The notes beneath the pieces are model-generated. The model did not search any database. It was given only the letters and a program-made list of their open reading frames with translations, and was not told the origin of the DNA. Below, piece by piece: positions 1 to 54,151 of a stretch of DNA of 54,151 nt. The stretch spans positions 1 through 54,151 of the forward strand of contig JAFEEH010000243.1 in the NCBI GenBank assembly GCA_018241185.1. Direction: 5' to 3'. The translations under genes and the position numbers were made by a program. Position 1 is the stretch's first letter, and the number at the start of each line of letters is the position of its first letter. The DNA comes from Pseudomonadota bacterium. GTDB lineage: Bacteria; Pseudomonadota; Gammaproteobacteria; Burkholderiales; Burkholderiaceae_C.

Positions 1-647
1 AGGTGTTCGGTGCCGCGCGCGAATTCCCAGTGGTAGAGCGCACCGTGCGGGAAGCGCTGGCGGATGCAGGGCTGCGTCAGGAGGTCCCAGGGCTCGGCCG
101 GTGCGCCCACGGCCGCCCGCAGGGCCGGCGCGCCCACCACCACGAAGCGCTGCGGGCCACCCAGGGGCAGAGCCACCATGTCGCGCGGCACGGATTCCTC
201 GAAGCGGATCCCGGCATCGCAACCGGCCGCCACGATGTCGACGAAACCGTCCTGCGTCTGCAACTCCAGCGCGATACGCGGATAGGCGGCGAGGAAGGCC
301 GACATCACCGGCGCCAGGACGAGCTGCGCCGCACTGCGCGGCATGTTCAGCCGCAGCGTGCCAGCGGGCGCGCCGCCTGCGTCCTGCGTGTCGTACCAGG
401 CGGCCTCCAGCCCGTCGAGGTGCGGCCGCATGCGCGCAAGAAGCTGCAGGCCGGCCACGCTGGGCGCCACGCTGCGGGTGGTGCGCTGCACCAGCGGCTG
501 GCCCAGCGCCTCTTCCAGCGCGCGCACCGACTGGCTGACAGCCGAGGGCGTCACGCCCAGGCGGGCGGCAGCACGGCGGTAGCTGTGCAGTTCGGCCACG
601 GCCGCGAAGGCACGCAGTTGGCGAAGGTCGGGCAGCGAAGGCAGCAT
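1..647 (-). CDS. LysR-family transcriptional regulator (3' end cut by window)
   Basis: DNA-binding regulator of the LysR type, truncated by the window edge after about 215 residues. The N-terminus MLPSLPDLRQLRAFAAVAEL followed by RAAARLGVTPSAVSQSVRAL is a typical winged helix-turn-helix, and the last visible residues (LYHWEFARG) match the late part of the substrate-binding domain. It is divergent from a short-chain dehydrogenase, the usual arrangement in which a LysR protein controls its neighbour and itself. A perfect inverted repeat begins 17 nt upstream of the ATG and is the obvious candidate binding site. The ligand cannot be read from the sequence. Confidence 0.9.
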   Translation of the reverse strand, partial: MLPSLPDLRQLRAFAAVAELHSYRRAAARLGVTPSAVSQSVRALEEALGQPLVQRTTRSVAPSVAGLQLLARMRPHLDGLEAAWYDTQDAGGAPAGTLRLNMPRSAAQLVLAPVMSAFLAAYPRIALELQTQDGFVDIVAAGCDAGIRFEESVPRDMVALPLGGPQRFVVVGAPALRAAVGAPAEPWDLLTQPCIRQRFPHGALYHWEFARGTEH

Positions 648-663
648 GGGCCGGATTGTGAAG

Positions 664-690
664 CGCGGCTGCATGCGCCATGCAGCCGCG
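664..690. promoter_or_regulatory. Perfect 12-bp inverted repeat, candidate LysR operator
   Basis: Arms CGCGGCTGCATG (664-675) and CATGCAGCCGCG (679-690) are exact reverse complements around the 3-nt centre CGC. The repeat lies between the divergent LysR gene and the dehydrogenase, close to the LysR start. LysR proteins normally bind dyad sites in such divergent spacers. It could also form an RNA hairpin. The operator role is inferred. Confidence 0.5.
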
Positions 691-759
691 TCGGGATTGC
701 CGGGCGCGCGCATCGACGGGAGGATGGCCGCCTGCTCACTCGTTCCGCCGTCACCTGCC

Positions 760-1554
760 ATGGCCCTGCCTCTTCCGCACTCATCGTCCCCGGTTCGCTT
801 CGCCGACCTGAAGGAACGCGTCATCCTGGTCACGGGCGCTTCGTCCGGCATCGGCGCCGCGACCGCTCGCCTGCTCGGCGCCCAGGGCGCCCGCGTGCTG
901 CTGGCCGCGCGGCGCGTGGCGGCCTGCGAGGCCTTGCTGGACGAGATCCGCAGCGCTGGCGGCGAGGGACTGGCCATGGCTGCCGACGTGGCCCGCGATG
1001 AGGACATGCACGGCCTGGTCGAAGCCGCGCTGACCCGCTGGGGCCGGCTGGACGGCGCCTTCAACAACGCCGGCGTGCTGGGTCGCGGCGGCCCGGTGGC
1101 GGCCACCGCCGATACCGACTACGACGAGGTCTTCGACGTCAACGTGCGCGCCGCCTTTCACGCATTGCGCCACCAGGTGCCCGCGCTGCGCCGCGGCGGT
1201 GGTGGCGCGCTGGTCTTCACGGCATCGATGGCGGCCACCGTGGGCTTTGCGCAAGCGGCGGTCTACACCGCCAGCAAGCACGCGGTGCTGGGCCTGGTGC
1301 GCAGCGCGGCACTGGAACTCGGCGGCGAAGGCATTCGCGTCAATGCCCTGTGTCCCGGTGTGGTGGACACCGCCATGTCGGACGTGGGCTTCGGCTCGCC
1401 GGCCGGCCGGGATGCCTTCGTCGCGCGGACGCCGGCGGGGCGCGCCGGTGCCCCCGAAGAGATCGCGCCGGCCGCAGCCTACCTGCTCAGCCAGGCCTCC
1501 AGCTTCGTCAACGGGCAGGCCCTGCTGGTGGACGGCGGCTACACCGCGGTCTGA
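760..1554 (+). CDS. SDR-family NAD(P)-dependent oxidoreductase
   Basis: Classical short-chain dehydrogenase of about 264 residues. It has the nucleotide-binding TGASSGIG at residues 25-32, NNAG at 102-105, catalytic Ser near 156 and YTASK at 169-173, and ends in the usual NGQALLVDGGY. It should oxidise an alcohol or reduce a ketone; the substrate is unknown. The frame is open further upstream, but an earlier ATG (646) would place the start before the inverted repeat at 664-690. ATG 724 directly follows GGGAGG and is possible; 760 best fits the family N-terminus. It is followed after 48 nt by an aldo-keto reductase, so the two probably form an operon under the divergent LysR protein. Confidence 0.88.
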   Translation: MALPLPHSSSPVRFADLKERVILVTGASSGIGAATARLLGAQGARVLLAARRVAACEALLDEIRSAGGEGLAMAADVARDEDMHGLVEAALTRWGRLDGAFNNAGVLGRGGPVAATADTDYDEVFDVNVRAAFHALRHQVPALRRGGGGALVFTASMAATVGFAQAAVYTASKHAVLGLVRSAALELGGEGIRVNALCPGVVDTAMSDVGFGSPAGRDAFVARTPAGRAGAPEEIAPAAAYLLSQASSFVNGQALLVDGGYTAV

Positions 1555-1602
1555 ACGGTCGAGAGACCTCGACGCTCATCTTTTCCTGCACGAAAGCACA
1601 CC

Positions 1603-2673
<1,071 letters not shown>

Positions 2674-2702
2674 GAGTCGGGCCCCGGCGGCAGGCGCCAG
2701 GC

Positions 2703-2719
2703 CAGGACCCGCGGTCCTG
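2703..2719. terminator. Hairpin between convergent genes
   Basis: CAGGACC (2703-2709) and GGTCCTG (2713-2719) form a perfect 7-bp stem with a 3-nt loop. It sits in the 46-nt gap between the convergent aldo-keto reductase and the PQQ dehydrogenase, directly after the latter's stop. No T-run follows on either strand, so intrinsic termination would be weak. Confidence 0.35.
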
Positions 2720-4021
2720 TCAGCGCTCCAGCCGCAGGATCTTGCCGTTGCCGCCGTCGGTGAGCAGGTACAGCCAGCCGTCCGGCCCCTGGCGCACGTC
2801 GCGGATGCGTTCGCCGCGATCGGCCAGCAGGCGCTCGCGCGCGACGACCGTGTTGCCGCTGAGCGTGAGCCGCCACAGCGCCGTGCCCGCCAGCGCGCCG
2901 CTGAACAGGCTGCCCTGCCACTCGGGCATCTTGTCCCCGGTGTAGAAGGCCAGGCCGCTGGGCGCGATCGACGACTTCTGCGTGCCCGGCGTCCAGGGCG
3001 AGCCGTCGATGGTTTCCCAGTAGGTGGCGGGCTGCTCCATGCCCGCCTTGGCCGTGCCCTCGCCGATCTGCGTGGTGGTGCCGTACTCCTGCCCCCAGCT
3101 GATGACGGGCCAGCCGTAGTTCAGGCCGGGCAGCGTGCGGTTGATCTCGTCGCCGCCCTGCGGGCCGTGCTCGCTGGTCCACAGCTCGCCGGTGGCCGGA
3201 TGCAGTGCCGCACCCTGCGGGTTGCGGTGGCCGTAGCTCCACAGTTCGGGCTGGGCGCCGGCGACGGTCCATGCCGGGTTGCCAGGCGCGGTCGCGCCGT
3301 CTGTGGTGATGCGCGCCACCTTGCCGTTGCCGCGCGCCAGGTCCTGCGCGAAGCCGCGCTGGCTGTCGAGCTGGCGCTCGCCCATGGTCACGAAGAGCGC
3401 GCCGCCGCGGTCGAACACCAGGCGCGAGCCGTAGTGGCCGCTGCTGCCGGTGACCTTGGGCGTCTGCCGGTAGATCACGGTGACGTTGGCCAGGGTGCGT
3501 GCGGCCAGGTCGATCTCCGCCCGCCCGACCGCCGTGCCGTTGGCGCCGCTGCCGTCGCGTTCGGAAAAGCTGAAGTAGATGCGCCGGTTGGCCGCAAAGG
3601 CCGGGTCCAGCGCGATGTCGAGCAGCCCGCCCTGCCCGGCCGTGTCGACGGCGGGCACGCAGCACACCGCGTCGGCCCCGCCGTTGGCCGCACTGCCGTC
3701 GGCGTTGCGCAGGCGGATCTGGCCGCCGCGCTGGGTGACGAGCATGCGGCCGTCGGGCAGGAAGGCCAGACTCCAGGGGTTGGCGAGGCCGGTGGCGAGT
3801 TCGACCACCTTGAGGGGGCCGGGCGCGGGTGCCGGCGCAGGCGCCGGGGCTGGCGAGGGAGCAGGCGCGGGTGAAGGGGCCGGCGCCGGTGCCGGTGCGG
3901 GGGCTGGGGTGCCCGGCAGCGCCGCGATCGGGAAGCCGCCGCCGCCCCCGCCTCCACCGCCACAGCTGGCGACCAGCAAGGACAGGCTCCAGCCCCAGGG
4001 GCGCACAGCGGTGAAGTTCAT
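2720..4021 (-). CDS. PQQ-dependent sugar dehydrogenase-like lipoprotein
   Basis: Six-bladed beta-propeller of the glucose/sorbosone dehydrogenase family (Yli1-like), 433 residues, probably oxidising aldose sugars in the periplasm with PQQ. The start ATG 4021 is preceded by GGAGAG. The N-terminus LSLLVASC is a lipobox with Cys20, then a glycine run and a Pro-Ala linker (about residues 37-70), then the propeller from KVVELATGLANPWSLAFLPD. The family motif EHGPQGGDEINRTLPGLNYG, carrying the catalytic-type His, is intact. It is convergent with the aldo-keto reductase and shares no clear operon. A soluble aldose dehydrogenase is the best guess; the substrate is unknown. Confidence 0.85.
   Translation of the reverse strand: MNFTAVRPWGWSLSLLVASCGGGGGGGGGFPIAALPGTPAPAPAPAPAPSPAPAPSPAPAPAPAPAPGPLKVVELATGLANPWSLAFLPDGRMLVTQRGGQIRLRNADGSAANGGADAVCCVPAVDTAGQGGLLDIALDPAFAANRRIYFSFSERDGSGANGTAVGRAEIDLAARTLANVTVIYRQTPKVTGSSGHYGSRLVFDRGGALFVTMGERQLDSQRGFAQDLARGNGKVARITTDGATAPGNPAWTVAGAQPELWSYGHRNPQGAALHPATGELWTSEHGPQGGDEINRTLPGLNYGWPVISWGQEYGTTTQIGEGTAKAGMEQPATYWETIDGSPWTPGTQKSSIAPSGLAFYTGDKMPEWQGSLFSGALAGTALWRLTLSGNTVVARERLLADRGERIRDVRQGPDGWLYLLTDGGNGKILRLER
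3820..3912 (-). repeat. Pro-Ala low-complexity linker repeat
   Basis: Imperfect GCCGGT/GCAGGC-type hexamers encode an alternating Pro-Ala (with some Ser) linker. It joins the acylated N-terminus of the sugar dehydrogenase to its propeller domain. Such linkers hold a lipoprotein domain away from the membrane. Repeat number may vary between strains. Confidence 0.7.
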
Positions 4022-4180
4022 GCGGCTCTCCGTGCAAGGATCGCGGGAGTGTGCGCGCGGCCTGCGGGCGCTGCCAAGTGCGAGGTCGCAACTTGCGGCG
4101 ATGTCCTGCACGGGCGACGCGACGGCCAAGAAAAGGGCCGTCGTCGACGGGCCTTGCATGGACAGCGCGCGGTGCGCGGC

Positions 4181-5842
<1,662 letters not shown>

Positions 5843-6189
5843 GGGCGTTTCTTCGGTGGGTGGGAGCGCGCCGTGCGATGCGGGGGCGCCCGGGGGCCGG
5901 GCCGGCGCGAAACCCTGGATTATCGGCGCAGCCACGCGCTCTGCCGCTTTGGGGGCCGAAATTCGGCGCTCCCGGCGCGGCGATCGCCCGCTCGTGCGAC
6001 AATACGCGGGTTGCCGGGCGCAGTTACCCGCAACACCGGCTTCCTGCCGGGGACGACGGAAATCCTTCCTGGCTCCCGCTCTCTCTCGATTGCATCTGCC
6101 TTTGACTGGCCCGGCCGCTCCCAGCGAGCGCACCGCGGCAGGCCGATACCCAAAGAACACTGCGCCGTGCAAGGCGCTCTTTCATCTCC
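5843..6189. promoter_or_regulatory. Divergent ettA/helicase spacer with promoter-like boxes and leader hairpins
   Basis: No gene is seen in this 347-nt gap. A GATAAT box on the minus strand (5924 to 5919) could be an ettA -10. On the plus strand GACAAT (5998-6003) could be a helicase -10, giving a 5' leader of about 180 nt. That leader begins with two potential hairpins: GCGGGT (6006-6011) with ACCCGC (6026-6031), and CCGGC (6036-6040) with GCCGG (6046-6050). Long structured leaders are common on RNA-helicase mRNAs. No good -35 boxes are visible, so the promoter calls are tentative. Confidence 0.35.
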
Positions 6190-7956
6190 ATGAACTTCGA
6201 CGAACTGAAGCTGGCTCCGGCCATCCTCAAGGCCGTGCACGAGCAAGGCTACGAAACCCCCACCCCCATCCAGGCCCAGGCGATCCCCGCCGTGCTCGAG
6301 GGCCATGACCTCCTCGCCGGCGCCCAGACCGGCACCGGCAAGACCGCCGCCTTCACCCTGCCCCTGCTGCACAAGCTGTCCAAGGGCGAGGGCAAGACCA
6401 ACAAGTTCGGCAAGGACGGCATCGCCGCCCTGGTGCTGACGCCCACGCGCGAACTCGCCGCCCAGGTCGAGGAATCCGTGCGCACCTACGGCAAGTACCT
6501 GCCCCTGTCCTCCACCGTCATCTTCGGCGGCGTGGGCATGAACCCGCAGATCGACCGCATCAAGAAGGGCGTGGACATCCTGGTCGCCACCCCCGGCCGC
6601 CTGCTCGACCTGCAGCAGCAGGGCAACCTGGACCTCTCCACCGTCGAGATCCTGGTGCTGGACGAGGCCGACCGCATGCTGGACATGGGCTTCATCCACG
6701 ACGTGAAGAAGATCCTGGCCCTGCTGCCCGACGACAAGCAGAGCCTGCTGTTCTCGGCGACCTTCAGCGACGAGATCCGCGACCTGGCCAACGGCCTGCT
6801 GCGCAATCCGCAGAGCATCCAGGTCACGCCGCGCAACACCACCGTGCAGCGCATCACGCAGGTGGTGCACCCGGTGGGCCGCGCCAAGAAGAAGCAGCTG
6901 CTGGCGCACATCATCCAGGAGCACGACTGGAGCCAGGTGCTGGTGTTCACGCGCACCAAGTTCGGCGCCAACCACGTGGCCGAATTCCTGGCCAAGAACG
7001 GCGTCACCGCGATGGCGTTGCACGGCAACAAGAGCCAGAGCGCCCGCACGCAGGCGCTGGCCGGCTTCAAGAGCGGCGAGATCCGCGCCCTGGTGGCCAC
7101 CGACATCGCTGCGCGCGGCATCGACATCGACGACCTGCCGCACGTGGTGAACTACGAGATCCCGAACGTGCCCGAGGACTACGTCCACCGCATCGGCCGA
7201 ACCGGCCGCGCCGGCAAGGAAGGCCAGGCCGTGAGCCTGGTATGCCTGGACGAGGAAGGCTTCATGCAGGAGATCGAGCGCTTCACCAAGCAGCAGATTC
7301 CCGCGCAGGTCATCGAGGGCTTCGGCCCCGACGAGGGCGAGATCGCCGAGCCCATCGCCATGGGCCGCCAGACCCTGTGGGGCGGCGCCGGCCGACCGCC
7401 GAGCCGCGACGTCATGGCGGCTGCCGCCAAGGCCGCGCGCCAGGAAATGATGACCCGCATCCGCGAGAACAAGGCCGGCCAGGCACCCCGCAAGGCCAAT
7501 GGCGGTGGCAACAACGGTGGCGGCAACAACAACGGCGGCAACCGTGGCCAGGGCGGCCAGCGCCCGCCGCGCGATGCCCAGCGTGACGGCCAGCCGCCGC
7601 GCCAGCATGCGCCCAAGCGCCACCACCCGAATCCCGCCCAGCCGCATGCGCTGTACGAGGACCGGCCGGAGCGCCAGCCCAAGCACTACGGCAATTCCAC
7701 CAGCCCGTCGCACGCCGACATGGTGGCGCATCGGCGTGCCGACAGCGTCGGCGGTGCCGCCGGCCAGCCCGATCCGCTGCGCACCAGCGTCGACAGCTAC
7801 GGCGGCGGCAAGCGCCGTGGCGGTGGTGGCTATGGCGGCGGCGGTGGCGGTGGCGGCGGCAACTACGGCGGTGGCGGTGGCAAGCGCCGCGGCGGCGGTG
7901 GCGGTGGTGGCGGCAACTACGGCGGTGGCGGCGGCGGTCGCCGCGGCGGCTACTGA
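6190..7956 (+). CDS. DEAD-box ATP-dependent RNA helicase, RhlE-like
   Basis: 588-residue RNA helicase for ribosome assembly and RNA turnover. Motifs in order: Q motif [11 protein letters not shown], Walker [28 protein letters not shown] in [16 protein letters not shown] in [19 protein letters not shown], and [10 protein letters not shown]. After about residue 390 a low-complexity basic tail begins, ending in repeated [15 protein letters not shown] units, typical of RhlE-type RNA-binding tails. The ATG at 6190 starts the conserved [16 protein letters not shown]. It stands alone, is divergent from ettA, and is followed by a good terminator. RhlE-group assignment is likely; the exact paralogue is uncertain. 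Confidence 0.94.
7800..7953 (+). repeat. GGC/GGT-rich tandem repeat encoding helicase Gly-Arg tail
   Basis: In-frame glycine codon arrays are punctuated by AAGCGCCGT/CGCCGC (Lys-Arg-Arg) and AACTACGGC (Asn-Tyr-Gly). They make two near-identical units and a partial third. It is a coding repeat, prone to slippage, not a CRISPR or noncoding satellite. Confidence 0.8.
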
Positions 7957-7984
7957 GCACGACGCGCACCGCGTCCGGCACACG

Positions 7985-8014
7985 GGCCATGCCTTTCGGG
8001 GCGTGGCCTTTTTT
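7985..8014 (+). terminator. Rho-independent terminator of the helicase gene
   Basis: GGCCATGCC (7985-7993) pairs with GGCGTGGCC (8000-8008), nine pairs with one G-U. A 6-nt loop separates the arms and six T residues (8009-8014) follow. It lies 28 nt after the helicase stop. Confidence 0.88.
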
Positions 8015-8043
8015 ATGCTGCGCGTAGGCTCGCGCGGCCCTGA

Positions 8044-8060
8044 CTTAGGCCAGGCTTAAG
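8044..8060. promoter_or_regulatory. CTTA-GCC-GGC-TAAG dyad upstream of MFS gene
   Basis: A 17-bp near-perfect palindrome, CTTAGGCCAGGCTTAAG, with one mismatched pair, about 140 nt before the MFS start. A -10-like TAAAGT lies downstream at 8110-8115. It could be an operator for an unlinked regulator, as no regulator gene is adjacent. The function is inferred from symmetry only. Confidence 0.3.
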
Positions 8061-8200
8061 CCCGCCCGCACAAGGCGGTGTCCGACGCGTGGTCCAAGCG
8101 CCCGGCTCCTAAAGTGAAGTCGACGCTGCACACCGACAGGTGGTTTCTTCCTCTGCTTGCCAGGCGCGACGCCCTTGCGCAAACAACCAGGAGATATCGC

Positions 8201-9424
8201 ATGTCTTGGACCCGTGAGCAGATCCACGTCACCGCGGCCAGCTACCTCGGCTGGACCTTGGACGCCTTCGACTTCTTCCTGATGGTCTTCATCCTGAAGG
8301 ACATCGCGGCGGAATTCCACACCCCCATTCCCTCGGTGGCGCTGGCCATCACGCTGACACTGGCCATGCGGCCGGTGGGTGCGCTGATCTTCGGCCGCCT
8401 GGCCGACCGCTTCGGCCGGCGGCCGACGATGATGGCCAACATCCTGTGCTACGCGGTGCTGGAGCTGCTGTCGGGCTTCTCGCCCAACCTCGCGACACTG
8501 ATCGTGCTGCGCGCACTGTTCGGCATCGCCATGGGCGGCGAATGGGGCGTGGGCTCGGCGCTCACCATGGAGACCGTGCCGGCGCGTTCGCGCGGCTTCG
8601 TCTCGGGCCTGCTGCAGGCCGGCTATCCGACGGGCTACCTGCTCGCCTCGCTCGTGTTCGGCCTCTTCTACGACCGCATCGGCTGGCGCGGCATGTTCTT
8701 CGTCGGCATCCTGCCCGCGCTGCTCGTCATCTACGTGCGCTCGCACGTGCCCGAGTCGCCGGCCTGGAAGCGACAGCGCACGCAGCCGCGCCCAGGCCTG
8801 CTGGCGGCGCTGCGGCACGACTGGAAGCTCGCGCTCTACGCCATCGTGCTGATGACGGCCTTCAACTTCTTCTCGCACGGCACGCAGGACCTGTACCCGA
8901 CCTTCCTGCGCGTGCAGCATGGTTTCGACACGCACACCGTGGCCCTGGTGACCATCGTGCTCAACATCGGCGCCATCGTCGGCGGCCTGGCCTGCGGCAC
9001 GCTGTCGGAACGCATCGGGCGCCGCTGGACCATCTTCGGCGCCGCGCTGCTGGCGCTGCCTGTGCTGCCGCTGTGGGCGTACTCGCACACCGCGGCCGGG
9101 CTGGCCTTCGGCGCCTTCCTGATGCAGATCGCCGTGCAGGGCGCCTGGGGCGTGATCCCGGTGCACCTGAACGAGATCTCGCCCGACAGCATCCGCGCCA
9201 CCTTCCCGGGCCTGGTCTACCAGCTGGGCAACCTGCTGGCCTCGGTCAATGCGACGATGCAGGCCTCGCTCGCGACGCGCCATGGCAACGACTACGCCTT
9301 CGCGATGGCCGTGGTCGCCGGCACGGTGGCGGTGGTCATTGCCGGCCTGATCCTCTTCAGCCGCGAGCGGCGCGGGGTGGACATGGGGGCCGGCGGTTTG
9401 CCGGCCGCCGTGCGGCACGCCTGA
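8201..9424 (+). CDS. MFS transporter, SHS (sialate/lactate:H+ symporter)-like
   Basis: Twelve-helix inner-membrane symporter of 407 residues. The loop 2-3 motif GRLADRFGRRPTM is the classical MFS signature. YLGWTLDAFDFFLMVF in helix 1 and GIAMGGEWGVGSALTMETVP in helix 4-5 match the SHS/JenP-NanT group that carries monocarboxylates or sialic acid. The start ATG 8201 has AGGAGA at a good distance, and 41 upstream codons in frame lack family similarity. It is monocistronic, preceded by a dyad and a -10-like box. A carboxylate substrate is likely but unproven. Confidence 0.88.
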   Translation: MSWTREQIHVTAASYLGWTLDAFDFFLMVFILKDIAAEFHTPIPSVALAITLTLAMRPVGALIFGRLADRFGRRPTMMANILCYAVLELLSGFSPNLATLIVLRALFGIAMGGEWGVGSALTMETVPARSRGFVSGLLQAGYPTGYLLASLVFGLFYDRIGWRGMFFVGILPALLVIYVRSHVPESPAWKRQRTQPRPGLLAALRHDWKLALYAIVLMTAFNFFSHGTQDLYPTFLRVQHGFDTHTVALVTIVLNIGAIVGGLACGTLSERIGRRWTIFGAALLALPVLPLWAYSHTAAGLAFGAFLMQIAVQGAWGVIPVHLNEISPDSIRATFPGLVYQLGNLLASVNATMQASLATRHGNDYAFAMAVVAGTVAVVIAGLILFSRERRGVDMGAGGLPAAVRHA

Positions 9425-9464
9425 GCTGCACGGCGGCGCCACGGCGGCGGGTTAGATTGCGGCC

Positions 9465-10478
9465 ATGCAAGACATCCCGCCGAATTTCGCGACCCTGTTC
9501 GTGGCCACCTGCAACCTGCTCAACCTGGCCCGGCCACAGCGCGTCTTCTACGCCAACCAGGACGCCTACGACCCGCGCGACTACCAGCGCAAGGTGAGCT
9601 GGCTGGGCGAGCGCTTCCGTGCGCTGAACGCCGACGTGCTGGCCGTGCAGGAGGTGTGGGACGACACCGCCCTGAAAGATGCGGTGCTCGCCAGCGGCCT
9701 GCGCTACGACACCATCGCAGTGCCCGGCGCCGAGAGTGCGCCGCCCGACCAGGGTGCACAGGGCACGCCGCGGGTGGGCATCGCGACGCGGCTGCGGGTG
9801 GACGGCATCGAATCCTTCGTCGACTTTCCCGACGGCATCGCGGTCGACGTGCCCGGCCTGGGTCTGCACACGCGCTTCGAGCGCCCGCCCCTGCTCGCAC
9901 GCCTGCGCATGAAGCACGGCCAGCCGGTGAACGTGCTCACGGTGCACCTCAAGTCCAAGCGGCCCAAGTTCCTGCTCGACGCGGCAGGCCAGACGCTGGA
10001 GGACCGGGACGACCGCAAGGTGGCCGCACGCGCCTCGCTGCGCTCGCTGCTGATGCGCGGCGCCGAGGCTGCGGCCCTGCGCTGCATCGTGATCGACCTG
10101 CTGCGTGGCAGCCAGGTGCCGCTGGTGGTGATGGGCGACTTCAACGACCACCCGCACAGCGTGACCACGCAGCTCGTGGCGGCCACCTCGGACGCGGTGT
10201 ACGACAAGTCGGCGCGCGACGTGGCCCTGTTCAATGCCTACGAGATGCAGGGCGAGTCGGCGCTGAAGAAAGACGTGGCGTACTCGCACGTGCACCAGGG
10301 CTTCCCGGAGATCCTCGACCAGGTGTTCGTGAGCGAGGAGTTCATGGCCGGCTCGCCGAGGAGCCTGGGCGACGTGCGGCGGGTGGACTACTTCAACGAC
10401 CACCTGCACGAGGGCCGCGACCGGACGCGATCGGACCACGGTTTCGTGCGTGCGCTGCTGCGGCTGCGGATCGCCTGA
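9465..10478 (+). CDS. Endonuclease/exonuclease/phosphatase family protein
   Basis: 337-residue metal-dependent phosphohydrolase of the EEP (DNase I-like) fold. Metal and catalytic motifs are visible: Glu in VLAVQEVWDD, VHLKSKRPKF, GDFNDHPHS, and the terminal SDHGFVRALL. The substrate may be nucleic acid or a phosphodiester. No signal peptide is evident, so it is probably cytoplasmic. A -10-like TAGATT (9453-9458) ends 6 nt before the ATG, so transcription may start at the start codon. It is convergent with the enolase-superfamily gene. Confidence 0.85.
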   Translation: MQDIPPNFATLFVATCNLLNLARPQRVFYANQDAYDPRDYQRKVSWLGERFRALNADVLAVQEVWDDTALKDAVLASGLRYDTIAVPGAESAPPDQGAQGTPRVGIATRLRVDGIESFVDFPDGIAVDVPGLGLHTRFERPPLLARLRMKHGQPVNVLTVHLKSKRPKFLLDAAGQTLEDRDDRKVAARASLRSLLMRGAEAAALRCIVIDLLRGSQVPLVVMGDFNDHPHSVTTQLVAATSDAVYDKSARDVALFNAYEMQGESALKKDVAYSHVHQGFPEILDQVFVSEEFMAGSPRSLGDVRRVDYFNDHLHEGRDRTRSDHGFVRALLRLRIA

Positions 10479-10548
10479 GCACGCAAGCGGACAGCCGAAC
10501 GCAGAGGGCGCAGAAGAAGCCATCTTCCGATGGCGCGCCGGCGGACTT

Positions 10549-10612
10549 CTTTCAAGCCAAATCGGCCTGGAACGCTCGTCCCACGGGCGCGAGCAGCTAT
10601 GAAATCGATAGC
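10549..10612 (-). repeat. Dispersed palindromic element, copy R1
   Basis: Read on the minus strand: GCTATCGATTTCATAGC box, GCGCCCG hairpin arm, then GATTTGGCTTGAAAG tail. It begins one base after the stop codon of the enolase-superfamily gene, in the same orientation. The GCT codon phase is open throughout. It is one of the two best-preserved copies. Confidence 0.82.
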
Positions 10613-10613
10613 A

Positions 10614-11810
10614 TCAGGGCTTCGACACGCGCACCGTCGCGTCGGCGCGCTTGTGCAGGTCGGGCAGCAGCTCGAGCCCCAGGCCCGGCTTGTCGTTGAG
10701 CCGGATCATGCCCTTCTCGACGATGGGCAGCTCGGTGACCAGCTCCTTGTACCAGCCGGTGAAGAAGGCGCGCACGCTCTCCTGGATGAGTGCGTTGGGC
10801 GCATGCAGGCTCAGGTGCGTGGACGCCGCCCACACCACCGGCCCGGTGCAGTCGTGTGGCGCCACCGGCAGCTGCCAGGCGTCCGCCATGGCGGCGATCT
10901 TGCGCGCTTCGGTCAGGCCGCCGCACCAGCTCAGGTCGAGCATGGCCACACCGGCCACGCCGGTCTGCAGATAGTCCTTGAAGCCCCACTTGTAGCTGAG
11001 CGTCTCGCTGGCGCAGATCAGCGCCTTGCAGTCGACGGCGTACTGCTTGAGCAGGTCGAGGCTGTCCATGCGGATCGCGTCCTCGTGCCAGAAGGTGTCG
11101 AACTCCTGCAGCGCGCGCGCGATCTTCTGCGCCATCGGCAGGCGCCACAGGCTGTGGAACTCCACCATGATGTCCATCTGCCGTCCCACCGCCGAGCGGA
11201 TCTTGCGGAAGGGCTCCAGCGCCGTGTCGAGATCGGCGTTGCTGATGTACTGGCCGTGGCTCTTCTCGGCCGCGGGGTCGAAGGGCCAGATCTTCATGGC
11301 CGTGATGCCTTCGGACAGCAGCGACTCGGCCAGTTCGTCGGCGTGGTGCAGGAAGCCCTGCAGGTCCTCGTACGGCCCGGCGTTGTTCCCGAGGCCCCAG
11401 TTCGACGTGTTCTGGTTGGCGGTGCTGCGCACGTACTGGTAGCCGGCACAGGTGTTGTAGATGCGGATGGCGTCGCGGCTCTTGCCGCCCAGCGCCGTGT
11501 GCACGGGCATGCCGGCGGCCTTGCCGAACAGGTCCCACAGCGCGATGTCCACGGCCGAGTTGCCGCGCGTCTCGACGCCGGACCCGCGCCAGCCCAGGTA
11601 ACCCGTCAGGTCGCGATTGCGCGCCTCGATGGCCAACGGGTCGGCACCCAGCAACTTGGGCGCGGCCCATTCGTGCAGGTAGGCCTCGACCGCGGCGGCG
11701 CCCATGAAGGTTTCGCCCACGCCGACCAGGCCCTCGTCGGTGTACAGGCGCACCCAGAGGATGTTGGGGAACTCGCCGAGGCGGACGGTTTCGACTTGCG
11801 TGATCTTCAT
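10614..11810 (-). CDS. Mandelate racemase/enolase-superfamily acid-sugar dehydratase or cycloisomerase
   Basis: 398-residue enolase-superfamily protein. Residues lining the barrel active site are visible: Lys173 (AMKIWPFD), Glu217 and His219 (MVEFHSLW), Glu243 (WHEDAI), Glu269 (CASET), His319 (APHDCTGP). These fit the mandelate-racemase/galactonate-dehydratase group, in which the enzyme abstracts an alpha proton from a sugar acid and usually expels water. The first metal ligand is Glu rather than the more common Asp. It is the last gene of the leftward GntR-TRAP transcript, so it probably handles the imported acid. Whether it is a dehydratase or a lactone cycloisomerase is undetermined. Confidence 0.85.
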   Translation of the reverse strand: MKITQVETVRLGEFPNILWVRLYTDEGLVGVGETFMGAAAVEAYLHEWAAPKLLGADPLAIEARNRDLTGYLGWRGSGVETRGNSAVDIALWDLFGKAAGMPVHTALGGKSRDAIRIYNTCAGYQYVRSTANQNTSNWGLGNNAGPYEDLQGFLHHADELAESLLSEGITAMKIWPFDPAAEKSHGQYISNADLDTALEPFRKIRSAVGRQMDIMVEFHSLWRLPMAQKIARALQEFDTFWHEDAIRMDSLDLLKQYAVDCKALICASETLSYKWGFKDYLQTGVAGVAMLDLSWCGGLTEARKIAAMADAWQLPVAPHDCTGPVVWAASTHLSLHAPNALIQESVRAFFTGWYKELVTELPIVEKGMIRLNDKPGLGLELLPDLHKRADATVRVSKP

Positions 11811-11844
11811 GGCGCGGCTTCAGCCAGGGAACAAGTGAGGAATG

Positions 11845-11874
11845 AAAAAGGCCGCACCCCTGCGGGCGCGGCCT
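11845..11874 (-). terminator. Intrinsic terminator after the TRAP binding-protein gene
   Basis: On the minus strand AGGCCGC (11874 to 11868) pairs with GCGGCCT (11855 to 11849) and is followed by TTTTT (through 11845). It lies 15 nt after the dctP-like stop and 35 nt before the enolase-superfamily start. It may partially uncouple that gene from the transporter. Confidence 0.7.
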
Positions 11875-11889
11875 GCGCGGCGCGAATGC

Positions 11890-12897
11890 TCAGCTGCCGC
11901 GCGCCTTCTTCAGCGCATCCATCACCACGTTGACAGCCTCGGCGCCGATGGTGGGGATGTTCTTGTCGTACACCGGCTTGACCTTGTCGAACATCCGCTT
12001 CTGCTCGGCAGGCGTCACCTCGTTCACCGTCATGGTCTTCTTCAGGTTCTCCAGCGACTTGGCGTTGAGCGCGCGGTTGGCCTCGCGCTCCACCTTGCGG
12101 CCTTCGATCGCGGCCTCGCGCAGCACGGCCTGCTCCTCGGGCTTGAGCTGGTCCCACAGCTTCTTGCTGTAGAGGATCAGGAAGGGGGTGTAGGCGTGGC
12201 GCGTCACGCTCAGGTACTTCTGCACCTCGCTGAACTTCGAAGTCTCGATGGTCACGAAGGGGTTCTCCTGGCCGTCGATGGTGCGGGTCTCCAGCGCGGT
12301 GAATACCTCGCCGAAGGCCATCGGCACGGCATTCGTGCCCAGCGTCTTGAAGGAATCCAGGAAGATGTTGTTCTGCATCACGCGGACCTTCACGCCTTCG
12401 AAGTCCTCGACCTTGGCGACCGGGCGCTTGCTGTTGGTGAGGTTGCGGAAGCCGTTCTCCCAGTAGGCCAGATTGATCAGGCCCGCGGCCTCGAGCTTCT
12501 TGTTGAAATACTCGCCGGCAGGTCCGTCGAGCACCGCGTCGGCTTCCTTTTCGTTGTTGAACAGGAAGGGCAGGTCGAACACGCCCAGCTCCTTCACGAT
12601 GCCCACCAGCGGCGAACTGGACGTGCATACCATTTCCTGCGTGCCGGCGCGCAGGGCCTGCGTGGCCTGCAGGTCGCCGCCGGCGGCGCCGCCCCAGAAG
12701 GCGGCGATCTTCATCTTTCCGCCGGTCTTGGCGGCCAGGACTTCCTGCATCTTCTTGACGCCGAGCCCCACCGGGTGGTCCTCGTTCACGCCGTTGGTGA
12801 ACTTGATGGTGCGTTCGGCGAACTGGGCCGAGGCGGCGAACGGTGCGGCCAGGGCGATGGCGGCCGCCGCGGCGACCAGGCTTCTGCGATTGAACAT
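11890..12897 (-). CDS. TRAP transporter substrate-binding protein (DctP family)
   Basis: 335-residue periplasmic binding protein. It has a Sec signal peptide (residues 1 to about 24, ending ASA), then a DctP domain. The conserved stretch KVRVMQNNIFLDSFKTLGTN carries the Arg that clamps substrate carboxylate, and VFTALETRTIDGQENP is the later family signature. It delivers an organic acid to the DctQM membrane pair encoded just upstream. Context (GntR regulator, sugar-acid dehydratases, DgoK/DgoA) points to an aldonate or uronate ligand. It is followed by an intrinsic terminator. Confidence 0.93.
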   Translation of the reverse strand: MFNRRSLVAAAAAIALAAPFAASAQFAERTIKFTNGVNEDHPVGLGVKKMQEVLAAKTGGKMKIAAFWGGAAGGDLQATQALRAGTQEMVCTSSSPLVGIVKELGVFDLPFLFNNEKEADAVLDGPAGEYFNKKLEAAGLINLAYWENGFRNLTNSKRPVAKVEDFEGVKVRVMQNNIFLDSFKTLGTNAVPMAFGEVFTALETRTIDGQENPFVTIETSKFSEVQKYLSVTRHAYTPFLILYSKKLWDQLKPEEQAVLREAAIEGRKVEREANRALNAKSLENLKKTMTVNEVTPAEQKRMFDKVKPVYDKNIPTIGAEAVNVVMDALKKARGS

Positions 12898-12954
12898 GGG
12901 TGTCTCCTTCTCTCGTCGGGGGTTGGGAACTGGGGGGTCGAAAGCGCGTTCAGG

Positions 12955-12976
12955 AAGCCGCCGGCAGGGGCGGCTT
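12955..12976 (-). other. Hairpin at the dctM stop codon
   Basis: AAGCCGCC (12955-12962) and GGCGGCTT (12969-12976) form a perfect 8-bp stem overlapping the last base of the dctM stop. There is no strong T-run. It could stabilise the upstream message or modulate transcription into dctP. Confidence 0.5.
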
Positions 12977-14277
12977 CATCGGGCGAGCCACCACGACAGC
13001 GGCACGGTCACGATCTGCGGGAAGAACACCATCGCGAACAGCACGATGAGCTGCGCGATGAAGAAGGGCATCACGCCCTTGAAGGCGTCGTCCATGCTGA
13101 TGCGCGCGACGCCGCACACCACGTTGAGCACGGTGCCCACCGGCGGCGTGATCAGGCCGATGGCGTTGTTGATGATGAACAGCACGCCGAAATACACCGG
13201 GTCGATGCCGGCCTTGAGCACCACCGGCATCAGCACGGGCGTGAGGATCAGCACCGTGGGCGTGAAGTCCAGCGCCGTGCCGACGATCACGATCAGCACC
13301 ATCATCACGAACATGAGCAGCGTCTTGTTGTCCATGAAGGGCTGCAGCATCTTGGTCACTTCGCCGGGGATGTCGGCCACGGTGATGAGCCACGCGCTCA
13401 CCATCGCCGCCGCCACCAGGAACATGACCACGGCCGTGGTCTTGCCGGCCGCCGCGATGAGCCGGTACATCATGTGCCACTTCAGTTCGCGGTAGACGAA
13501 CATGCCCACCACGAAGGAATACACGGCCGCCACCACCGCCGCCTCGGTCGGCGTGAAGATGCCGAACTTCATGCCGCCGATGATCACCACCGGCAGCGCC
13601 AGCGCCAGGCTGCCCCGGAAGGTGATGCGCAGACGCTCGCCGAACGGCACGCGCGGCGCGGACTGCACCTTGTCGCGACGCGCCACGATCCACCAGGCGA
13701 TGCCGATCGCCAGGCCCATCAGGATGCCGGGCACGATGCCCGCGAGGAACAGCTTGGTGATCGAGACATTGCCCGCCACACCGAAGACGATGAAGCCGAT
13801 CGAAGGCGGGATCACCGGCGCGATGATGCCGCCCGCGGCGATCAGACCGGCCGAACGGTTGGTCTGATAGCCCGCGCGGTTCATCATCGGGATCAGCAGC
13901 GCGGCCAGCGCCGCCGTGTCGGCCACGGCCGAGCCGGAGATCGACGCCATGATGATGGCCGCCACCACCGCCACGTAGCCCAGGCCGCCGCGGAAGTGGC
14001 CCACCCAGGCCATGGCCAGGTCGACGATGCGCCGCGAGAGGCCGCCGGCGGTCATGAACTCGCCGGCCAGCAGGAAGAAGGGCACGGCCAGCAGCGGGAA
14101 GTTGTCGGCACCGTCCACGAAACGCTGGGCGATGATCTGGCTGTCGAAGGCGGGCAGCACACCGGTGAAGGCGAGCCAGCCCATGAGCGCGACGCCGCAC
14201 ACCAGCAGCGAATAGGCGATGGGCATGCCGATGGCCATGGCGGCCAGCAGCGAGACGACGAAAACCGCGACCGTCAT
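12976..14277 (-). CDS. TRAP transporter large permease (DctM family)
   Basis: 433-residue integral membrane protein of the DctM type, about twelve hydrophobic segments, using the sodium gradient to carry the ligand given by the binding protein. Family stretches ASISGSAVADTAALAALLIP, GIIAPVIPPSIGFIVFG and INNAIGLITPPVGTVLNV are present. The ATG at 14277 overlaps the dctQ stop by 4 nt (ATGA), showing translational coupling and fixing the start. The longer open frame upstream belongs to the dctQ region. Confidence 0.94.
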   Translation of the reverse strand: MTVAVFVVSLLAAMAIGMPIAYSLLVCGVALMGWLAFTGVLPAFDSQIIAQRFVDGADNFPLLAVPFFLLAGEFMTAGGLSRRIVDLAMAWVGHFRGGLGYVAVVAAIIMASISGSAVADTAALAALLIPMMNRAGYQTNRSAGLIAAGGIIAPVIPPSIGFIVFGVAGNVSITKLFLAGIVPGILMGLAIGIAWWIVARRDKVQSAPRVPFGERLRITFRGSLALALPVVIIGGMKFGIFTPTEAAVVAAVYSFVVGMFVYRELKWHMMYRLIAAAGKTTAVVMFLVAAAMVSAWLITVADIPGEVTKMLQPFMDNKTLLMFVMMVLIVIVGTALDFTPTVLILTPVLMPVVLKAGIDPVYFGVLFIINNAIGLITPPVGTVLNVVCGVARISMDDAFKGVMPFFIAQLIVLFAMVFFPQIVTVPLSWWLAR

Positions 14278-14825
14278 GACGCGCTCCTCGATTCGCCGGC
14301 ATGGCCGGGTTCGGGGGCAACGTCTTCCGACTCCATCACCTGAACCAGTTCGTCGTCGCTCATGCGGCCGGTAAAGAGGCGCCAGAGCTTCTCGAGGTTG
14401 ATGAGGCCCATCACCACCGAGACGACGTAGCCGATGCCGTAGATCCAGATCATCGAGATGCCGACCACCGGCGAGATGTTGGTGGTCTGCAGCTCGTGCA
14501 TCTCGTAGGTGCCCATGAAGAAGAGCACGTTGCAGAACAGCATGAGCACCTGGTTGATGAAGAAGCACACCTTCTTGCCCACGCGCGGCAGGTGCTTGAT
14601 GAGTGTGTCGACACCCAGGTGCGCGCCGTCGCGCATCGCGACCATGGCGCCGATGTAGGTGAGCCAGATGAAGCAGTAGCGCGACATCTCGTCCGACACC
14701 GTGATGCCCGAGTTGAAGCCGTAGCGCAGCACCACGTTGCCGAAGACCATGACGACCATGGCCACCATGCACACGACGACGAGGAACTCGAGCAGCTTGA
14801 AGAATGCGTCGATCACGCCTCTCAT
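14274..14825 (-). CDS. TRAP transporter small permease (DctQ family)
   Basis: 183-residue four-helix membrane protein, the small subunit that pairs with DctM. The LEFLVVVCMVAMVVMVFGNV helix and the motif VSDEMSRYCFIWLTYIGAMVA are characteristic. The start MRGVIDAFF at 14825 is preceded by a GGAG ribosome site; upstream in-frame codons are low complexity. It lies 40 nt after the GntR gene and overlaps dctM by ATGA, so gntR-dctQ-dctM-dctP is one transcript. Confidence 0.92.
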   Translation of the reverse strand: MRGVIDAFFKLLEFLVVVCMVAMVVMVFGNVVLRYGFNSGITVSDEMSRYCFIWLTYIGAMVAMRDGAHLGVDTLIKHLPRVGKKVCFFINQVLMLFCNVLFFMGTYEMHELQTTNISPVVGISMIWIYGIGYVVSVVMGLINLEKLWRLFTGRMSDDELVQVMESEDVAPEPGHAGESRSAS

Positions 14826-14865
14826 GGGGGTTGTCTCCTGAAGGGTTGTTGTTGTCGGTATGGGG

Positions 14866-15618
14866 TCAGGCCGCGGCCTTGATGCGCCGCGGCGGCGCAT
14901 GGATCTGCGGGATGCGCTTGCCCGAGGCGAGCACGGTGTCGATGTCTTCGCGCGCGCCGTCGATCAGCACGCGGATCGCCTTCTCGGCACGCTCGGGATG
15001 GCGCGCGATGACGGCGTCGAGCACCGCGCGGTGCAGCGGCAGAGAGAGCGCCGGGCCGTTCTTGCGGCGGGTCGAGATCTCGAAGCTGGTGCGCAGCAGG
15101 GCCGCGAGCGCCCGGCTCATCTGCACCAGCATGCGGTTGTGGCTTGCGGCGATCAGGCCCTGGTGGAAGCGCAGGTCGGGCGTGACGTAGTCGCCGCCGA
15201 ACTCGATCGCATGCTTCATCAGTGCGAACGCTGCCTCCATGTCGGCAATGTCCGCGGCCGTGGCGCGCTCGGCCGCGAGCCGCACCGCCGCCGGCTCCAC
15301 GGCGCGCCGCAGGTCCTGCAGGTCGCGCAGGAACTCGCGCGACAGGCCCACGTGCGTCTGCCAGACGATGACGTCGGCATCGAACCAGTTCCACTGGTCT
15401 TCGGGCAGCACGCGGGTGCCGACCTTCGGGCCACTGGTGATCAGTCCCTTGGCGATCAGCGACTTGACGGCCTCGCGGATCACCGTGCGGCTCACGCCCA
15501 GCTCCTCGCACAGCAAGGGTTCGGGCGGCAGCGACGCGCCGGGCGGATAGCGGCCGGCCACGATATCGGCGCCGATGCGGTCGACCGTGTTGCCGTGGAC
15601 GTTCTTGATCGCGCTCAT
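14866..15618 (-). CDS. GntR-family regulator, FadR/FCD subfamily
   Basis: 250-residue regulator. The N-terminal winged helix (GADIVAGRYPPGASLPPEPL, then CEELGVSRTVIREAVKSLIA) is joined to an all-helical FCD ligand domain with the metal-type motif DLRFHQGLIAASHN. MSAIKNVHGNTVDRIG at 15618 is the family-like start, nine codons inside the longer frame. As first gene of the leftward transcript and divergent from the dehydratase gene, it probably represses both arms until a sugar acid or its keto-deoxy derivative binds, as DgoR- or UxuR-type regulators do. Confidence 0.92.
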   Translation of the reverse strand: MSAIKNVHGNTVDRIGADIVAGRYPPGASLPPEPLLCEELGVSRTVIREAVKSLIAKGLITSGPKVGTRVLPEDQWNWFDADVIVWQTHVGLSREFLRDLQDLRRAVEPAAVRLAAERATAADIADMEAAFALMKHAIEFGGDYVTPDLRFHQGLIAASHNRMLVQMSRALAALLRTSFEISTRRKNGPALSLPLHRAVLDAVIARHPERAEKAIRVLIDGAREDIDTVLASGKRIPQIHAPPRRIKAAA

Positions 15619-15779
15619 GGGCGATGGGAACCCCGGCAGCCGCATGCGACGGCACCCGCGCGCACCGCCGCCCGGGGCGCCGCGCGATCGCAGGAAGGCC
15701 CGTTCGAGCCGGTGGTCATGGGTGTCGTCTCCTGGGGTGCCACTCGAAAACCCTGAGCAGGGCCGTCGTCTTCATTCTT

Positions 15780-15789
15780 ATCATATGAT
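15780..15789. promoter_or_regulatory. GntR operator candidate ATCATATGAT
   Basis: A perfect 10-bp palindrome within CTTATCATATGATGATTG, an AT-rich island in otherwise GC-rich DNA, in the 236-nt spacer between the divergent gntR and dehydratase genes. FadR-subfamily GntR proteins commonly bind short AT-rich dyads of this kind. It is the best candidate for coordinate control of the two arms. Confidence 0.55.
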
Positions 15790-15854
15790 GATTGAATCGG
15801 CTGGCCCGCAGAGTGGAAACCCTGAGCCGCAGGCCGCGCCACGACGGAGACACC

Positions 15855-17600
15855 ATGAGCAGCGACACGCCCAAGAAGAAAAAACCCGCCCACGAACTGC
15901 GCAGCCAGCAGTGGTGGGGCCGCACCGACCGCGACGGCTTCATCTACCGCAGCTGGGTCAAGGGCAAGGGCGTGCCGCACGACCAGTTCGACGGTCGGCC
16001 CGTGATCGGCATCTGCAACACCTTCAGCGAACTCACGCCCTGCAACTCGCATTTCCGCACGCTGGCAGAGCAGGTGAAGATCGGCGTTTACGAGGCGGGC
16101 GGCTTCCCGCTCGAGTTCCCCGTGATGTCGCTGGGCGAGACGCTGCTGCGCCCCACCGCCATGCTGTATCGCAACCTCGCGAGCATGGACGTGGAGGAAT
16201 CGATCCGCGCCAACCCGCTCGACGGCGTGGTGCTGCTCATGGGCTGCGACAAGACCACGCCGGCACTGATGATGGGCGCGGCCAGCGTCGACCTGCCGAC
16301 CATCGGTGTCTCGGGCGGGCCGATGCTGTCGGGCAAGTGGCGCGGCCAGGAGCTGGGCTCGGGCACCGGCGTGTGGCAGATGAGCGAGCAGGTGCGCGCC
16401 GGCACGCTCAAGCTGCAGGATTTCTTCGAGGCCGAAAGCTGCATGCACCGCAGCCACGGGCACTGCATGACCATGGGCACGGCCAGCACGATGGCGAGCA
16501 TGGTCGAATCGATCGGCATCGGCCTGCCCGGCAATGCGGCGTACCCCGCGGTGGACGGCCGCCGCAACGTGCTGGCGCGCATGGCCGGCAGACGCATCGT
16601 CGACATGGTGCACGAAGACCTCATCATGTCGAAGATCGTGACGCGGGAGGCGATGGAGAACGTCATCAAGGTCAACGCGGCCATCGGCGGTTCGACCAAT
16701 CTCGTCATCCACCTCATCGCCATCGCGGGCCGGCTGGGCATCCCGCTGACCATCGACGACTTCGACCGGCTGGGCTCCGAGCTGCCCTGCCTGCTCGACC
16801 TGCAGCCTTCGGGCAAGTACCTGATGGAGGACTTCTGCTACGCGGGCGGCGTGCCGGTGGTGATGAAGCAGATCATCGACCTGCTGCACAAGGACCTCGT
16901 CACCGCCACCGGCAAGACGGTGTGGGAGAACGTGCAGGACGCCGAGAACTACAACCCGCAGGTGATCCGCCCGCTGGCCGAGCCCTTCAAGGACAAGGCC
17001 GGCATCTGCGTGCTGCGCGGCAACCTGGCGCCCAACGGCGCCATCATCAAGCCCAGCGCTGCCACGCCCGAGCTGCTGGTGCACAAGGGCCGCGCCGTGG
17101 TGTTCGAGAACGCCGACGACCTGCACAAGCGCATCGACGACGAGAACCTCGACATCGACGAGACCTGCGTCATGGTGCTGAAGAACTGCGGCCCCAAGGG
17201 CTACCCCGGCATGGCCGAGTCCGGCAACATGCCGCTGCCCCCCAAGGTGCTGCGCAAGGGCATCACCGACATGGTCCGCGTGAGCGATGCGCGCATGAGC
17301 GGCACCGCCTACGGCACCGTGGTGCTGCACACCGCGCCCGAGGCGGCAGCAGGTGGGCCTCTGGCGCTGGTGCAGGACGGCGACATCGTCGAGCTCGACG
17401 TGCCGAACCGCCGCCTGCACCTGCACGTGAGCGACGAGGAGCTCGCGCGTCGCCGCGCCGCGTGGACCGCGCCCAAGCCGCCGCTGGATTCGGGCTACTG
17501 GAAGCTCTACGTCGACAACGTGCTGCAGGCCGACGAGGGCGCGGACCTGGGCTTCCTGCGCGGCAAGCGCGGCAGTTTCGTGCCGCGCGACAACCACTGA
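15855..17600 (+). CDS. IlvD/Edd-family sugar-acid dehydratase (L-arabinonate dehydratase-like)
   Basis: 581-residue iron-sulfur dehydratase. The three cluster cysteines are Cys63 (ELTPCNSHF), Cys131 (LLMGCDKTTPA) and Cys204 (HGHCMTMGTAS). Their spacing fits the [2Fe-2S] aldonate dehydratases. RSQQWWGRTDRDGFIYRSW and SDARMSGTAYGTVVLH are shared with L-arabinonate/D-fuconate-type enzymes. It should convert an aldonate to its 2-keto-3-deoxy acid. The kinase and aldolase next to it make a six-carbon acid such as galactonate more plausible than a pentonate. The start at 15855 follows a GGAGA site; upstream in-frame codons are non-conserved. Confidence 0.9.
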   Translation: MSSDTPKKKKPAHELRSQQWWGRTDRDGFIYRSWVKGKGVPHDQFDGRPVIGICNTFSELTPCNSHFRTLAEQVKIGVYEAGGFPLEFPVMSLGETLLRPTAMLYRNLASMDVEESIRANPLDGVVLLMGCDKTTPALMMGAASVDLPTIGVSGGPMLSGKWRGQELGSGTGVWQMSEQVRAGTLKLQDFFEAESCMHRSHGHCMTMGTASTMASMVESIGIGLPGNAAYPAVDGRRNVLARMAGRRIVDMVHEDLIMSKIVTREAMENVIKVNAAIGGSTNLVIHLIAIAGRLGIPLTIDDFDRLGSELPCLLDLQPSGKYLMEDFCYAGGVPVVMKQIIDLLHKDLVTATGKTVWENVQDAENYNPQVIRPLAEPFKDKAGICVLRGNLAPNGAIIKPSAATPELLVHKGRAVVFENADDLHKRIDDENLDIDETCVMVLKNCGPKGYPGMAESGNMPLPPKVLRKGITDMVRVSDARMSGTAYGTVVLHTAPEAAAGGPLALVQDGDIVELDVPNRRLHLHVSDEELARRRAAWTAPKPPLDSGYWKLYVDNVLQADEGADLGFLRGKRGSFVPRDNH

Positions 17601-17630
17601 CGCAGTGACGCGCAGCGCAGGAGCGAACGC

Positions 17631-18530
17631 ATGAGCTTCGTGGCCGTCGACTGGGGCACCAGTTCGCTGCGCGGCGCACTCATCGACGACGCCGGGCGCG
17701 TGCTGGACGAGCGGCATGCGCCGCGCGGCATCCTCGGCGTGCCCGCGGGGGGCTTCCCGGCCGTGTTCGACGAACTCTTCGGCGACTGGATGGCGCCCGC
17801 CGACCGGCGCTGCCTGATCTCCGGCATGGCCGGCAGCAGGCAGGGCTGGATCGAAGCGCCCTACTGCCCCTGCCCGGCCGATGCCGCGGCACTGGCGGCG
17901 CGGGTGATATCGGTCGTTCCCGGGCGCATCGCCCTGGTGCCCGGCCTCACGGACAGCCATGACGACGTGCCCGACGTGATGCGCGGCGAGGAGGTCCAGA
18001 TCTTCGGCGCCATGCATCTCACGGGCGTGACCGACGGCGTGTTCGTGTTGCCGGGGACGCACAACAAATGGGTGCAGGTTCGAGGCAGCCGCGTGCTGGG
18101 CTTCCGTACCTTCATGACCGGCGAGTTCTACGCCCTGCTCGCGCAGCATTCGATCCTCTCGCGCACCGTCGACCCGGCCGCGCCGCTCGACGCCGAGGCC
18201 TTCGCCCAGGGCGTTGCCCGCTCCGCGCACGGTGGCGGACTGCTGCACAACGCGTTCGGCGCGCGCACCCTGGGGCTGTTCGAGCGCATGTCGCCGGCAC
18301 AACTGGCGAGCTACCTTTCGGGCCTGCTGATCGGCGAGGAGCTTCATACGCAGCCGCTGGATGCGCACGCCGAGGTGGTGCTCATCGGCGCGCCGGCACT
18401 CACGACTCGCTATGCCCTCGCGCTCGAAGGCCTGCGCATCACGCCGCGCGTGCTCGGTGCCGAGGCCACCTGGGCCGGCGCGCATGCCCTCCACACCGCC
18501 TTGCAAGGCACCGACGCCGCGTACCCATGA
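17631..18530 (+). CDS. dgoK: 2-dehydro-3-deoxygalactonokinase
   Basis: 299-residue sugar-acid kinase that phosphorylates 2-keto-3-deoxygalactonate at C6 with ATP. The N-terminal phosphate-binding loop FVAVDWGTSSLRGALID and the family blocks LISGMAGSRQGW, DVMRGEEVQIFG, FVLPGTHNKWV and FMTGEFYALL are all present. It begins 30 nt after the dehydratase with a CAGGAG site. Its stop overlaps the aldolase ATG (ATGA), so the dehydratase, kinase and aldolase are one operon of De Ley-Doudoroff type. Confidence 0.94.
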   Translation: MSFVAVDWGTSSLRGALIDDAGRVLDERHAPRGILGVPAGGFPAVFDELFGDWMAPADRRCLISGMAGSRQGWIEAPYCPCPADAAALAARVISVVPGRIALVPGLTDSHDDVPDVMRGEEVQIFGAMHLTGVTDGVFVLPGTHNKWVQVRGSRVLGFRTFMTGEFYALLAQHSILSRTVDPAAPLDAEAFAQGVARSAHGGGLLHNAFGARTLGLFERMSPAQLASYLSGLLIGEELHTQPLDAHAEVVLIGAPALTTRYALALEGLRITPRVLGAEATWAGAHALHTALQGTDAAYP

Positions 18531-19168
18531 ACACCGCACTCGACAAGTTCCAGTCCGCCATGCAGGAGCTGCCTCTCGTGGCGATCCTGCGCGGACTCAC
18601 GCCGGCCGAAGCCGAATCGGTCGGCGACGCCCTGGTCGGGGCCGGCTTCCGTTTGCTCGAAGTGCCGCTGAACTCGCCCGAGCCGTTGACCAGTATCGCA
18701 CTGCTACGCCGGCGCTTTCCCGACGCGCTGGTGGGTGCAGGCACCGTGCTCGACGCGGCGCAGGTGCGCGCGGTGCACGATGCGGGCGGCGAGCTCGTCG
18801 TGGCGCCGAACTTCGACGCCGCCGTGGTGGCCGAGGCGCGCCGGCTGGGCATGGTGAGCCTGCCCGGCGTGATGACGCCGACCGAGGCCTTCGGCGCGCT
18901 GGCCGCCGGTGCCACGGGCTTGAAACTGTTTCCGGCCGAACTCGCCTCGCCCGCCGTGGCGAAAGCATTGCTGGCGGTGCTGCCCCAGGGCACGGCGCTG
19001 ATGCCGGTGGGTGGCATCTCGCCCGAAACCATGCAGCCCTGGCGCGACGCGGGCGCGGCCGGCTTCGGCATCGGCTCGTCGCTGTACAAACCCGGCAAGA
19101 GCGCGGCGGCCGTGGCGGCCGACGCTATCAAATTCGTAGCTGCTTACGCACGCCCCACGGGCGTTTGA
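18527..19168 (+). CDS. dgoA: 2-dehydro-3-deoxy-6-phosphogalactonate aldolase (KDPGal aldolase)
   Basis: 213-residue class I aldolase splitting KDPGal to pyruvate and glyceraldehyde-3-phosphate. The Schiff-base Lys is in TGLKLFPAE, the general-base Glu in RLLEVPLNSPEP, and the phosphate loop is in MPVGGISP and GFGIGSSLY. The start ATG 18527 overlaps the dgoK stop. Unusually, the last 14 residues (AIKFVAAYARPTGV) and the stop lie inside palindromic element R2, so the native C-terminus was probably altered. A KDPG aldolase paralogue lies at 31682-32317. Confidence 0.93.
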   Translation: MNTALDKFQSAMQELPLVAILRGLTPAEAESVGDALVGAGFRLLEVPLNSPEPLTSIALLRRRFPDALVGAGTVLDAAQVRAVHDAGGELVVAPNFDAAVVAEARRLGMVSLPGVMTPTEAFGALAAGATGLKLFPAELASPAVAKALLAVLPQGTALMPVGGISPETMQPWRDAGAAGFGIGSSLYKPGKSAAAVAADAIKFVAAYARPTGV

Positions 19169-19187
19169 GGCCAAAAATGCTTGAAAA
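19124..19187 (+). repeat. Dispersed palindromic element, copy R2 (overlaps two genes)
   Basis: GCTATCAAATTCGTAGC box, ACGGGCG hairpin arm and AAATGCTTGAAAAG tail on the plus strand. It encodes the end of dgoA and, in its mutated tail, supplies the ATG (19177) of the next gene. dgoA is read in the GCT phase used by the other genic copies. Confidence 0.85.
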
Positions 19188-19965
19188 GACCGCTTCGTCC
19201 CATCTCCACACTGCCGGCTCGGCCGACGCCGAATACGCCAGCCCCGCCGTGCGCCGGCTGCGCGAGGACCTGGCCCTCGCCCTGCGCGCCGCCGCCCACC
19301 ACAAGCTGGAGGAAGGCGTCTGCAACCACTTCAGCGTGATGCTGCCTGGAGCCCAGGACAGGTACCTCATCAACCCCCGCGGCCTGCACTGGAGCGAAGT
19401 GGGCCCCGACGACATCGTGCTCATCGACGTGCAGGGCAACGTGCTGGCCGGGCGCCACCGCGTGGAGCCCACGGCCCTCTTCATCCACGGCGCCGTGCAC
19501 CGCCTCACGGGGCGCGCCGTGGTCCTGCATTGCCACATGCCGTACGCGACCGCGCTCACGCTCACCAGCGATCGCGGCCTGGACCCGACGCTGAGCCAGA
19601 ACGCGATGCGCTACATGAACCGAATCGCCATCGACGCCGAATACAACGGCCTGGCGCTCGACGACGCCGAGGGCGAGCGCATCGCGCGCACGATGATGGG
19701 CGACAACGCCGGCAAGGACATCGCCTTCCTGGCCAACCACGGCGTGATCGTGGCCGGCGCCACCATCGCCCATGCCTACGACGACCTGTACTACCTGGAG
19801 CGCGCCTGCCTGCACCAGGTGCTGGCGCAGAGCACCGGCCGGCCGCTGGTGCCGGTGCGTCCTGAACTGGCGGCCCACGTCGCGGCGCAGATCCAGGGCG
19901 AACGCGAGCAGTCGGATCTGTTCTTCGAGGCGCTGCGACGGCTGCTGCCGGCTCCAAGGGGCTGA
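19177..19965 (+). CDS. Class II aldolase/adducin-family protein
   Basis: 262-residue zinc aldolase-fold protein. The metal motif is HCHMPYA with a second His in FLANHGVIVAG; VCNHFSVML near residue 50 binds the substrate phosphate or carboxylate region in relatives. Related proteins cleave or epimerise sugar phosphates or decarboxylate keto acids. As fourth gene of the acid-sugar operon it may process a side substrate. The ATG at 19177 lies in repeat R2 with no ribosome site, so the start is uncertain. The conserved domain begins near residue 30, and a GTG in SPAVRRLRED is an alternative. Confidence 0.82.
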   Translation: MLEKTASSHLHTAGSADAEYASPAVRRLREDLALALRAAAHHKLEEGVCNHFSVMLPGAQDRYLINPRGLHWSEVGPDDIVLIDVQGNVLAGRHRVEPTALFIHGAVHRLTGRAVVLHCHMPYATALTLTSDRGLDPTLSQNAMRYMNRIAIDAEYNGLALDDAEGERIARTMMGDNAGKDIAFLANHGVIVAGATIAHAYDDLYYLERACLHQVLAQSTGRPLVPVRPELAAHVAAQIQGEREQSDLFFEALRRLLPAPRG

Positions 19966-20141
19966 CCGAGCCCCGGTCGAAGCCGCGCGGCCTACGCCCT
20001 TTGCACGACGCCGCGGGGGTCCACGCCGATGTACGCTCGGGCACGAACGCGATCACAACTCTTCATGCGCCTTCGTCGCAGCTTTGCACAGCGTTCACAT
20101 CGCGCGGCGACCATTCGAGCACCCCATAACGAGGAGTCACC

Positions 20142-20450
20142 GTGAAGAAACTCATCGCAGCCGTCGGCGGCGCCGCCCTGATGTCGCTGGCCATGCTCGG
20201 CACCCCGGCGCAGGCCCAGCCTCACGGGCCCGTCGTGCAGGTCCAGTACTACGTCGCACCGCCGCCGCCACCGCGCTACCACCGGCCGCCCCCGCCGCCG
20301 CGCTACGCGCACCCCGGCTACTACCACGACGGCCCGCGCTACCACCCCCGCCACCGCCACTGGGAGCGCCGGCACGGCTGGCGCGACAGCGACCGCGACG
20401 GCGTGCCGAACCGCTACGACCGCCGTCCGAACAACCCCTACCGCTATTGA
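20142..20450 (+). CDS. Small secreted Pro/His/Tyr-rich protein
   Basis: 102 residues. A clear Sec signal peptide (MKKLIAAVGGAALMSLAMLG, cleavage after AQA near residue 25) is followed by a segment rich in Pro, His and Tyr (APPPPPRYHRP), then an Arg-rich part. It ends in DSDRDGVPNRYDRRPNNPYR, which looks like one calcium-binding thrombospondin type 3-like repeat. It is probably periplasmic. CGAGGAG precedes the ATG. Similar small proteins are common and uncharacterised in Burkholderiales. It stands alone with its own terminator. The function is unknown. Confidence 0.8.
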   Translation: MKKLIAAVGGAALMSLAMLGTPAQAQPHGPVVQVQYYVAPPPPPRYHRPPPPPRYAHPGYYHDGPRYHPRHRHWERRHGWRDSDRDGVPNRYDRRPNNPYRY

Positions 20451-20456
20451 GCAGAC

Positions 20457-20489
20457 GAAGAACGCCCCACGAGGACGTTCTTCATTTTT
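20457..20489 (+). terminator. Rho-independent terminator
   Basis: GAAGAACG (20457-20464) and CGTTCTTC (20476-20483) are exact complements, followed by ATTTTT. It lies 6 nt after the small secreted protein's stop, separating it from the convergent SDR. Confidence 0.88.
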
Positions 20490-20499
20490 CCCAGCGAGG

Positions 20500-21210
20500 T
20501 CAGGCCGCCACGGCGCTGGCCGCGTACGGCGGCTTGGCACTCGACAGGCCCTGCTTGAGCTGGCGCGACACCTCGTCGGCCAACACCTCCACGCGGCCTG
20601 CCTGCACCGCATCGAAGGCCTGGCGTGCCACGTCGTCGGGCGAGGTCTTCGGCCCGTCCACGTGGGCGGCCATGTCGGTGTCCATGTAGCCCACATGCAC
20701 GCTCACGACCTGCGTGCCCTGACCCGCCAGTTCGTTGCGCAGGCCGTTGCTGAGCGACCAGGCCGCCGACTTGGTGGCACTGTAGGTGGCCACGCTGGGA
20801 AAGGTGGTCCAGGCCAGCGCCGACAGCACGTTCACGATCGCGCCGCCGCCGTTGCGCGCGAGCACGGGCGCGAAGGCGCGTGCCAGCAGCCAGGGGCCGA
20901 AGAAGTTGGTCTCGAGCTCGGCACGGGCGGCCTCGACCGAGCCGGTGCCCAGCAGGTCCGAGCCGCGCGAGATGCCGGCGTTGTTGACCAGCACGGTGAC
21001 GTCGCCGCAGGCGCGCGCGGCGGCCTCGATCTGATCGGGCTTCGTGACGTCGAGCGCAACGGGTGTCACGCCGGGCCAGGTGACCGTGCCCGCGTCGCGC
21101 GCGGCCCCGTAGACCTTGCGCGCACCGGCCGCCAGCGCCGCCTTGGCAAAGGCCAGGCCCAGACCGCGGTTGGCGCCAGTGATGAAAACGACGGAATCCT
21201 GAAGGTTCAT
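20500..21210 (-). CDS. SDR-family oxidoreductase
   Basis: 236-residue short-chain dehydrogenase. Cofactor motif TGANRGLG sits at about residues 11-18, then LVNNAGISRGS, catalytic Ser in VNVLSALAW and YSATKSAAW. The missing C-terminal VDGG end and the ANRGLG motif place it with the short, atypical SDRs near carbonyl reductases. The substrate is unknown. It is separated by 69 nt from the MATE gene upstream and may be the last gene of the MarR-MFS-MATE run, but this is not certain. Confidence 0.88.
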   Translation of the reverse strand: MNLQDSVVFITGANRGLGLAFAKAALAAGARKVYGAARDAGTVTWPGVTPVALDVTKPDQIEAAARACGDVTVLVNNAGISRGSDLLGTGSVEAARAELETNFFGPWLLARAFAPVLARNGGGAIVNVLSALAWTTFPSVATYSATKSAAWSLSNGLRNELAGQGTQVVSVHVGYMDTDMAAHVDGPKTSPDDVARQAFDAVQAGRVEVLADEVSRQLKQGLSSAKPPYAASAVAA

Positions 21211-21279
21211 GACATGCTCCGAATGGAAGAGTGCAAGGGGAAGTGAAGGGAAGGAACCGGAACGGCCGCGGCCGACGGC

Positions 21280-22680
21280 TCAGGCCAGCCGGCGCATCAG
21301 CGCACCCGTGCTGCGCGGCCAGCCGGGCCGCCCGAACCAGGCGCCACCCGAGATGACCGAGGCGATGAAGAGTCCGTAGGCGACCAGGGCCAGCCCCTGG
21401 GCCACGAAGACATGCACGAGCTGGCCGCCCCAACGCAAAGCCAACCAGCCGCCGATGCCGGCCACGGCCAGGCGGATGAGCGTGCCGATGACCGGCCACA
21501 TCAGGCGCCCCGCGCCCTGCGAGGCGAAGTACAGCACCAGCCCCAGCCCGAAGAAGCCGTACAGCGGCCCCACCGCGCGCAGGTACTGTGTGCCCGCCTC
21601 GAGCATCGCGGGATCGTTGCCGAAGAGCATCAGCCACTGGCGCGGGAACAGCGCCGCCGCAAGCCCGATGCTGCCGGTGAGCACGAAGGCCACCGCGGCA
21701 CCGGTCCAGGCCGCACGCAGCGCGCGTTCGCGCTGGCCGGCGCCGATGCAGGTGCCCACCATCGCGACCAGCGGCGCACCCAGGCCGAAGACCAGGGGCA
21801 CCAGCAGGTACTCGAGGCGCGACGCGGTGCCGTAGCCCGCAATGGCCCCGGCGCCGTAGCGGCCGGCGAAAGCCGTTGCGAGCGCGATGCAGGTGTTGGT
21901 GGCCACGGTGGAAATGGCACCGAACAGTCCGACGCGCAGGATGTCGCGCAGCAGCGGCCAGCGCAGCCGCGCCTGGGCCCACACGGGCCGCAGCAGGCTG
22001 CGCGGCGAACGCAGGTACAACGCCAGCGCGATCGTGCCCGCGAGGTAATACACCAGCAGCGCGATGGCGCCGCCGGCGATGCCCATGCCCGGCATCGGAC
22101 CCCAGCCGAAGATCAGCAGCGGCGAGAGCGGCACCAGCAGCACCACCCCCGCAACCGTGACGTTGGCCGGCACGGCCATGTTGCCGGTGCCGCGGATCAC
22201 CGCCGCCAGCGAGTTGAACATCCACACGAGCACCGCGCCCGCGAACACCCAGTGCGAGTAGGTGAGCGCCGCTTCCAGCGCCGCACCGCTGCCGCCCATT
22301 GCGCCATACAGCGCGCGGCCACCCAGCCACAGCGCCAGCGTGAAGGCGACGCCGAAGCCCAGCGCAATGGCCACCGCCTGCCACACGAGCGCCTGCGCGT
22401 CCTCGCGGCGGCCGGCACCGAGGGCCCGTGCCACCGCCGAGGCGATGCCGCCGCCCATCGCACCGGCGGAAGTCATCTGCATCAGCATCACGATCGGGAA
22501 CACGAGGGCCATGCCGGCGAGCGCGTCGGTGCCCAGCTTGCCGACGAACCAGGTCTCGATGAGGCCGACCGCGGCCTGCGCGACCATGACAAGCACGTTG
22601 GGCGCCGCCATGCGCAGCAGCGTCGGGACGATCGGGTCGTGCAGCATGCGCTGCGTGCGGGGGTCGAGGGGCGCGTTCAT
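21280..22680 (-). CDS. MATE-family efflux transporter
   Basis: 466-residue multidrug/toxin extrusion protein with twelve predicted helices in two halves. APNVLVMVAQAAVGLIETWF and GTDALAGMALVFPIVMLMQM are the typical first-half motifs, and TASRLEYLLVPLVFGLGAPL the second-half equivalent. It exports cationic compounds against H+ or Na+. The ATG at 22680 overlaps the MFS gene stop by 4 nt, so the two transporters are translationally coupled. The MarR gene two steps upstream is the likely regulator. Confidence 0.92.
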   Translation of the reverse strand: MNAPLDPRTQRMLHDPIVPTLLRMAAPNVLVMVAQAAVGLIETWFVGKLGTDALAGMALVFPIVMLMQMTSAGAMGGGIASAVARALGAGRREDAQALVWQAVAIALGFGVAFTLALWLGGRALYGAMGGSGAALEAALTYSHWVFAGAVLVWMFNSLAAVIRGTGNMAVPANVTVAGVVLLVPLSPLLIFGWGPMPGMGIAGGAIALLVYYLAGTIALALYLRSPRSLLRPVWAQARLRWPLLRDILRVGLFGAISTVATNTCIALATAFAGRYGAGAIAGYGTASRLEYLLVPLVFGLGAPLVAMVGTCIGAGQRERALRAAWTGAAVAFVLTGSIGLAAALFPRQWLMLFGNDPAMLEAGTQYLRAVGPLYGFFGLGLVLYFASQGAGRLMWPVIGTLIRLAVAGIGGWLALRWGGQLVHVFVAQGLALVAYGLFIASVISGGAWFGRPGWPRSTGALMRRLA

Positions 22681-24011
22681 GCGCGGGCCTGTGCGACGGC
22701 CATGCCGCCCTGGTTTGCCGGTGCGGCCGGCTTGGCCACCGGCACCGCGGGCCGGCGGATCGTGAGCACCAGCAGGGCCGCCAGCAGGCAGGCGCCGCCG
22801 GCCACATACAACGCTGGGGTGTAGGTGAGCAGCAGCGTGCGCGACATGCCGGCGCCCCAGGCCGCCGTCGCGGCGCCCAGTTGATGCGCCGCGAACACCC
22901 AGCCGAACACCATGCCGGCCTTCTGAGGGCCGAAGGCCGCGCCGGCCAGCTTGACGGTGGGCGGCACCGTGGCGATCCAGTCGAGCCCGTAGAACATGGC
23001 GAACACGCCCAGCCCCACGAGAGAAAAGCCGGAGTGCGGCAGCCAGAAGAGCGACAACCCGCGCAGCCCGTAGTACCAGAACAGCAGCTTGCGGTTGTCG
23101 TAGCGGTCCGACAGCCAGCCCGACAGCACCGTGCCGACGAAGTCGAAGGCGCCCATCGCGGCCAGCACCGACGCGGCAGGCACCGGACCCAGCCCGTTGT
23201 CGCCGCACAGCGAGATGAAGTGCGTCTGCACCAGGCCGTTGGTGCTCAGGCCGCAGATGAAGAAGGTGCCGGCCAGGATCCAGAAGGTGCGGTGATGTGC
23301 CGCCTCGGCAAGCACCCGGAAGGGCGTTGCAAAGCCCGGGCGGGTGATAGCGGCCTGGGGCGCCGTCGCCGTGGCGGGCGTCTCCCCGTAAGGCAGCAGG
23401 CCCACGTCGGCAGGCCGGTCGCGCATGAGCCACAGCGCGAGCACGGCGATCAGGAGGGCCCCGACGACGATGGGCACGACGGCAGAGCGCCAGCCCCAAT
23501 GCTCGATCATCCACGCGGCCACCGGCAGGAAGGCCAGTTGCCCGGTGGCCGAGCTTGCGGTGAGCAGACCGATGACCAACCCGCGCCTGGCATTGAACCA
23601 GCGGTTGGCGACCACCGCGCCGAGCACCATCGCGGTCATGCCAGTGCCCAGGCCCAACATCAGGCTCCAGAGCACGAACAGCTGCCACAGCTGGTTCGCG
23701 GCCGTGACCAGCGCCATCGCCCCGCCGACCAGCGCCAGGCCGCACACCATGACCCTGCGCAGGCCGAAACGCTCCATCAGCACCGCCGCAAAAGGCCCCA
23801 TCAGGCCGAAAAGCGCGAAGCGCAGGGCCAGCGAGGAGGAAATCTGTTCCGTCGTCCAGCCGAACTCGTCGCCCAGCGGCTTGAGCATCGCGCCCGGCAA
23901 GCCGAGCGCGGCCGCCATGGTGAGCATGGTGAGGAACGTGACGGCGGCCACCAGCCAGCCGTAGTGGATGCCTCGGGCTTGCAGCCAGGCGGAGACGCGT
24001 GTGGCGGACAT
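22677..24011 (-). CDS. MFS transporter
   Basis: 444-residue major facilitator protein, twelve helices. HYGWLVAAVTFLTML at the start, the MERFGLRRVMVCG loop and GLGTGMTAMVLGAVVANRWF resemble the oxalate/formate antiporter-like and monocarboxylate-carrier group. A long variable cytoplasmic loop with an Ala-Thr-Pro run lies near residues 205-225. It follows marR after 48 nt and overlaps the MATE gene by ATGA. The substrate is unknown; drug or organic-acid export is possible given the MarR control. Confidence 0.88.
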   Translation of the reverse strand: MSATRVSAWLQARGIHYGWLVAAVTFLTMLTMAAALGLPGAMLKPLGDEFGWTTEQISSSLALRFALFGLMGPFAAVLMERFGLRRVMVCGLALVGGAMALVTAANQLWQLFVLWSLMLGLGTGMTAMVLGAVVANRWFNARRGLVIGLLTASSATGQLAFLPVAAWMIEHWGWRSAVVPIVVGALLIAVLALWLMRDRPADVGLLPYGETPATATAPQAAITRPGFATPFRVLAEAAHHRTFWILAGTFFICGLSTNGLVQTHFISLCGDNGLGPVPAASVLAAMGAFDFVGTVLSGWLSDRYDNRKLLFWYYGLRGLSLFWLPHSGFSLVGLGVFAMFYGLDWIATVPPTVKLAGAAFGPQKAGMVFGWVFAAHQLGAATAAWGAGMSRTLLLTYTPALYVAGGACLLAALLVLTIRRPAVPVAKPAAPANQGGMAVAQARA

Positions 24012-24059
24012 CGGGATTCCAGTGGTCGATGAAGTCGGGGTGGTGGCGGGGCGCAGGGC

Positions 24060-24515
24060 TCAGCAGGCCGGGTCGTCCACTTCGCCGGGCGCCAGCAGGT
24101 CCAGGGCCTCGTCGATCAGGGCATGGAGCTGGGCCACGCGAACCAGCCCGAGCCGCTCGTTGAGCGAGCGCTGGGCCTGCTGCCACAGCGCGCGCGCCTC
24201 GTCGCGCTTGGCACGGCCGGCGGGGGTGATGTGGACCAGGCGGCTGCGGGCGTCGGCACCCTCGCCCACCTCGACCCAGCCCTCGGCGATCAGCGGCTTG
24301 AGATTACGAGTGAGCGTCGACGCGTCCAGGCTCATGCGCGCCGCCAGGTCGACCGGCCGCACCGGCCCTGTCGCCAGGACGTTGGACAGCAGCGAGTACT
24401 GCGAGGTCTTGAGGCCGCTGGCGGCCACGTGGGCGTCGTAGTGGCGCGCGACGACCCGGCTGAGCTGGCGCAGCTTGAAACTCGTGCAGCCCTTGGGCTT
24501 TGCGATAGCATCCAT
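24060..24515 (-). CDS. MarR-family transcriptional regulator
   Basis: 151-residue winged-helix repressor: SFKLRQLSRVVARHYDAHVA dimer helices, recognition region RPVDLAARMSLDASTLTRNL, and the beta-wing EVGEGADARSRLVHIT. MarR proteins release DNA on binding phenolic or other small ligands or on oxidation. ATG 24515 is preferred: a minus-strand TACAAT -10 (24528 to 24523) ends 7 nt before it, suggesting a leaderless message, so the upstream in-frame ATG 24524 would lie at or before the transcription start. Two dyads at 24520-24550 overlap this promoter. It leads an MFS-MATE operon and is divergent from a thioesterase. Confidence 0.9.
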   Translation of the reverse strand: MDAIAKPKGCTSFKLRQLSRVVARHYDAHVAASGLKTSQYSLLSNVLATGPVRPVDLAARMSLDASTLTRNLKPLIAEGWVEVGEGADARSRLVHITPAGRAKRDEARALWQQAQRSLNERLGLVRVAQLHALIDEALDLLAPGEVDDPAC

Positions 24516-24519
24516 GCCG

Positions 24520-24550
24520 ATCATTGTAGCTGCAATGATTGCATATGCAA
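24520..24550. promoter_or_regulatory. MarR operator candidates overlapping the promoter
   Basis: ATCATTG (24520-24526) and CAATGAT (24533-24539) form a 7-6-7 dyad, and TTGCATATGCAA (24539-24550) is a perfect 12-bp palindrome. Together they cover the marR -10 (TACAAT) and its -35 region (TTGCAT, 16-nt spacing), between divergent marR and thioesterase genes. This is the expected layout for autorepression. Confidence 0.65.
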
Positions 24551-24580
24551 CCTTTATGACATCCAGAGAGGAGCGCAACC

Positions 24581-25135
24581 GTGACGCCGACGAATTCCGA
24601 AGACGTATTGAAGACCTGGCTCGCCGAGGAGGCCGAAGTGATGGCCCGGCTCGACGCGGGCCCGGGCCCCGGGCTCGCCCGGCCCGACCAGATCGCCGGC
24701 AAGACCGGCCTGCAGGTCATGGAAGGCATGCTTCGGGGCGAACTGCCCTATGCCGAGATCGCGAAGACGCTGGACTTCACCATCGTCGAGGTCGGGCCGG
24801 GCAAGGCCGTGTTCCAGGGCACGCCCCTGCAGCGCCACCTCAACCCGCTGGGCACGGTGCACGGCGGCTGGTTCGCCACCCTGCTCGACTCCGCGCTGGG
24901 CTGCGCCGTGCACACCATGATGCCGCCGGGCCGCGGCTACACGACGGCCGAACTGGGCGTGAACCTCGTCAAGGCCATCACCCCCAAGGTGCAGCGCGTG
25001 CGCGCCGAAGGCCGCGTCATCCATTGCGGCCGGCAACTGGCGACGGCGGAGGCGCGGCTGGTCGGCCCGGACGGCACGCTGTACGCCCACGCGACGACCA
25101 CCTGCCTGGTCTTCGAGGTGCCCGCGAAGCGCTGA
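24581..25135 (+). CDS. PaaI-family thioesterase (hotdog fold)
   Basis: 184-residue acyl-CoA thioesterase-like protein. The hotdog motif NPLGTVHGGWFATLLDSALG with HGG, then GRGYTTAELGVNLVKAI, are typical of the PaaI/YbgC-like 4HBT group, which hydrolyses aryl- or acyl-CoA. A GTG start at 24581 has GAGAGGAG at a good distance. It has a 60-residue N-terminal extension before the hotdog core. It is divergent from marR and shares the operator region, so it is probably MarR-controlled, hinting at an aromatic-acid signal. Confidence 0.87.
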   Translation: MTPTNSEDVLKTWLAEEAEVMARLDAGPGPGLARPDQIAGKTGLQVMEGMLRGELPYAEIAKTLDFTIVEVGPGKAVFQGTPLQRHLNPLGTVHGGWFATLLDSALGCAVHTMMPPGRGYTTAELGVNLVKAITPKVQRVRAEGRVIHCGRQLATAEARLVGPDGTLYAHATTTCLVFEVPAKR

Positions 25136-25196
25136 GCGCAAGAGCGATTCAACCCCACGCGGGCAGGGTTCATCGGGCTGAGGGCGGCAGCACGTC

Positions 25197-25215
25197 GTTG
25201 ACAATGATTCTCAAC
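25197..25215. promoter_or_regulatory. Fur-box candidate upstream of fbpA
   Basis: The stretch GTTGACAATGATTCTCAAC, read on the other strand as GAGAATCATTGTC, resembles the Fur consensus (AATGATTCTC core). It is 65 nt before fbpA, the place expected for iron repression. TTGACA at 25198-25203 is also a perfect -35 box, so Fur would block RNA polymerase there. Confidence 0.65.
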
Positions 25216-25280
25216 CAGCAACACGCTGGGCCGGCGCCCGCCGGCACTAGAGATCCCAGTCGACGTCCGGAGGAGTTTCC

Positions 25281-26327
25281 ATGTTCCTGTTGTCCCGCCC
25301 GCGCCGCAAGGCGTGCGCCTTCGCCCTGGCAGCCGCCGGCCTGGTGGCTGCCGCCCTGCCCGCCCACGCGCAGGGCGAGTTGACGCTCTACACCACCCGT
25401 GAGCCGGGCCTGATCCAGCCGTTGCTCGCGGCCTTCAGCGCCCAGACGCAGATCAAGGTCAACACCGTGTTCGTGAAGGACGGCCTGCTCGAACGTGTGA
25501 AGGCCGAGGGCGCCCGGTCACCGGCCGACGTGCTGATGACGGTGGACGTGGGCAACCTGCTCGACCTCGTCGAAGGCGGCGTGACGCAGCCGGTGAAGTC
25601 GGCTGCGCTCGAATCGGCGATTCCCGCCAACCTGCGCGGCGCCGATGGCCAGTGGTTCTCGCTGTCGATGCGCGCGCGCGTGCTGTACGCCGACAAGAAC
25701 CTCAAACTTGCGAACTTCCGCTACGAGGACCTGGCCGATCCGAAGTACAAGGGCAAGGTCTGCATTCGCGCCGGCCAGCACCCGTACAACACCGCGCTGG
25801 TGGCGGCGCTGATCGCACACGACGGCGAGGCGCAGGCCGAGCAGTGGCTGCGCGGCGTGAAGAACAACCTGGCGCGCAAGGCCACGGGCGGTGACCGCGA
25901 TGTGGCGCGCGACATCCTCGGCGGCATCTGCGACGTGGGGCTGGCCAACTCCTACTACGTGGGCCAGATGAAGGGCGCCAAGGAAGGCAGCGATGCCCGC
26001 AAGTGGGGTGACGCGATCAAGGTGGTCCGCCCGACCTTCGCCAAAGGCGGCGGCACGCACGTCAACATCAGCGGCGCATCGGTGGCCAAGAGCGCGCCGA
26101 ACCGCGACAACGCGGTCAGGCTGCTCGAGTTCCTGGTGTCGGAGCCGGCGCAGCAACTCTACGCCCAGGCCAACTACGAGTACCCGGTGCGAAAGGGCGT
26201 GGCGCTCGATCCGATCATCGGCCAGACCATCGGCGAGCTGAAGGTCGATCCGCTGCCGCTGACTGAAATCGCCAAGTACCGCAAGCAGGCCAGCGCACTG
26301 GTCGACAAGGTCGGCTTCGATAGATAG
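25281..26327 (+). CDS. fbpA: Ferric iron ABC transporter substrate-binding protein
   Basis: 348-residue periplasmic Fe(III)-binding protein of the FbpA/FutA family. A signal peptide ends ALPAHAQ near residue 31. The mature protein starts GELTLYTTREPGLIQPLLAA and carries SLSMRARVLYADK, PYNTALVAALIAHDGE and the tyrosine pair in DVGLANSYYVGQM that coordinates iron. GGAGG lies 7 nt before the ATG. It is the first gene of fbpABC behind a Fur-like box. A strong intercistronic hairpin follows, which would favour excess binding protein over membrane parts. Confidence 0.94.
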   Translation: MFLLSRPRRKACAFALAAAGLVAAALPAHAQGELTLYTTREPGLIQPLLAAFSAQTQIKVNTVFVKDGLLERVKAEGARSPADVLMTVDVGNLLDLVEGGVTQPVKSAALESAIPANLRGADGQWFSLSMRARVLYADKNLKLANFRYEDLADPKYKGKVCIRAGQHPYNTALVAALIAHDGEAQAEQWLRGVKNNLARKATGGDRDVARDILGGICDVGLANSYYVGQMKGAKEGSDARKWGDAIKVVRPTFAKGGGTHVNISGASVAKSAPNRDNAVRLLEFLVSEPAQQLYAQANYEYPVRKGVALDPIIGQTIGELKVDPLPLTEIAKYRKQASALVDKVGFDR

Positions 26328-26338
26328 GAGTTCAACCC

Positions 26339-26359
26339 CCAAGCCGCTTGGCGGCTTGG
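26339..26359 (+). other. Intercistronic hairpin between fbpA and fbpB
   Basis: CCAAGCCGC (26339-26347) and GCGGCTTGG (26351-26359) form a perfect 9-bp stem with loop TTG, 11 nt after the fbpA stop and 22 nt before fbpB. No T-run follows, so it more likely protects the fbpA 3' end than terminates. Confidence 0.6.
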
Positions 26360-26380
26360 ATTCCGCTCCGCGATGACCTG

Positions 26381-28057
26381 ATGTGGATCGCTCGCAGGCC
26401 AGGCCTGCGCAACGTGGGCCCGCTGTGGCAGGCCAGCGCCATCCTCGTGGCGCTGGGCGTGCTCGCGCCTGTGCTCTCGCTGGCCTGGCTGGCGGCGGGT
26501 GCCGACTTCTCGCACTGGGCGCACCTCGCGCAGCATGTGCTGCCGCAGGCGGCGCTCAACACCGCCCTGCTGCTGGCCGGTGTCGGCACGCTGGTGCTGG
26601 TGATCGGCACCGGCTGTGCCTGGCTGGTGTCGAGTTGCGACTTCCCCGGCCGCCGCGTGCTGAACTGGGCGCTGCTGCTGCCGCTGGCCATGCCGACCTA
26701 CATCGTGGCCTTCGCCTACCTCGACCTGCTGCACCCCATCGGCCCGGTGCAGACCGCGCTGCGCTGGGCGCTGGGCTACGACAGCCCACGTGACTTCCGC
26801 CTGCCCGACCTGCGATCGATGGGCGGCGCTGTGTGCGTGCTCGGCATCGTGCTCTACCCCTACGTCTACCTCACGGCGCGCGCGATGTTCATGACCCAGC
26901 CTGCCCACCTGCTGGAGGCGGCACGCTCGCTCGGAGAGGGCCGCTGGGGCGCTTTCCGCCGCGTGGCGCTCCCCCTGGCCAGGCCGGCGCTGGCGGTGGG
27001 CCTGAGCCTGGCGCTGCTGGAAACCCTCAACGACATCGGCGCGTCGGAGTTCCTCGGCGTGAACACGCTCACCGTCGCGGTCTACACGACCTGGATCACG
27101 CGCTCCGACCTCGCCGGCGCTGCGCAGATCGCCTGCGCGATGCTGGCCGTCGTGGTGCTTCTGGTGATGCTCGAACAGCATGGCCGCCGCCGCCAGCGCT
27201 TCGGCTCGGCGCAGCGCATGCGCGCCATGGTGCCGCGGCGCCTGCACGGCCTGCGCGCCTGGGCCGCGACAGCGCTCGCCAGCCTGCCGGTGCTGCTGGG
27301 CTTCGTGGCGCCGGCGGCCTACCTGGTGGGGGAAACGGTCAAGCGCCTGCGCCTGGGCCAGGGGATCTCCACCGGCCTGTGGGCGAGTCTCGGCAACACG
27401 GTCGCGCTGGCGCTGGGCGTGACCACTGCCGCGGTGCTGGCCGGCCTGCTCGTGGCCTGGGCCGTGCGCCAGGGCGCCGCCAGCACGCGGCCGGCGCGCT
27501 GGCCCGCGCGCGCGGCCAGCCTGGGCTACGCGCTGCCCGGCACGGTGCTGGCCATCGGCCTGCTGTCGCCCGCGCTGGCGCTGGATGTCGGTGTGGCGTC
27601 CGCGCTGGGCCTGCCCGGCCTGCCGCTGATGGGCCTGGGCGTGGTGCTGGTGATCGCCTGCACGATCCGCTTCCTGGCGATGCCGGTGGGCGGGATCGAT
27701 GCCGGGCTGGCGCGCATCCCGCCGGCGCTCGAGCAGGCCGCGCGCTCGCTGGGCGAAGGCACACTCGGCGCCCTGCGGCGCGTGCACCTGCCGCTGCTGC
27801 GCCCGGCGATCGCCGCCAGCGCCCTGCTCGTGTTCGTCGATGCCATGAAGGAACTGCCCGCCACCCTGCTGCTGCGCCCCGCCAACTTCGACACCCTCGC
27901 CACCTGGCTGTACGCCGAGGCGGCGCGCGGCACCTACGAGGAAGGCGCCATCGCGGCGCTGGCGATCGTGCTGGCGGGCCTGCTGCCGGTCGTGTGGCTG
28001 GCACGCACGCAGCTCGACGCCGGCAGCGTCGAGTCGACCGTGGGGGTGCCCGCATGA
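26381..28057 (+). CDS. fbpB: Ferric iron ABC transporter permease
   Basis: 558-residue fused permease with two homologous halves. Each carries an EAA loop for the ATPase: EAARSLGEGRWGAFRRVALP near residue 185 and EQAARSLGEGTLGALRRVHL near 455. About twelve transmembrane segments fit the FbpB/ThiP type. The ATG at 26381 starts MWIARRPGLRN; the longer frame begins with a TTG inside the hairpin and is unlikely. It overlaps fbpC by ATGA. Confidence 0.92.
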   Translation: MWIARRPGLRNVGPLWQASAILVALGVLAPVLSLAWLAAGADFSHWAHLAQHVLPQAALNTALLLAGVGTLVLVIGTGCAWLVSSCDFPGRRVLNWALLLPLAMPTYIVAFAYLDLLHPIGPVQTALRWALGYDSPRDFRLPDLRSMGGAVCVLGIVLYPYVYLTARAMFMTQPAHLLEAARSLGEGRWGAFRRVALPLARPALAVGLSLALLETLNDIGASEFLGVNTLTVAVYTTWITRSDLAGAAQIACAMLAVVVLLVMLEQHGRRRQRFGSAQRMRAMVPRRLHGLRAWAATALASLPVLLGFVAPAAYLVGETVKRLRLGQGISTGLWASLGNTVALALGVTTAAVLAGLLVAWAVRQGAASTRPARWPARAASLGYALPGTVLAIGLLSPALALDVGVASALGLPGLPLMGLGVVLVIACTIRFLAMPVGGIDAGLARIPPALEQAARSLGEGTLGALRRVHLPLLRPAIAASALLVFVDAMKELPATLLLRPANFDTLATWLYAEAARGTYEEGAIAALAIVLAGLLPVVWLARTQLDAGSVESTVGVPA

Positions 28058-28740
28058 GCGGCGCCCTCGTCATCGACGGCCTGCGCCTGGGCTACGACAC
28101 GCCGCGCGGCCTGCACACCGTGGTCGACGGCTTCGGCCTGCACCTGGACGCTGGCCGCATCGGCTGCCTGCTCGGCCCCTCGGGCTGTGGCAAGACCACG
28201 GTGCTGCGGGCCATCGCCGGCTTCGAGCCCGCGCGCGCCGGCGAAATCCGGCTGGGCGAACGGCTGCTCTCCTCGGCCGAGGTGCACCTGCCGCCCGAGG
28301 CGCGCCAGATCGGCCTGATGTTCCAGGAGTACGCGCTGTTCCCGCACCTGTCGGCGGCTGGCAACGTGGCCTTCGGCCTGCGGCGCTGGACACGCGCGGA
28401 CCGCGACGCCCGCGTGCGGGAGATGCTCACGCTGGTCGGCCTGCCCGAGATGGCGACGCGCTTTCCGCACGAGCTGTCGGGTGGCCAGCAGCAGCGCGTG
28501 GCGCTGGCCCGCGCGCTGGCGCCGGCACCGGCGCTGATCCTGCTGGACGAGCCCTTCTCCAACCTCGACGGCGCCACGCGCGAGCGCCTGACGGTCGAGG
28601 TACGCGACATCCTGCGCGCCGCGGGGCAGACGGCGATCCTCGTCACGCACCACGCGGCCGAAGCCCAGGCCATGGCCGACCACATCGGCGTCATGCACGG
28701 TGGGCGGCTGGTGCAGTGGTCGACTGCGACCGCGCCGTAG
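28054..28740 (+). CDS. fbpC: Ferric iron ABC transporter ATP-binding protein, short form
   Basis: 228-residue ATPase: Walker A GPSGCGKTT near residue 43, Q-loop FQEYALFPH, signature LSGGQQQRVALARALA, Walker B LILLDEPFSNLD and switch His in VTHHAAEAQ. FbpC proteins are usually about 340-360 residues with a C-terminal regulatory (TOBE-like) domain. This one stops at GGRLVQWSTATAP, just where that domain would begin. Palindromic element R3 lies 39 nt beyond the stop, so loss of the 3' end by rearrangement is possible. The nucleotide-binding core is complete, so it should still drive transport. Confidence 0.9.
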   Translation: MSGALVIDGLRLGYDTPRGLHTVVDGFGLHLDAGRIGCLLGPSGCGKTTVLRAIAGFEPARAGEIRLGERLLSSAEVHLPPEARQIGLMFQEYALFPHLSAAGNVAFGLRRWTRADRDARVREMLTLVGLPEMATRFPHELSGGQQQRVALARALAPAPALILLDEPFSNLDGATRERLTVEVRDILRAAGQTAILVTHHAAEAQAMADHIGVMHGGRLVQWSTATAP

Positions 28741-28779
28741 GGCGAAGGCCGCCCGCGAGCCTGCCGACGGGGCCTGTTT

Positions 28780-28842
28780 GCTACGTTATCGATAGCTGCT
28801 TGCGCCCGCCCCATGCGGCTTTCAGGCCTTTTCGGCTTGAAG
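28780..28842 (+). repeat. Dispersed palindromic element, copy R3
   Basis: GCTACGTTATCGATAGC box, TGCGCCCG arm (partner arm degenerate) and TTTTCGGCTTGAAG tail. Plus orientation, downstream of fbpC and upstream of gloA. The GCT phase is open. Confidence 0.78.
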
Positions 28843-28939
28843 ATCGGGTGACCGTCCGGACGCGCCGGCCTCTGCGCCATGCGCTGCAGCACGGCGCCAC
28901 ACGCGGCACACTCGCCGCTTTCCGCCTCACGAGAACACC

Positions 28940-29356
28940 ATGCGATTCCTTCATACCATGCTGCGCGTCGGCAACCTGCAGCGCTCGATCGACTTCTACA
29001 CGAAGGTGCTGGGCATGAAGCTGCTGCGCACCAGCGAGAACCCCGAATACAAGTACAGCCTGGCCTTCGTCGGCTACGGCGACGGCAACCCCGGGCAGGC
29101 CGAGATCGAGCTGACCTACAACTGGGGGACCGACAGCTACGAGTTGGGCACCGCCTACGGCCACATCGCCCTGGGCGTGCCCGACGCGTACGCGGCCTGC
29201 GAGAAGATCAAGGCGGCTGGCGGCAACGTGACGCGCGAAGCCGGTCCGGTGAAAGGCGGCACCACCGTGATCGCCTTCGTGACCGACCCCGACGGCTACA
29301 AGATCGAACTGATCCAGCGCCAGGACGACGCCGGCAGCGGTCAGGGCCTGCGCTGA
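28940..29356 (+). CDS. gloA: Lactoylglutathione lyase (glyoxalase I)
   Basis: 138 residues, the normal length. It isomerises the methylglyoxal-glutathione hemithioacetal to S-lactoylglutathione. The four metal ligands are visible: His5 (RFLHTMLRV), Glu near 56 ([10 protein letters not shown]), His near 74 (YGHIALGV) and Glu near 121 (YKIELIQR). [14 protein letters not shown] is diagnostic. Lack of the long insertions suggests the Ni2+-type bacterial enzyme. It appears monocistronic. Confidence 0.97.
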
Positions 29357-29403
29357 TCCGGGGCGCAACCAACGGTTGATGTGATCGCTCGCCGCGCCCG
29401 CCT

Positions 29404-30003
29404 TCAGGCTGCGGTGCGCGCCGCCCATTCCCTCGCCAGCAGGCCGTAGAAGGCGGCATCCGAGATGCGGCCATTCACGGCCCAGCGCTCGCGCAGCACG
29501 CCCTCATGTTGAAAGCCGAGGCGCTCCAGCGCCCGGGCTGCCGCCGCGTTGCCCACGTTGATTTCGGCTTCGATGCGGCGCAATTGCAGCCTGTCGAAGC
29601 CGTAGTCGAGCAAGGCCCCTGCAGCCTCGTGCAGATAGCCGCAGCCCCACGCGCCGGGCGCCAGCGCGAATCCCAACTCGGCCCGTCCGGCATCCCAGTC
29701 GAGCGCGAACAGCAGGCACTCCCCGATCAGGCGCGGTGGCTCGTCCTGGTAAATGCCCAAGGTGAGCGACTCGCCCTCCGCGAGCGCGCGCTGCTCGTCG
29801 ACGATGAATTCGCGCGCATGCGCCACGTCGGGCCATGGCGGCGTGTCCCAGTAGCGCAGGACCTTGGGGTCGTTCAGGATGGCGTGCAGCGCATCGGCAT
29901 CGGCCGGCCGCATCGGCCGCAGTTGCAGGCGCGCAGTCCGCAAGACATGCGGCGCGGGAAACGAGAGGACGGGAACGGAAGGCGGCACCGCACCGTGCGT
30001 CAT
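29404..30003 (-). CDS. GNAT-family N-acetyltransferase, RimJ/RimL-like
   Basis: 199 residues. The RimJ-type GNAT pattern is clear: LRTARLQLRPMRPADADAL at the start, then ELGFALAPGAWGCGYLHEAA carrying the acetyl-CoA loop, RIEAEINVGNAAAARALERL and GFQHEGVLRERWAVNGRISD. It acetylates an amine from acetyl-CoA, either a protein N-terminus or a small molecule. It is the last gene of a leftward run with the two small enzymes upstream, 28 nt after the SnoaL-like gene. Confidence 0.88.
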   Translation of the reverse strand: MTHGAVPPSVPVLSFPAPHVLRTARLQLRPMRPADADALHAILNDPKVLRYWDTPPWPDVAHAREFIVDEQRALAEGESLTLGIYQDEPPRLIGECLLFALDWDAGRAELGFALAPGAWGCGYLHEAAGALLDYGFDRLQLRRIEAEINVGNAAAARALERLGFQHEGVLRERWAVNGRISDAAFYGLLAREWAARTAA

Positions 30004-30031
30004 GCGGTTGCCCTGGCCAAATGGTCACCCG

Positions 30032-30418
30032 TCAAAGGCACACCGTGCCTTGGTGGAAGACAGCCTGCCATCCGTCGGCCGTCCGGCGCCAGACGGTCGA
30101 GCGCAGCGTGACGCGACCCGGCTGCTCCAGCGTGTACGTCAACAGGCAATGGTCGGGGCCGAGTTCGCGCAAATGCCAATCGCGCGTGACCCACGCCGCC
30201 TCGGGCGGCTTGGCGGCGCGCTGAGACAGCACCTCCAGGCAGAACGCACGGCTGTAGCGCTTGCCGGAAGCACCGATCTCCCAGAAGTCGGGCGCGACGA
30301 TGCGGCCGAAGTCCTCGGGCGTGGCCGCACGCGAGGCCGCATGGAAGCGGTCCTCCATGAAGCGCAATTCCGCCAGCAACCGCTGCAAAGGCTCCGGCGT
30401 GTCCAGTTCGGGTGACAT
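30032..30418 (-). CDS. DUF4440/SnoaL-like (NTF2-fold) protein
   Basis: About 128 residues with an NTF2-like cone: LAELRFMEDRFHAASRAATP, then DFGRIVAPDFWEIGASGKRY and LRSTVWRRTADGWQAVFHQG. Such proteins are often small hydrolases or ligand-binding proteins, and several nuclease-inhibitor-like relatives exist. ATG 30418 is chosen; a GTG three codons earlier is equally possible. It sits between a thioesterase and an acetyltransferase on the same strand with short gaps. Its role is unknown. Confidence 0.75.
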   Translation of the reverse strand: MSPELDTPEPLQRLLAELRFMEDRFHAASRAATPEDFGRIVAPDFWEIGASGKRYSRAFCLEVLSQRAAKPPEAAWVTRDWHLRELGPDHCLLTYTLEQPGRVTLRSTVWRRTADGWQAVFHQGTVCL

Positions 30419-30436
30419 GGGCCGCACCGGCGAAAC

Positions 30437-30844
30437 TCAGGCCGCCGCGCCGAGGATCAGCTGCGTCTGCGTCACCACCGCACACAGCCGGCCTTCGGCA
30501 TTCGTGACCGATGTCTGCCAGACGTGCGTGGTGCGCCCGCGGTGCAGCGCGACGCTCTCGCCGCGCACGCGGGTGCCCACCTTGGCGCCGGCGATGAACT
30601 TGGTACTCGAATCGGTCGTCGTCGTGCGCTGACCCGCGCCCAGGTTCACCACGGTGCCGACCGCGCCCAGCGTGTCGGCGAAGGCCATGTAGGCGCCGCC
30701 GTGCAGGATGCCGCCGCTGGTGCACAGGTCGGGGCGCACCGCCATCTCGGCAACGACGCGCGCCGGCGCGACCTCGAGCAGCCGCACGCCCATGAGGCCG
30801 GGAAACAGCGGTTCGAGCAGGGTTTGCAACTGGTCGGCGGTCAT
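30437..30844 (-). CDS. PaaI-family thioesterase
   Basis: 135-residue single hotdog-fold protein. LCTSGGILHGGAYMAFADTLG contains the HGG motif and the catalytic-type Asp/Glu region, and TTTTDSSTKFIAGAKVGTRV is the central strand. It is probably an acyl-CoA or aryl-CoA thioesterase. It is 33 nt from the HAD gene and 18 nt from the SnoaL-like gene, suggesting co-transcription. It is distinct from the longer thioesterase at 24581-25135. Confidence 0.88.
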   Translation of the reverse strand: MTADQLQTLLEPLFPGLMGVRLLEVAPARVVAEMAVRPDLCTSGGILHGGAYMAFADTLGAVGTVVNLGAGQRTTTTDSSTKFIAGAKVGTRVRGESVALHRGRTTHVWQTSVTNAEGRLCAVVTQTQLILGAAA

Positions 30845-30877
30845 GCGGTCTCCTCGATGCGTGGATGCTGCGCAAAC

Positions 30878-31606
30878 TCAGCAGCCCAGCCGCTCGGCCA
30901 GCGCCACGATGTCGCGCACATGCAGCGAGTTGTCCGGCTGCGGCGACACGTCCTTGGGCTGCCCGGCACCGAACTCCAGCGGGCGCTCGATGTAGCCGGT
31001 GGCCAAACCGCACACGCGTGCGGCCGCCAGGTCGTCGTGGTGCGCCGCGGCCAGCATGACCTCGCTGGGCGCCACGTCGAACACGGTGGCGACGCCGAGG
31101 TAGGTGCGCGGGTCGGGCTTGTAGGCCTTGAAGACCTCGGCCGAGAGGATGCAGTCCCAGGGCAGGCCGCCGCGCTTGGCCATCTCGGTCAAGAGGCCGA
31201 GGTTGCCGTTCGACAGCGTGCAGATGGTGTACCTGCGCTTGAGCCGGGTGAGGCCCTCGACCGCGTCGGGCCACGGCGGCAGCCGGTGCCAGGCGGTGTT
31301 GAGTTCGCGCTTCGCGTCGGCGTCCAGCCGGTCGGCGACGCCGAAGTCGCGCAGCACCGCGTCGAGGATGCCAAGGTGCAGTTCGTCGAGCAGCGTGAAG
31401 CCGCCCTCGCCGCTGGCCATGCGCGCCATGACGCTGCGCATGGCCGGCTGGTAGCCGGCGCGCCAGGCCAGGGCGAAGGCGCTGCCGTCCACGCCCGGCA
31501 GGGCGCGTTCCACCTCGGCGGCGATGCCACCGTGCCAGTCGACGACGGTGCCGAAGATGTCGAAGGCGATGACTTTGAGGGAAGCAGGATCGAAATCGGG
31601 GTCCAT
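30878..31606 (-). CDS. Haloacid dehalogenase, type II-like
   Basis: 242-residue HAD hydrolase resembling (S)-2-haloacid dehalogenase. Nucleophile Asp in VIAFDIFGTVVD, motif II in ICTLSNGN, the Lys in KAYKPDPRTY, and the acidic motif in HHDDLAAARVCG. A fluoroacetate- or chloro-acid dehalogenase activity is possible, but HAD proteins of this type also act as phosphatases. It starts 75 nt after eda, with element R4 between, and leads the thioesterase run. Confidence 0.87.
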   Translation of the reverse strand: MDPDFDPASLKVIAFDIFGTVVDWHGGIAAEVERALPGVDGSAFALAWRAGYQPAMRSVMARMASGEGGFTLLDELHLGILDAVLRDFGVADRLDADAKRELNTAWHRLPPWPDAVEGLTRLKRRYTICTLSNGNLGLLTEMAKRGGLPWDCILSAEVFKAYKPDPRTYLGVATVFDVAPSEVMLAAAHHDDLAAARVCGLATGYIERPLEFGAGQPKDVSPQPDNSLHVRDIVALAERLGC

Positions 31607-31612
31607 TGTCTC

Positions 31613-31678
31613 GCTACCTTTTTTGTAGCTGCTCGCGCCCGCTGGACGGGCGCTGCAGCCCGATTTGGCTTGAAAAAA
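31613..31678 (+). repeat. Dispersed palindromic element, copy R4
   Basis: GCTACCTTTTTTGTAGC box, GCGCCCG with CGGGCGC hairpin, and GATTTGGCTTGAAAAAA tail. It fills the gap between eda and the HAD gene, 3 nt from the eda stop. It is the one intergenic copy in the opposite orientation to the gene whose end it abuts. Very well preserved. Confidence 0.86.
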
Positions 31679-31681
31679 GCG

Positions 31682-32317
31682 TCAGCGCGCGAGCTGGCTG
31701 GCCTCGCGTGCCAGCGCCTCGATGCGGCCCCAGTCCTTGGCGGCGATGGCCTCGGTGGGCACGATCCAGGAGCCGCCGACGCAGGCCACGTTGGCCAGCG
31801 ACAGGAAGTCCAGCGCATTGCCCGCGTGCACGCCGCCGGTGGGGCAGAACTTCACGTCGCCGAAGGGCCCCTGCCAGGCCTTGAGCATGTTGATGCCGCC
31901 GGCCTGCACGGCGGGGAAGAACTTCAGCTCGGTGTAGCCGTCCTCCTGGGCCAGCATGATCTCGCTGCCCGTCGCCACGCCGGGCAGCAGGGGCAGGCCG
32001 AGGTCGTGGCAGGCCTTGCCCACCGAGCGCGTGTAGCCCGGGCTGACGCCAAAGCGCGCACCGGCCAGCGCCGAGGCCTGGGCATCGGCCGCACTGCGGA
32101 TGGTGCCGGCACCGGCCACGGCGTCGGGCACTTCCTTGGCGATCGCCTCGATGCATTCCAGCGCCTCGCGCGTGCGCAGGGTCACCTCGAGCATGCGGAT
32201 GCCGCCGGCCACCAGGGCACGCGCCAGCGGCACCGCGTCCTTCACGTCGTGCAGCACGATCACGGGGATCACGGGGGCATCGCGCATCACGTCCAGCGCG
32301 CTGAGGGATTCGGTCAT
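31682..32317 (-). CDS. eda: KDPG/KHG aldolase
   Basis: 211-residue class I aldolase of the Entner-Doudoroff pathway, cleaving 2-keto-3-deoxy-6-phosphogluconate to pyruvate and glyceraldehyde-3-phosphate. Schiff-base Lys in TELKFFPAVQAGG, catalytic Glu in RMLEVTLRT, phosphate loop CPTGGVHAGN. The start MTESLSALDVM at 32317 is chosen over the longer frame. It lies 111 nt downstream of edd on the same strand. It is only distantly similar to dgoA at 18527-19168. Confidence 0.96.
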   Translation of the reverse strand: MTESLSALDVMRDAPVIPVIVLHDVKDAVPLARALVAGGIRMLEVTLRTREALECIEAIAKEVPDAVAGAGTIRSAADAQASALAGARFGVSPGYTRSVGKACHDLGLPLLPGVATGSEIMLAQEDGYTELKFFPAVQAGGINMLKAWQGPFGDVKFCPTGGVHAGNALDFLSLANVACVGGSWIVPTEAIAAKDWGRIEALAREASQLAR

Positions 32318-32428
32318 GGGGAAGGCTCCAGAGAAATCAGGGTCGGCCGGCAGGATGCGGACGTGCGGCGCCGCGGGCTCAAGCAAGCACGATAAAGCAT
32401 GCGCGCTGCGAGGGAAACCCGCGCAGGC

Positions 32429-34255
32429 TCACAACCAGGTGCAGGCGCCCTGCTCGGCCGCCAGGGCGTTGCGCCGCATGCCGGCGAAGAGTTCGCGGCC
32501 CAGGCCGTGGCCGTCCTCCGTGCGCTGGGCGTCCGACATCGTCGCCTGCGGCCGCGCCGCCCACTCCGCGTCGGAGACGAGCACGGCGAGCGTTCCGGCG
32601 ACCGCATCGAGGCGGATCACATCGCCGTCGCGCACCTTCGCCAGCGGTCCGCCGGCAGCCGCCTCGGGCGAGACGTGGATGGCCGCCGGCACCTTGCCCG
32701 ACGCGCCGCTCATGCGCCCGTCGGTCACCAGCGCCACCTTGAAGCCCTTGCCTTGCAGCACCGACAGCGGTGGCGTGAGCTTGTGCAGTTCCGGCATGCC
32801 GTTGGCCTGGGGGCCCTGCCAGCGCACCACGCAGACCACGTCGCGCTCCAGTTCGCCGGCCGCGAAGGCCTTCTGCAGTGCGCCCTGCGAGTCGAAGACA
32901 CGCGCCGGCGCCTCGATCACATGGCGGTCGTCGGGCACCGACGACACCTTGATGACACTGCGCCCCAGGTTGCCCTGCAGGAGCTTCAGGCCGCCCGTCG
33001 GGCTGAAGGGCTTCGCGGCCGGTCGCGTGACGGTGTCGTTGTTCGACACGGCGCGCTGCCAGTGCAGTGCGCCGTCCGCGCCCAGCGACGGCACACCCGA
33101 CCACTCGGCGATGCCGCCGGCGCGCACGGTGCCGACGTCGGCGTGCATCAGGCCGGCGCCGAGCAGTTCGCCGATGACGAAGCCTGGCCCGCCGGCGCTC
33201 TGGAATTCGTTCACGTCGGCGCTGCCGTTGGGGTACACGCGGGTGAGCAGCGGCACGACCTCCGACAGCTGCGAGAAGTCGTCCCAGTCGATCAGGATGC
33301 CCGCGGCGCGCGCCACGGCCACCCAGTGGATCAGGTGGTTGGTGGAGCCGCCGGTGGCCAGCAGCGCCGCCATCGCGTTCACGATGCAACGCTCGTCGAC
33401 CATCTCGCCGATCGGCGGCACCGCGTAGGGCTGGCCCGAGGCCTTGCCCAGGACCGTGCGCACCGCCTCGCGCGTCAGCGTCTCGCGCATGGCGTCGCCG
33501 GGCTGGATGAACGCCGTGCCCGGCACGTGCAGGCCCATGGCCTCCAGCAGCATCTGGTTGCTGTTGGCCGTGCCGTAGAAGGTGCAGGTGCCCTCACCGT
33601 GGTAGGCGGCCATCTCGGCGTCGAGCAGGCCCTGCCGGCCGACGAGGCCCTGCGCGGCCTGTTCGCGCACCTTGGACTTGGCGCTGTTCGACAGGCCCGA
33701 GGGCATCGGCCCCGCGGGCACGAAAACCATCGGCAGGTGGCCGAAATGCAGCGCACCAATCAGCAGGCCCGGCACGATCTTGTCGCACACGCCGAGCATC
33801 AGCGCAGCGTCGAACATGTCGTGCGTGAGGGCCACGGCGGTGCCCATCGCGATCACGTCGCGGCTGAAGAGCGACAGCTCCATGCCGGGCGTGCCCTGCG
33901 TCACGCCGTCGCACATGGCGGGCACGCCGCCGGCGACCTGGGCCGTGGCGCCCAGGCGCCGCGCCTCGTGCTTGATGATGTCCGGGTAGCCCTGGAACGG
34001 CGCGTGCGCCGACAGCATGTCGTTGAAGGCCGTGACGATGCCGATGTTGGGCGCGCGCTCGGCCACGATGCGCAGCTTGTCGTTGGCGGGCGCGCCGGCC
34101 ACGGCGTGCGCTACGTTGGCGCAGCCCATGCGGTCGGAGCCGCGGTCGCGCCGGCGCAGGGCCTGCAGGCGCTGGAGGTAGTCGGCGCGAAGGTCGCGGC
34201 TGCGCGCACGGATGCGCTCGGTGACGTCGAGCACGGTGGAATGGATCGGGGTCAT
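32429..34255 (-). CDS. edd: 6-Phosphogluconate dehydratase
   Basis: 608 residues, the normal length. It dehydrates 6-phosphogluconate to KDPG. The iron-sulfur cysteines are in [23 protein letters not shown] and [33 protein letters not shown] and [10 protein letters not shown]-like [20 protein letters not shown] are family-specific. It belongs to the [4Fe-4S] Edd branch, unlike the aldonate dehydratase at 15855. Upstream lies a 291-nt gap to gntK with a perfect dyad. It forms, with eda and gntK, a gluconate-to-pyruvate module. Confidence 0.96.
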
Positions 34256-34361
34256 GGCGGGGCAGAGGCGTGTGGGAGAAGGACAGGCGGTCAGCGCAGC
34301 GCGCCGGCGTCGTTCGGGCCATCATCATCGTCGGCAGCGGCACATCGGCCGCGGGAAACGA

Positions 34362-34378
34362 TGGCATGAAGCATGCCA
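34362..34378. promoter_or_regulatory. TGGCATG-AAG-CATGCCA dyad upstream of edd
   Basis: Perfect 7-bp arms (34362-34368 and 34372-34378), 107 nt before the edd start in the gntK-edd gap. It could be an operator for a sugar-responsive repressor encoded elsewhere, or an RNA hairpin. The remainder of this gap shows no gene or clear promoter. Confidence 0.4.
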
Positions 34379-34546
34379 GCGTACGCGCCGATCGCCGATA
34401 CCCTCTTGCGGCAGGACAACACCACCGGGGGGGCGTGGCGGGCCCGGCGACCGGCTCGCAGCGCGTCGGCCATGCGGTGCGATGGCCCATGCGAACGCCG
34501 CCGGTGAGGGGACTGCCAGCCCGTCGGGTCCGCGAACAACGAGCAA

Positions 34547-35077
34547 TCAGCGGGTGCGCAGCCCGCCCGGGTCGAGCCAGTCGCGCACCCGTGCCACGGA
34601 ATCCGGCAGCGGTGCCGTGGCCTGGAGCGTGAGCACCCCTGCCTCGCCCACGGGCGACTCGAGCGCCGCGAACTGGCTGTCGACCAGGCTGGCGGGAAAG
34701 ATGTGCACCGCCTCGCGCGCCTGCACGCGCGACACGGCCTCGTCGCGCCCGATCTCCAGGAACACGACGCCCAGGCTGGGCACGGCAGCCCGGAGCCGGT
34801 CGCGGTAGCTGCGCTTCAGCGCGGAACAGGTCAGCACCGCGCCGCCGGGCCGCGCCGCCAGTTCCTCCCCCAGCCGCCCCAGCCAGCCGGCCCGATCCGC
34901 ATCGGTCAGCGGCGTGCCGCTTTTCATCTTGCGGACGTTGGACTCGGGGTGGAAGTCATCTCCCTCGATCAAGGGCAGACCCAGATCGGCGGCCAGGGCC
35001 TGGCCCAGGCTGGACTTGCCGCAGCCGGACACGCCCATCACCACGAGCCAGAGGGGCGTGGGATTCGGTGGATGCAT
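34547..35077 (-). CDS. gntK: Gluconokinase
   Basis: 176-residue P-loop kinase making 6-phosphogluconate from gluconate. Walker A in VVMGVSGCGKSSLG, the substrate region EGDDFHPESNVRKMKSGTPL, CSALKRSYRDRLR, and the lid region VFLEIGRDEAVSRVQAREAV followed by HIFPASLVDSQFAALE. MHPPNPTPLWLVVMG at 35077 is the family-like start; the 35 upstream codons in frame are not conserved. It feeds edd directly. Confidence 0.96.
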   Translation of the reverse strand: MHPPNPTPLWLVVMGVSGCGKSSLGQALAADLGLPLIEGDDFHPESNVRKMKSGTPLTDADRAGWLGRLGEELAARPGGAVLTCSALKRSYRDRLRAAVPSLGVVFLEIGRDEAVSRVQAREAVHIFPASLVDSQFAALESPVGEAGVLTLQATAPLPDSVARVRDWLDPGGLRTR

Positions 35078-35275
35078 GCGTGCCTTTTCCTTGAATGGCG
35101 CTGTCGTCGCGAGAACATGGGGGCCGGATCCGAAGGACAGCGCAGACCTTCGGGCCACCGAGCGTAACTGCTGGGCGCGCACGCGGCACCGGGCCCCGGC
35201 CGAGGGGTCCGCGCACGCCGGGGTGGCCGCCGCCCGTGACCTGCAGGGCGGCCAAGGCCTGCCCCACGAAGCAGA

Positions 35276-35297
35276 ACGCCCGGCCAGGGCCGGGCGT
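35276..35297 (-). terminator. GC-rich hairpin after the OmpA-like gene
   Basis: ACGCCCGGCC (35276-35285) and GGCCGGGCGT (35288-35297) are exact complements, 38 nt downstream of the OmpA-like stop on the minus strand. The following bases TCTGCTTC are only weakly T-rich. The rest of the 257-nt gap to gntK shows no gene. Confidence 0.5.
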
Positions 35298-35334
35298 CAG
35301 GACGGAACACCGCCCGCAGGCGCCGAACGGCGGC

Positions 35335-35871
35335 TCAGTCGACCAGCTTGACCTCGACCCGGCGGGCCTCGGCGTTGTTGCCGCTGCCGGTGGTGACGGC
35401 GGGCTTCTCGAGCGCCACCTTGTCGGCCGGCACGCCCAGGCCCGTGAGCACGTCGCGCACGGTCTGCGCGCGTTGCTTGGCCAGTTCCTCGTTCTTCGCG
35501 GGATCGCCCGTGGTGTCGTGGAAGCCGGAGACCATCGCCTTGCGGCCGTTCTGCACGCCCTGGATCACCAGCGCGAGCGCCTCGGCCGCGCCGGGGGCGA
35601 TGTCGGCGCTCCCGGTGGCGAAATAGAAGTTCACGACGCCCTCGCCGACCCGGATGCTGGCGCCGTCGGGGATGACGACGGCGACGGTCTCGGTGACCAC
35701 CGCCACCGTGGGGGCCGGTGCAGTCGCGGCCGCGGGCGCCTTGGGCGCGTGCGACAGGCCGTACTTGTAGACGACGACGCCCAGCACGGTCATGACGACC
35801 AGGGCGATCAGGGCAAAAAGAAAACCGAGCGCAAAACGTTGTTGTTCGTCGTCATCCGCACGCGTGGACAT
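35335..35871 (-). CDS. OmpA-family protein, membrane-anchored
   Basis: 178 residues. One N-terminal transmembrane helix (FALGFLFALIALVVMTVLGV) is followed by an Ala-Pro linker and a C-terminal OmpA peptidoglycan-binding domain. The domain runs from VVNFYFATGSADI through VSGFHDTTGDPAKNEELAKQ and RAQTVRDVLTGLGV. It is likely to tether the inner membrane or periplasm to the cell wall. The start MSTRADDDEQQ at 35871 is divergent from chaC with only 42 nt between, so the promoters must overlap. Confidence 0.88.
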   Translation of the reverse strand: MSTRADDDEQQRFALGFLFALIALVVMTVLGVVVYKYGLSHAPKAPAAATAPAPTVAVVTETVAVVIPDGASIRVGEGVVNFYFATGSADIAPGAAEALALVIQGVQNGRKAMVSGFHDTTGDPAKNEELAKQRAQTVRDVLTGLGVPADKVALEKPAVTTGSGNNAEARRVEVKLVD

Positions 35872-35913
35872 CGGGTGGTCTCCCAGGGAAAGAGGTCGGT
35901 AAATAATCGGTTC

Positions 35914-36654
35914 GTGAACCATGACGCCGAAATTGTAGGCGGGGCCGCACTGGGCCCTCCCGGCCTGGACCCGCTGCCCACGCCGTTGCGCGATCCCAAG
36001 CCCCTGCTGGACCGGGTGATCCACGAATGGGGCGGCCACGAGGACCTGTGGCTGTTCGGCTACGGTTCGCTGATCTGGAAGCCCGAATTCGACTTCGTCG
36101 AGCGGCGCCCGGCCCGCGTGCACGGCTGGCACCGGGCGCTGAAGATGTGGAGCCGCGTCAACCGCGGCAGCGTGCAGAACCCCGGCCTGGTGTTCGGCCT
36201 GCTGACCGGCGGCAGTTGCCAGGGCATGGCCTTCCGCATCCCGGCTGCCGACGTGCTGGAAGTGCTGGGCCGGCTGTGGCTGCGCGAGATGCCCACGGGC
36301 GTCTACGACCCGCGCTGGCTGAGCTGTCTCACCCCCGGCGGCCCGGTGCGGGCCCTGGCCTTCACGCTGTCGCGCAAGAGCCCCAACTTCACGGGCACCC
36401 TGCCCGAGGCCCGCTACCGCGAGATCTTCGCCAGCGCCGTGGGCCGCTATGGCAGCTCGCTCGACTATGCGCGCCAGACCCTGCTGGAGCTCAAGCGCCA
36501 CCACATCCACGACGCCGCCCTGGCACGCCTGCTGAGGCTGGCCGAGATCACGGCGTCGGCTGACGCGGCGGCGGCCGCAGCAGCCGCTACCCTGTCACCC
36601 ACCGCGGCCGCAGACGGCCGCCCGCCCATCCGACCCTCCAACGAAGGAAGCTGA
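35914..36654 (+). CDS. chaC: Gamma-glutamylcyclotransferase, ChaC-like
   Basis: About 246 residues. ChaC enzymes degrade glutathione to 5-oxoproline and Cys-Gly. The glycine-rich substrate loop LWLFGYGSLIWKPEF, the catalytic Glu in RLWLREMPTGVYDPRW and RALAFTLSRKSPNF are intact. There is no in-frame ATG near the domain; GTG 35914 is the most plausible start. The C-terminus ends in a non-conserved Ala-rich tail running through the sodC ribosome site, with its stop 1 nt before sodC. Coupling with sodC suggests a shared redox-stress role. Confidence 0.86.
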   Translation: MNHDAEIVGGAALGPPGLDPLPTPLRDPKPLLDRVIHEWGGHEDLWLFGYGSLIWKPEFDFVERRPARVHGWHRALKMWSRVNRGSVQNPGLVFGLLTGGSCQGMAFRIPAADVLEVLGRLWLREMPTGVYDPRWLSCLTPGGPVRALAFTLSRKSPNFTGTLPEARYREIFASAVGRYGSSLDYARQTLLELKRHHIHDAALARLLRLAEITASADAAAAAAAATLSPTAAADGRPPIRPSNEGS

Positions 36655-36655
36655 C

Positions 36656-37192
36656 ATGAACAAGCACACCTGGGCCGTCGCCGGCGCCGCCGTCCTCGCC
36701 TGCGCCGCCCTCTCGGGCTGCGGCAGCATGGGCATGGGCCGCGCCACCGCCACCGCCAACCTGATGCCCACCGGCGCCATCAACCCCAACCCGACGACCG
36801 GCAAGGTCACGTTCACCGCGCTCGACCACGGCGTACGCGTGGCGGGCGAAGTGCGCGGCCTGACGCCCGGCGAGCACGGCTTCCACATCCATGAGAAGGG
36901 CGACTGCGGCGACAACGGCAACGCCTCGGGCGGCCACTTCAACCCGACTGGCGGCACGCATGGCAAGTTCGGCGCCGCCGGCAGCCACGCGGGCGAACTG
37001 CCCAGCCTGGTGGCCGGTGCCGACGGCACGGCGCGCTTCAGCGTCGACGTGCATGCGATTTCCCTCACTGATGGCGCGGCCAACAACGTCGTCGGCCGCG
37101 CGCTGATCGTGCACCGCGACCGCGACGATTACACCAGCCAGCCGGCCGGCAACTCCGGCCCGCGCATCGCGTGCGCGGTCATCACCCGCTGA
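36656..37192 (+). CDS. sodC: Superoxide dismutase [Cu-Zn], lipoprotein
   Basis: 178 residues. The lipobox LSGC (Cys22) places it in the periplasm on a membrane anchor. Copper ligands His77 and His79 (HGFHIHEKGDC), bridging His94 (GGHFNP), zinc ligands His102 and His111, and a late copper His in ALIVHRDRDDY are visible. Cys84 pairs with the Cys near the end (IACAVITR). The fourth zinc ligand, normally Asp in a HxGD motif, is Glu114 here (HAGELPSL). It starts 1 nt after chaC and removes superoxide outside the cytoplasm. Confidence 0.94.
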   Translation: MNKHTWAVAGAAVLACAALSGCGSMGMGRATATANLMPTGAINPNPTTGKVTFTALDHGVRVAGEVRGLTPGEHGFHIHEKGDCGDNGNASGGHFNPTGGTHGKFGAAGSHAGELPSLVAGADGTARFSVDVHAISLTDGAANNVVGRALIVHRDRDDYTSQPAGNSGPRIACAVITR

Positions 37193-37213
37193 GCACAGCG
37201 CCTGGCGGGGCTG

Positions 37214-37777
37214 TCAGCTGCCCCTGCGCGCGTGCCACAGGGCCTCGGCGCGCGCCAGATCGCCCACGGTGTCGATGTCGGAAACGGTGCCGGCGTCGGC
37301 CGTCTCCACATCTGCTACCGAATTCATAGCGCGTTGCGCCCGCAGGACGGGCGCTGCGCCCTGATTTCCTTCCAAAGCCAGCAGCGCGTCGCGGCAGGCG
37401 GCGCCGAAGCCGACGGGATGCCCGCGCTGGCCCGCGAAGACCGGTTGCGCGGCCGTGACCCCAGGCTGCATCAGCGCATCGGCCACCCGCTGCAGCGTCG
37501 CCGGCTGCACCAGCGGCAGATCGGCCGGCAGCACCAGCCAGCCGGCCGCTGCCGCGGTCGCGCGCACGGCGGCCGCAATCGAGTCGCCCATGCCGGGATG
37601 GCCGGCATCTTCCACATGCCAGGCCAGGCCGCTGGCCCGCACCGCGGCCAGCGTATGCGCCATCACGGGCCGGTCGCCCAGCAGCGCCTGCAGCTTGTGC
37701 ACGGTGCCACCCGAGGCGCGAAAGCGCTCGCCCCGACCCGAGGCCAGCACGAGGACGACGGGAAGGGCGGGCGTCAT
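37214..37777 (-). CDS. MobA-like/MocA-type nucleotidyltransferase
   Basis: 187-residue NTP transferase of the family that activates molybdopterin (MocA/MobA-like). The nucleotide loop LVLASGRGERFRASGG, then GMGDSIAAAVR, VLPADLPLVQP, QRGHPVGFG and the terminal DIDTVGDLARAEAL are typical. Between the GFG block and DIDT, residues from LEGNQGAAPV to AMNSVA are encoded by palindromic element R5, an in-frame insertion. The conserved core remains intact. The ATG overlaps the bestrophin-like gene stop (ATGA). Confidence 0.87.
   Translation of the reverse strand: MTPALPVVLVLASGRGERFRASGGTVHKLQALLGDRPVMAHTLAAVRASGLAWHVEDAGHPGMGDSIAAAVRATAAAAGWLVLPADLPLVQPATLQRVADALMQPGVTAAQPVFAGQRGHPVGFGAACRDALLALEGNQGAAPVLRAQRAMNSVADVETADAGTVSDIDTVGDLARAEALWHARRGS
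37313..37377 (+). repeat. Dispersed palindromic element, copy R5 (inside the MobA-like gene)
   Basis: GCTACCGAATTCATAGC box, GCGCCCG/CGGGCGC hairpin and GATTTCCTTCCAAAG tail on the plus strand, antisense to the gene. It is wholly within the coding sequence and keeps the frame. Its antisense translation GAAPVLRAQRAMNSVA aligns in phase with that of R9 in waaA. Confidence 0.85.
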
Positions 37778-38685
37778 GTGAGGACGAAGTCCCGGGGCTG
37801 GGGCTGCGGCGGCCAGTCGGTGTCGCCCAGGCTCTCGCGCAGCGAGGTCTCGATGGTCCAGCAGATGGCGTCGAGTGCAAGGTCGTTGGGCGAGTCGCCG
37901 AAGGGCTCCTCGATCTCGTGGCCCAGCGCCTCCAGCGCGAAGAAGGTGTAGGCCACCAAGGTCACGATCACCGGCGTCATCGGCCCGATCGAATCCACCA
38001 GGCCGAAGGGCAGCAGCAGGCAGTACAGGTAGATGGTGCGATGGATGATGACGCTGTAGGTGAAGGGGATCGGCGTGCTCGCGAGCCGCTCGCAGCCGCC
38101 GACGGCGGCACCGATCTGGTCGAGCGGCCGCTCCAGCGCCGGCACGATGGCGGCGTCGATGCGGCCCTGCCGCCGCTGGTCGCGCAGCCACTCGCCGGCC
38201 ATCTGCAGCAGCATCGCGGGCCGGTAGCGCGCGGCCATCACGCGTGCGGCCTCGGCCGGCGGCAGCAGGCGCGCCATATCGGCCGCCGGGTCGCTGCCGC
38301 GCAACTGGTGGCGCAGCGCATGCACCAGCGCCATGAGGCGCAGCGCCAGTACCCGCGCGTCGCCACCGCCCTCGACCAGGGTGAGCGCCTGCCGCACGGC
38401 CGCGCGGCACTCGATCAGCAGCGAGCCCCAGAGCATGCGGGCTTCCCACCAGCGGCTGTAGCTGGTGCTGTTGCGAAAGCCCAGGAAGATCGCGAGCGTG
38501 AGCCCGATCAGCGAGAAGGGCACGAAGGTCATCGGCACCTTCCAGCGCAGCACCTGGCCATGGACCAGCGTCACCGTGATCGCCAGCGCGAGCGTCACGG
38601 CCAGTTGCGGCAGGATCTGCGAAAGGATCGAGCCGCGCCAGACGAAGAGCAGGCGCAGCCAGTGCGGGCGGGGGCGGACGATCAT
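37774..38685 (-). CDS. Bestrophin/UPF0187-family membrane protein
   Basis: 303-residue bacterial bestrophin-like ion channel family protein. Hydrophobic segments lie near residues 25-75 and 215-255. Family blocks include [54 protein letters not shown], and [20 protein letters not shown] followed by DAIC. Bacterial members are reported as cation or anion channels; the ion here is not predictable. It overlaps the MobA-like gene by ATGA. Confidence 0.91.
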
Positions 38686-38729
38686 GGGCGGCTCGGATGT
38701 TAAGCCGCAGGAGAACGCACAATCACCCG

Positions 38730-39377
38730 ATGAGCGATCTGCAGAATTCCCTGGCCGCGCTTCGCAAGAGCTACGAGCGCGCCGAACTCGGCGAGAGCCA
38801 CAGCGCCGCCGACCCGCTGGACCAATTCGAGCGCTGGCTCGGCGAGGCCGTCAGCGCCCAGGTGCCCGAACCCAATGCCATGACGCTGGCCACCGTCGGC
38901 AGCGACCTGCGGCCGTCGACGCGCATCGTCCTCATCAAGGGCTACGACGCGCGCGGCATCGTCTGGTACACCAACTACGACAGCCGCAAGGGCCAGGAGC
39001 TGGCAGGCAACCCCTTCGCGGCGCTGCAGTTCCACTGGGTCGAGCTCGAGCGCGTGGTGCGCATCGAAGGCCGCGTCGAAAAAGCCGGCGCCGACGAGAG
39101 CGACGCCTACTTCGCCAGCCGCCCGCTCGATTCGCGCATCGGCGCCTGGGCCAGCCCGCAGAGCCAGGTGATACCGGGGCGCGAGGCGCTGGTCAAGAAC
39201 GCCGCCCTCTACGGCGCGAAGTTCCTGCTCGCGCCGCCACGTCCGCCGCACTGGGGTGGCTACCGCCTGGTGCCCGATCGCTGGGAGTTCTGGCAGGGCC
39301 GCAAGAGCCGGCTGCACGACCGGCTGCGCTACCGGCGCGAGGACGGCACGTGGCTCCGAGAACGCCTCGCACCGTGA
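38730..39377 (+). CDS. pdxH: Pyridoxamine 5'-phosphate oxidase
   Basis: 215-residue FMN oxidase converting pyridoxine or pyridoxamine 5'-phosphate to PLP. FMN contacts in [20 protein letters not shown] and [20 protein letters not shown], and the PLP-site block [18 protein letters not shown], are clear, ending with the invariant [14 protein letters not shown] and the C-terminal RLAP. The start MSDLQNS at 38730 follows a CACAAT box by only 5 nt, so the mRNA may be leaderless. It is followed by element R6. Confidence 0.97.
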
Positions 39378-39390
39378 GCGCCGGCAGGAC

Positions 39391-39452
39391 GCTATCGATT
39401 TCGTAGCGCTCCGCGCCCGTCCGGCGGGCGCTGCAGGCACTTTTCGCTCGAG
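39391..39452 (+). repeat. Dispersed palindromic element, copy R6
   Basis: GCTATCGATTTCGTAGC box, GCGCCCG/CGGGCGC hairpin and ACTTTTCGCTCGAGA tail. It lies 13 nt after the pdxH stop in the same orientation, filling the convergent gap to the AEC gene. Confidence 0.85.
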
Positions 39453-39455
39453 ACT

Positions 39456-40424
39456 TCAGCCCGCCGCCAGCCGCGCCGCACCCGCCAGCGCGAGCGACAC
39501 CGTGGCCAGCGCCAGCACCGTGGACACCACCACGCTCGCCGTGACCAGTTCCTCCGCCACCCGGTAGCGCTGCGCGAACATGAAGACGTTGGCGCCGATG
39601 GGCATCGACGCGGCCACGACCATCACCGCCAGCGGCAGCCCATGCACGCCCAGCAGCGTGCCGATGGCCAGCACGCCGAGCGGATGGGCGACGTTCTTGA
39701 CCAGCGCCTGCACCGTCGCGCCGCGCAGGTGCAGGCCCACCGGCGTCTGGGCGAGCGTGATGCCCACCAGCACCAGCGCGATCGGGCTGAAGGCCTGGCC
39801 GAGCAGCGCCAGGGGCTTGTCGATCACCTCGGGGAGCGCCCAGCCGGTCTGGGCGAAGGCCAGGCCGGCGATCACCGGCAGCACGACCGGATGCAGGATG
39901 GCGTTGCGCAGCGCGCGCCCCACGGTGGCCGCGATGCGGCGGCGCCCGCTTCCGCCGGCCGCCTGCGCCTCGCGCGCAGTGGCCAGTTCCAGCACCACGG
40001 TGGCGCCGGTCAGCAGGATCAGAGAATGCAGTGACACCAGCGTCAACAGCACCACCATGCCGGGCGCGCCGTACGCGAGGCCGATCAGCGGGATGCCGAT
40101 CATCACGGTGTTGCTGTAGGTGTTGGCCAGCGCCAGCACGGCCGCCTCGCGATTGAAGCCGCGAACGGCCAGCGTGGCCACATAGAGCAGGCCGGCCGTG
40201 ATGAAGTAGGCCGCCACCGGCTTCAGGCTCAGCTGCTGCACCTGCACCGTGCTCATCGAGCGGAACAGCAGCGCTGGCGCCAGCAGCAGGAAGATCAGGT
40301 TCGACAGCTCGCGCACCGCTGCCCCGCCGATCCAGCCGCGCCGCCCCGCCACCCACCCGACGGCGATGAGCAGGACGACGGGCAGGAGCGCGGTGACGAC
40401 GGGCGAATTCACGGCCGGGAGCAT
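39456..40424 (-). CDS. AEC-family (auxin efflux carrier-like) transporter
   Basis: 322-residue membrane protein with ten predicted helices in two five-helix halves. The first half carries NLIFLLLAPALLFRSMS and ANTYSNTVMIGIPLIGLAYG; the second carries PIALVLVGITLAQTP and MVVAASMPIGANVFMFAQRY. Family members carry malonate or other organic acids or act as exporters. ATG 40424 is chosen; GTGs just up- and downstream are possible. It runs convergent to pdxH and lies downstream of the TonB receptor. Confidence 0.88.
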   Translation of the reverse strand: MLPAVNSPVVTALLPVVLLIAVGWVAGRRGWIGGAAVRELSNLIFLLLAPALLFRSMSTVQVQQLSLKPVAAYFITAGLLYVATLAVRGFNREAAVLALANTYSNTVMIGIPLIGLAYGAPGMVVLLTLVSLHSLILLTGATVVLELATAREAQAAGGSGRRRIAATVGRALRNAILHPVVLPVIAGLAFAQTGWALPEVIDKPLALLGQAFSPIALVLVGITLAQTPVGLHLRGATVQALVKNVAHPLGVLAIGTLLGVHGLPLAVMVVAASMPIGANVFMFAQRYRVAEELVTASVVVSTVLALATVSLALAGAARLAAG

Positions 40425-40467
40425 ACCGGGCGGTAGCACGCCCGCCGCCAGAACCGGCCCCGGGGGC

Positions 40468-42624
40468 TCAGAACGTGACGCGCAGCCCCACCTTCACGCT
40501 GCGCCCCGGCAGCGGGGCCTTCGGGAACTCGGTGGTGGTGAGGATCGAGGTCGCGCTGTAGGCCAGTGCGTTGCTCAGGTTGTCGACCCGTGCGTACCAG
40601 AGCAGGTTGGCGCGCTCCCAGCGCATGCGGTAGCTCAGCGCGGCGTTCCACAGCGTGTAGCCCTCGGTCTCGCGCTGGCCCATGGCCGGCACGCGGTGCT
40701 GCGCGGCGTAGCGGTCGAAGCCCAGGCGGGCCGTCCATGGCCCGCTGGCCCACACCAGCGTGGCGCCCAGGCGCGCCGGCGAGATGCGCGGCAGCGGCTC
40801 GCCGGTGTCGGTGTTGGTCGCACGGACCACGTCGCCCCGCCATTCGAGGTCGAGCGTGCCGTTCGGCCCCCATTGGCTCAGGCCGTCGCTGCCGAAGAGG
40901 CGCAGGTTGCCGCTGGCCTCGGCGCCGGTGAAGCGCGCGCGCACGCCGCGGTACACGTACTCGGCCAGCAGGTCCTCCTGCAGGTTGCCCTCCTCGTCGA
41001 CCGGGTTCACCTCGCCCTCGTCGTTGCGCAGGTTGCCGGTGGCTGTCAGCCCGATGTAGTTGCGAAAGCGCGTGGTGTAGACGTTCACGGCCGCGCGGTT
41101 CGGGCCGGACTTCCATTGCACGCCGATATCGGCGCCGTTGGACGACTCCTTCTTCAGGTTCGGGTCGCCCACTTCCCAGGCGGCCGTCGCCACGTGCGGG
41201 CCGTTGGCGAATAGCTCGTAGTCCTTGGGCGCGCGCTCGGTGTGGGCGAGGTTGGCCGTCAACTGCCACTGCGGCGCCAGGTTGACCAGTACGCCGAAGG
41301 CCGCGCTGTGCGGGTTGAAGCGCCGCTCGCCAATGGCGAAGCGGTCCACCGTCTGATCGTCCGGGTAGCCCAGCGAGCGCACGCGGACCTGCTCGGTGCG
41401 TGCCCCGAAGCTGAAGCGGCCCCAGGACATCGGCAGCTCCTCGTACAGGAACAGCGCGTTCGAGCGCGTGCGGCTGTGCGGCGCGAAAGCCTCCTCGCCA
41501 TCGGCCGAGAAGCGGGTCGACTCGCTCTGCAGGCCGATCACGCCCTGCAGGCCGCCCAGCGCCGCGATGGGCTGGTGGCGCGCCTCGATGCGCAGGTCGT
41601 TGCCGGCATTCGCGAAAGTCGTGCCGGCCTCCGCACCTTCGTACTCGGTGTGGCGGTACTCGGTGCGGCTGGCCTTGACGTGCACACTGGTGAAGAAGCC
41701 ACCGGGCTTGAACTCCCCTTCCACGGCGTAGCGGCGCGAGCGCATGCCGATGGTCACGTCGTCCTCGGCCACGGTGCCGTAGGTGCTGCGGTATTCGCTG
41801 ACCGACGCGCCGATCCAGTTGCCGCCGCCGAGGAACACCGTGCCGCCGAAGGCGCCGCCATCGCTGCGCGACGCCGAGTTGCAGATGCGCCGCTGGTAGA
41901 CCGGCGAGCCGGGCTTGGTGCACTCGAGCCAGGTCGGCACCGCGACGTCGTCGGCCTTGCGACTGAAGGCGTCCGCATGCAGCACGAAGCGGTCGTTGCC
42001 CCCCTCGACCACCACGCCGCCGTTCTTCTCCTTGCTGCCGCTGGCGTAGCCGATGTCGGCACGGCCGCCGACTTCGCCCTGGGCCGCCATGGGTTCGGTC
42101 GGGATGCGGTTGTCGATCACGTTGACCACGCCGCCGACGGCGCTGCCGCCGTACTGCAGCGCCGAGGGTCCGCGCAGCACCTCGATGCGCTCGGTGACGA
42201 GCGAGTCCATCGGCACCGCGTGGTCGTAGCTCAGCGCGGAGGCGTCGGGCGCGGCACCGCCGTTGTTGAGGATGCGGATGCGGTCGCCGTCCTGCCCGCG
42301 GATCACGGGGCGGCTGGCGTTGGGGCCGAAGTAGGTGCTGCTCACGCCGGGCAGGCCCTGGAGCGTTTCACCCAGGGTGGATTGCGAACGAAATAGCAGT
42401 GAATCGCCCGCCAGTGCTGCGGTAGGCGCTATCGAATCCGTAGCGCCGAGCGGATTGCCGGTGACCGTGACGGTGCTGAGCATCGGCGCCGCGCCGTCGG
42501 TGGCGGGGGCCGCGGCGGACGCGGCTGGCGATGCGGTGGACGTGTCCGCCTGCGCATGCGCGAGGACGGAGAAGGCGAGAAGCGTGGCCGCGCCGATGGC
42601 GTGGCGGGGGAATTGGGGGTGCAT
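40468..42624 (-). CDS. TonB-dependent outer-membrane receptor, ZnuD-like
   Basis: 718 residues: signal peptide to about 24 (VLAHAQA), TonB box-like STVTVTGNPLG, plug domain (GVSSTYFGPNASRPVIRGQD then GDRIRILNNGGAAPDASALS), and a 22-stranded barrel ending in VGLRVTF. The plug motifs and the paired-Cys loop (WLECTKPG...RRICNSAS) resemble the ZnuD zinc-receptor group. The neighbouring His-rich protein supports a metal. No Zur box is obvious. Residues ATDSIAPTAALAGDSLLFRS coincide with a degenerate palindromic element (R7). The substrate is inferred. Confidence 0.88.
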   Translation of the reverse strand: MHPQFPRHAIGAATLLAFSVLAHAQADTSTASPAASAAAPATDGAAPMLSTVTVTGNPLGATDSIAPTAALAGDSLLFRSQSTLGETLQGLPGVSSTYFGPNASRPVIRGQDGDRIRILNNGGAAPDASALSYDHAVPMDSLVTERIEVLRGPSALQYGGSAVGGVVNVIDNRIPTEPMAAQGEVGGRADIGYASGSKEKNGGVVVEGGNDRFVLHADAFSRKADDVAVPTWLECTKPGSPVYQRRICNSASRSDGGAFGGTVFLGGGNWIGASVSEYRSTYGTVAEDDVTIGMRSRRYAVEGEFKPGGFFTSVHVKASRTEYRHTEYEGAEAGTTFANAGNDLRIEARHQPIAALGGLQGVIGLQSESTRFSADGEEAFAPHSRTRSNALFLYEELPMSWGRFSFGARTEQVRVRSLGYPDDQTVDRFAIGERRFNPHSAAFGVLVNLAPQWQLTANLAHTERAPKDYELFANGPHVATAAWEVGDPNLKKESSNGADIGVQWKSGPNRAAVNVYTTRFRNYIGLTATGNLRNDEGEVNPVDEEGNLQEDLLAEYVYRGVRARFTGAEASGNLRLFGSDGLSQWGPNGTLDLEWRGDVVRATNTDTGEPLPRISPARLGATLVWASGPWTARLGFDRYAAQHRVPAMGQRETEGYTLWNAALSYRMRWERANLLWYARVDNLSNALAYSATSILTTTEFPKAPLPGRSVKVGLRVTF
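42382..42444 (-). repeat. Degenerate palindromic element, copy R7 (inside the TonB receptor)
   Basis: On the minus strand the GCTACGGATTCGATAGC box is intact and a CTGGCGGGCG arm with a CTATTTCGTTCG tail follows at the expected spacing, but the first hairpin arm is lost. It is read in sense and in the GCT phase. The region corresponds to variable sequence between the TonB box and the plug, so chance resemblance is possible. Confidence 0.5.
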
Positions 42625-42754
42625 GGAAAGCCCGTTGAATCCAGGGGTGCGCCGCGCGGGCTCCGAAGGAGCACCGCGCGGTCGCGAAAAGGGAGGTGCC
42701 ACGCAGCGCCGACGGCCCGTGCAGGACGGGCGCCGGACGTGCAGGGGCAGGGAT

Positions 42755-43195
42755 TCAGCGGGCGGCGGGCGGGCCGCGCGCGTCGAAGAGCAGGACCCAG
42801 CGCGCCAGCGCCTCGCCCTGCATGAAGTCGAAGACGGCGGTCGGCAGCACCACCGGCAGCACCAGCAAGGCCACCGACGGCAGCGCGCTACCGTGCGCGA
42901 GCTGGTCGTACAGGCGGCACTGCAGGTCGCCGTCGTCGTGGCCGCCGAAGAGGGCCAGCAGGCCGTGCAGCGCCCCGCCGTGGGCGTGGCCATGCGTTGC
43001 GGCGGCCGGGTCCGCGGCGACCGTACCGGTTGCGAGCACCGCGGCGTGCGGCATCCCCGGCAGGTGGACCGTGCGGTGCAGCAGTCCCAGCGTCGACGCC
43101 AGGCACAGCGCCACCACCAGCAGCCACGCCAGCGGCCGCAGCGCCGCGGGGCGGCGCAGGGCTTGCAGCGGGGTGGTGTGCGGCACGGTCGTCAA
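42755..43195 (-). CDS. Small His-rich membrane protein
   Basis: 146 residues, not recognised to family level. A hydrophobic segment (LRPLAWLLVVALCLASTLGL) is followed by a periplasmic-looking loop rich in His, Gly and Asp (THGHAHGGALHGLLALFGGH, then DDGDLQCRLYDQLAHG). A second hydrophobic stretch (VALLVLPVVLPTAVF) comes next. It lies between msrA (16 nt) and the TonB receptor (130 nt) on the same strand. Small His-rich proteins next to metal TonB receptors are seen in several Burkholderiales, suggesting metal sensing or binding. DUF2946-like identity is a guess. Confidence 0.72.
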   Translation of the reverse strand: MTTVPHTTPLQALRRPAALRPLAWLLVVALCLASTLGLLHRTVHLPGMPHAAVLATGTVAADPAAATHGHAHGGALHGLLALFGGHDDGDLQCRLYDQLAHGSALPSVALLVLPVVLPTAVFDFMQGEALARWVLLFDARGPPAAR

Positions 43196-43211
43196 GGCAG
43201 CGTCTGTCCCG

Positions 43212-43778
43212 TCAGTCCTTCTTCACCCGCGCGGCGAAGGTCTTCTGGAACTTCTCGACCTTCGGGCCGACCACGAAGGCGCAGTAGCCCTGGTCCGGGT
43301 GCTTGAGGAAGTAATCCTGGTGGTACGCCTCGGCCGGCCAGTAGTTGGACAGCGGCGCCACCTCGGTCACGATGGGCGCGCCGCGGTAGACCTGGTTGGC
43401 GGCCAACTCGGCGATCACCTCGCGCGCCGTTGCCTGCTGCGCGTCGGTGGTGGTGTAGATGCCGCTGCGGTACTGCGTGCCGACGTCGTTGCCCTGCCGG
43501 TTCAGGGTGGTCGGGTCGTGCACGACGAAGAAGATCTCGAGGATCTCGCGCAGCGAGATGCGCGCGGGGTCGAACTGCAGCCTCACCACCTCGTTGTGGC
43601 CCGTCTGGCCGGTGCACACCTGCTCGTAGCTGGGGTTGCGAACCTGGCCGTTGCTGTAGCCGGACTCGACGTCCACGATACCGTCCACGCGGTCGAAGAC
43701 CGCCTCGGTGCACCAGAAGCAGCCACCGCCGAGGACGATGGTTTCGGGGGAGGACGGGGGAGTCGAAGATGCGGACAT
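43212..43778 (-). CDS. msrA: Peptide-methionine (S)-S-oxide reductase MsrA
   Basis: 188 residues. It reduces methionine-S-sulfoxide in proteins. The nucleophilic Cys is in VLGGGCFWCTEAVF; GYSNGQVRNPSYEQVCTGQT, EVVRLQFDPA and YWPAEAYHQDYFLKHPDQGY are family signatures. The start MSASSTPPSSPETIVLGGG at 43778 fits best. It is divergent from tetR and leads into the His-rich protein and TonB receptor, so it may be the first gene of that run. Confidence 0.96.
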   Translation of the reverse strand: MSASSTPPSSPETIVLGGGCFWCTEAVFDRVDGIVDVESGYSNGQVRNPSYEQVCTGQTGHNEVVRLQFDPARISLREILEIFFVVHDPTTLNRQGNDVGTQYRSGIYTTTDAQQATAREVIAELAANQVYRGAPIVTEVAPLSNYWPAEAYHQDYFLKHPDQGYCAFVVGPKVEKFQKTFAARVKKD

Positions 43779-43875
43779 GGCGTGAAGGCTCCAGCTGCGG
43801 CTCCCCAGACGGAGCGCATGCAAAGACGCAAGGGCGGTATTGTGGCCGGTTGACGCTCGCGTGGTCGCTGACTAC

Positions 43876-43899
43876 ATTACTAACCCGTCAGTCAGTAAT
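43876..43899. promoter_or_regulatory. TetR-type operator candidate
   Basis: ATTACTAAC (43876-43884) and GTCAGTAAT (43891-43899) form a 24-bp dyad with one mismatched arm position, ending 5 nt before the tetR ATG. ACT-N-AC with GT-N-AGT is a typical TetR/AcrR-family half-site pair. Its place between msrA and tetR suggests autoregulation. Confidence 0.58.
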
Positions 43900-43904
43900 T
43901 GCCG

Positions 43905-44645
43905 ATGTCCCCTTCCCGCTTCCTCGACAAAGCCCTGTGCCCCGTGCGCGCCAAGCGCGAACGGCGCAAGGAGGCGCGTCCGGGGGAGTTGCTCGAGGCG
44001 GCGCTTGACCTGTTCGTGGAAAAAGGCTTCGCGGCCACACGCTCGGAAGAGGTGGCGACGCGGGCGGGGGTTTCCAAGGGCACGCTGTTCCTGTACTTCC
44101 CGAGCAAGGAAGAGCTGTTCAAGGCCGTGGTCACCGAAAACCTCTCAGGCCGCTTCGCCGAGTGGAACCGCGAGTACGAGGAGTTCGCCGGCAGCACCCC
44201 GGACATGCTGCGCTACTGCATGCACAGCTGGTGGGAGCGCGTCGGTTCGACCAAGACCGCGGGCATCACCAAGCTCATGATCACCGAGGGCGGCAACTTC
44301 CCGGAACTGGCGGCTTTCTACCAGCGCGAAGTGGTGCGCCCGGCCCACGAACTGGTGCGGCGCGTCCTGCAGCGCGGCATCGACCGCGGCGAATTCGCTC
44401 CACTCGACCTGGACCACGCCCTCTACGCAGTCGTGGCGCCCATGATGTTCCTGATGCTGGCCCGGCACTCGGTACTGGCCTGTGTCGACGACGCGGCGGC
44501 GCTGGACCCGCAGCGCTACCTCGCCACACAGGCCGAGGTCGTGCTGCAGGGCCTGTGCACCCCCGCCGGCCGCCGTTCGGCGGCAGCGACGGCCGAGGCG
44601 CCCTGGCGCCCTGCACCGCCCGCCGCGCCGCCACCCGCCTCCTAG
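43905..44645 (+). CDS. TetR/AcrR-family transcriptional regulator
   Basis: 246 residues. The DNA-binding helices are RPGELLEAALDLFVEKGFAA and TRSEEVATRAGVSKGTLFLY, followed by FPSKEELFKAVV; the remaining alpha-helical domain (WWERVGSTKTAGITKLMITE) binds an unknown ligand. The C-terminal Ala-Pro tail is low complexity. ATG 43905 is preferred to a TTG two codons earlier. The dyad at 43876-43899 overlaps its promoter. Divergence from msrA hints at, but does not prove, control of that gene. Confidence 0.9.
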   Translation: MSPSRFLDKALCPVRAKRERRKEARPGELLEAALDLFVEKGFAATRSEEVATRAGVSKGTLFLYFPSKEELFKAVVTENLSGRFAEWNREYEEFAGSTPDMLRYCMHSWWERVGSTKTAGITKLMITEGGNFPELAAFYQREVVRPAHELVRRVLQRGIDRGEFAPLDLDHALYAVVAPMMFLMLARHSVLACVDDAAALDPQRYLATQAEVVLQGLCTPAGRRSAAATAEAPWRPAPPAAPPPAS

Positions 44646-44705
44646 AATCGAAAGTTTGTCGTCCGACCGACCGTCCTTTTGACGCCCATTCGCCTGGAGC
44701 CCCGC

Positions 44706-45383
44706 ATGACCGCCCCCCTGAACACCGATCCGCTTCGCTACAACATGATCGAGCAGCAGATCCGTCCCTGGAACGTGCTCGAACTGGACATCCTGGAGCA
44801 GCTGTCCATCGTGCGCCGCGAGGACTACGTGCCCGCCGCGCATCGCTCGATGGCCTTCTTCGACCTGGAGCTGCCCTTCGAGAACGCGAAGGAACCCGGC
44901 CAGTGCATGCTTTCGCCCAAGGTCGAGGCGCGCATGCTGCAGGACCTGCACGTGAAGAAGACCGACACCGTGCTCGAAATCGGCACCGGCTCGGGCTACA
45001 TGGCCGCGCTGCTGGCCTACCGCGCCGCCAAGGTGCTGAGCCTGGAGATCGACGACACCATCGCCGCGCGTGCCGCCGAAACGCTGCGCCGCAACGGCGT
45101 GCACAACGCCGAGGTGCGCTGCGCCGACGGGTCCAAGCCGCTGCCCAGCGGCCCGACCTTCGACGTGATCGTGCTCAGCGGCTCGGTCGCCAAGGTGCCG
45201 CAGAACCTGCTGGGCTCGCTCAACATCGGCGGCCGCCTGATCGCGATCGTGGGCGAGGAGCCGATGATGCGCGCCCACATCGTGACCCGCGTGAGCGAAG
45301 GCAAGTGGGAGACGGCGCAGCCCTGGGACATGGTGGTCCCGCGCCTGCTGAACTTCCCCGAGCCGACCCGCTTCAGCTTCTGA
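44706..45383 (+). CDS. pcm: Protein-L-isoaspartate O-methyltransferase-like
   Basis: 225-residue SAM-dependent methyltransferase. The SAM loop is VLEIGTGSGYMAALLA, and RREDYVPAAHRSMAFFDLEL plus MLSPKVEARMLQDL match the Pcm family that repairs isoaspartate. It is shorter and more divergent than E. coli Pcm, so another substrate is possible. The start MTAPLNTDPLRYNMIEQQI at 44706 is family-like. It heads the pcm-rhodanese-tolC block conserved in Burkholderiales; TAGAAT at 44643-44648 could be its -10. Confidence 0.9.
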   Translation: MTAPLNTDPLRYNMIEQQIRPWNVLELDILEQLSIVRREDYVPAAHRSMAFFDLELPFENAKEPGQCMLSPKVEARMLQDLHVKKTDTVLEIGTGSGYMAALLAYRAAKVLSLEIDDTIAARAAETLRRNGVHNAEVRCADGSKPLPSGPTFDVIVLSGSVAKVPQNLLGSLNIGGRLIAIVGEEPMMRAHIVTRVSEGKWETAQPWDMVVPRLLNFPEPTRFSF

Positions 45384-45394
45384 ACCGAGCCACC

Positions 45395-45733
45395 ATGATC
45401 GACCAGGTCCCCCCCGCCGCTCTGGCGCAATGGTTCGCGCAGGACCCGTCTGCGCCCGCCGTGCTGGTCGACGTGCGCGAGCCGTGGGAGCGCGAGACCG
45501 CCAGCGTGACGCCCGAGGGCTTCACGCTGGTCGCCATCCCGATGAACGAGATCCCGGCGCGCATCGCCGAACTCGACCCGGCCCAGCGCATCGCCTGCCT
45601 GTGCCACCACGGCGCGCGCAGCCAGCGGGTGGCCATGTTCCTCGAACACCAGGGCTTCGAGCAGGTGGCCAACGTGTCGGGCGGCATCGACGCCTGGTCG
45701 GCCACGCACGACCCGGCGGTGCCGCGGTACTGA
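45395..45733 (+). CDS. Rhodanese-like domain protein
   Basis: 112-residue single rhodanese domain. VLVDVREPWERE is the family start motif and the active loop is CLCHHGARSQR, with the catalytic Cys. The loop length suggests sulfurtransfer or a persulfide carrier role. It lies 11 nt after pcm and 30 nt before tolC and is presumably co-transcribed. Confidence 0.92.
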   Translation: MIDQVPPAALAQWFAQDPSAPAVLVDVREPWERETASVTPEGFTLVAIPMNEIPARIAELDPAQRIACLCHHGARSQRVAMFLEHQGFEQVANVSGGIDAWSATHDPAVPRY

Positions 45734-45763
45734 GCTTGTCTTTTCCCTGACCGAAGGACCTCC

Positions 45764-47164
45764 ATGCGCCGGCTGCGGCTTTCCCTTCTCGCGGCCGCCG
45801 GCGGCGTTGCCCTCGCGGCCACCCTGCCGTCCCATGGCCAGAGCCTGGTCACGCTGTACGAATCGGCGCGCGCCTTCGACGCCACCTACCAGGGCGCGCG
45901 CGCGCAGTACGAGGCGACCAACGCCCGCGCCGCGCAGGCCAAGGCGGGCCTGCTGCCGCAGGTGGGCCTGCAGGCCTCGGCGTCACGCACCGATGCCAGC
46001 ATCCGCACCGACCAGGGCACCGGACCGCGCGACTTCAGCACCCAGCAGGTGGGCGTGCAGGCCACGCAGCCGATCTACCGGCCGGCCAACTGGGCCACCT
46101 ACGAGCAGGGCAAGCGCCAGTACGACATCGCGAACGCGCAACTCGCCCTGGCCGAGCAGGACCTGATCGTGCGCGTGAGCCAGGCGTATTTCGACGTGCT
46201 GGGCAGCCAGGACAGCCTCGCGCTGGTCCGCGCGCAGAAGGCCGCTGTCGCCGAGCAGCGCGCCGCCGCGCAGCGCAACTTCGACGTCGGCAACGCCACC
46301 ATCACCGACACGCGCGAGGCGCAGGCGCGCTACGACCTCGTCACCGCGCAGGAAATCGCAGCCGAGAACGACCTGCAGGTCAAACGCATTGCCCTCGACC
46401 AGCTCGTGGGGCGCAGTGGCACCACGCCCTGGGCGCTGGCCGCGCCCGTGCGCCTGCCGGTGCCCGCGCCGGCCAGCGCCGATGCCTGGGTCGCACAGGC
46501 CGAGGACGGCCACCCCGCCATCGCGCAGGCCCGGCTCGCGCTCGACGTGGCCGGCCTGGAGATCGACAAGGCCAAGGCCGGCCACAAGCCGGTGGTCGAC
46601 GCGACGCTGAGCTACGGCGTGCAGAACAACCCCGAGGGCGTGATCGACTCCACCCTGCGCACGCGCGTGAAGCAGTCGTACATCGGCGTGCAGATGACGC
46701 TGCCGCTCTTCGCCGGCTTCGCGGTGGAAAACCGCATCCGCGAGACCGTCGCGCTCGAAGACCAGGCCCGCGCGCAGCTCGACGCCACCCGTCGCAGCGT
46801 GACGCAGGCCACGCGCGCCGCCTACCTCGGCCTCGTGGCCGGCGCCAACCAGGTCAAGGCGCTGGAATCGGCCGAGGCCAGCAGCCAGAGCGCGCTCGAC
46901 GCCAACCGCCTGGGCTATCAGGTGGGCGTGCGCATCAACATCGACGTGCTCAACGCGCAGAGCCAGCTCTTCCAGACCAAGCGCGACCTGGCGCTGGCGC
47001 GCTACAACGTGCTGCTGGGCAACTTGAAGCTGCGCCAGGCCGCCGGCTCGCTGCGGCCCGAGGACCTGCAGCCGATCGAGGCCACGCTGGCCGCGGCGGC
47101 GAGCGCGGGCACGCAGCCCTCGGCGGCGACCGAAAGCCCTGTGCCTGTGCCTCCGGCACGCTGA
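45764..47164 (+). CDS. tolC: TolC-family outer-membrane channel protein
   Basis: 466 residues with a signal peptide (to about 25, SHGQSL) and two repeated TolC halves. First-half blocks are ATQPIYRPANWATYEQGKRQ and DLIVRVSQAYFDVLGSQDSL; second-half blocks are VQMTLPLFAGFAVENRIRET and GYQVGVRINIDVLNAQSQLF. It forms the trimeric exit duct for type I secretion or efflux pumps. GAAGGA precedes the ATG. No secretion partners are in the window. Confidence 0.94.
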   Translation: MRRLRLSLLAAAGGVALAATLPSHGQSLVTLYESARAFDATYQGARAQYEATNARAAQAKAGLLPQVGLQASASRTDASIRTDQGTGPRDFSTQQVGVQATQPIYRPANWATYEQGKRQYDIANAQLALAEQDLIVRVSQAYFDVLGSQDSLALVRAQKAAVAEQRAAAQRNFDVGNATITDTREAQARYDLVTAQEIAAENDLQVKRIALDQLVGRSGTTPWALAAPVRLPVPAPASADAWVAQAEDGHPAIAQARLALDVAGLEIDKAKAGHKPVVDATLSYGVQNNPEGVIDSTLRTRVKQSYIGVQMTLPLFAGFAVENRIRETVALEDQARAQLDATRRSVTQATRAAYLGLVAGANQVKALESAEASSQSALDANRLGYQVGVRINIDVLNAQSQLFQTKRDLALARYNVLLGNLKLRQAAGSLRPEDLQPIEATLAAAASAGTQPSAATESPVPVPPAR

Positions 47165-47170
47165 AAACCC

Positions 47171-47225
47171 GAAAGCGCAATCGGCCGCCAGCGCCCGCCC
47201 AGTGGGCGCTACGCTCAAATTCGTC
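47171..47225 (-). repeat. Partial palindromic element, copy R8
   Basis: On the minus strand GCGTAGCGCCC, GGCGGGCGCTGGCGGCC and GATTGCGCTTTCGG match the second half of the element; the GCTA-N9-TAGC box has decayed. It lies 7 nt after the EamA stop in the same orientation and fills the convergent gap with tolC. Confidence 0.6.
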
Positions 47226-47232
47226 ACATTCG

Positions 47233-48174
47233 TTACGATCTGGCGGCTGGCGCGGCGAGCGCGCTGCGCCGACCGGGCATCCAGCGCACCGTAGCCAGTA
47301 GCGCCGCAAGGACGATCAGCGCGCCGCCTGTCCACGCGGCGGGCCCGACCGGCTCACCCAGCACCGCCACCGCGAAGAGCGCACCGAAGGCCGGCTCGCT
47401 GCCCATGAGCAGCGCCACGCGCGTGGGCGTGCTGCGCTGCAGCCCTGCGTTCTGGGCAAAGAAGGCGAAGAGCGTGCAGGCGCCCACCAGCCAGGCGAGG
47501 CAGCCCCAGAACAGCGGCTCGCCCGCCAGGGACGGCAGCGCGGGCCACGGCCCCTGCAGCGTGGCGAGCACCGCGCAACCCACGGCCACCACGCCCGACT
47601 GCACCGCGGTGACCGCCAGCGCCGGCGCCACCGGTGCCGCCCCGCCCGGTGCCAGCACGCGCCGTGTGCAGCACACCATCAGCGCCCGCAGCAGCGCGGC
47701 GCCGAGCACCAGGGCATCGCCCAGGCCGAATCCGCCCGCGGCGTCGCCCGCCAGCAGCGCAGCGCCGAGCAGCGAGAGCCCGACGGCGGCCCATTCGCGC
47801 CCGGCAGGCCGGCGGCGCAGCAGCGCCCACTCCACCAGCGGCGTGAACACCACGCACAGGCTGATGAGGAAGGCCGCGCGCGCCGCCTGCGTGTGCAGCA
47901 CGCCGTAGCTCTCGCACAGGAAGATCGCGAGCAGCAGGACGCCCAGCCCGCCGACCTGCCAACGCAGCGCGGCCGGCACGCCGCGCAGTCCGCGCAGCGC
48001 CGGCAACAGCAGCACGAAAGTGAGGCCGAAGCGCAGGGCGAGCAGGCCCAGCACGGGGTAGAAGGCCAGCGCGGTCTTCATGACGCCGTAGCTGGTGCCC
48101 CAGACGGCGGCGACGGCCAGCAGCAGCGCGTCGGACAGCCACAGCAGGCGGCGGGCAGGAGGGAAGGGAGCCAT
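47233..48174 (-). CDS. EamA/DMT-family transporter
   Basis: 313-residue membrane protein with ten helices, two EamA repeats. The first carries LLLAVAAVWGTSYGVMKTAL and VLGLLALRFGLTFVLLLPAL; the second carries ALVLGAALLRALMVCCTRRV and VALLMGSEPAFGALFAVAVL. Family members export amino acids, metabolites or drugs. The start MAPFPPARRLLWLSDAL at 48174 is chosen over a longer frame. It is divergent from the LysR gene and is its likely target. Confidence 0.89.
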   Translation of the reverse strand: MAPFPPARRLLWLSDALLLAVAAVWGTSYGVMKTALAFYPVLGLLALRFGLTFVLLLPALRGLRGVPAALRWQVGGLGVLLLAIFLCESYGVLHTQAARAAFLISLCVVFTPLVEWALLRRRPAGREWAAVGLSLLGAALLAGDAAGGFGLGDALVLGAALLRALMVCCTRRVLAPGGAAPVAPALAVTAVQSGVVAVGCAVLATLQGPWPALPSLAGEPLFWGCLAWLVGACTLFAFFAQNAGLQRSTPTRVALLMGSEPAFGALFAVAVLGEPVGPAAWTGGALIVLAALLATVRWMPGRRSALAAPAARS

Positions 48175-48249
48175 GCCGCGACTGTCTACCCGTGCGCTCG
48201 ATTCGATAATCCAGCCGCCGCGCAATCCAGCTGTGCGCCGGAATCAACA

Positions 48250-49197
48250 ATGACGGACCCTGACCTGCTTCCGCTCCTGCCCGACCTGGCCACCTTCGCG
48301 CGCGTGGTGGAGGCCGGCAATTTCTCGGTGGCCGCGCGCCAGCTGGGCACGGCACCGTCGACCGTGAGCCGCACCGTGCAGCGGCTCGAAGCCGCGCTGG
48401 CCACGCGCCTGCTCGAGCGCACGACCCGACGCGTGCGCGTGACCGAAGCCGGTGCGCAGGTGGCGCGCCACGCGCGCGAAATGCTCGGTGCCGCCGCCGA
48501 TGCCCTCGATGCTGCGGGCGAAACCCGCCGCGAGCCACAGGGACTGGTGGCGCTCAGCGCGCCGACCGAGTTCGCGCAGGCCGTGGTGCATCCGCTGGTG
48601 CCGTCCTTCCTCGCCGCCTGGCCGCAGGTGCAACTGCGCCTGGTGGCCAGCGACCTGTCGCTGGACCCGGTGGCGGACGGCCTGGACCTGGTGCTGCGCC
48701 TCACCGACCGCCCACCGCCGCACCTGGCCGGCCGGCCCATCGGCAGCGCAATCTGGCGTCTGTGCGCGTCGCCGGCCTACCTGCGGGCGCACGGTGTGCC
48801 GCAGTCGCCCGACGAACTCGCGGCACACGATGGCCTCACGCTGGGCGAAACGCCACAGGACCGGCGCTGGCGCCTGCGCCGGGCGGCCGACGGCACCCGC
48901 ACCACCATCGAAGTGCGGGGCCGCTACAGCGTCAACCATGCGGTCGCGCGGCTCGACGCCGCCTTGCAGGGGCTGGGGATCGCCACGCTGCCCGACTTCA
49001 TCGCCGCCGGCGCGTTGCGCAGCGGCGCGCTCGTGCCGGTGCTGCCGGGCTGGACGCACGACGACCACGCCTACGCGGGCACGGTCTGGCTGCTTTATCC
49101 GCCGAACCGCTTCCTGCCGCCGAAGGTGCGGGTGCTGGTCGACCACCTGGCGGCACACCTCGGCGACGCACCCCCGGAGACGCCCGCGTTGTCATGA
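48250..49197 (+). CDS. LysR-family transcriptional regulator
   Basis: 315 residues. The helix-turn-helix is in LATFARVVEAGNFSVAARQL and TAPSTVSRTVQRLEAALATR, followed by the periplasmic-binding-like effector domain of the AaeR/DmlR-like type (LVALSAPTEFAQAVVHPLVP, GLDLVLRLTDRPPPHLAGRP). It is divergent from an EamA exporter across 75 nt, a common self-regulating exporter pair. GATAAT at 48205-48210 could be its -10. The effector is unknown. Confidence 0.93.
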   Translation: MTDPDLLPLLPDLATFARVVEAGNFSVAARQLGTAPSTVSRTVQRLEAALATRLLERTTRRVRVTEAGAQVARHAREMLGAAADALDAAGETRREPQGLVALSAPTEFAQAVVHPLVPSFLAAWPQVQLRLVASDLSLDPVADGLDLVLRLTDRPPPHLAGRPIGSAIWRLCASPAYLRAHGVPQSPDELAAHDGLTLGETPQDRRWRLRRAADGTRTTIEVRGRYSVNHAVARLDAALQGLGIATLPDFIAAGALRSGALVPVLPGWTHDDHAYAGTVWLLYPPNRFLPPKVRVLVDHLAAHLGDAPPETPALS

Positions 49198-49267
49198 GCC
49201 GGTCACGGCGCCGAGCGCCAATCGCGCGGTCCTGCGCGCGGTGCGCAGGCCTGACCGACACCAGACG

Positions 49268-51439
49268 ATGACCAACACGAAAAGAGCGCGACGTATGACG
49301 AGGGGCCTGATCGCCATGGCCGGTGCCAGCCTGCTGCTGGCGGCCTGCGGGGGCGGAGGAGGAGGCGGCGGCTGGCCGGTCCTCGGCACCGGCGGCACAA
49401 CGCCGGGCACCGGCACCGGTTCCGGCGGCAGCACCCCCGGCACCGGCACGGGCGGTGGCAGCACCCCCACGACGCCCACCCGCGTCAGCGGCACTTTCCT
49501 GGACGCAGCCGTCGAAGGGCTGGACTATGTCGCCGGCAACGCGGCCGTGGCGCAGACCGATGCGCAGGGCCGCTTCGAATGCCTGCCCGGCGACATGGTG
49601 CGCTTTCGCGCCGGCGCGCTGGAGCTGGGCTCGGCGCCGTGCGGCACCGTGGTGACGCCGCTCACGCTGGCCGGCACCACGGCCTCCGCCGAAGGCCTGC
49701 AAACCGATGCGGTGGTCAACCGCCTGCTCGCGCTGCAGAGCCTGGACGACGACGGCGACCCGTCCAATGGCATCCGCCTCACGTCCGAGGTCAAGGCGCA
49801 GTTGAAGGCCGGCACGCTCGATTTCTCGGCTTCGGCCACCGACTTCAACACCGCGCTGCAGGCCGTGCTCACCGCCCTGCCCGCGCCCTGGTCGGGCCGC
49901 ACGGTGGACGACAGCCGCCGCCTGCTGGCCCGCGAGCACTTCGAGAACACGCTCGCCGCCACGCTCGGCACGCCGATCAGCACCAGCGCCAGCCAGACCA
50001 ATGCGCTGGGCAGCATCGCGGCCAGCGTGACCCGCTACCAGCTGCAGGCCGACGCGAGCTACTACGTGCCCTACGAGGGCAGCCAGGCGGCGGTGAAGGC
50101 GGACTTTCCGCTGGGCTTCCTGCCCGCCTACGGCTCGGGCATGGGCTTCAAGGGGAAGGCCGACGACGGCACGCTGGAGTTCTACGCCATCACCGACCGC
50201 GGCCCCAACGGCGACGGACCCACCGTGCCGGTGCCCGGCGACAGCAGCGGCGCGACCAGCGTCAGCAAGGTGTTCCCGGCGCCCTCCTTCGCGCCGAGCT
50301 TCGGCCTGGTGCGCATCGGCAAGAACGGCGCGGTGCTGACGTCGAGCACGGCGCTGCGCGTGAACGCGCAGACGAAGGTCACCGGCCTGCCGCCCCAGGC
50401 CGGCGCCGTGGGCTCGACGGGCGAGATTCCGCTGACCGATACCTACGTCTACGACGCCGCGAAGTCGGGCTTCGACGCCAACGGCCTGGACCCGGAATCG
50501 ATGGTCTACGACAAGGCGCGCAACGCGCTGTGGACCAGCGACGAGTACGGCCCCTTCGTGGCCCGCATCAACATCGCCACCGGCGTGATCGAGAAGAAGT
50601 ACGCGCCGGGCAACGGGCTGCCTGCCATCTTCGCCAAGCGCCGCCTCAACCGCGGCATGGAAGGCCTGACGCTGGACGTGGCCACCGGCCGGCTGCACGG
50701 CTTCCTGCAGAGCCCCATCGACCCGAAGGACAGCGCCGGGAAGTCGATCAAGGCCAAGCCGCCGGGTGGCAGCAACACCGACGTGCGCCACATCGCGAAG
50801 TTCGTGCGCTGGGTGGAGTTCGACCCGTCCACGGAGACCGCGAAGTCCTACGCCTACCCCATCGACGGCTCGGCCTACGACAACGACCGCACCGGCAACG
50901 CCAAGCTGGGCGACGTGGTGAGCCTGGGCAACGGCCGCTTCATCGTCATCGAGCAGGGCGCGCGCAAGAGCGACGGCAAGGTGATGAACAAGCTGATGCT
51001 GGTCGAGCTGCCCGCCACGGCCACCGACATCGCCGCGATGGACGAGAACCTCGAGATCAGCAGCATCACGCAGGCCGCGTCCAACGGCGTCAGCTACGCC
51101 GGCGTGGTCACGATGCGCAAGACCGAACTGCTCGACCTCAACGCCCTGGGCTGGCTGGCCGAGAAGGCCGAGGGCCTGGCCCTCGTGGACGAGCACACGC
51201 TCGCGTTGGTGAACGACGATGACTTCGGCCTCGCGACGAAGCTCTACGACGCCGACGGCAAGACCGTGGCCGGCAGCATTGAGGATTGCACCGTCGACGC
51301 GACCGGCACGATCGTGAGCGGCTGCCCGACGGGCGTGGTGAAGGCGCGCATCACGCGCGGCAGCGACCTGGAGCGGCCCACGCGTGTGTGGCTGATCCGG
51401 CTGGAGCGTGCGCTGTCGGACCTGCGGCTGCCGAACTGA
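49268..51439 (+). CDS. Esterase-like phytase-family lipoprotein
   Basis: 723 residues. Lipobox LLLAACGGG with Cys near 28, then a Gly-Thr-Pro linker of about 45 residues. A roughly 190-residue N-terminal domain begins RVSGTFLDAAVEGLDYVAGN and has the SGTVxDAAVxGLxY pattern of secreted surface proteins. A C-terminal phytase-like beta-propeller carries EFYAITDRGPNGDGP, DPESMVYDKARNALWTSDEY and RGMEGLTLDVATGRLHGF. It may hydrolyse phosphoesters on the cell surface. The start is uncertain between 49268 and ATG 49295. Confidence 0.84.
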   Translation: MTNTKRARRMTRGLIAMAGASLLLAACGGGGGGGGWPVLGTGGTTPGTGTGSGGSTPGTGTGGGSTPTTPTRVSGTFLDAAVEGLDYVAGNAAVAQTDAQGRFECLPGDMVRFRAGALELGSAPCGTVVTPLTLAGTTASAEGLQTDAVVNRLLALQSLDDDGDPSNGIRLTSEVKAQLKAGTLDFSASATDFNTALQAVLTALPAPWSGRTVDDSRRLLAREHFENTLAATLGTPISTSASQTNALGSIAASVTRYQLQADASYYVPYEGSQAAVKADFPLGFLPAYGSGMGFKGKADDGTLEFYAITDRGPNGDGPTVPVPGDSSGATSVSKVFPAPSFAPSFGLVRIGKNGAVLTSSTALRVNAQTKVTGLPPQAGAVGSTGEIPLTDTYVYDAAKSGFDANGLDPESMVYDKARNALWTSDEYGPFVARINIATGVIEKKYAPGNGLPAIFAKRRLNRGMEGLTLDVATGRLHGFLQSPIDPKDSAGKSIKAKPPGGSNTDVRHIAKFVRWVEFDPSTETAKSYAYPIDGSAYDNDRTGNAKLGDVVSLGNGRFIVIEQGARKSDGKVMNKLMLVELPATATDIAAMDENLEISSITQAASNGVSYAGVVTMRKTELLDLNALGWLAEKAEGLALVDEHTLALVNDDDFGLATKLYDADGKTVAGSIEDCTVDATGTIVSGCPTGVVKARITRGSDLERPTRVWLIRLERALSDLRLPN

Positions 51440-51461
51440 GCGCCGAGCCGCGGGCTGCGCG

Positions 51462-52901
51462 CTAGTCCAGCCGCGGCTCGCTGCGTTCGCTGGACGGCGC
51501 CTGCGGTGCGACCACGGCCGCCGGCTCGAACACCGGTTCGGCCGGCTCGGCGGCTGGTGCCGGCGGCGGCGCCTCGGGCACCTGCCGCGCCAGCGCCAGC
51601 AGCGCCGCCACCGTGCGCTCGGCGGCACCGCGGTGGCTGGCGGCGAAGACCTGGGCCGCCTGCGCCATGCCCGCACTGCGCTGCTTGTCGGCCACCAGGG
51701 CCAGCGCATGCACCACGGCCTGCATCAAGTCGTCCACCCGCAGGGCCGCGCCGCCCTGGATGGCCAGTTCTGCCGCCTCGGCGAAGTTGAAGGTCGAGGG
51801 ACCGAGGATCACCGGGCAGCCGCAGGCCGCGGCCTCGATCAGGTTCTGCCCACCCAGCGGTTCGAAGCTGCCGCCCAGCAGCGCGACGTCCGCCAGGCCG
51901 TAGTACAGCGCCATCTCGCCCAGCGAGTCGCCGAGCCAGATCTCGTTCTCGCGCGGGGTGCCATCGGCGGTGCTGCGACGCGCGCAGGCGAAGCCCATCG
52001 ATTCGATGAGCCCGGCCACCTCGTCGAAGCGCTGCGGATGGCGCGGCACGATCATCCATTGCACGTCGGAGGCCCGCAGTTTTGCTATGCCTTTGGTAGC
52101 ACCCCGCGCAGGCTCCACGGGCGCGGAGACCCAGAAATGCCTGAGGACTTCGAGCAGCTGGCGTTCTTCGCCGTCGCGCGAGCTGGCGAACACGATCACC
52201 GGCTTGGGCAGGTGGGCGCGCAGCGCATCGGCATGCGCGAGCTGGCGCGGATCGGGCGCCGCGTCGAACTTCAGGTTGCCGTACACGCCGGCCACCTTGG
52301 CGCCCAGCGACACCAGGCGGTGTGCGTCGGCCTCGCTCTGCGCCCACACGGCGGCCAGCGACGAATACGCCGGCCGTGACAGCCAGGCCAGGCGCTCGGC
52401 GGAGGCCAGCGACTTCTCGTTGAGCCGCGCGTTTGCCAGCGCGAGCGGGATGCCGCGCTCGGCACAGGCCGCCGTGAGTTCGGGCCAGACTTCGGTTTCC
52501 ATCAGCACGCCGATGCGCGGGCGGAAGCGGTCGAGGAAGCGCGCGACGGCCTCGGGCGTGTCCCAGGGCTGCCAGACCTGCACGTCGCCTTCCTCGAGCA
52601 GCTTGGCACCCTCCTCGCGGCCGGTGGCCGTGCCGTGGGTCAGCAGGATCGGCACGCCGGGCAGTTGGCGGCGCAGCTCGGCGATCAGGATGCCGGCCGC
52701 ACGCGTCTCGCCCAGCGAGACGGCATGCACCCAGCACCAATCGGAACCGGCAAAGGCCGTGTCGTAGTGCCCGAAGCGTTCCTCCACGGCCACCGCGTAG
52801 CCGGGCTCGGACACGGCGCGCTTGCGCAGCTTGCGGCGCAGCAGCGGCTGCGCGAGGCGGGTGACGAGGCCGTAGAGGCGAAGCGAGAGCGAACGACGCA
52901 C
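51462..52901 (-). CDS. waaA: 3-Deoxy-D-manno-octulosonic acid (Kdo) transferase
   Basis: 479-residue inner-membrane glycosyltransferase adding Kdo to lipid A precursors. VHAVSLGETRAAGILIAELR, ILLTHGTATGREEGAKL, LMETEVWPELTAACAERGIP, VPRHPQRFDEV and GGSFEPLGGQNLIEAAACGC are diagnostic. The start is GTG 52901, giving VRRSLSLRLYGLVTRLAQP, 5 nt after the phosphomannomutase stop. Residues between LEVLRHFW and KLRASDVQW are encoded by element R9 inserted in frame. The last 40 residues (APPPAPAAEPAEPVFEPAAV) are a low-complexity extension. Confidence 0.94.
   Translation of the reverse strand: MRRSLSLRLYGLVTRLAQPLLRRKLRKRAVSEPGYAVAVEERFGHYDTAFAGSDWCWVHAVSLGETRAAGILIAELRRQLPGVPILLTHGTATGREEGAKLLEEGDVQVWQPWDTPEAVARFLDRFRPRIGVLMETEVWPELTAACAERGIPLALANARLNEKSLASAERLAWLSRPAYSSLAAVWAQSEADAHRLVSLGAKVAGVYGNLKFDAAPDPRQLAHADALRAHLPKPVIVFASSRDGEERQLLEVLRHFWVSAPVEPARGATKGIAKLRASDVQWMIVPRHPQRFDEVAGLIESMGFACARRSTADGTPRENEIWLGDSLGEMALYYGLADVALLGGSFEPLGGQNLIEAAACGCPVILGPSTFNFAEAAELAIQGGAALRVDDLMQAVVHALALVADKQRSAGMAQAAQVFAASHRGAAERTVAALLALARQVPEAPPPAPAAEPAEPVFEPAAVVAPQAPSSERSEPRLD
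52084..52147 (+). repeat. Dispersed palindromic element, copy R9 (inside waaA)
   Basis: GCTATGCCTTTGGTAGC box, then CGCGCAGG and ACGGGCGCGG as the hairpin region and GAAATGCCTGAGGA tail, on the plus strand, antisense to waaA. The frame is kept. Its antisense translation VSAPVEPARGATKGIA parallels that of R5. The hairpin arms have drifted more than those of R4 or R5. Confidence 0.75.
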
Positions 52902-52906
52902 GTGGG

Positions 52907-54151
52907 TCAGTGGGCTGCTCCGCCGAACACGGCGTCGGGTTTCACGGACTTGAGGAGCTTGGTCATCACATCCTCGATGCGGTGCAGCGCGTCCTGCGTC
53001 TGTCCCTCGAAGCGCAGCACCAGCACCGGCGTGGTGTTGGAGGCGCGGATGAGGCCGAAGCCGTCGGGCCAGTCGACGCGCACGCCGTCGATGGTCGAGA
53101 CCTTGGCGGGGGCGTCGAACTTCGCGGTCTTGACCAGTTGCTCGACCAGACGGTGCGGCTCGCCCTCCTCGCACTTGACGTTGATCTCGGGCGTGGAGAA
53201 GCTGGTCGGCAGCGCGTTGAGCACGGCACTGGCGTTGGGGCTGGCCGACAGGATCTCGAGCAGCCGGCAGCCGGCGTAGGTGCCGTCGTCGAAGCCGAAC
53301 CAGCGCTCCTTGAAGAAGATGTGGCCGCTCATCTCGCCGCCCAGCGGGGAGTCGACCTCCTTCATCTTCGCCTTGATGAGCGAGTGACCGGTCTTGTAGA
53401 TCATGGGCACGCCACCCGCGGCCTCGATGGCCGGCGCCAGGCGCTGCGAGCACTTCACGTCGTACACGATGGTGCCGCCCGGCACGCGCGAGAGCACATC
53501 CTTGGCGAACAGCATCATCTGGCGGTCGGGGTAGATGTTCTGGCCGTCCTTGGTGACGATGCCCAGGCGGTCGCCGTCGCCGTCGAAGGCCAAGCCCAGT
53601 TCGGCATCGCCGCTCTGCAAGGCCTTGATGAGGTCGGCCAGGTTCTCGGGCTTGCTCGGGTCGGGGTGGTGGTTGGGGAAGTTGCCGTCGACCTCGCTGT
53701 AGAGCTCGGTCACTTCGCAGCCGATGGCGCGGAAGATCGCGGGTGCCGAGGCGCCGGCGATGCCGTTGCCCGAGTCGACCACGATCTTGAGCGGGCGCTG
53801 CAGCTTGATGTCGCCCACGATGCGTTCGACGTACGCCGACAGCACGTCGACCTTGCGCACACTGCCGCCATCGGCGAGCGTGGCGCTGCCGTCTTCCATG
53901 ACCTTGCGCAGAGCCTGGATCTCGTCGCCGTAGATGGCGCGGCCGGCCAGCACCATCTTGAAGCCGTTGTAGTCCTTGGGGTTGTGGCTGCCCGTGACCT
54001 GAATGCCGCTGGTGGCCAGCGTGCTGGCCGCGAAGTACAGCATGGGCGTGGTGACGGCGCCGATGTCGATCACCTCGACGCCGGTGGCCACGAGGCCGCG
54101 GATCAGGGCGTCGGCCAGCGCAGGGCCCGACAGCCGGCCGTCGCGGCCCAC
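52907..54151 (-). CDS. Phosphomannomutase/phosphoglucomutase (5' end cut by window)
   Basis: 414 visible residues of an alpha-D-phosphohexomutase, ManB/AlgC type. The phosphoserine loop VTGSHNPKDYNGFK, metal loop AFDGDGDRLGIV, sugar-binding GGEMSGHIFF and phosphate-binding RASNTTPVLVLRFE are intact. The first visible residues VGRDGRLSG are internal, so about 45 N-terminal residues lie beyond the window. It makes mannose-1-P or glucose-1-P for LPS and exopolysaccharide, consistent with its tight linkage to waaA. Confidence 0.95.
   Translation of the reverse strand: MGRDGRLSGPALADALIRGLVATGVEVIDIGAVTTPMLYFAASTLATSGIQVTGSHNPKDYNGFKMVLAGRAIYGDEIQALRKVMEDGSATLADGGSVRKVDVLSAYVERIVGDIKLQRPLKIVVDSGNGIAGASAPAIFRAIGCEVTELYSEVDGNFPNHHPDPSKPENLADLIKALQSGDAELGLAFDGDGDRLGIVTKDGQNIYPDRQMMLFAKDVLSRVPGGTIVYDVKCSQRLAPAIEAAGGVPMIYKTGHSLIKAKMKEVDSPLGGEMSGHIFFKERWFGFDDGTYAGCRLLEILSASPNASAVLNALPTSFSTPEINVKCEEGEPHRLVEQLVKTAKFDAPAKVSTIDGVRVDWPDGFGLIRASNTTPVLVLRFEGQTQDALHRIEDVMTKLLKSVKPDAVFGGAAH

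What the first reader, a model, noticed from the sequence alone, without database searches (positions are those of the whole stretch)
10549..52147. A dispersed ~64-nt palindromic element (nine copies) not explained by any known feature class I can name
R1-R9 share a strict architecture. Eight copies have GCTA-N9-TAGC with exactly 17 nt. All carry a GC hairpin region (GCGCCCG with CGGGCG in the best copies) and a GCTTGAAA-like tail at fixed spacing. The spacers differ while the stem bases are kept, as expected of a structure-selected, mobile or repeatedly copied element. R1, R4 and R6 are nearly pristine; R7 and R8 have decayed. No transposase is near, so any mobility would be non-autonomous. 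I recall similar sequences in other Comamonadaceae but no described name or function.
Basis: partly seen in the sequence, partly recalled or inferred. Interest (0 to 1): 0.82.

Follow-up and report, generated by a model that had tools for sequence, protein, structure and literature searches.

The report
REP-like repeat and its likely transposase
A 65-letter hairpin-forming DNA repeat, scattered in large numbers through the genomes of many Comamonadaceae bacteria, appears to be copied around by one resident single-strand-DNA transposase of a type that was thought to have no such repeats.

Summary
The window holds seven clear copies of one 65-nt element, one decayed copy and one doubtful one. 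GCTA-N9-TAGC occurs 8 times against 0.11 expected. The genome holds at least 150 copies. In the family 113 of 300 genomes and 54 of 115 genera carry it. Copy number is nearly all-or-none, even within the genus.

Best explanation: a REP-like, non-autonomous element multiplied in trans by a single-copy Y1/HUH transposase of TIRYT (subclass 2.1-like) type. Element-rich genomes tend to carry a close relative of that transposase. Its 3' flank holds the element's head (GCTAY) at a fixed place before the inverted repeat in 42 of 72 rich genomes but 3 of 72 others (p=4e-13; independent contrasts 9:1 and 9:0).

Published work reports no REP-like sequences near subclass 2.1 genes (PMC6006769). A fragment of this element was listed in 2017 as an unexplained Polaromonas motif (PMC5217627). 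Against: seven rich genera lack the close transposase, the 3'-end preference was not reproduced in Polaromonas, no clean empty site was found, and transposition is not shown.

The parts
10550..10614 (-). copy R1, between convergent genes
   Evidence: 78.9 bits with R2; neighbours
19122..19186 (+). copy R2, overlapping the 3' end of a gene
   Evidence: 64.3 bits
28778..28842 (+). copy R3, between co-directional genes
   Evidence: 51.5 bits, not in the model's training set
31611..31675 (+). copy R4, between co-directional genes, close to the stop codon of a KDPG aldolase gene
   Evidence: 82.5 bits
37312..37376 (+). copy R5, inside a gene with a MobA-like NTP transferase domain
   Evidence: 50.8 bits, not in the training set
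39389..39453 (+). copy R6, between convergent genes
   Evidence: 64.7 bits
52082..52146 (+). copy R9, inside a gene, weaker
   Evidence: 38.2 bits, not in the training set
47159..47232 (-). decayed copy between convergent genes
   Evidence: 24.7 bits, E 1.7e-6
42428..42444 (.). head palindrome alone; doubtful remnant
   Evidence: exact GCTA-N9-TAGC; best element score here 16.6 bits

Best explanation
The repeat is a REP-like non-autonomous element: a head palindrome GCTAY-N7-RTAGC, a bulged GC hairpin standing directly on the RTAG, and a GGCC-N5-GGCTTGAAA tail. It is, or was, multiplied in trans by one chromosomal Y1/HUH transposase of the TIRYT kind, which by analogy with IS200/IS605 and TnpAREP would cut and join single-stranded DNA beside the hairpin. 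In many carriers the transposase's own unit ends in the same head (GCTAY-N11-TGTCCC), so that unit end and the element would be alternative substrates of one enzyme. Copies are then inherited in place, can outlast the enzyme, and decay. Shown: the family, its range, its near all-or-none copy number, and its statistical link to the transposase and to that flank. Inferred: recognition, cutting and copying.
For: At least 150 copies in the host genome. In the genus, six of 15 genomes have 63 or more, seven have none, two have 1 and 5. In 300 family genomes, 63 of 96 with a close transposase (E<=1e-115) are rich (7 or more matches) against 27 of 204 others, p=1e-19 without correction for kinship; by genus 28 of 41 against 7 of 74. 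GCTAY before the TIR: 42 of 72 rich against 3 of 72 others; by genus 20 of 34 against 2 of 30; ten other tetramers at that place in 0 to 4 loci each. Spacing N11 in 40 and N10 in 5 of the 45. Independent contrasts on the transposase tree: 9 for, 1 against, 11 ties; and 9, 0, 9. ATAG (52) or GTAG (17) directly before the hairpin in 69 of 69 aligned copies. HUH, tyrosine and the N119-equivalent aligned with E. coli TnpAREP 4er8.
Against: Seven genera are mostly rich without a close transposase, and 13 have a close one but are mostly not rich. G270 and G321 hold 85 and 71 copies with no transposase match at E<=1e-10. 30 of 72 rich genomes lack the flank motif, as do three of six named carriers, one of them by a single letter in the TIR. 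Whole copies lie within 150 nt of the transposase in only 4 of 30 loci. No clean empty site was seen. Most zero genomes keep the catalytic residues. No biochemical evidence exists.
Confidence: 0.6

Rival explanations
1. A host-serving element at gene 3' ends (transcription end, mRNA-end hairpin, or buffer between convergent genes) kept by selection; the transposase link is a by-product.
For: In the host genome, of 26 sampled top-scoring copies 25 are not inside genes; none of these lies between divergent genes, 11 lie between convergent ones, and 34 of 36 neighbouring gene 3' ends are within 25 nt. PMC5217627 reports 34 of the 125 P. naphthalenivorans copies between convergent genes (section 13 read).
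Against: Congeners do without it altogether. In Polaromonas sp. CG9_12 the same analysis gave 8 genic, 6 divergent, 5 convergent and 11 co-directional of 30.
Confidence: 0.15
2. A miniature element mobilised by an unrelated transposase or insertion sequence; the correlation with the Y1 transposase is incidental.
For: Rich genomes without a close Y1 transposase.
Against: No inverted ends, little flank conservation, and no more direct repeats at the edges than re-paired flanks. The fixed head motif beside the Y1 gene tracks the element across genera. I did not search for other transposases that might track it.
Confidence: 0.15
3. A binding site of a DNA-binding protein, with GCTA-N9-TAGC as its operator, multiplied by selection.
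For: The head arms are nearly invariant and the adjacent pair does not covary, as for a protein site on duplex DNA.
Against: Conservation spans 65 nt with sharp edges, and the hairpin has a covariation score above all shuffles. Near all-or-none copy number fits multiplication better.
Confidence: 0.07

Closest known systems
GTAG REPs with RAYT/TnpAREP (PMC3733652 passages and section 16; PMC6006769 passages and sections 12, 20)
   Same: High-copy dispersed hairpin with a tetranucleotide at its 5' foot; a single-copy Y1 transposase; copy number that differs sharply between relatives.
   Different: The tetranucleotide is ATAG in 52 and GTAG in 17 of 69 copies; an extra head palindrome and tail make 65 nt; the transposase is flanked by GGGGWSAS repeats, and whole copies rarely flank it.
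TIRYT / TIRtron, TnpAY1 subclass 2.1 (PMC3733652, PMC6006769)
   Same: Y1/HUH protein of about 231 aa with a C-terminal extension; GGGGWSAS repeats upstream in 66, downstream inverted in 107 and on both sides in 56 of 144 loci, reversed-motif control 2 and 2.
   Different: Subclass 2.1 was reported without REP-like sequences; here the flank shares the head of a high-copy family. Placement in the published subclass tree was not tested.
Polaromonas naphthalenivorans motif ATAGCT(N)22CAAAAG (PMC5217627, section 13)
   Same: A fragment of this element: 38 matches against 1 for the reversed control in Polaromonas sp. CG9_12, 18 of 38 inside R2 matches.
   Different: Listed there as a potential novel motif with 125 copies, 101 intergenic; in the passages and section that I read, no full element, family range or transposase is given.
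BRE, Beta-proteobacterial repeat element (PMC3110155, passages and section 14)
   Same: Short dispersed chromosomal repeat, reported also from Polaromonas, Delftia, Acidovorax and Rhodoferax.
   Different: About 90 bp, often in tandem, and present in Bordetella; this element is 65 nt and dispersed. BRE letters were not available to me, so identity was not tested.

Membership tests
canonical GTAG REP | GT[AG]G at the foot of the hairpin | tested here: not met
   GTAG in 17 of 69 copies, ATAG in 52
canonical GTAG REP | bulged hairpin directly 3' of the tetranucleotide | tested here: met
   86% of cells paired, covariation score above 500 of 500 shuffles, though the count of pairs changed on both sides is not exceptional
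canonical GTAG REP | copies flank the cognate transposase gene | tested here: inconclusive
   whole copies near 4 of 30 loci; head motif at fixed place in 45 of 144 loci
canonical GTAG REP | high copy number in the genome | tested here: met
   at least 150
TIRYT / TnpAY1 subclass 2.1 (the transposase) | HUH and catalytic tyrosine | tested here: met
   Y1_Tnp over the cut-off; alignment to 4er8; HUH invariant and Y120 nearly invariant in 25 proteins
TIRYT / TnpAY1 subclass 2.1 (the transposase) | flanking inverted repeats with GGGGWSAS | tested here: met
   both sides in 56 of 144, downstream in 107, upstream in 66; control 2 and 2
TIRYT / TnpAY1 subclass 2.1 (the transposase) | C-terminal helix-turn-helix extension | tested here: inconclusive
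   no HTH Pfam match; model predicts helices at 167-211 but with low confidence
TIRYT / TnpAY1 subclass 2.1 (the transposase) | place in the published subclass tree | not tested
   no reference set with subclass labels was at hand
MITE of a DDE transposase | terminal inverted repeats and target-site duplication | tested here: not met
   ends TTGCTAY and TTGAAA are not complementary; direct repeats at the edges no more than in re-paired flanks over 26 copies
BRE | sequence identity to the ~90-bp repeat | not testable with these tools
   letters are in a figure and a supplement not held; length and arrangement differ
Rfam families | match at gathering score | tested here: not met
   no match in the window

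The most novel reading that the evidence does not exclude
This is the first REP-like family tied to the TIRYT / subclass 2.1 branch of single-strand transposases: the transposase unit and the dispersed element share one recognition head, and absence of that head from the transposase locus goes with absence of the population. Because copy R9, inside a gene, faces a same-length but divergent block in a non-carrier, spread may at times be by templated replacement of single-stranded DNA rather than by insertion.
Probability: 0.4. Interest if true: 0.75.

Novelty: new variant of a known kind. Interest (0 to 1): 0.6.

Why it matters
Subclass 2.1 is described as the second largest TnpAY1 subclass (14.9% of strains; PMC6006769, section 20 read), and no REP-like substrate was known for it there. 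A dispersed element that comes and goes with a specific end of such a gene gives these enzymes a testable substrate, and suggests that the REP way of life also exists outside the canonical GTAG branch. It also gives full form, range and a probable engine to a repeat found in 54 of 115 sampled genera of the family, including Polaromonas.

Tried and rejected
Rfam: no family in the window. Plasmid and phage collections: no match to copy R4, the only copy tried. MITE with inverted ends and target duplication: not met. Clustering of whole copies round the transposase: too few to count as evidence, 4 of 30 loci. Loss of the residue equivalent to N119 as a general cause of absence: it fits five congeners (HPV in place of NPV), but most zero genomes keep it. 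Gene calling by self-training on the longest ORFs was discarded because it called shadow frames. In the calls used four of five intended seed genes were dropped by my own filter (one stop codon counted in each), so the model grew from one seed gene by self-training; its calls agree with the five Pfam-supported genes. The 26 copies used for location were the best-scoring ones outside the window. The same analysis in Polaromonas sp. CG9_12 did not reproduce the 3'-end preference, with or without homologous seeds. Clean empty sites: none seen in syntenic stretches of six relatives, nor at R4 in 14. The transposase model was poor (pLDDT 51), though it matches IS608, ISDra2 and 4er8 chains over about 100-136 columns. 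The Polaromonas JS666 genome paper, which a review cites for MITEs (PMC10969869, passages), is not held, so an earlier description there cannot be excluded.

Limits and dropped rows: the flank test used 150 of 300 genomes (places listed, 315.7 bits or more); 6 gave no clean ORF in my script (G077, G225, G060, G335, G157, G297; four of them rich) and were left out, leaving 144. The cut of 7 for 'rich' was chosen after seeing the counts; cuts of 1, 3 and 12 give p of 4e-12, 4e-13 and 4e-10. The motif idea came from the first 30 loci, but the exact pattern was written after all loci had been printed, so the 'held-out' figure is not strictly blind. Best E-values entered were retyped as rounded exponents.

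Full report
1. What is in the window. GCTA-N9-TAGC occurs eight times against 0.11 expected from shuffles. Seven of the eight are full elements: R1 on the minus strand and R2, R3, R4, R5, R6 and R9 on the plus strand. A decayed copy lies at 47159-47232, and the palindrome at 42428 stands nearly alone. In 26 further copies from the same genome the conserved unit begins at TTGCTAY and ends at TTGAAA, 65 nt; outside it the information falls to at most 0.6 bits per position. The edges show no excess of direct repeats over re-paired flanks.

2. Anatomy. The consensus of 69 copies from many genera, ungapped over 67 columns, reads TTGCTATnGATTTnATAGCTGCTCGCGCCCGnnnGACGGGCGCTGCAGGCCnATTTGGCTTGAAA. The head is GCTAY-N7-RTAGC. 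The tetranucleotide ATAG (52) or GTAG (17 of 69) stands directly 5' of a hairpin made of a short foot (CTGC/GCAG), a small bulge and a seven-pair GC stem. Six of the seven stem pairs show some two-sided change, and the covariation score of stem plus foot is above all 500 shuffles, while the number of pairs changed on both sides is not exceptional (84 of 500). The head arms hardly vary, so pairing there is untested, and the next pair does not covary. The tail can form a weaker hairpin (74% of cells paired) that would compete with the foot.

3. Number and range. A covariance model finds at least 150 copies in the host genome (the number the tool scored), all at E<=8.4e-9. Of 15 genomes of the genus six have 63 or more, seven none, two 1 and 5; none of 24 genomes from other families matched. 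Of 300 genomes of the family 113 match at E<=1e-6, in 54 of 115 genera. In 200 genomes drawn from the order six matched, five of them in the host family; the sixth has a single hit. A re-scan of 39 chosen genomes kept the contrast: all 19 that had shown none stayed at none, seven stayed at 1 to 6, and of 13 rich ones 11 gave 47 to 121 and two gave 9 and 11. Named carriers: Xenophilus sp. E41, Polaromonas sp. CG9_12, P. eurypsychrophila, Polaromonas sp. OV174, Curvibacter sp. GWA2_64_110 and Rhodoferax sp. U2-2l; Variovorax boronicumulans Xaverov 112 and Hydrogenophaga intermedia S1 had none. The closest named transposase is that of Xenophilus sp. E41 (96%), so the window probably comes from a Xenophilus-like bacterium (inference).

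4. The transposase. The host genome has one Y1_Tnp gene, 231 aa. Rich genomes of the genus have close orthologues. Five element-free congeners (G001, G007, G009, G011, G012) have a diverged relative with RGNNDQ, EDHFHV and YIDLHPV in place of RGNNRQ, DNHFHL and YIDLNPV; its neighbours look the same (a methyltransferase-like gene and, as I recognise it from sequence without a test, glutamate synthase). The changed asparagine corresponds to N119 of E. coli TnpAREP by the alignment to 4er8, a residue called essential for transposition in vivo (figure-legend passage, PMC6006769). This is one contrast, and most other zero genomes keep the residue. Across the family, 63 of 96 genomes with a close transposase are rich against 27 of 204 others (p=1e-19, not corrected for kinship); by genus 28 of 41 against 7 of 74.

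5. The shared head. After the stop codon the transposase locus has a half-repeat (T/C)GTCCC(C/T) in 127 of 144 loci and a second, CTGACCC, in 128; their median distance is 48 nt. GCTAY stands before the first in 45 loci, at N11 in 40 and N10 in 5. It is present in 42 of 72 rich genomes and 3 of 72 others; ten other tetramers at that place occur in 0 to 4 loci each. The idea came from the first 30 loci; on loci not among those seen early the count is 28 of 49 against 2 of 60, with the caveat that the exact pattern was written after all loci had been printed. On the transposase tree 21 motif contrasts gave 9 in the expected direction, 1 opposite and 11 ties; 18 richness contrasts gave 9, 0 and 9. 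Of eight named genomes, three of six carriers and neither of two non-carriers have it. Because the distance is fixed and the rest of the element is usually absent, this looks like an inherited part of the transposase unit rather than a chance insertion.

6. Where copies sit. In the host genome, of 26 sampled copies 24 are intergenic, 1 overlaps a gene end and 1 is genic. None of the 25 lies between divergent genes, 11 lie between convergent ones, and 34 of 36 neighbouring 3' ends are within 25 nt; background gaps of 20 nt or more were 54 co-directional, 14 divergent and 9 convergent. In Polaromonas sp. CG9_12 the same analysis gave 8 genic, 11 co-directional, 6 divergent and 5 convergent of 30. 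So the preference is not a general rule, or my simple gene calls are poor in one of the two genomes.

7. Insertion. In syntenic stretches of six relatives most window copies are shared by several of them, so positions are inherited. No clean empty site was seen. At R9 the non-carrier G003 has a block of the same length with 51% identity between flanks of 87% and 81%. At R5 non-carriers G003 and G004 also have the same length, but there the flanks are about as diverged as the core. Either these are old copies overwritten since, or spread sometimes replaces rather than inserts. Unexplained.

8. What is known. PMC5217627 (passages and section 13 read) lists ATAGCT(N)22CAAAAG in P. naphthalenivorans CJ2 with 125 copies, 101 intergenic, as a potential novel motif. 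In Polaromonas sp. CG9_12 that pattern has 38 matches against 1 for the reversed control, 18 of them inside R2 matches, so it is a fragment of this element. PMC3733652 (passages, section 16) defines TIRYTs and their GGGGWSAS repeats. PMC6006769 (passages, sections 12 and 20) says that neither automatic nor manual searches found REP-like sequences with subclass 2.1. PMC3110155 (passages, section 14) describes BRE. PMC2817692 and PMC10969869: passages only. My searches that turned up no description of this full element or of its link to a transposase: in a library of open-licence papers only.

9. Verdict. A real REP-like element spread through the family, partly in print as a motif, here given full form, range and a probable transposase. 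I hold the family as near certain (about 0.97), the transposase link as likely (0.6), and the exact mechanism as open.

Noticed in passing
3' of the transposase in L031 and most of L145-L174: After the second TIR (CTGACCC) comes a conserved stretch such as CTTGGCATTGTTGTTGCA, which resembles a sigma-54 type -24/-12 promoter (recalled consensus), probably of the next gene, in L031 apparently glutamate synthase. The transposase may have been kept as a leader of that gene.
   Followed up: no
window 52082-52146 and 37312-37376; G003, G004 syntenic stretches: Element copies inside genes face same-length segments in non-carriers; at R9 the block is far more diverged than its flanks.
   Followed up: partly
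L112 beside the R6 orthologue and L116 beside the R1 orthologue: Long extra stretches that both hold a GCTTCGCGGTTCCCCC-like sequence; possibly another dispersed intergenic repeat of this genus.
   Followed up: no
genera g105 (G270, G321) and g86 (G258, G311): Many element copies (85, 71, 88, 11) with no or only a remote transposase match: persistence after loss, or another mobiliser.
   Followed up: partly
G220 and G063: The head motif stands beside the transposase but there are 1 and 0 element copies: perhaps before expansion or after loss.
   Followed up: partly
G029: 20 Y1_Tnp matches in one genome, several identical in score and some split or with a stop: an active or recently active IS200-type element besides the single TIRYT-like gene.
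   Followed up: no
PMC5217627 Table 7, Acidovorax ebreus TPSY (section 13 read): A second unexplained motif in this family, GCTTAT(N)5AAGCG with 114 copies, mostly intergenic.
   Followed up: no
window 22198-22292: A tRNA-Ala (cgc) call of 95 nt, the only tRNA in the window; it may be spurious.
   Followed up: no
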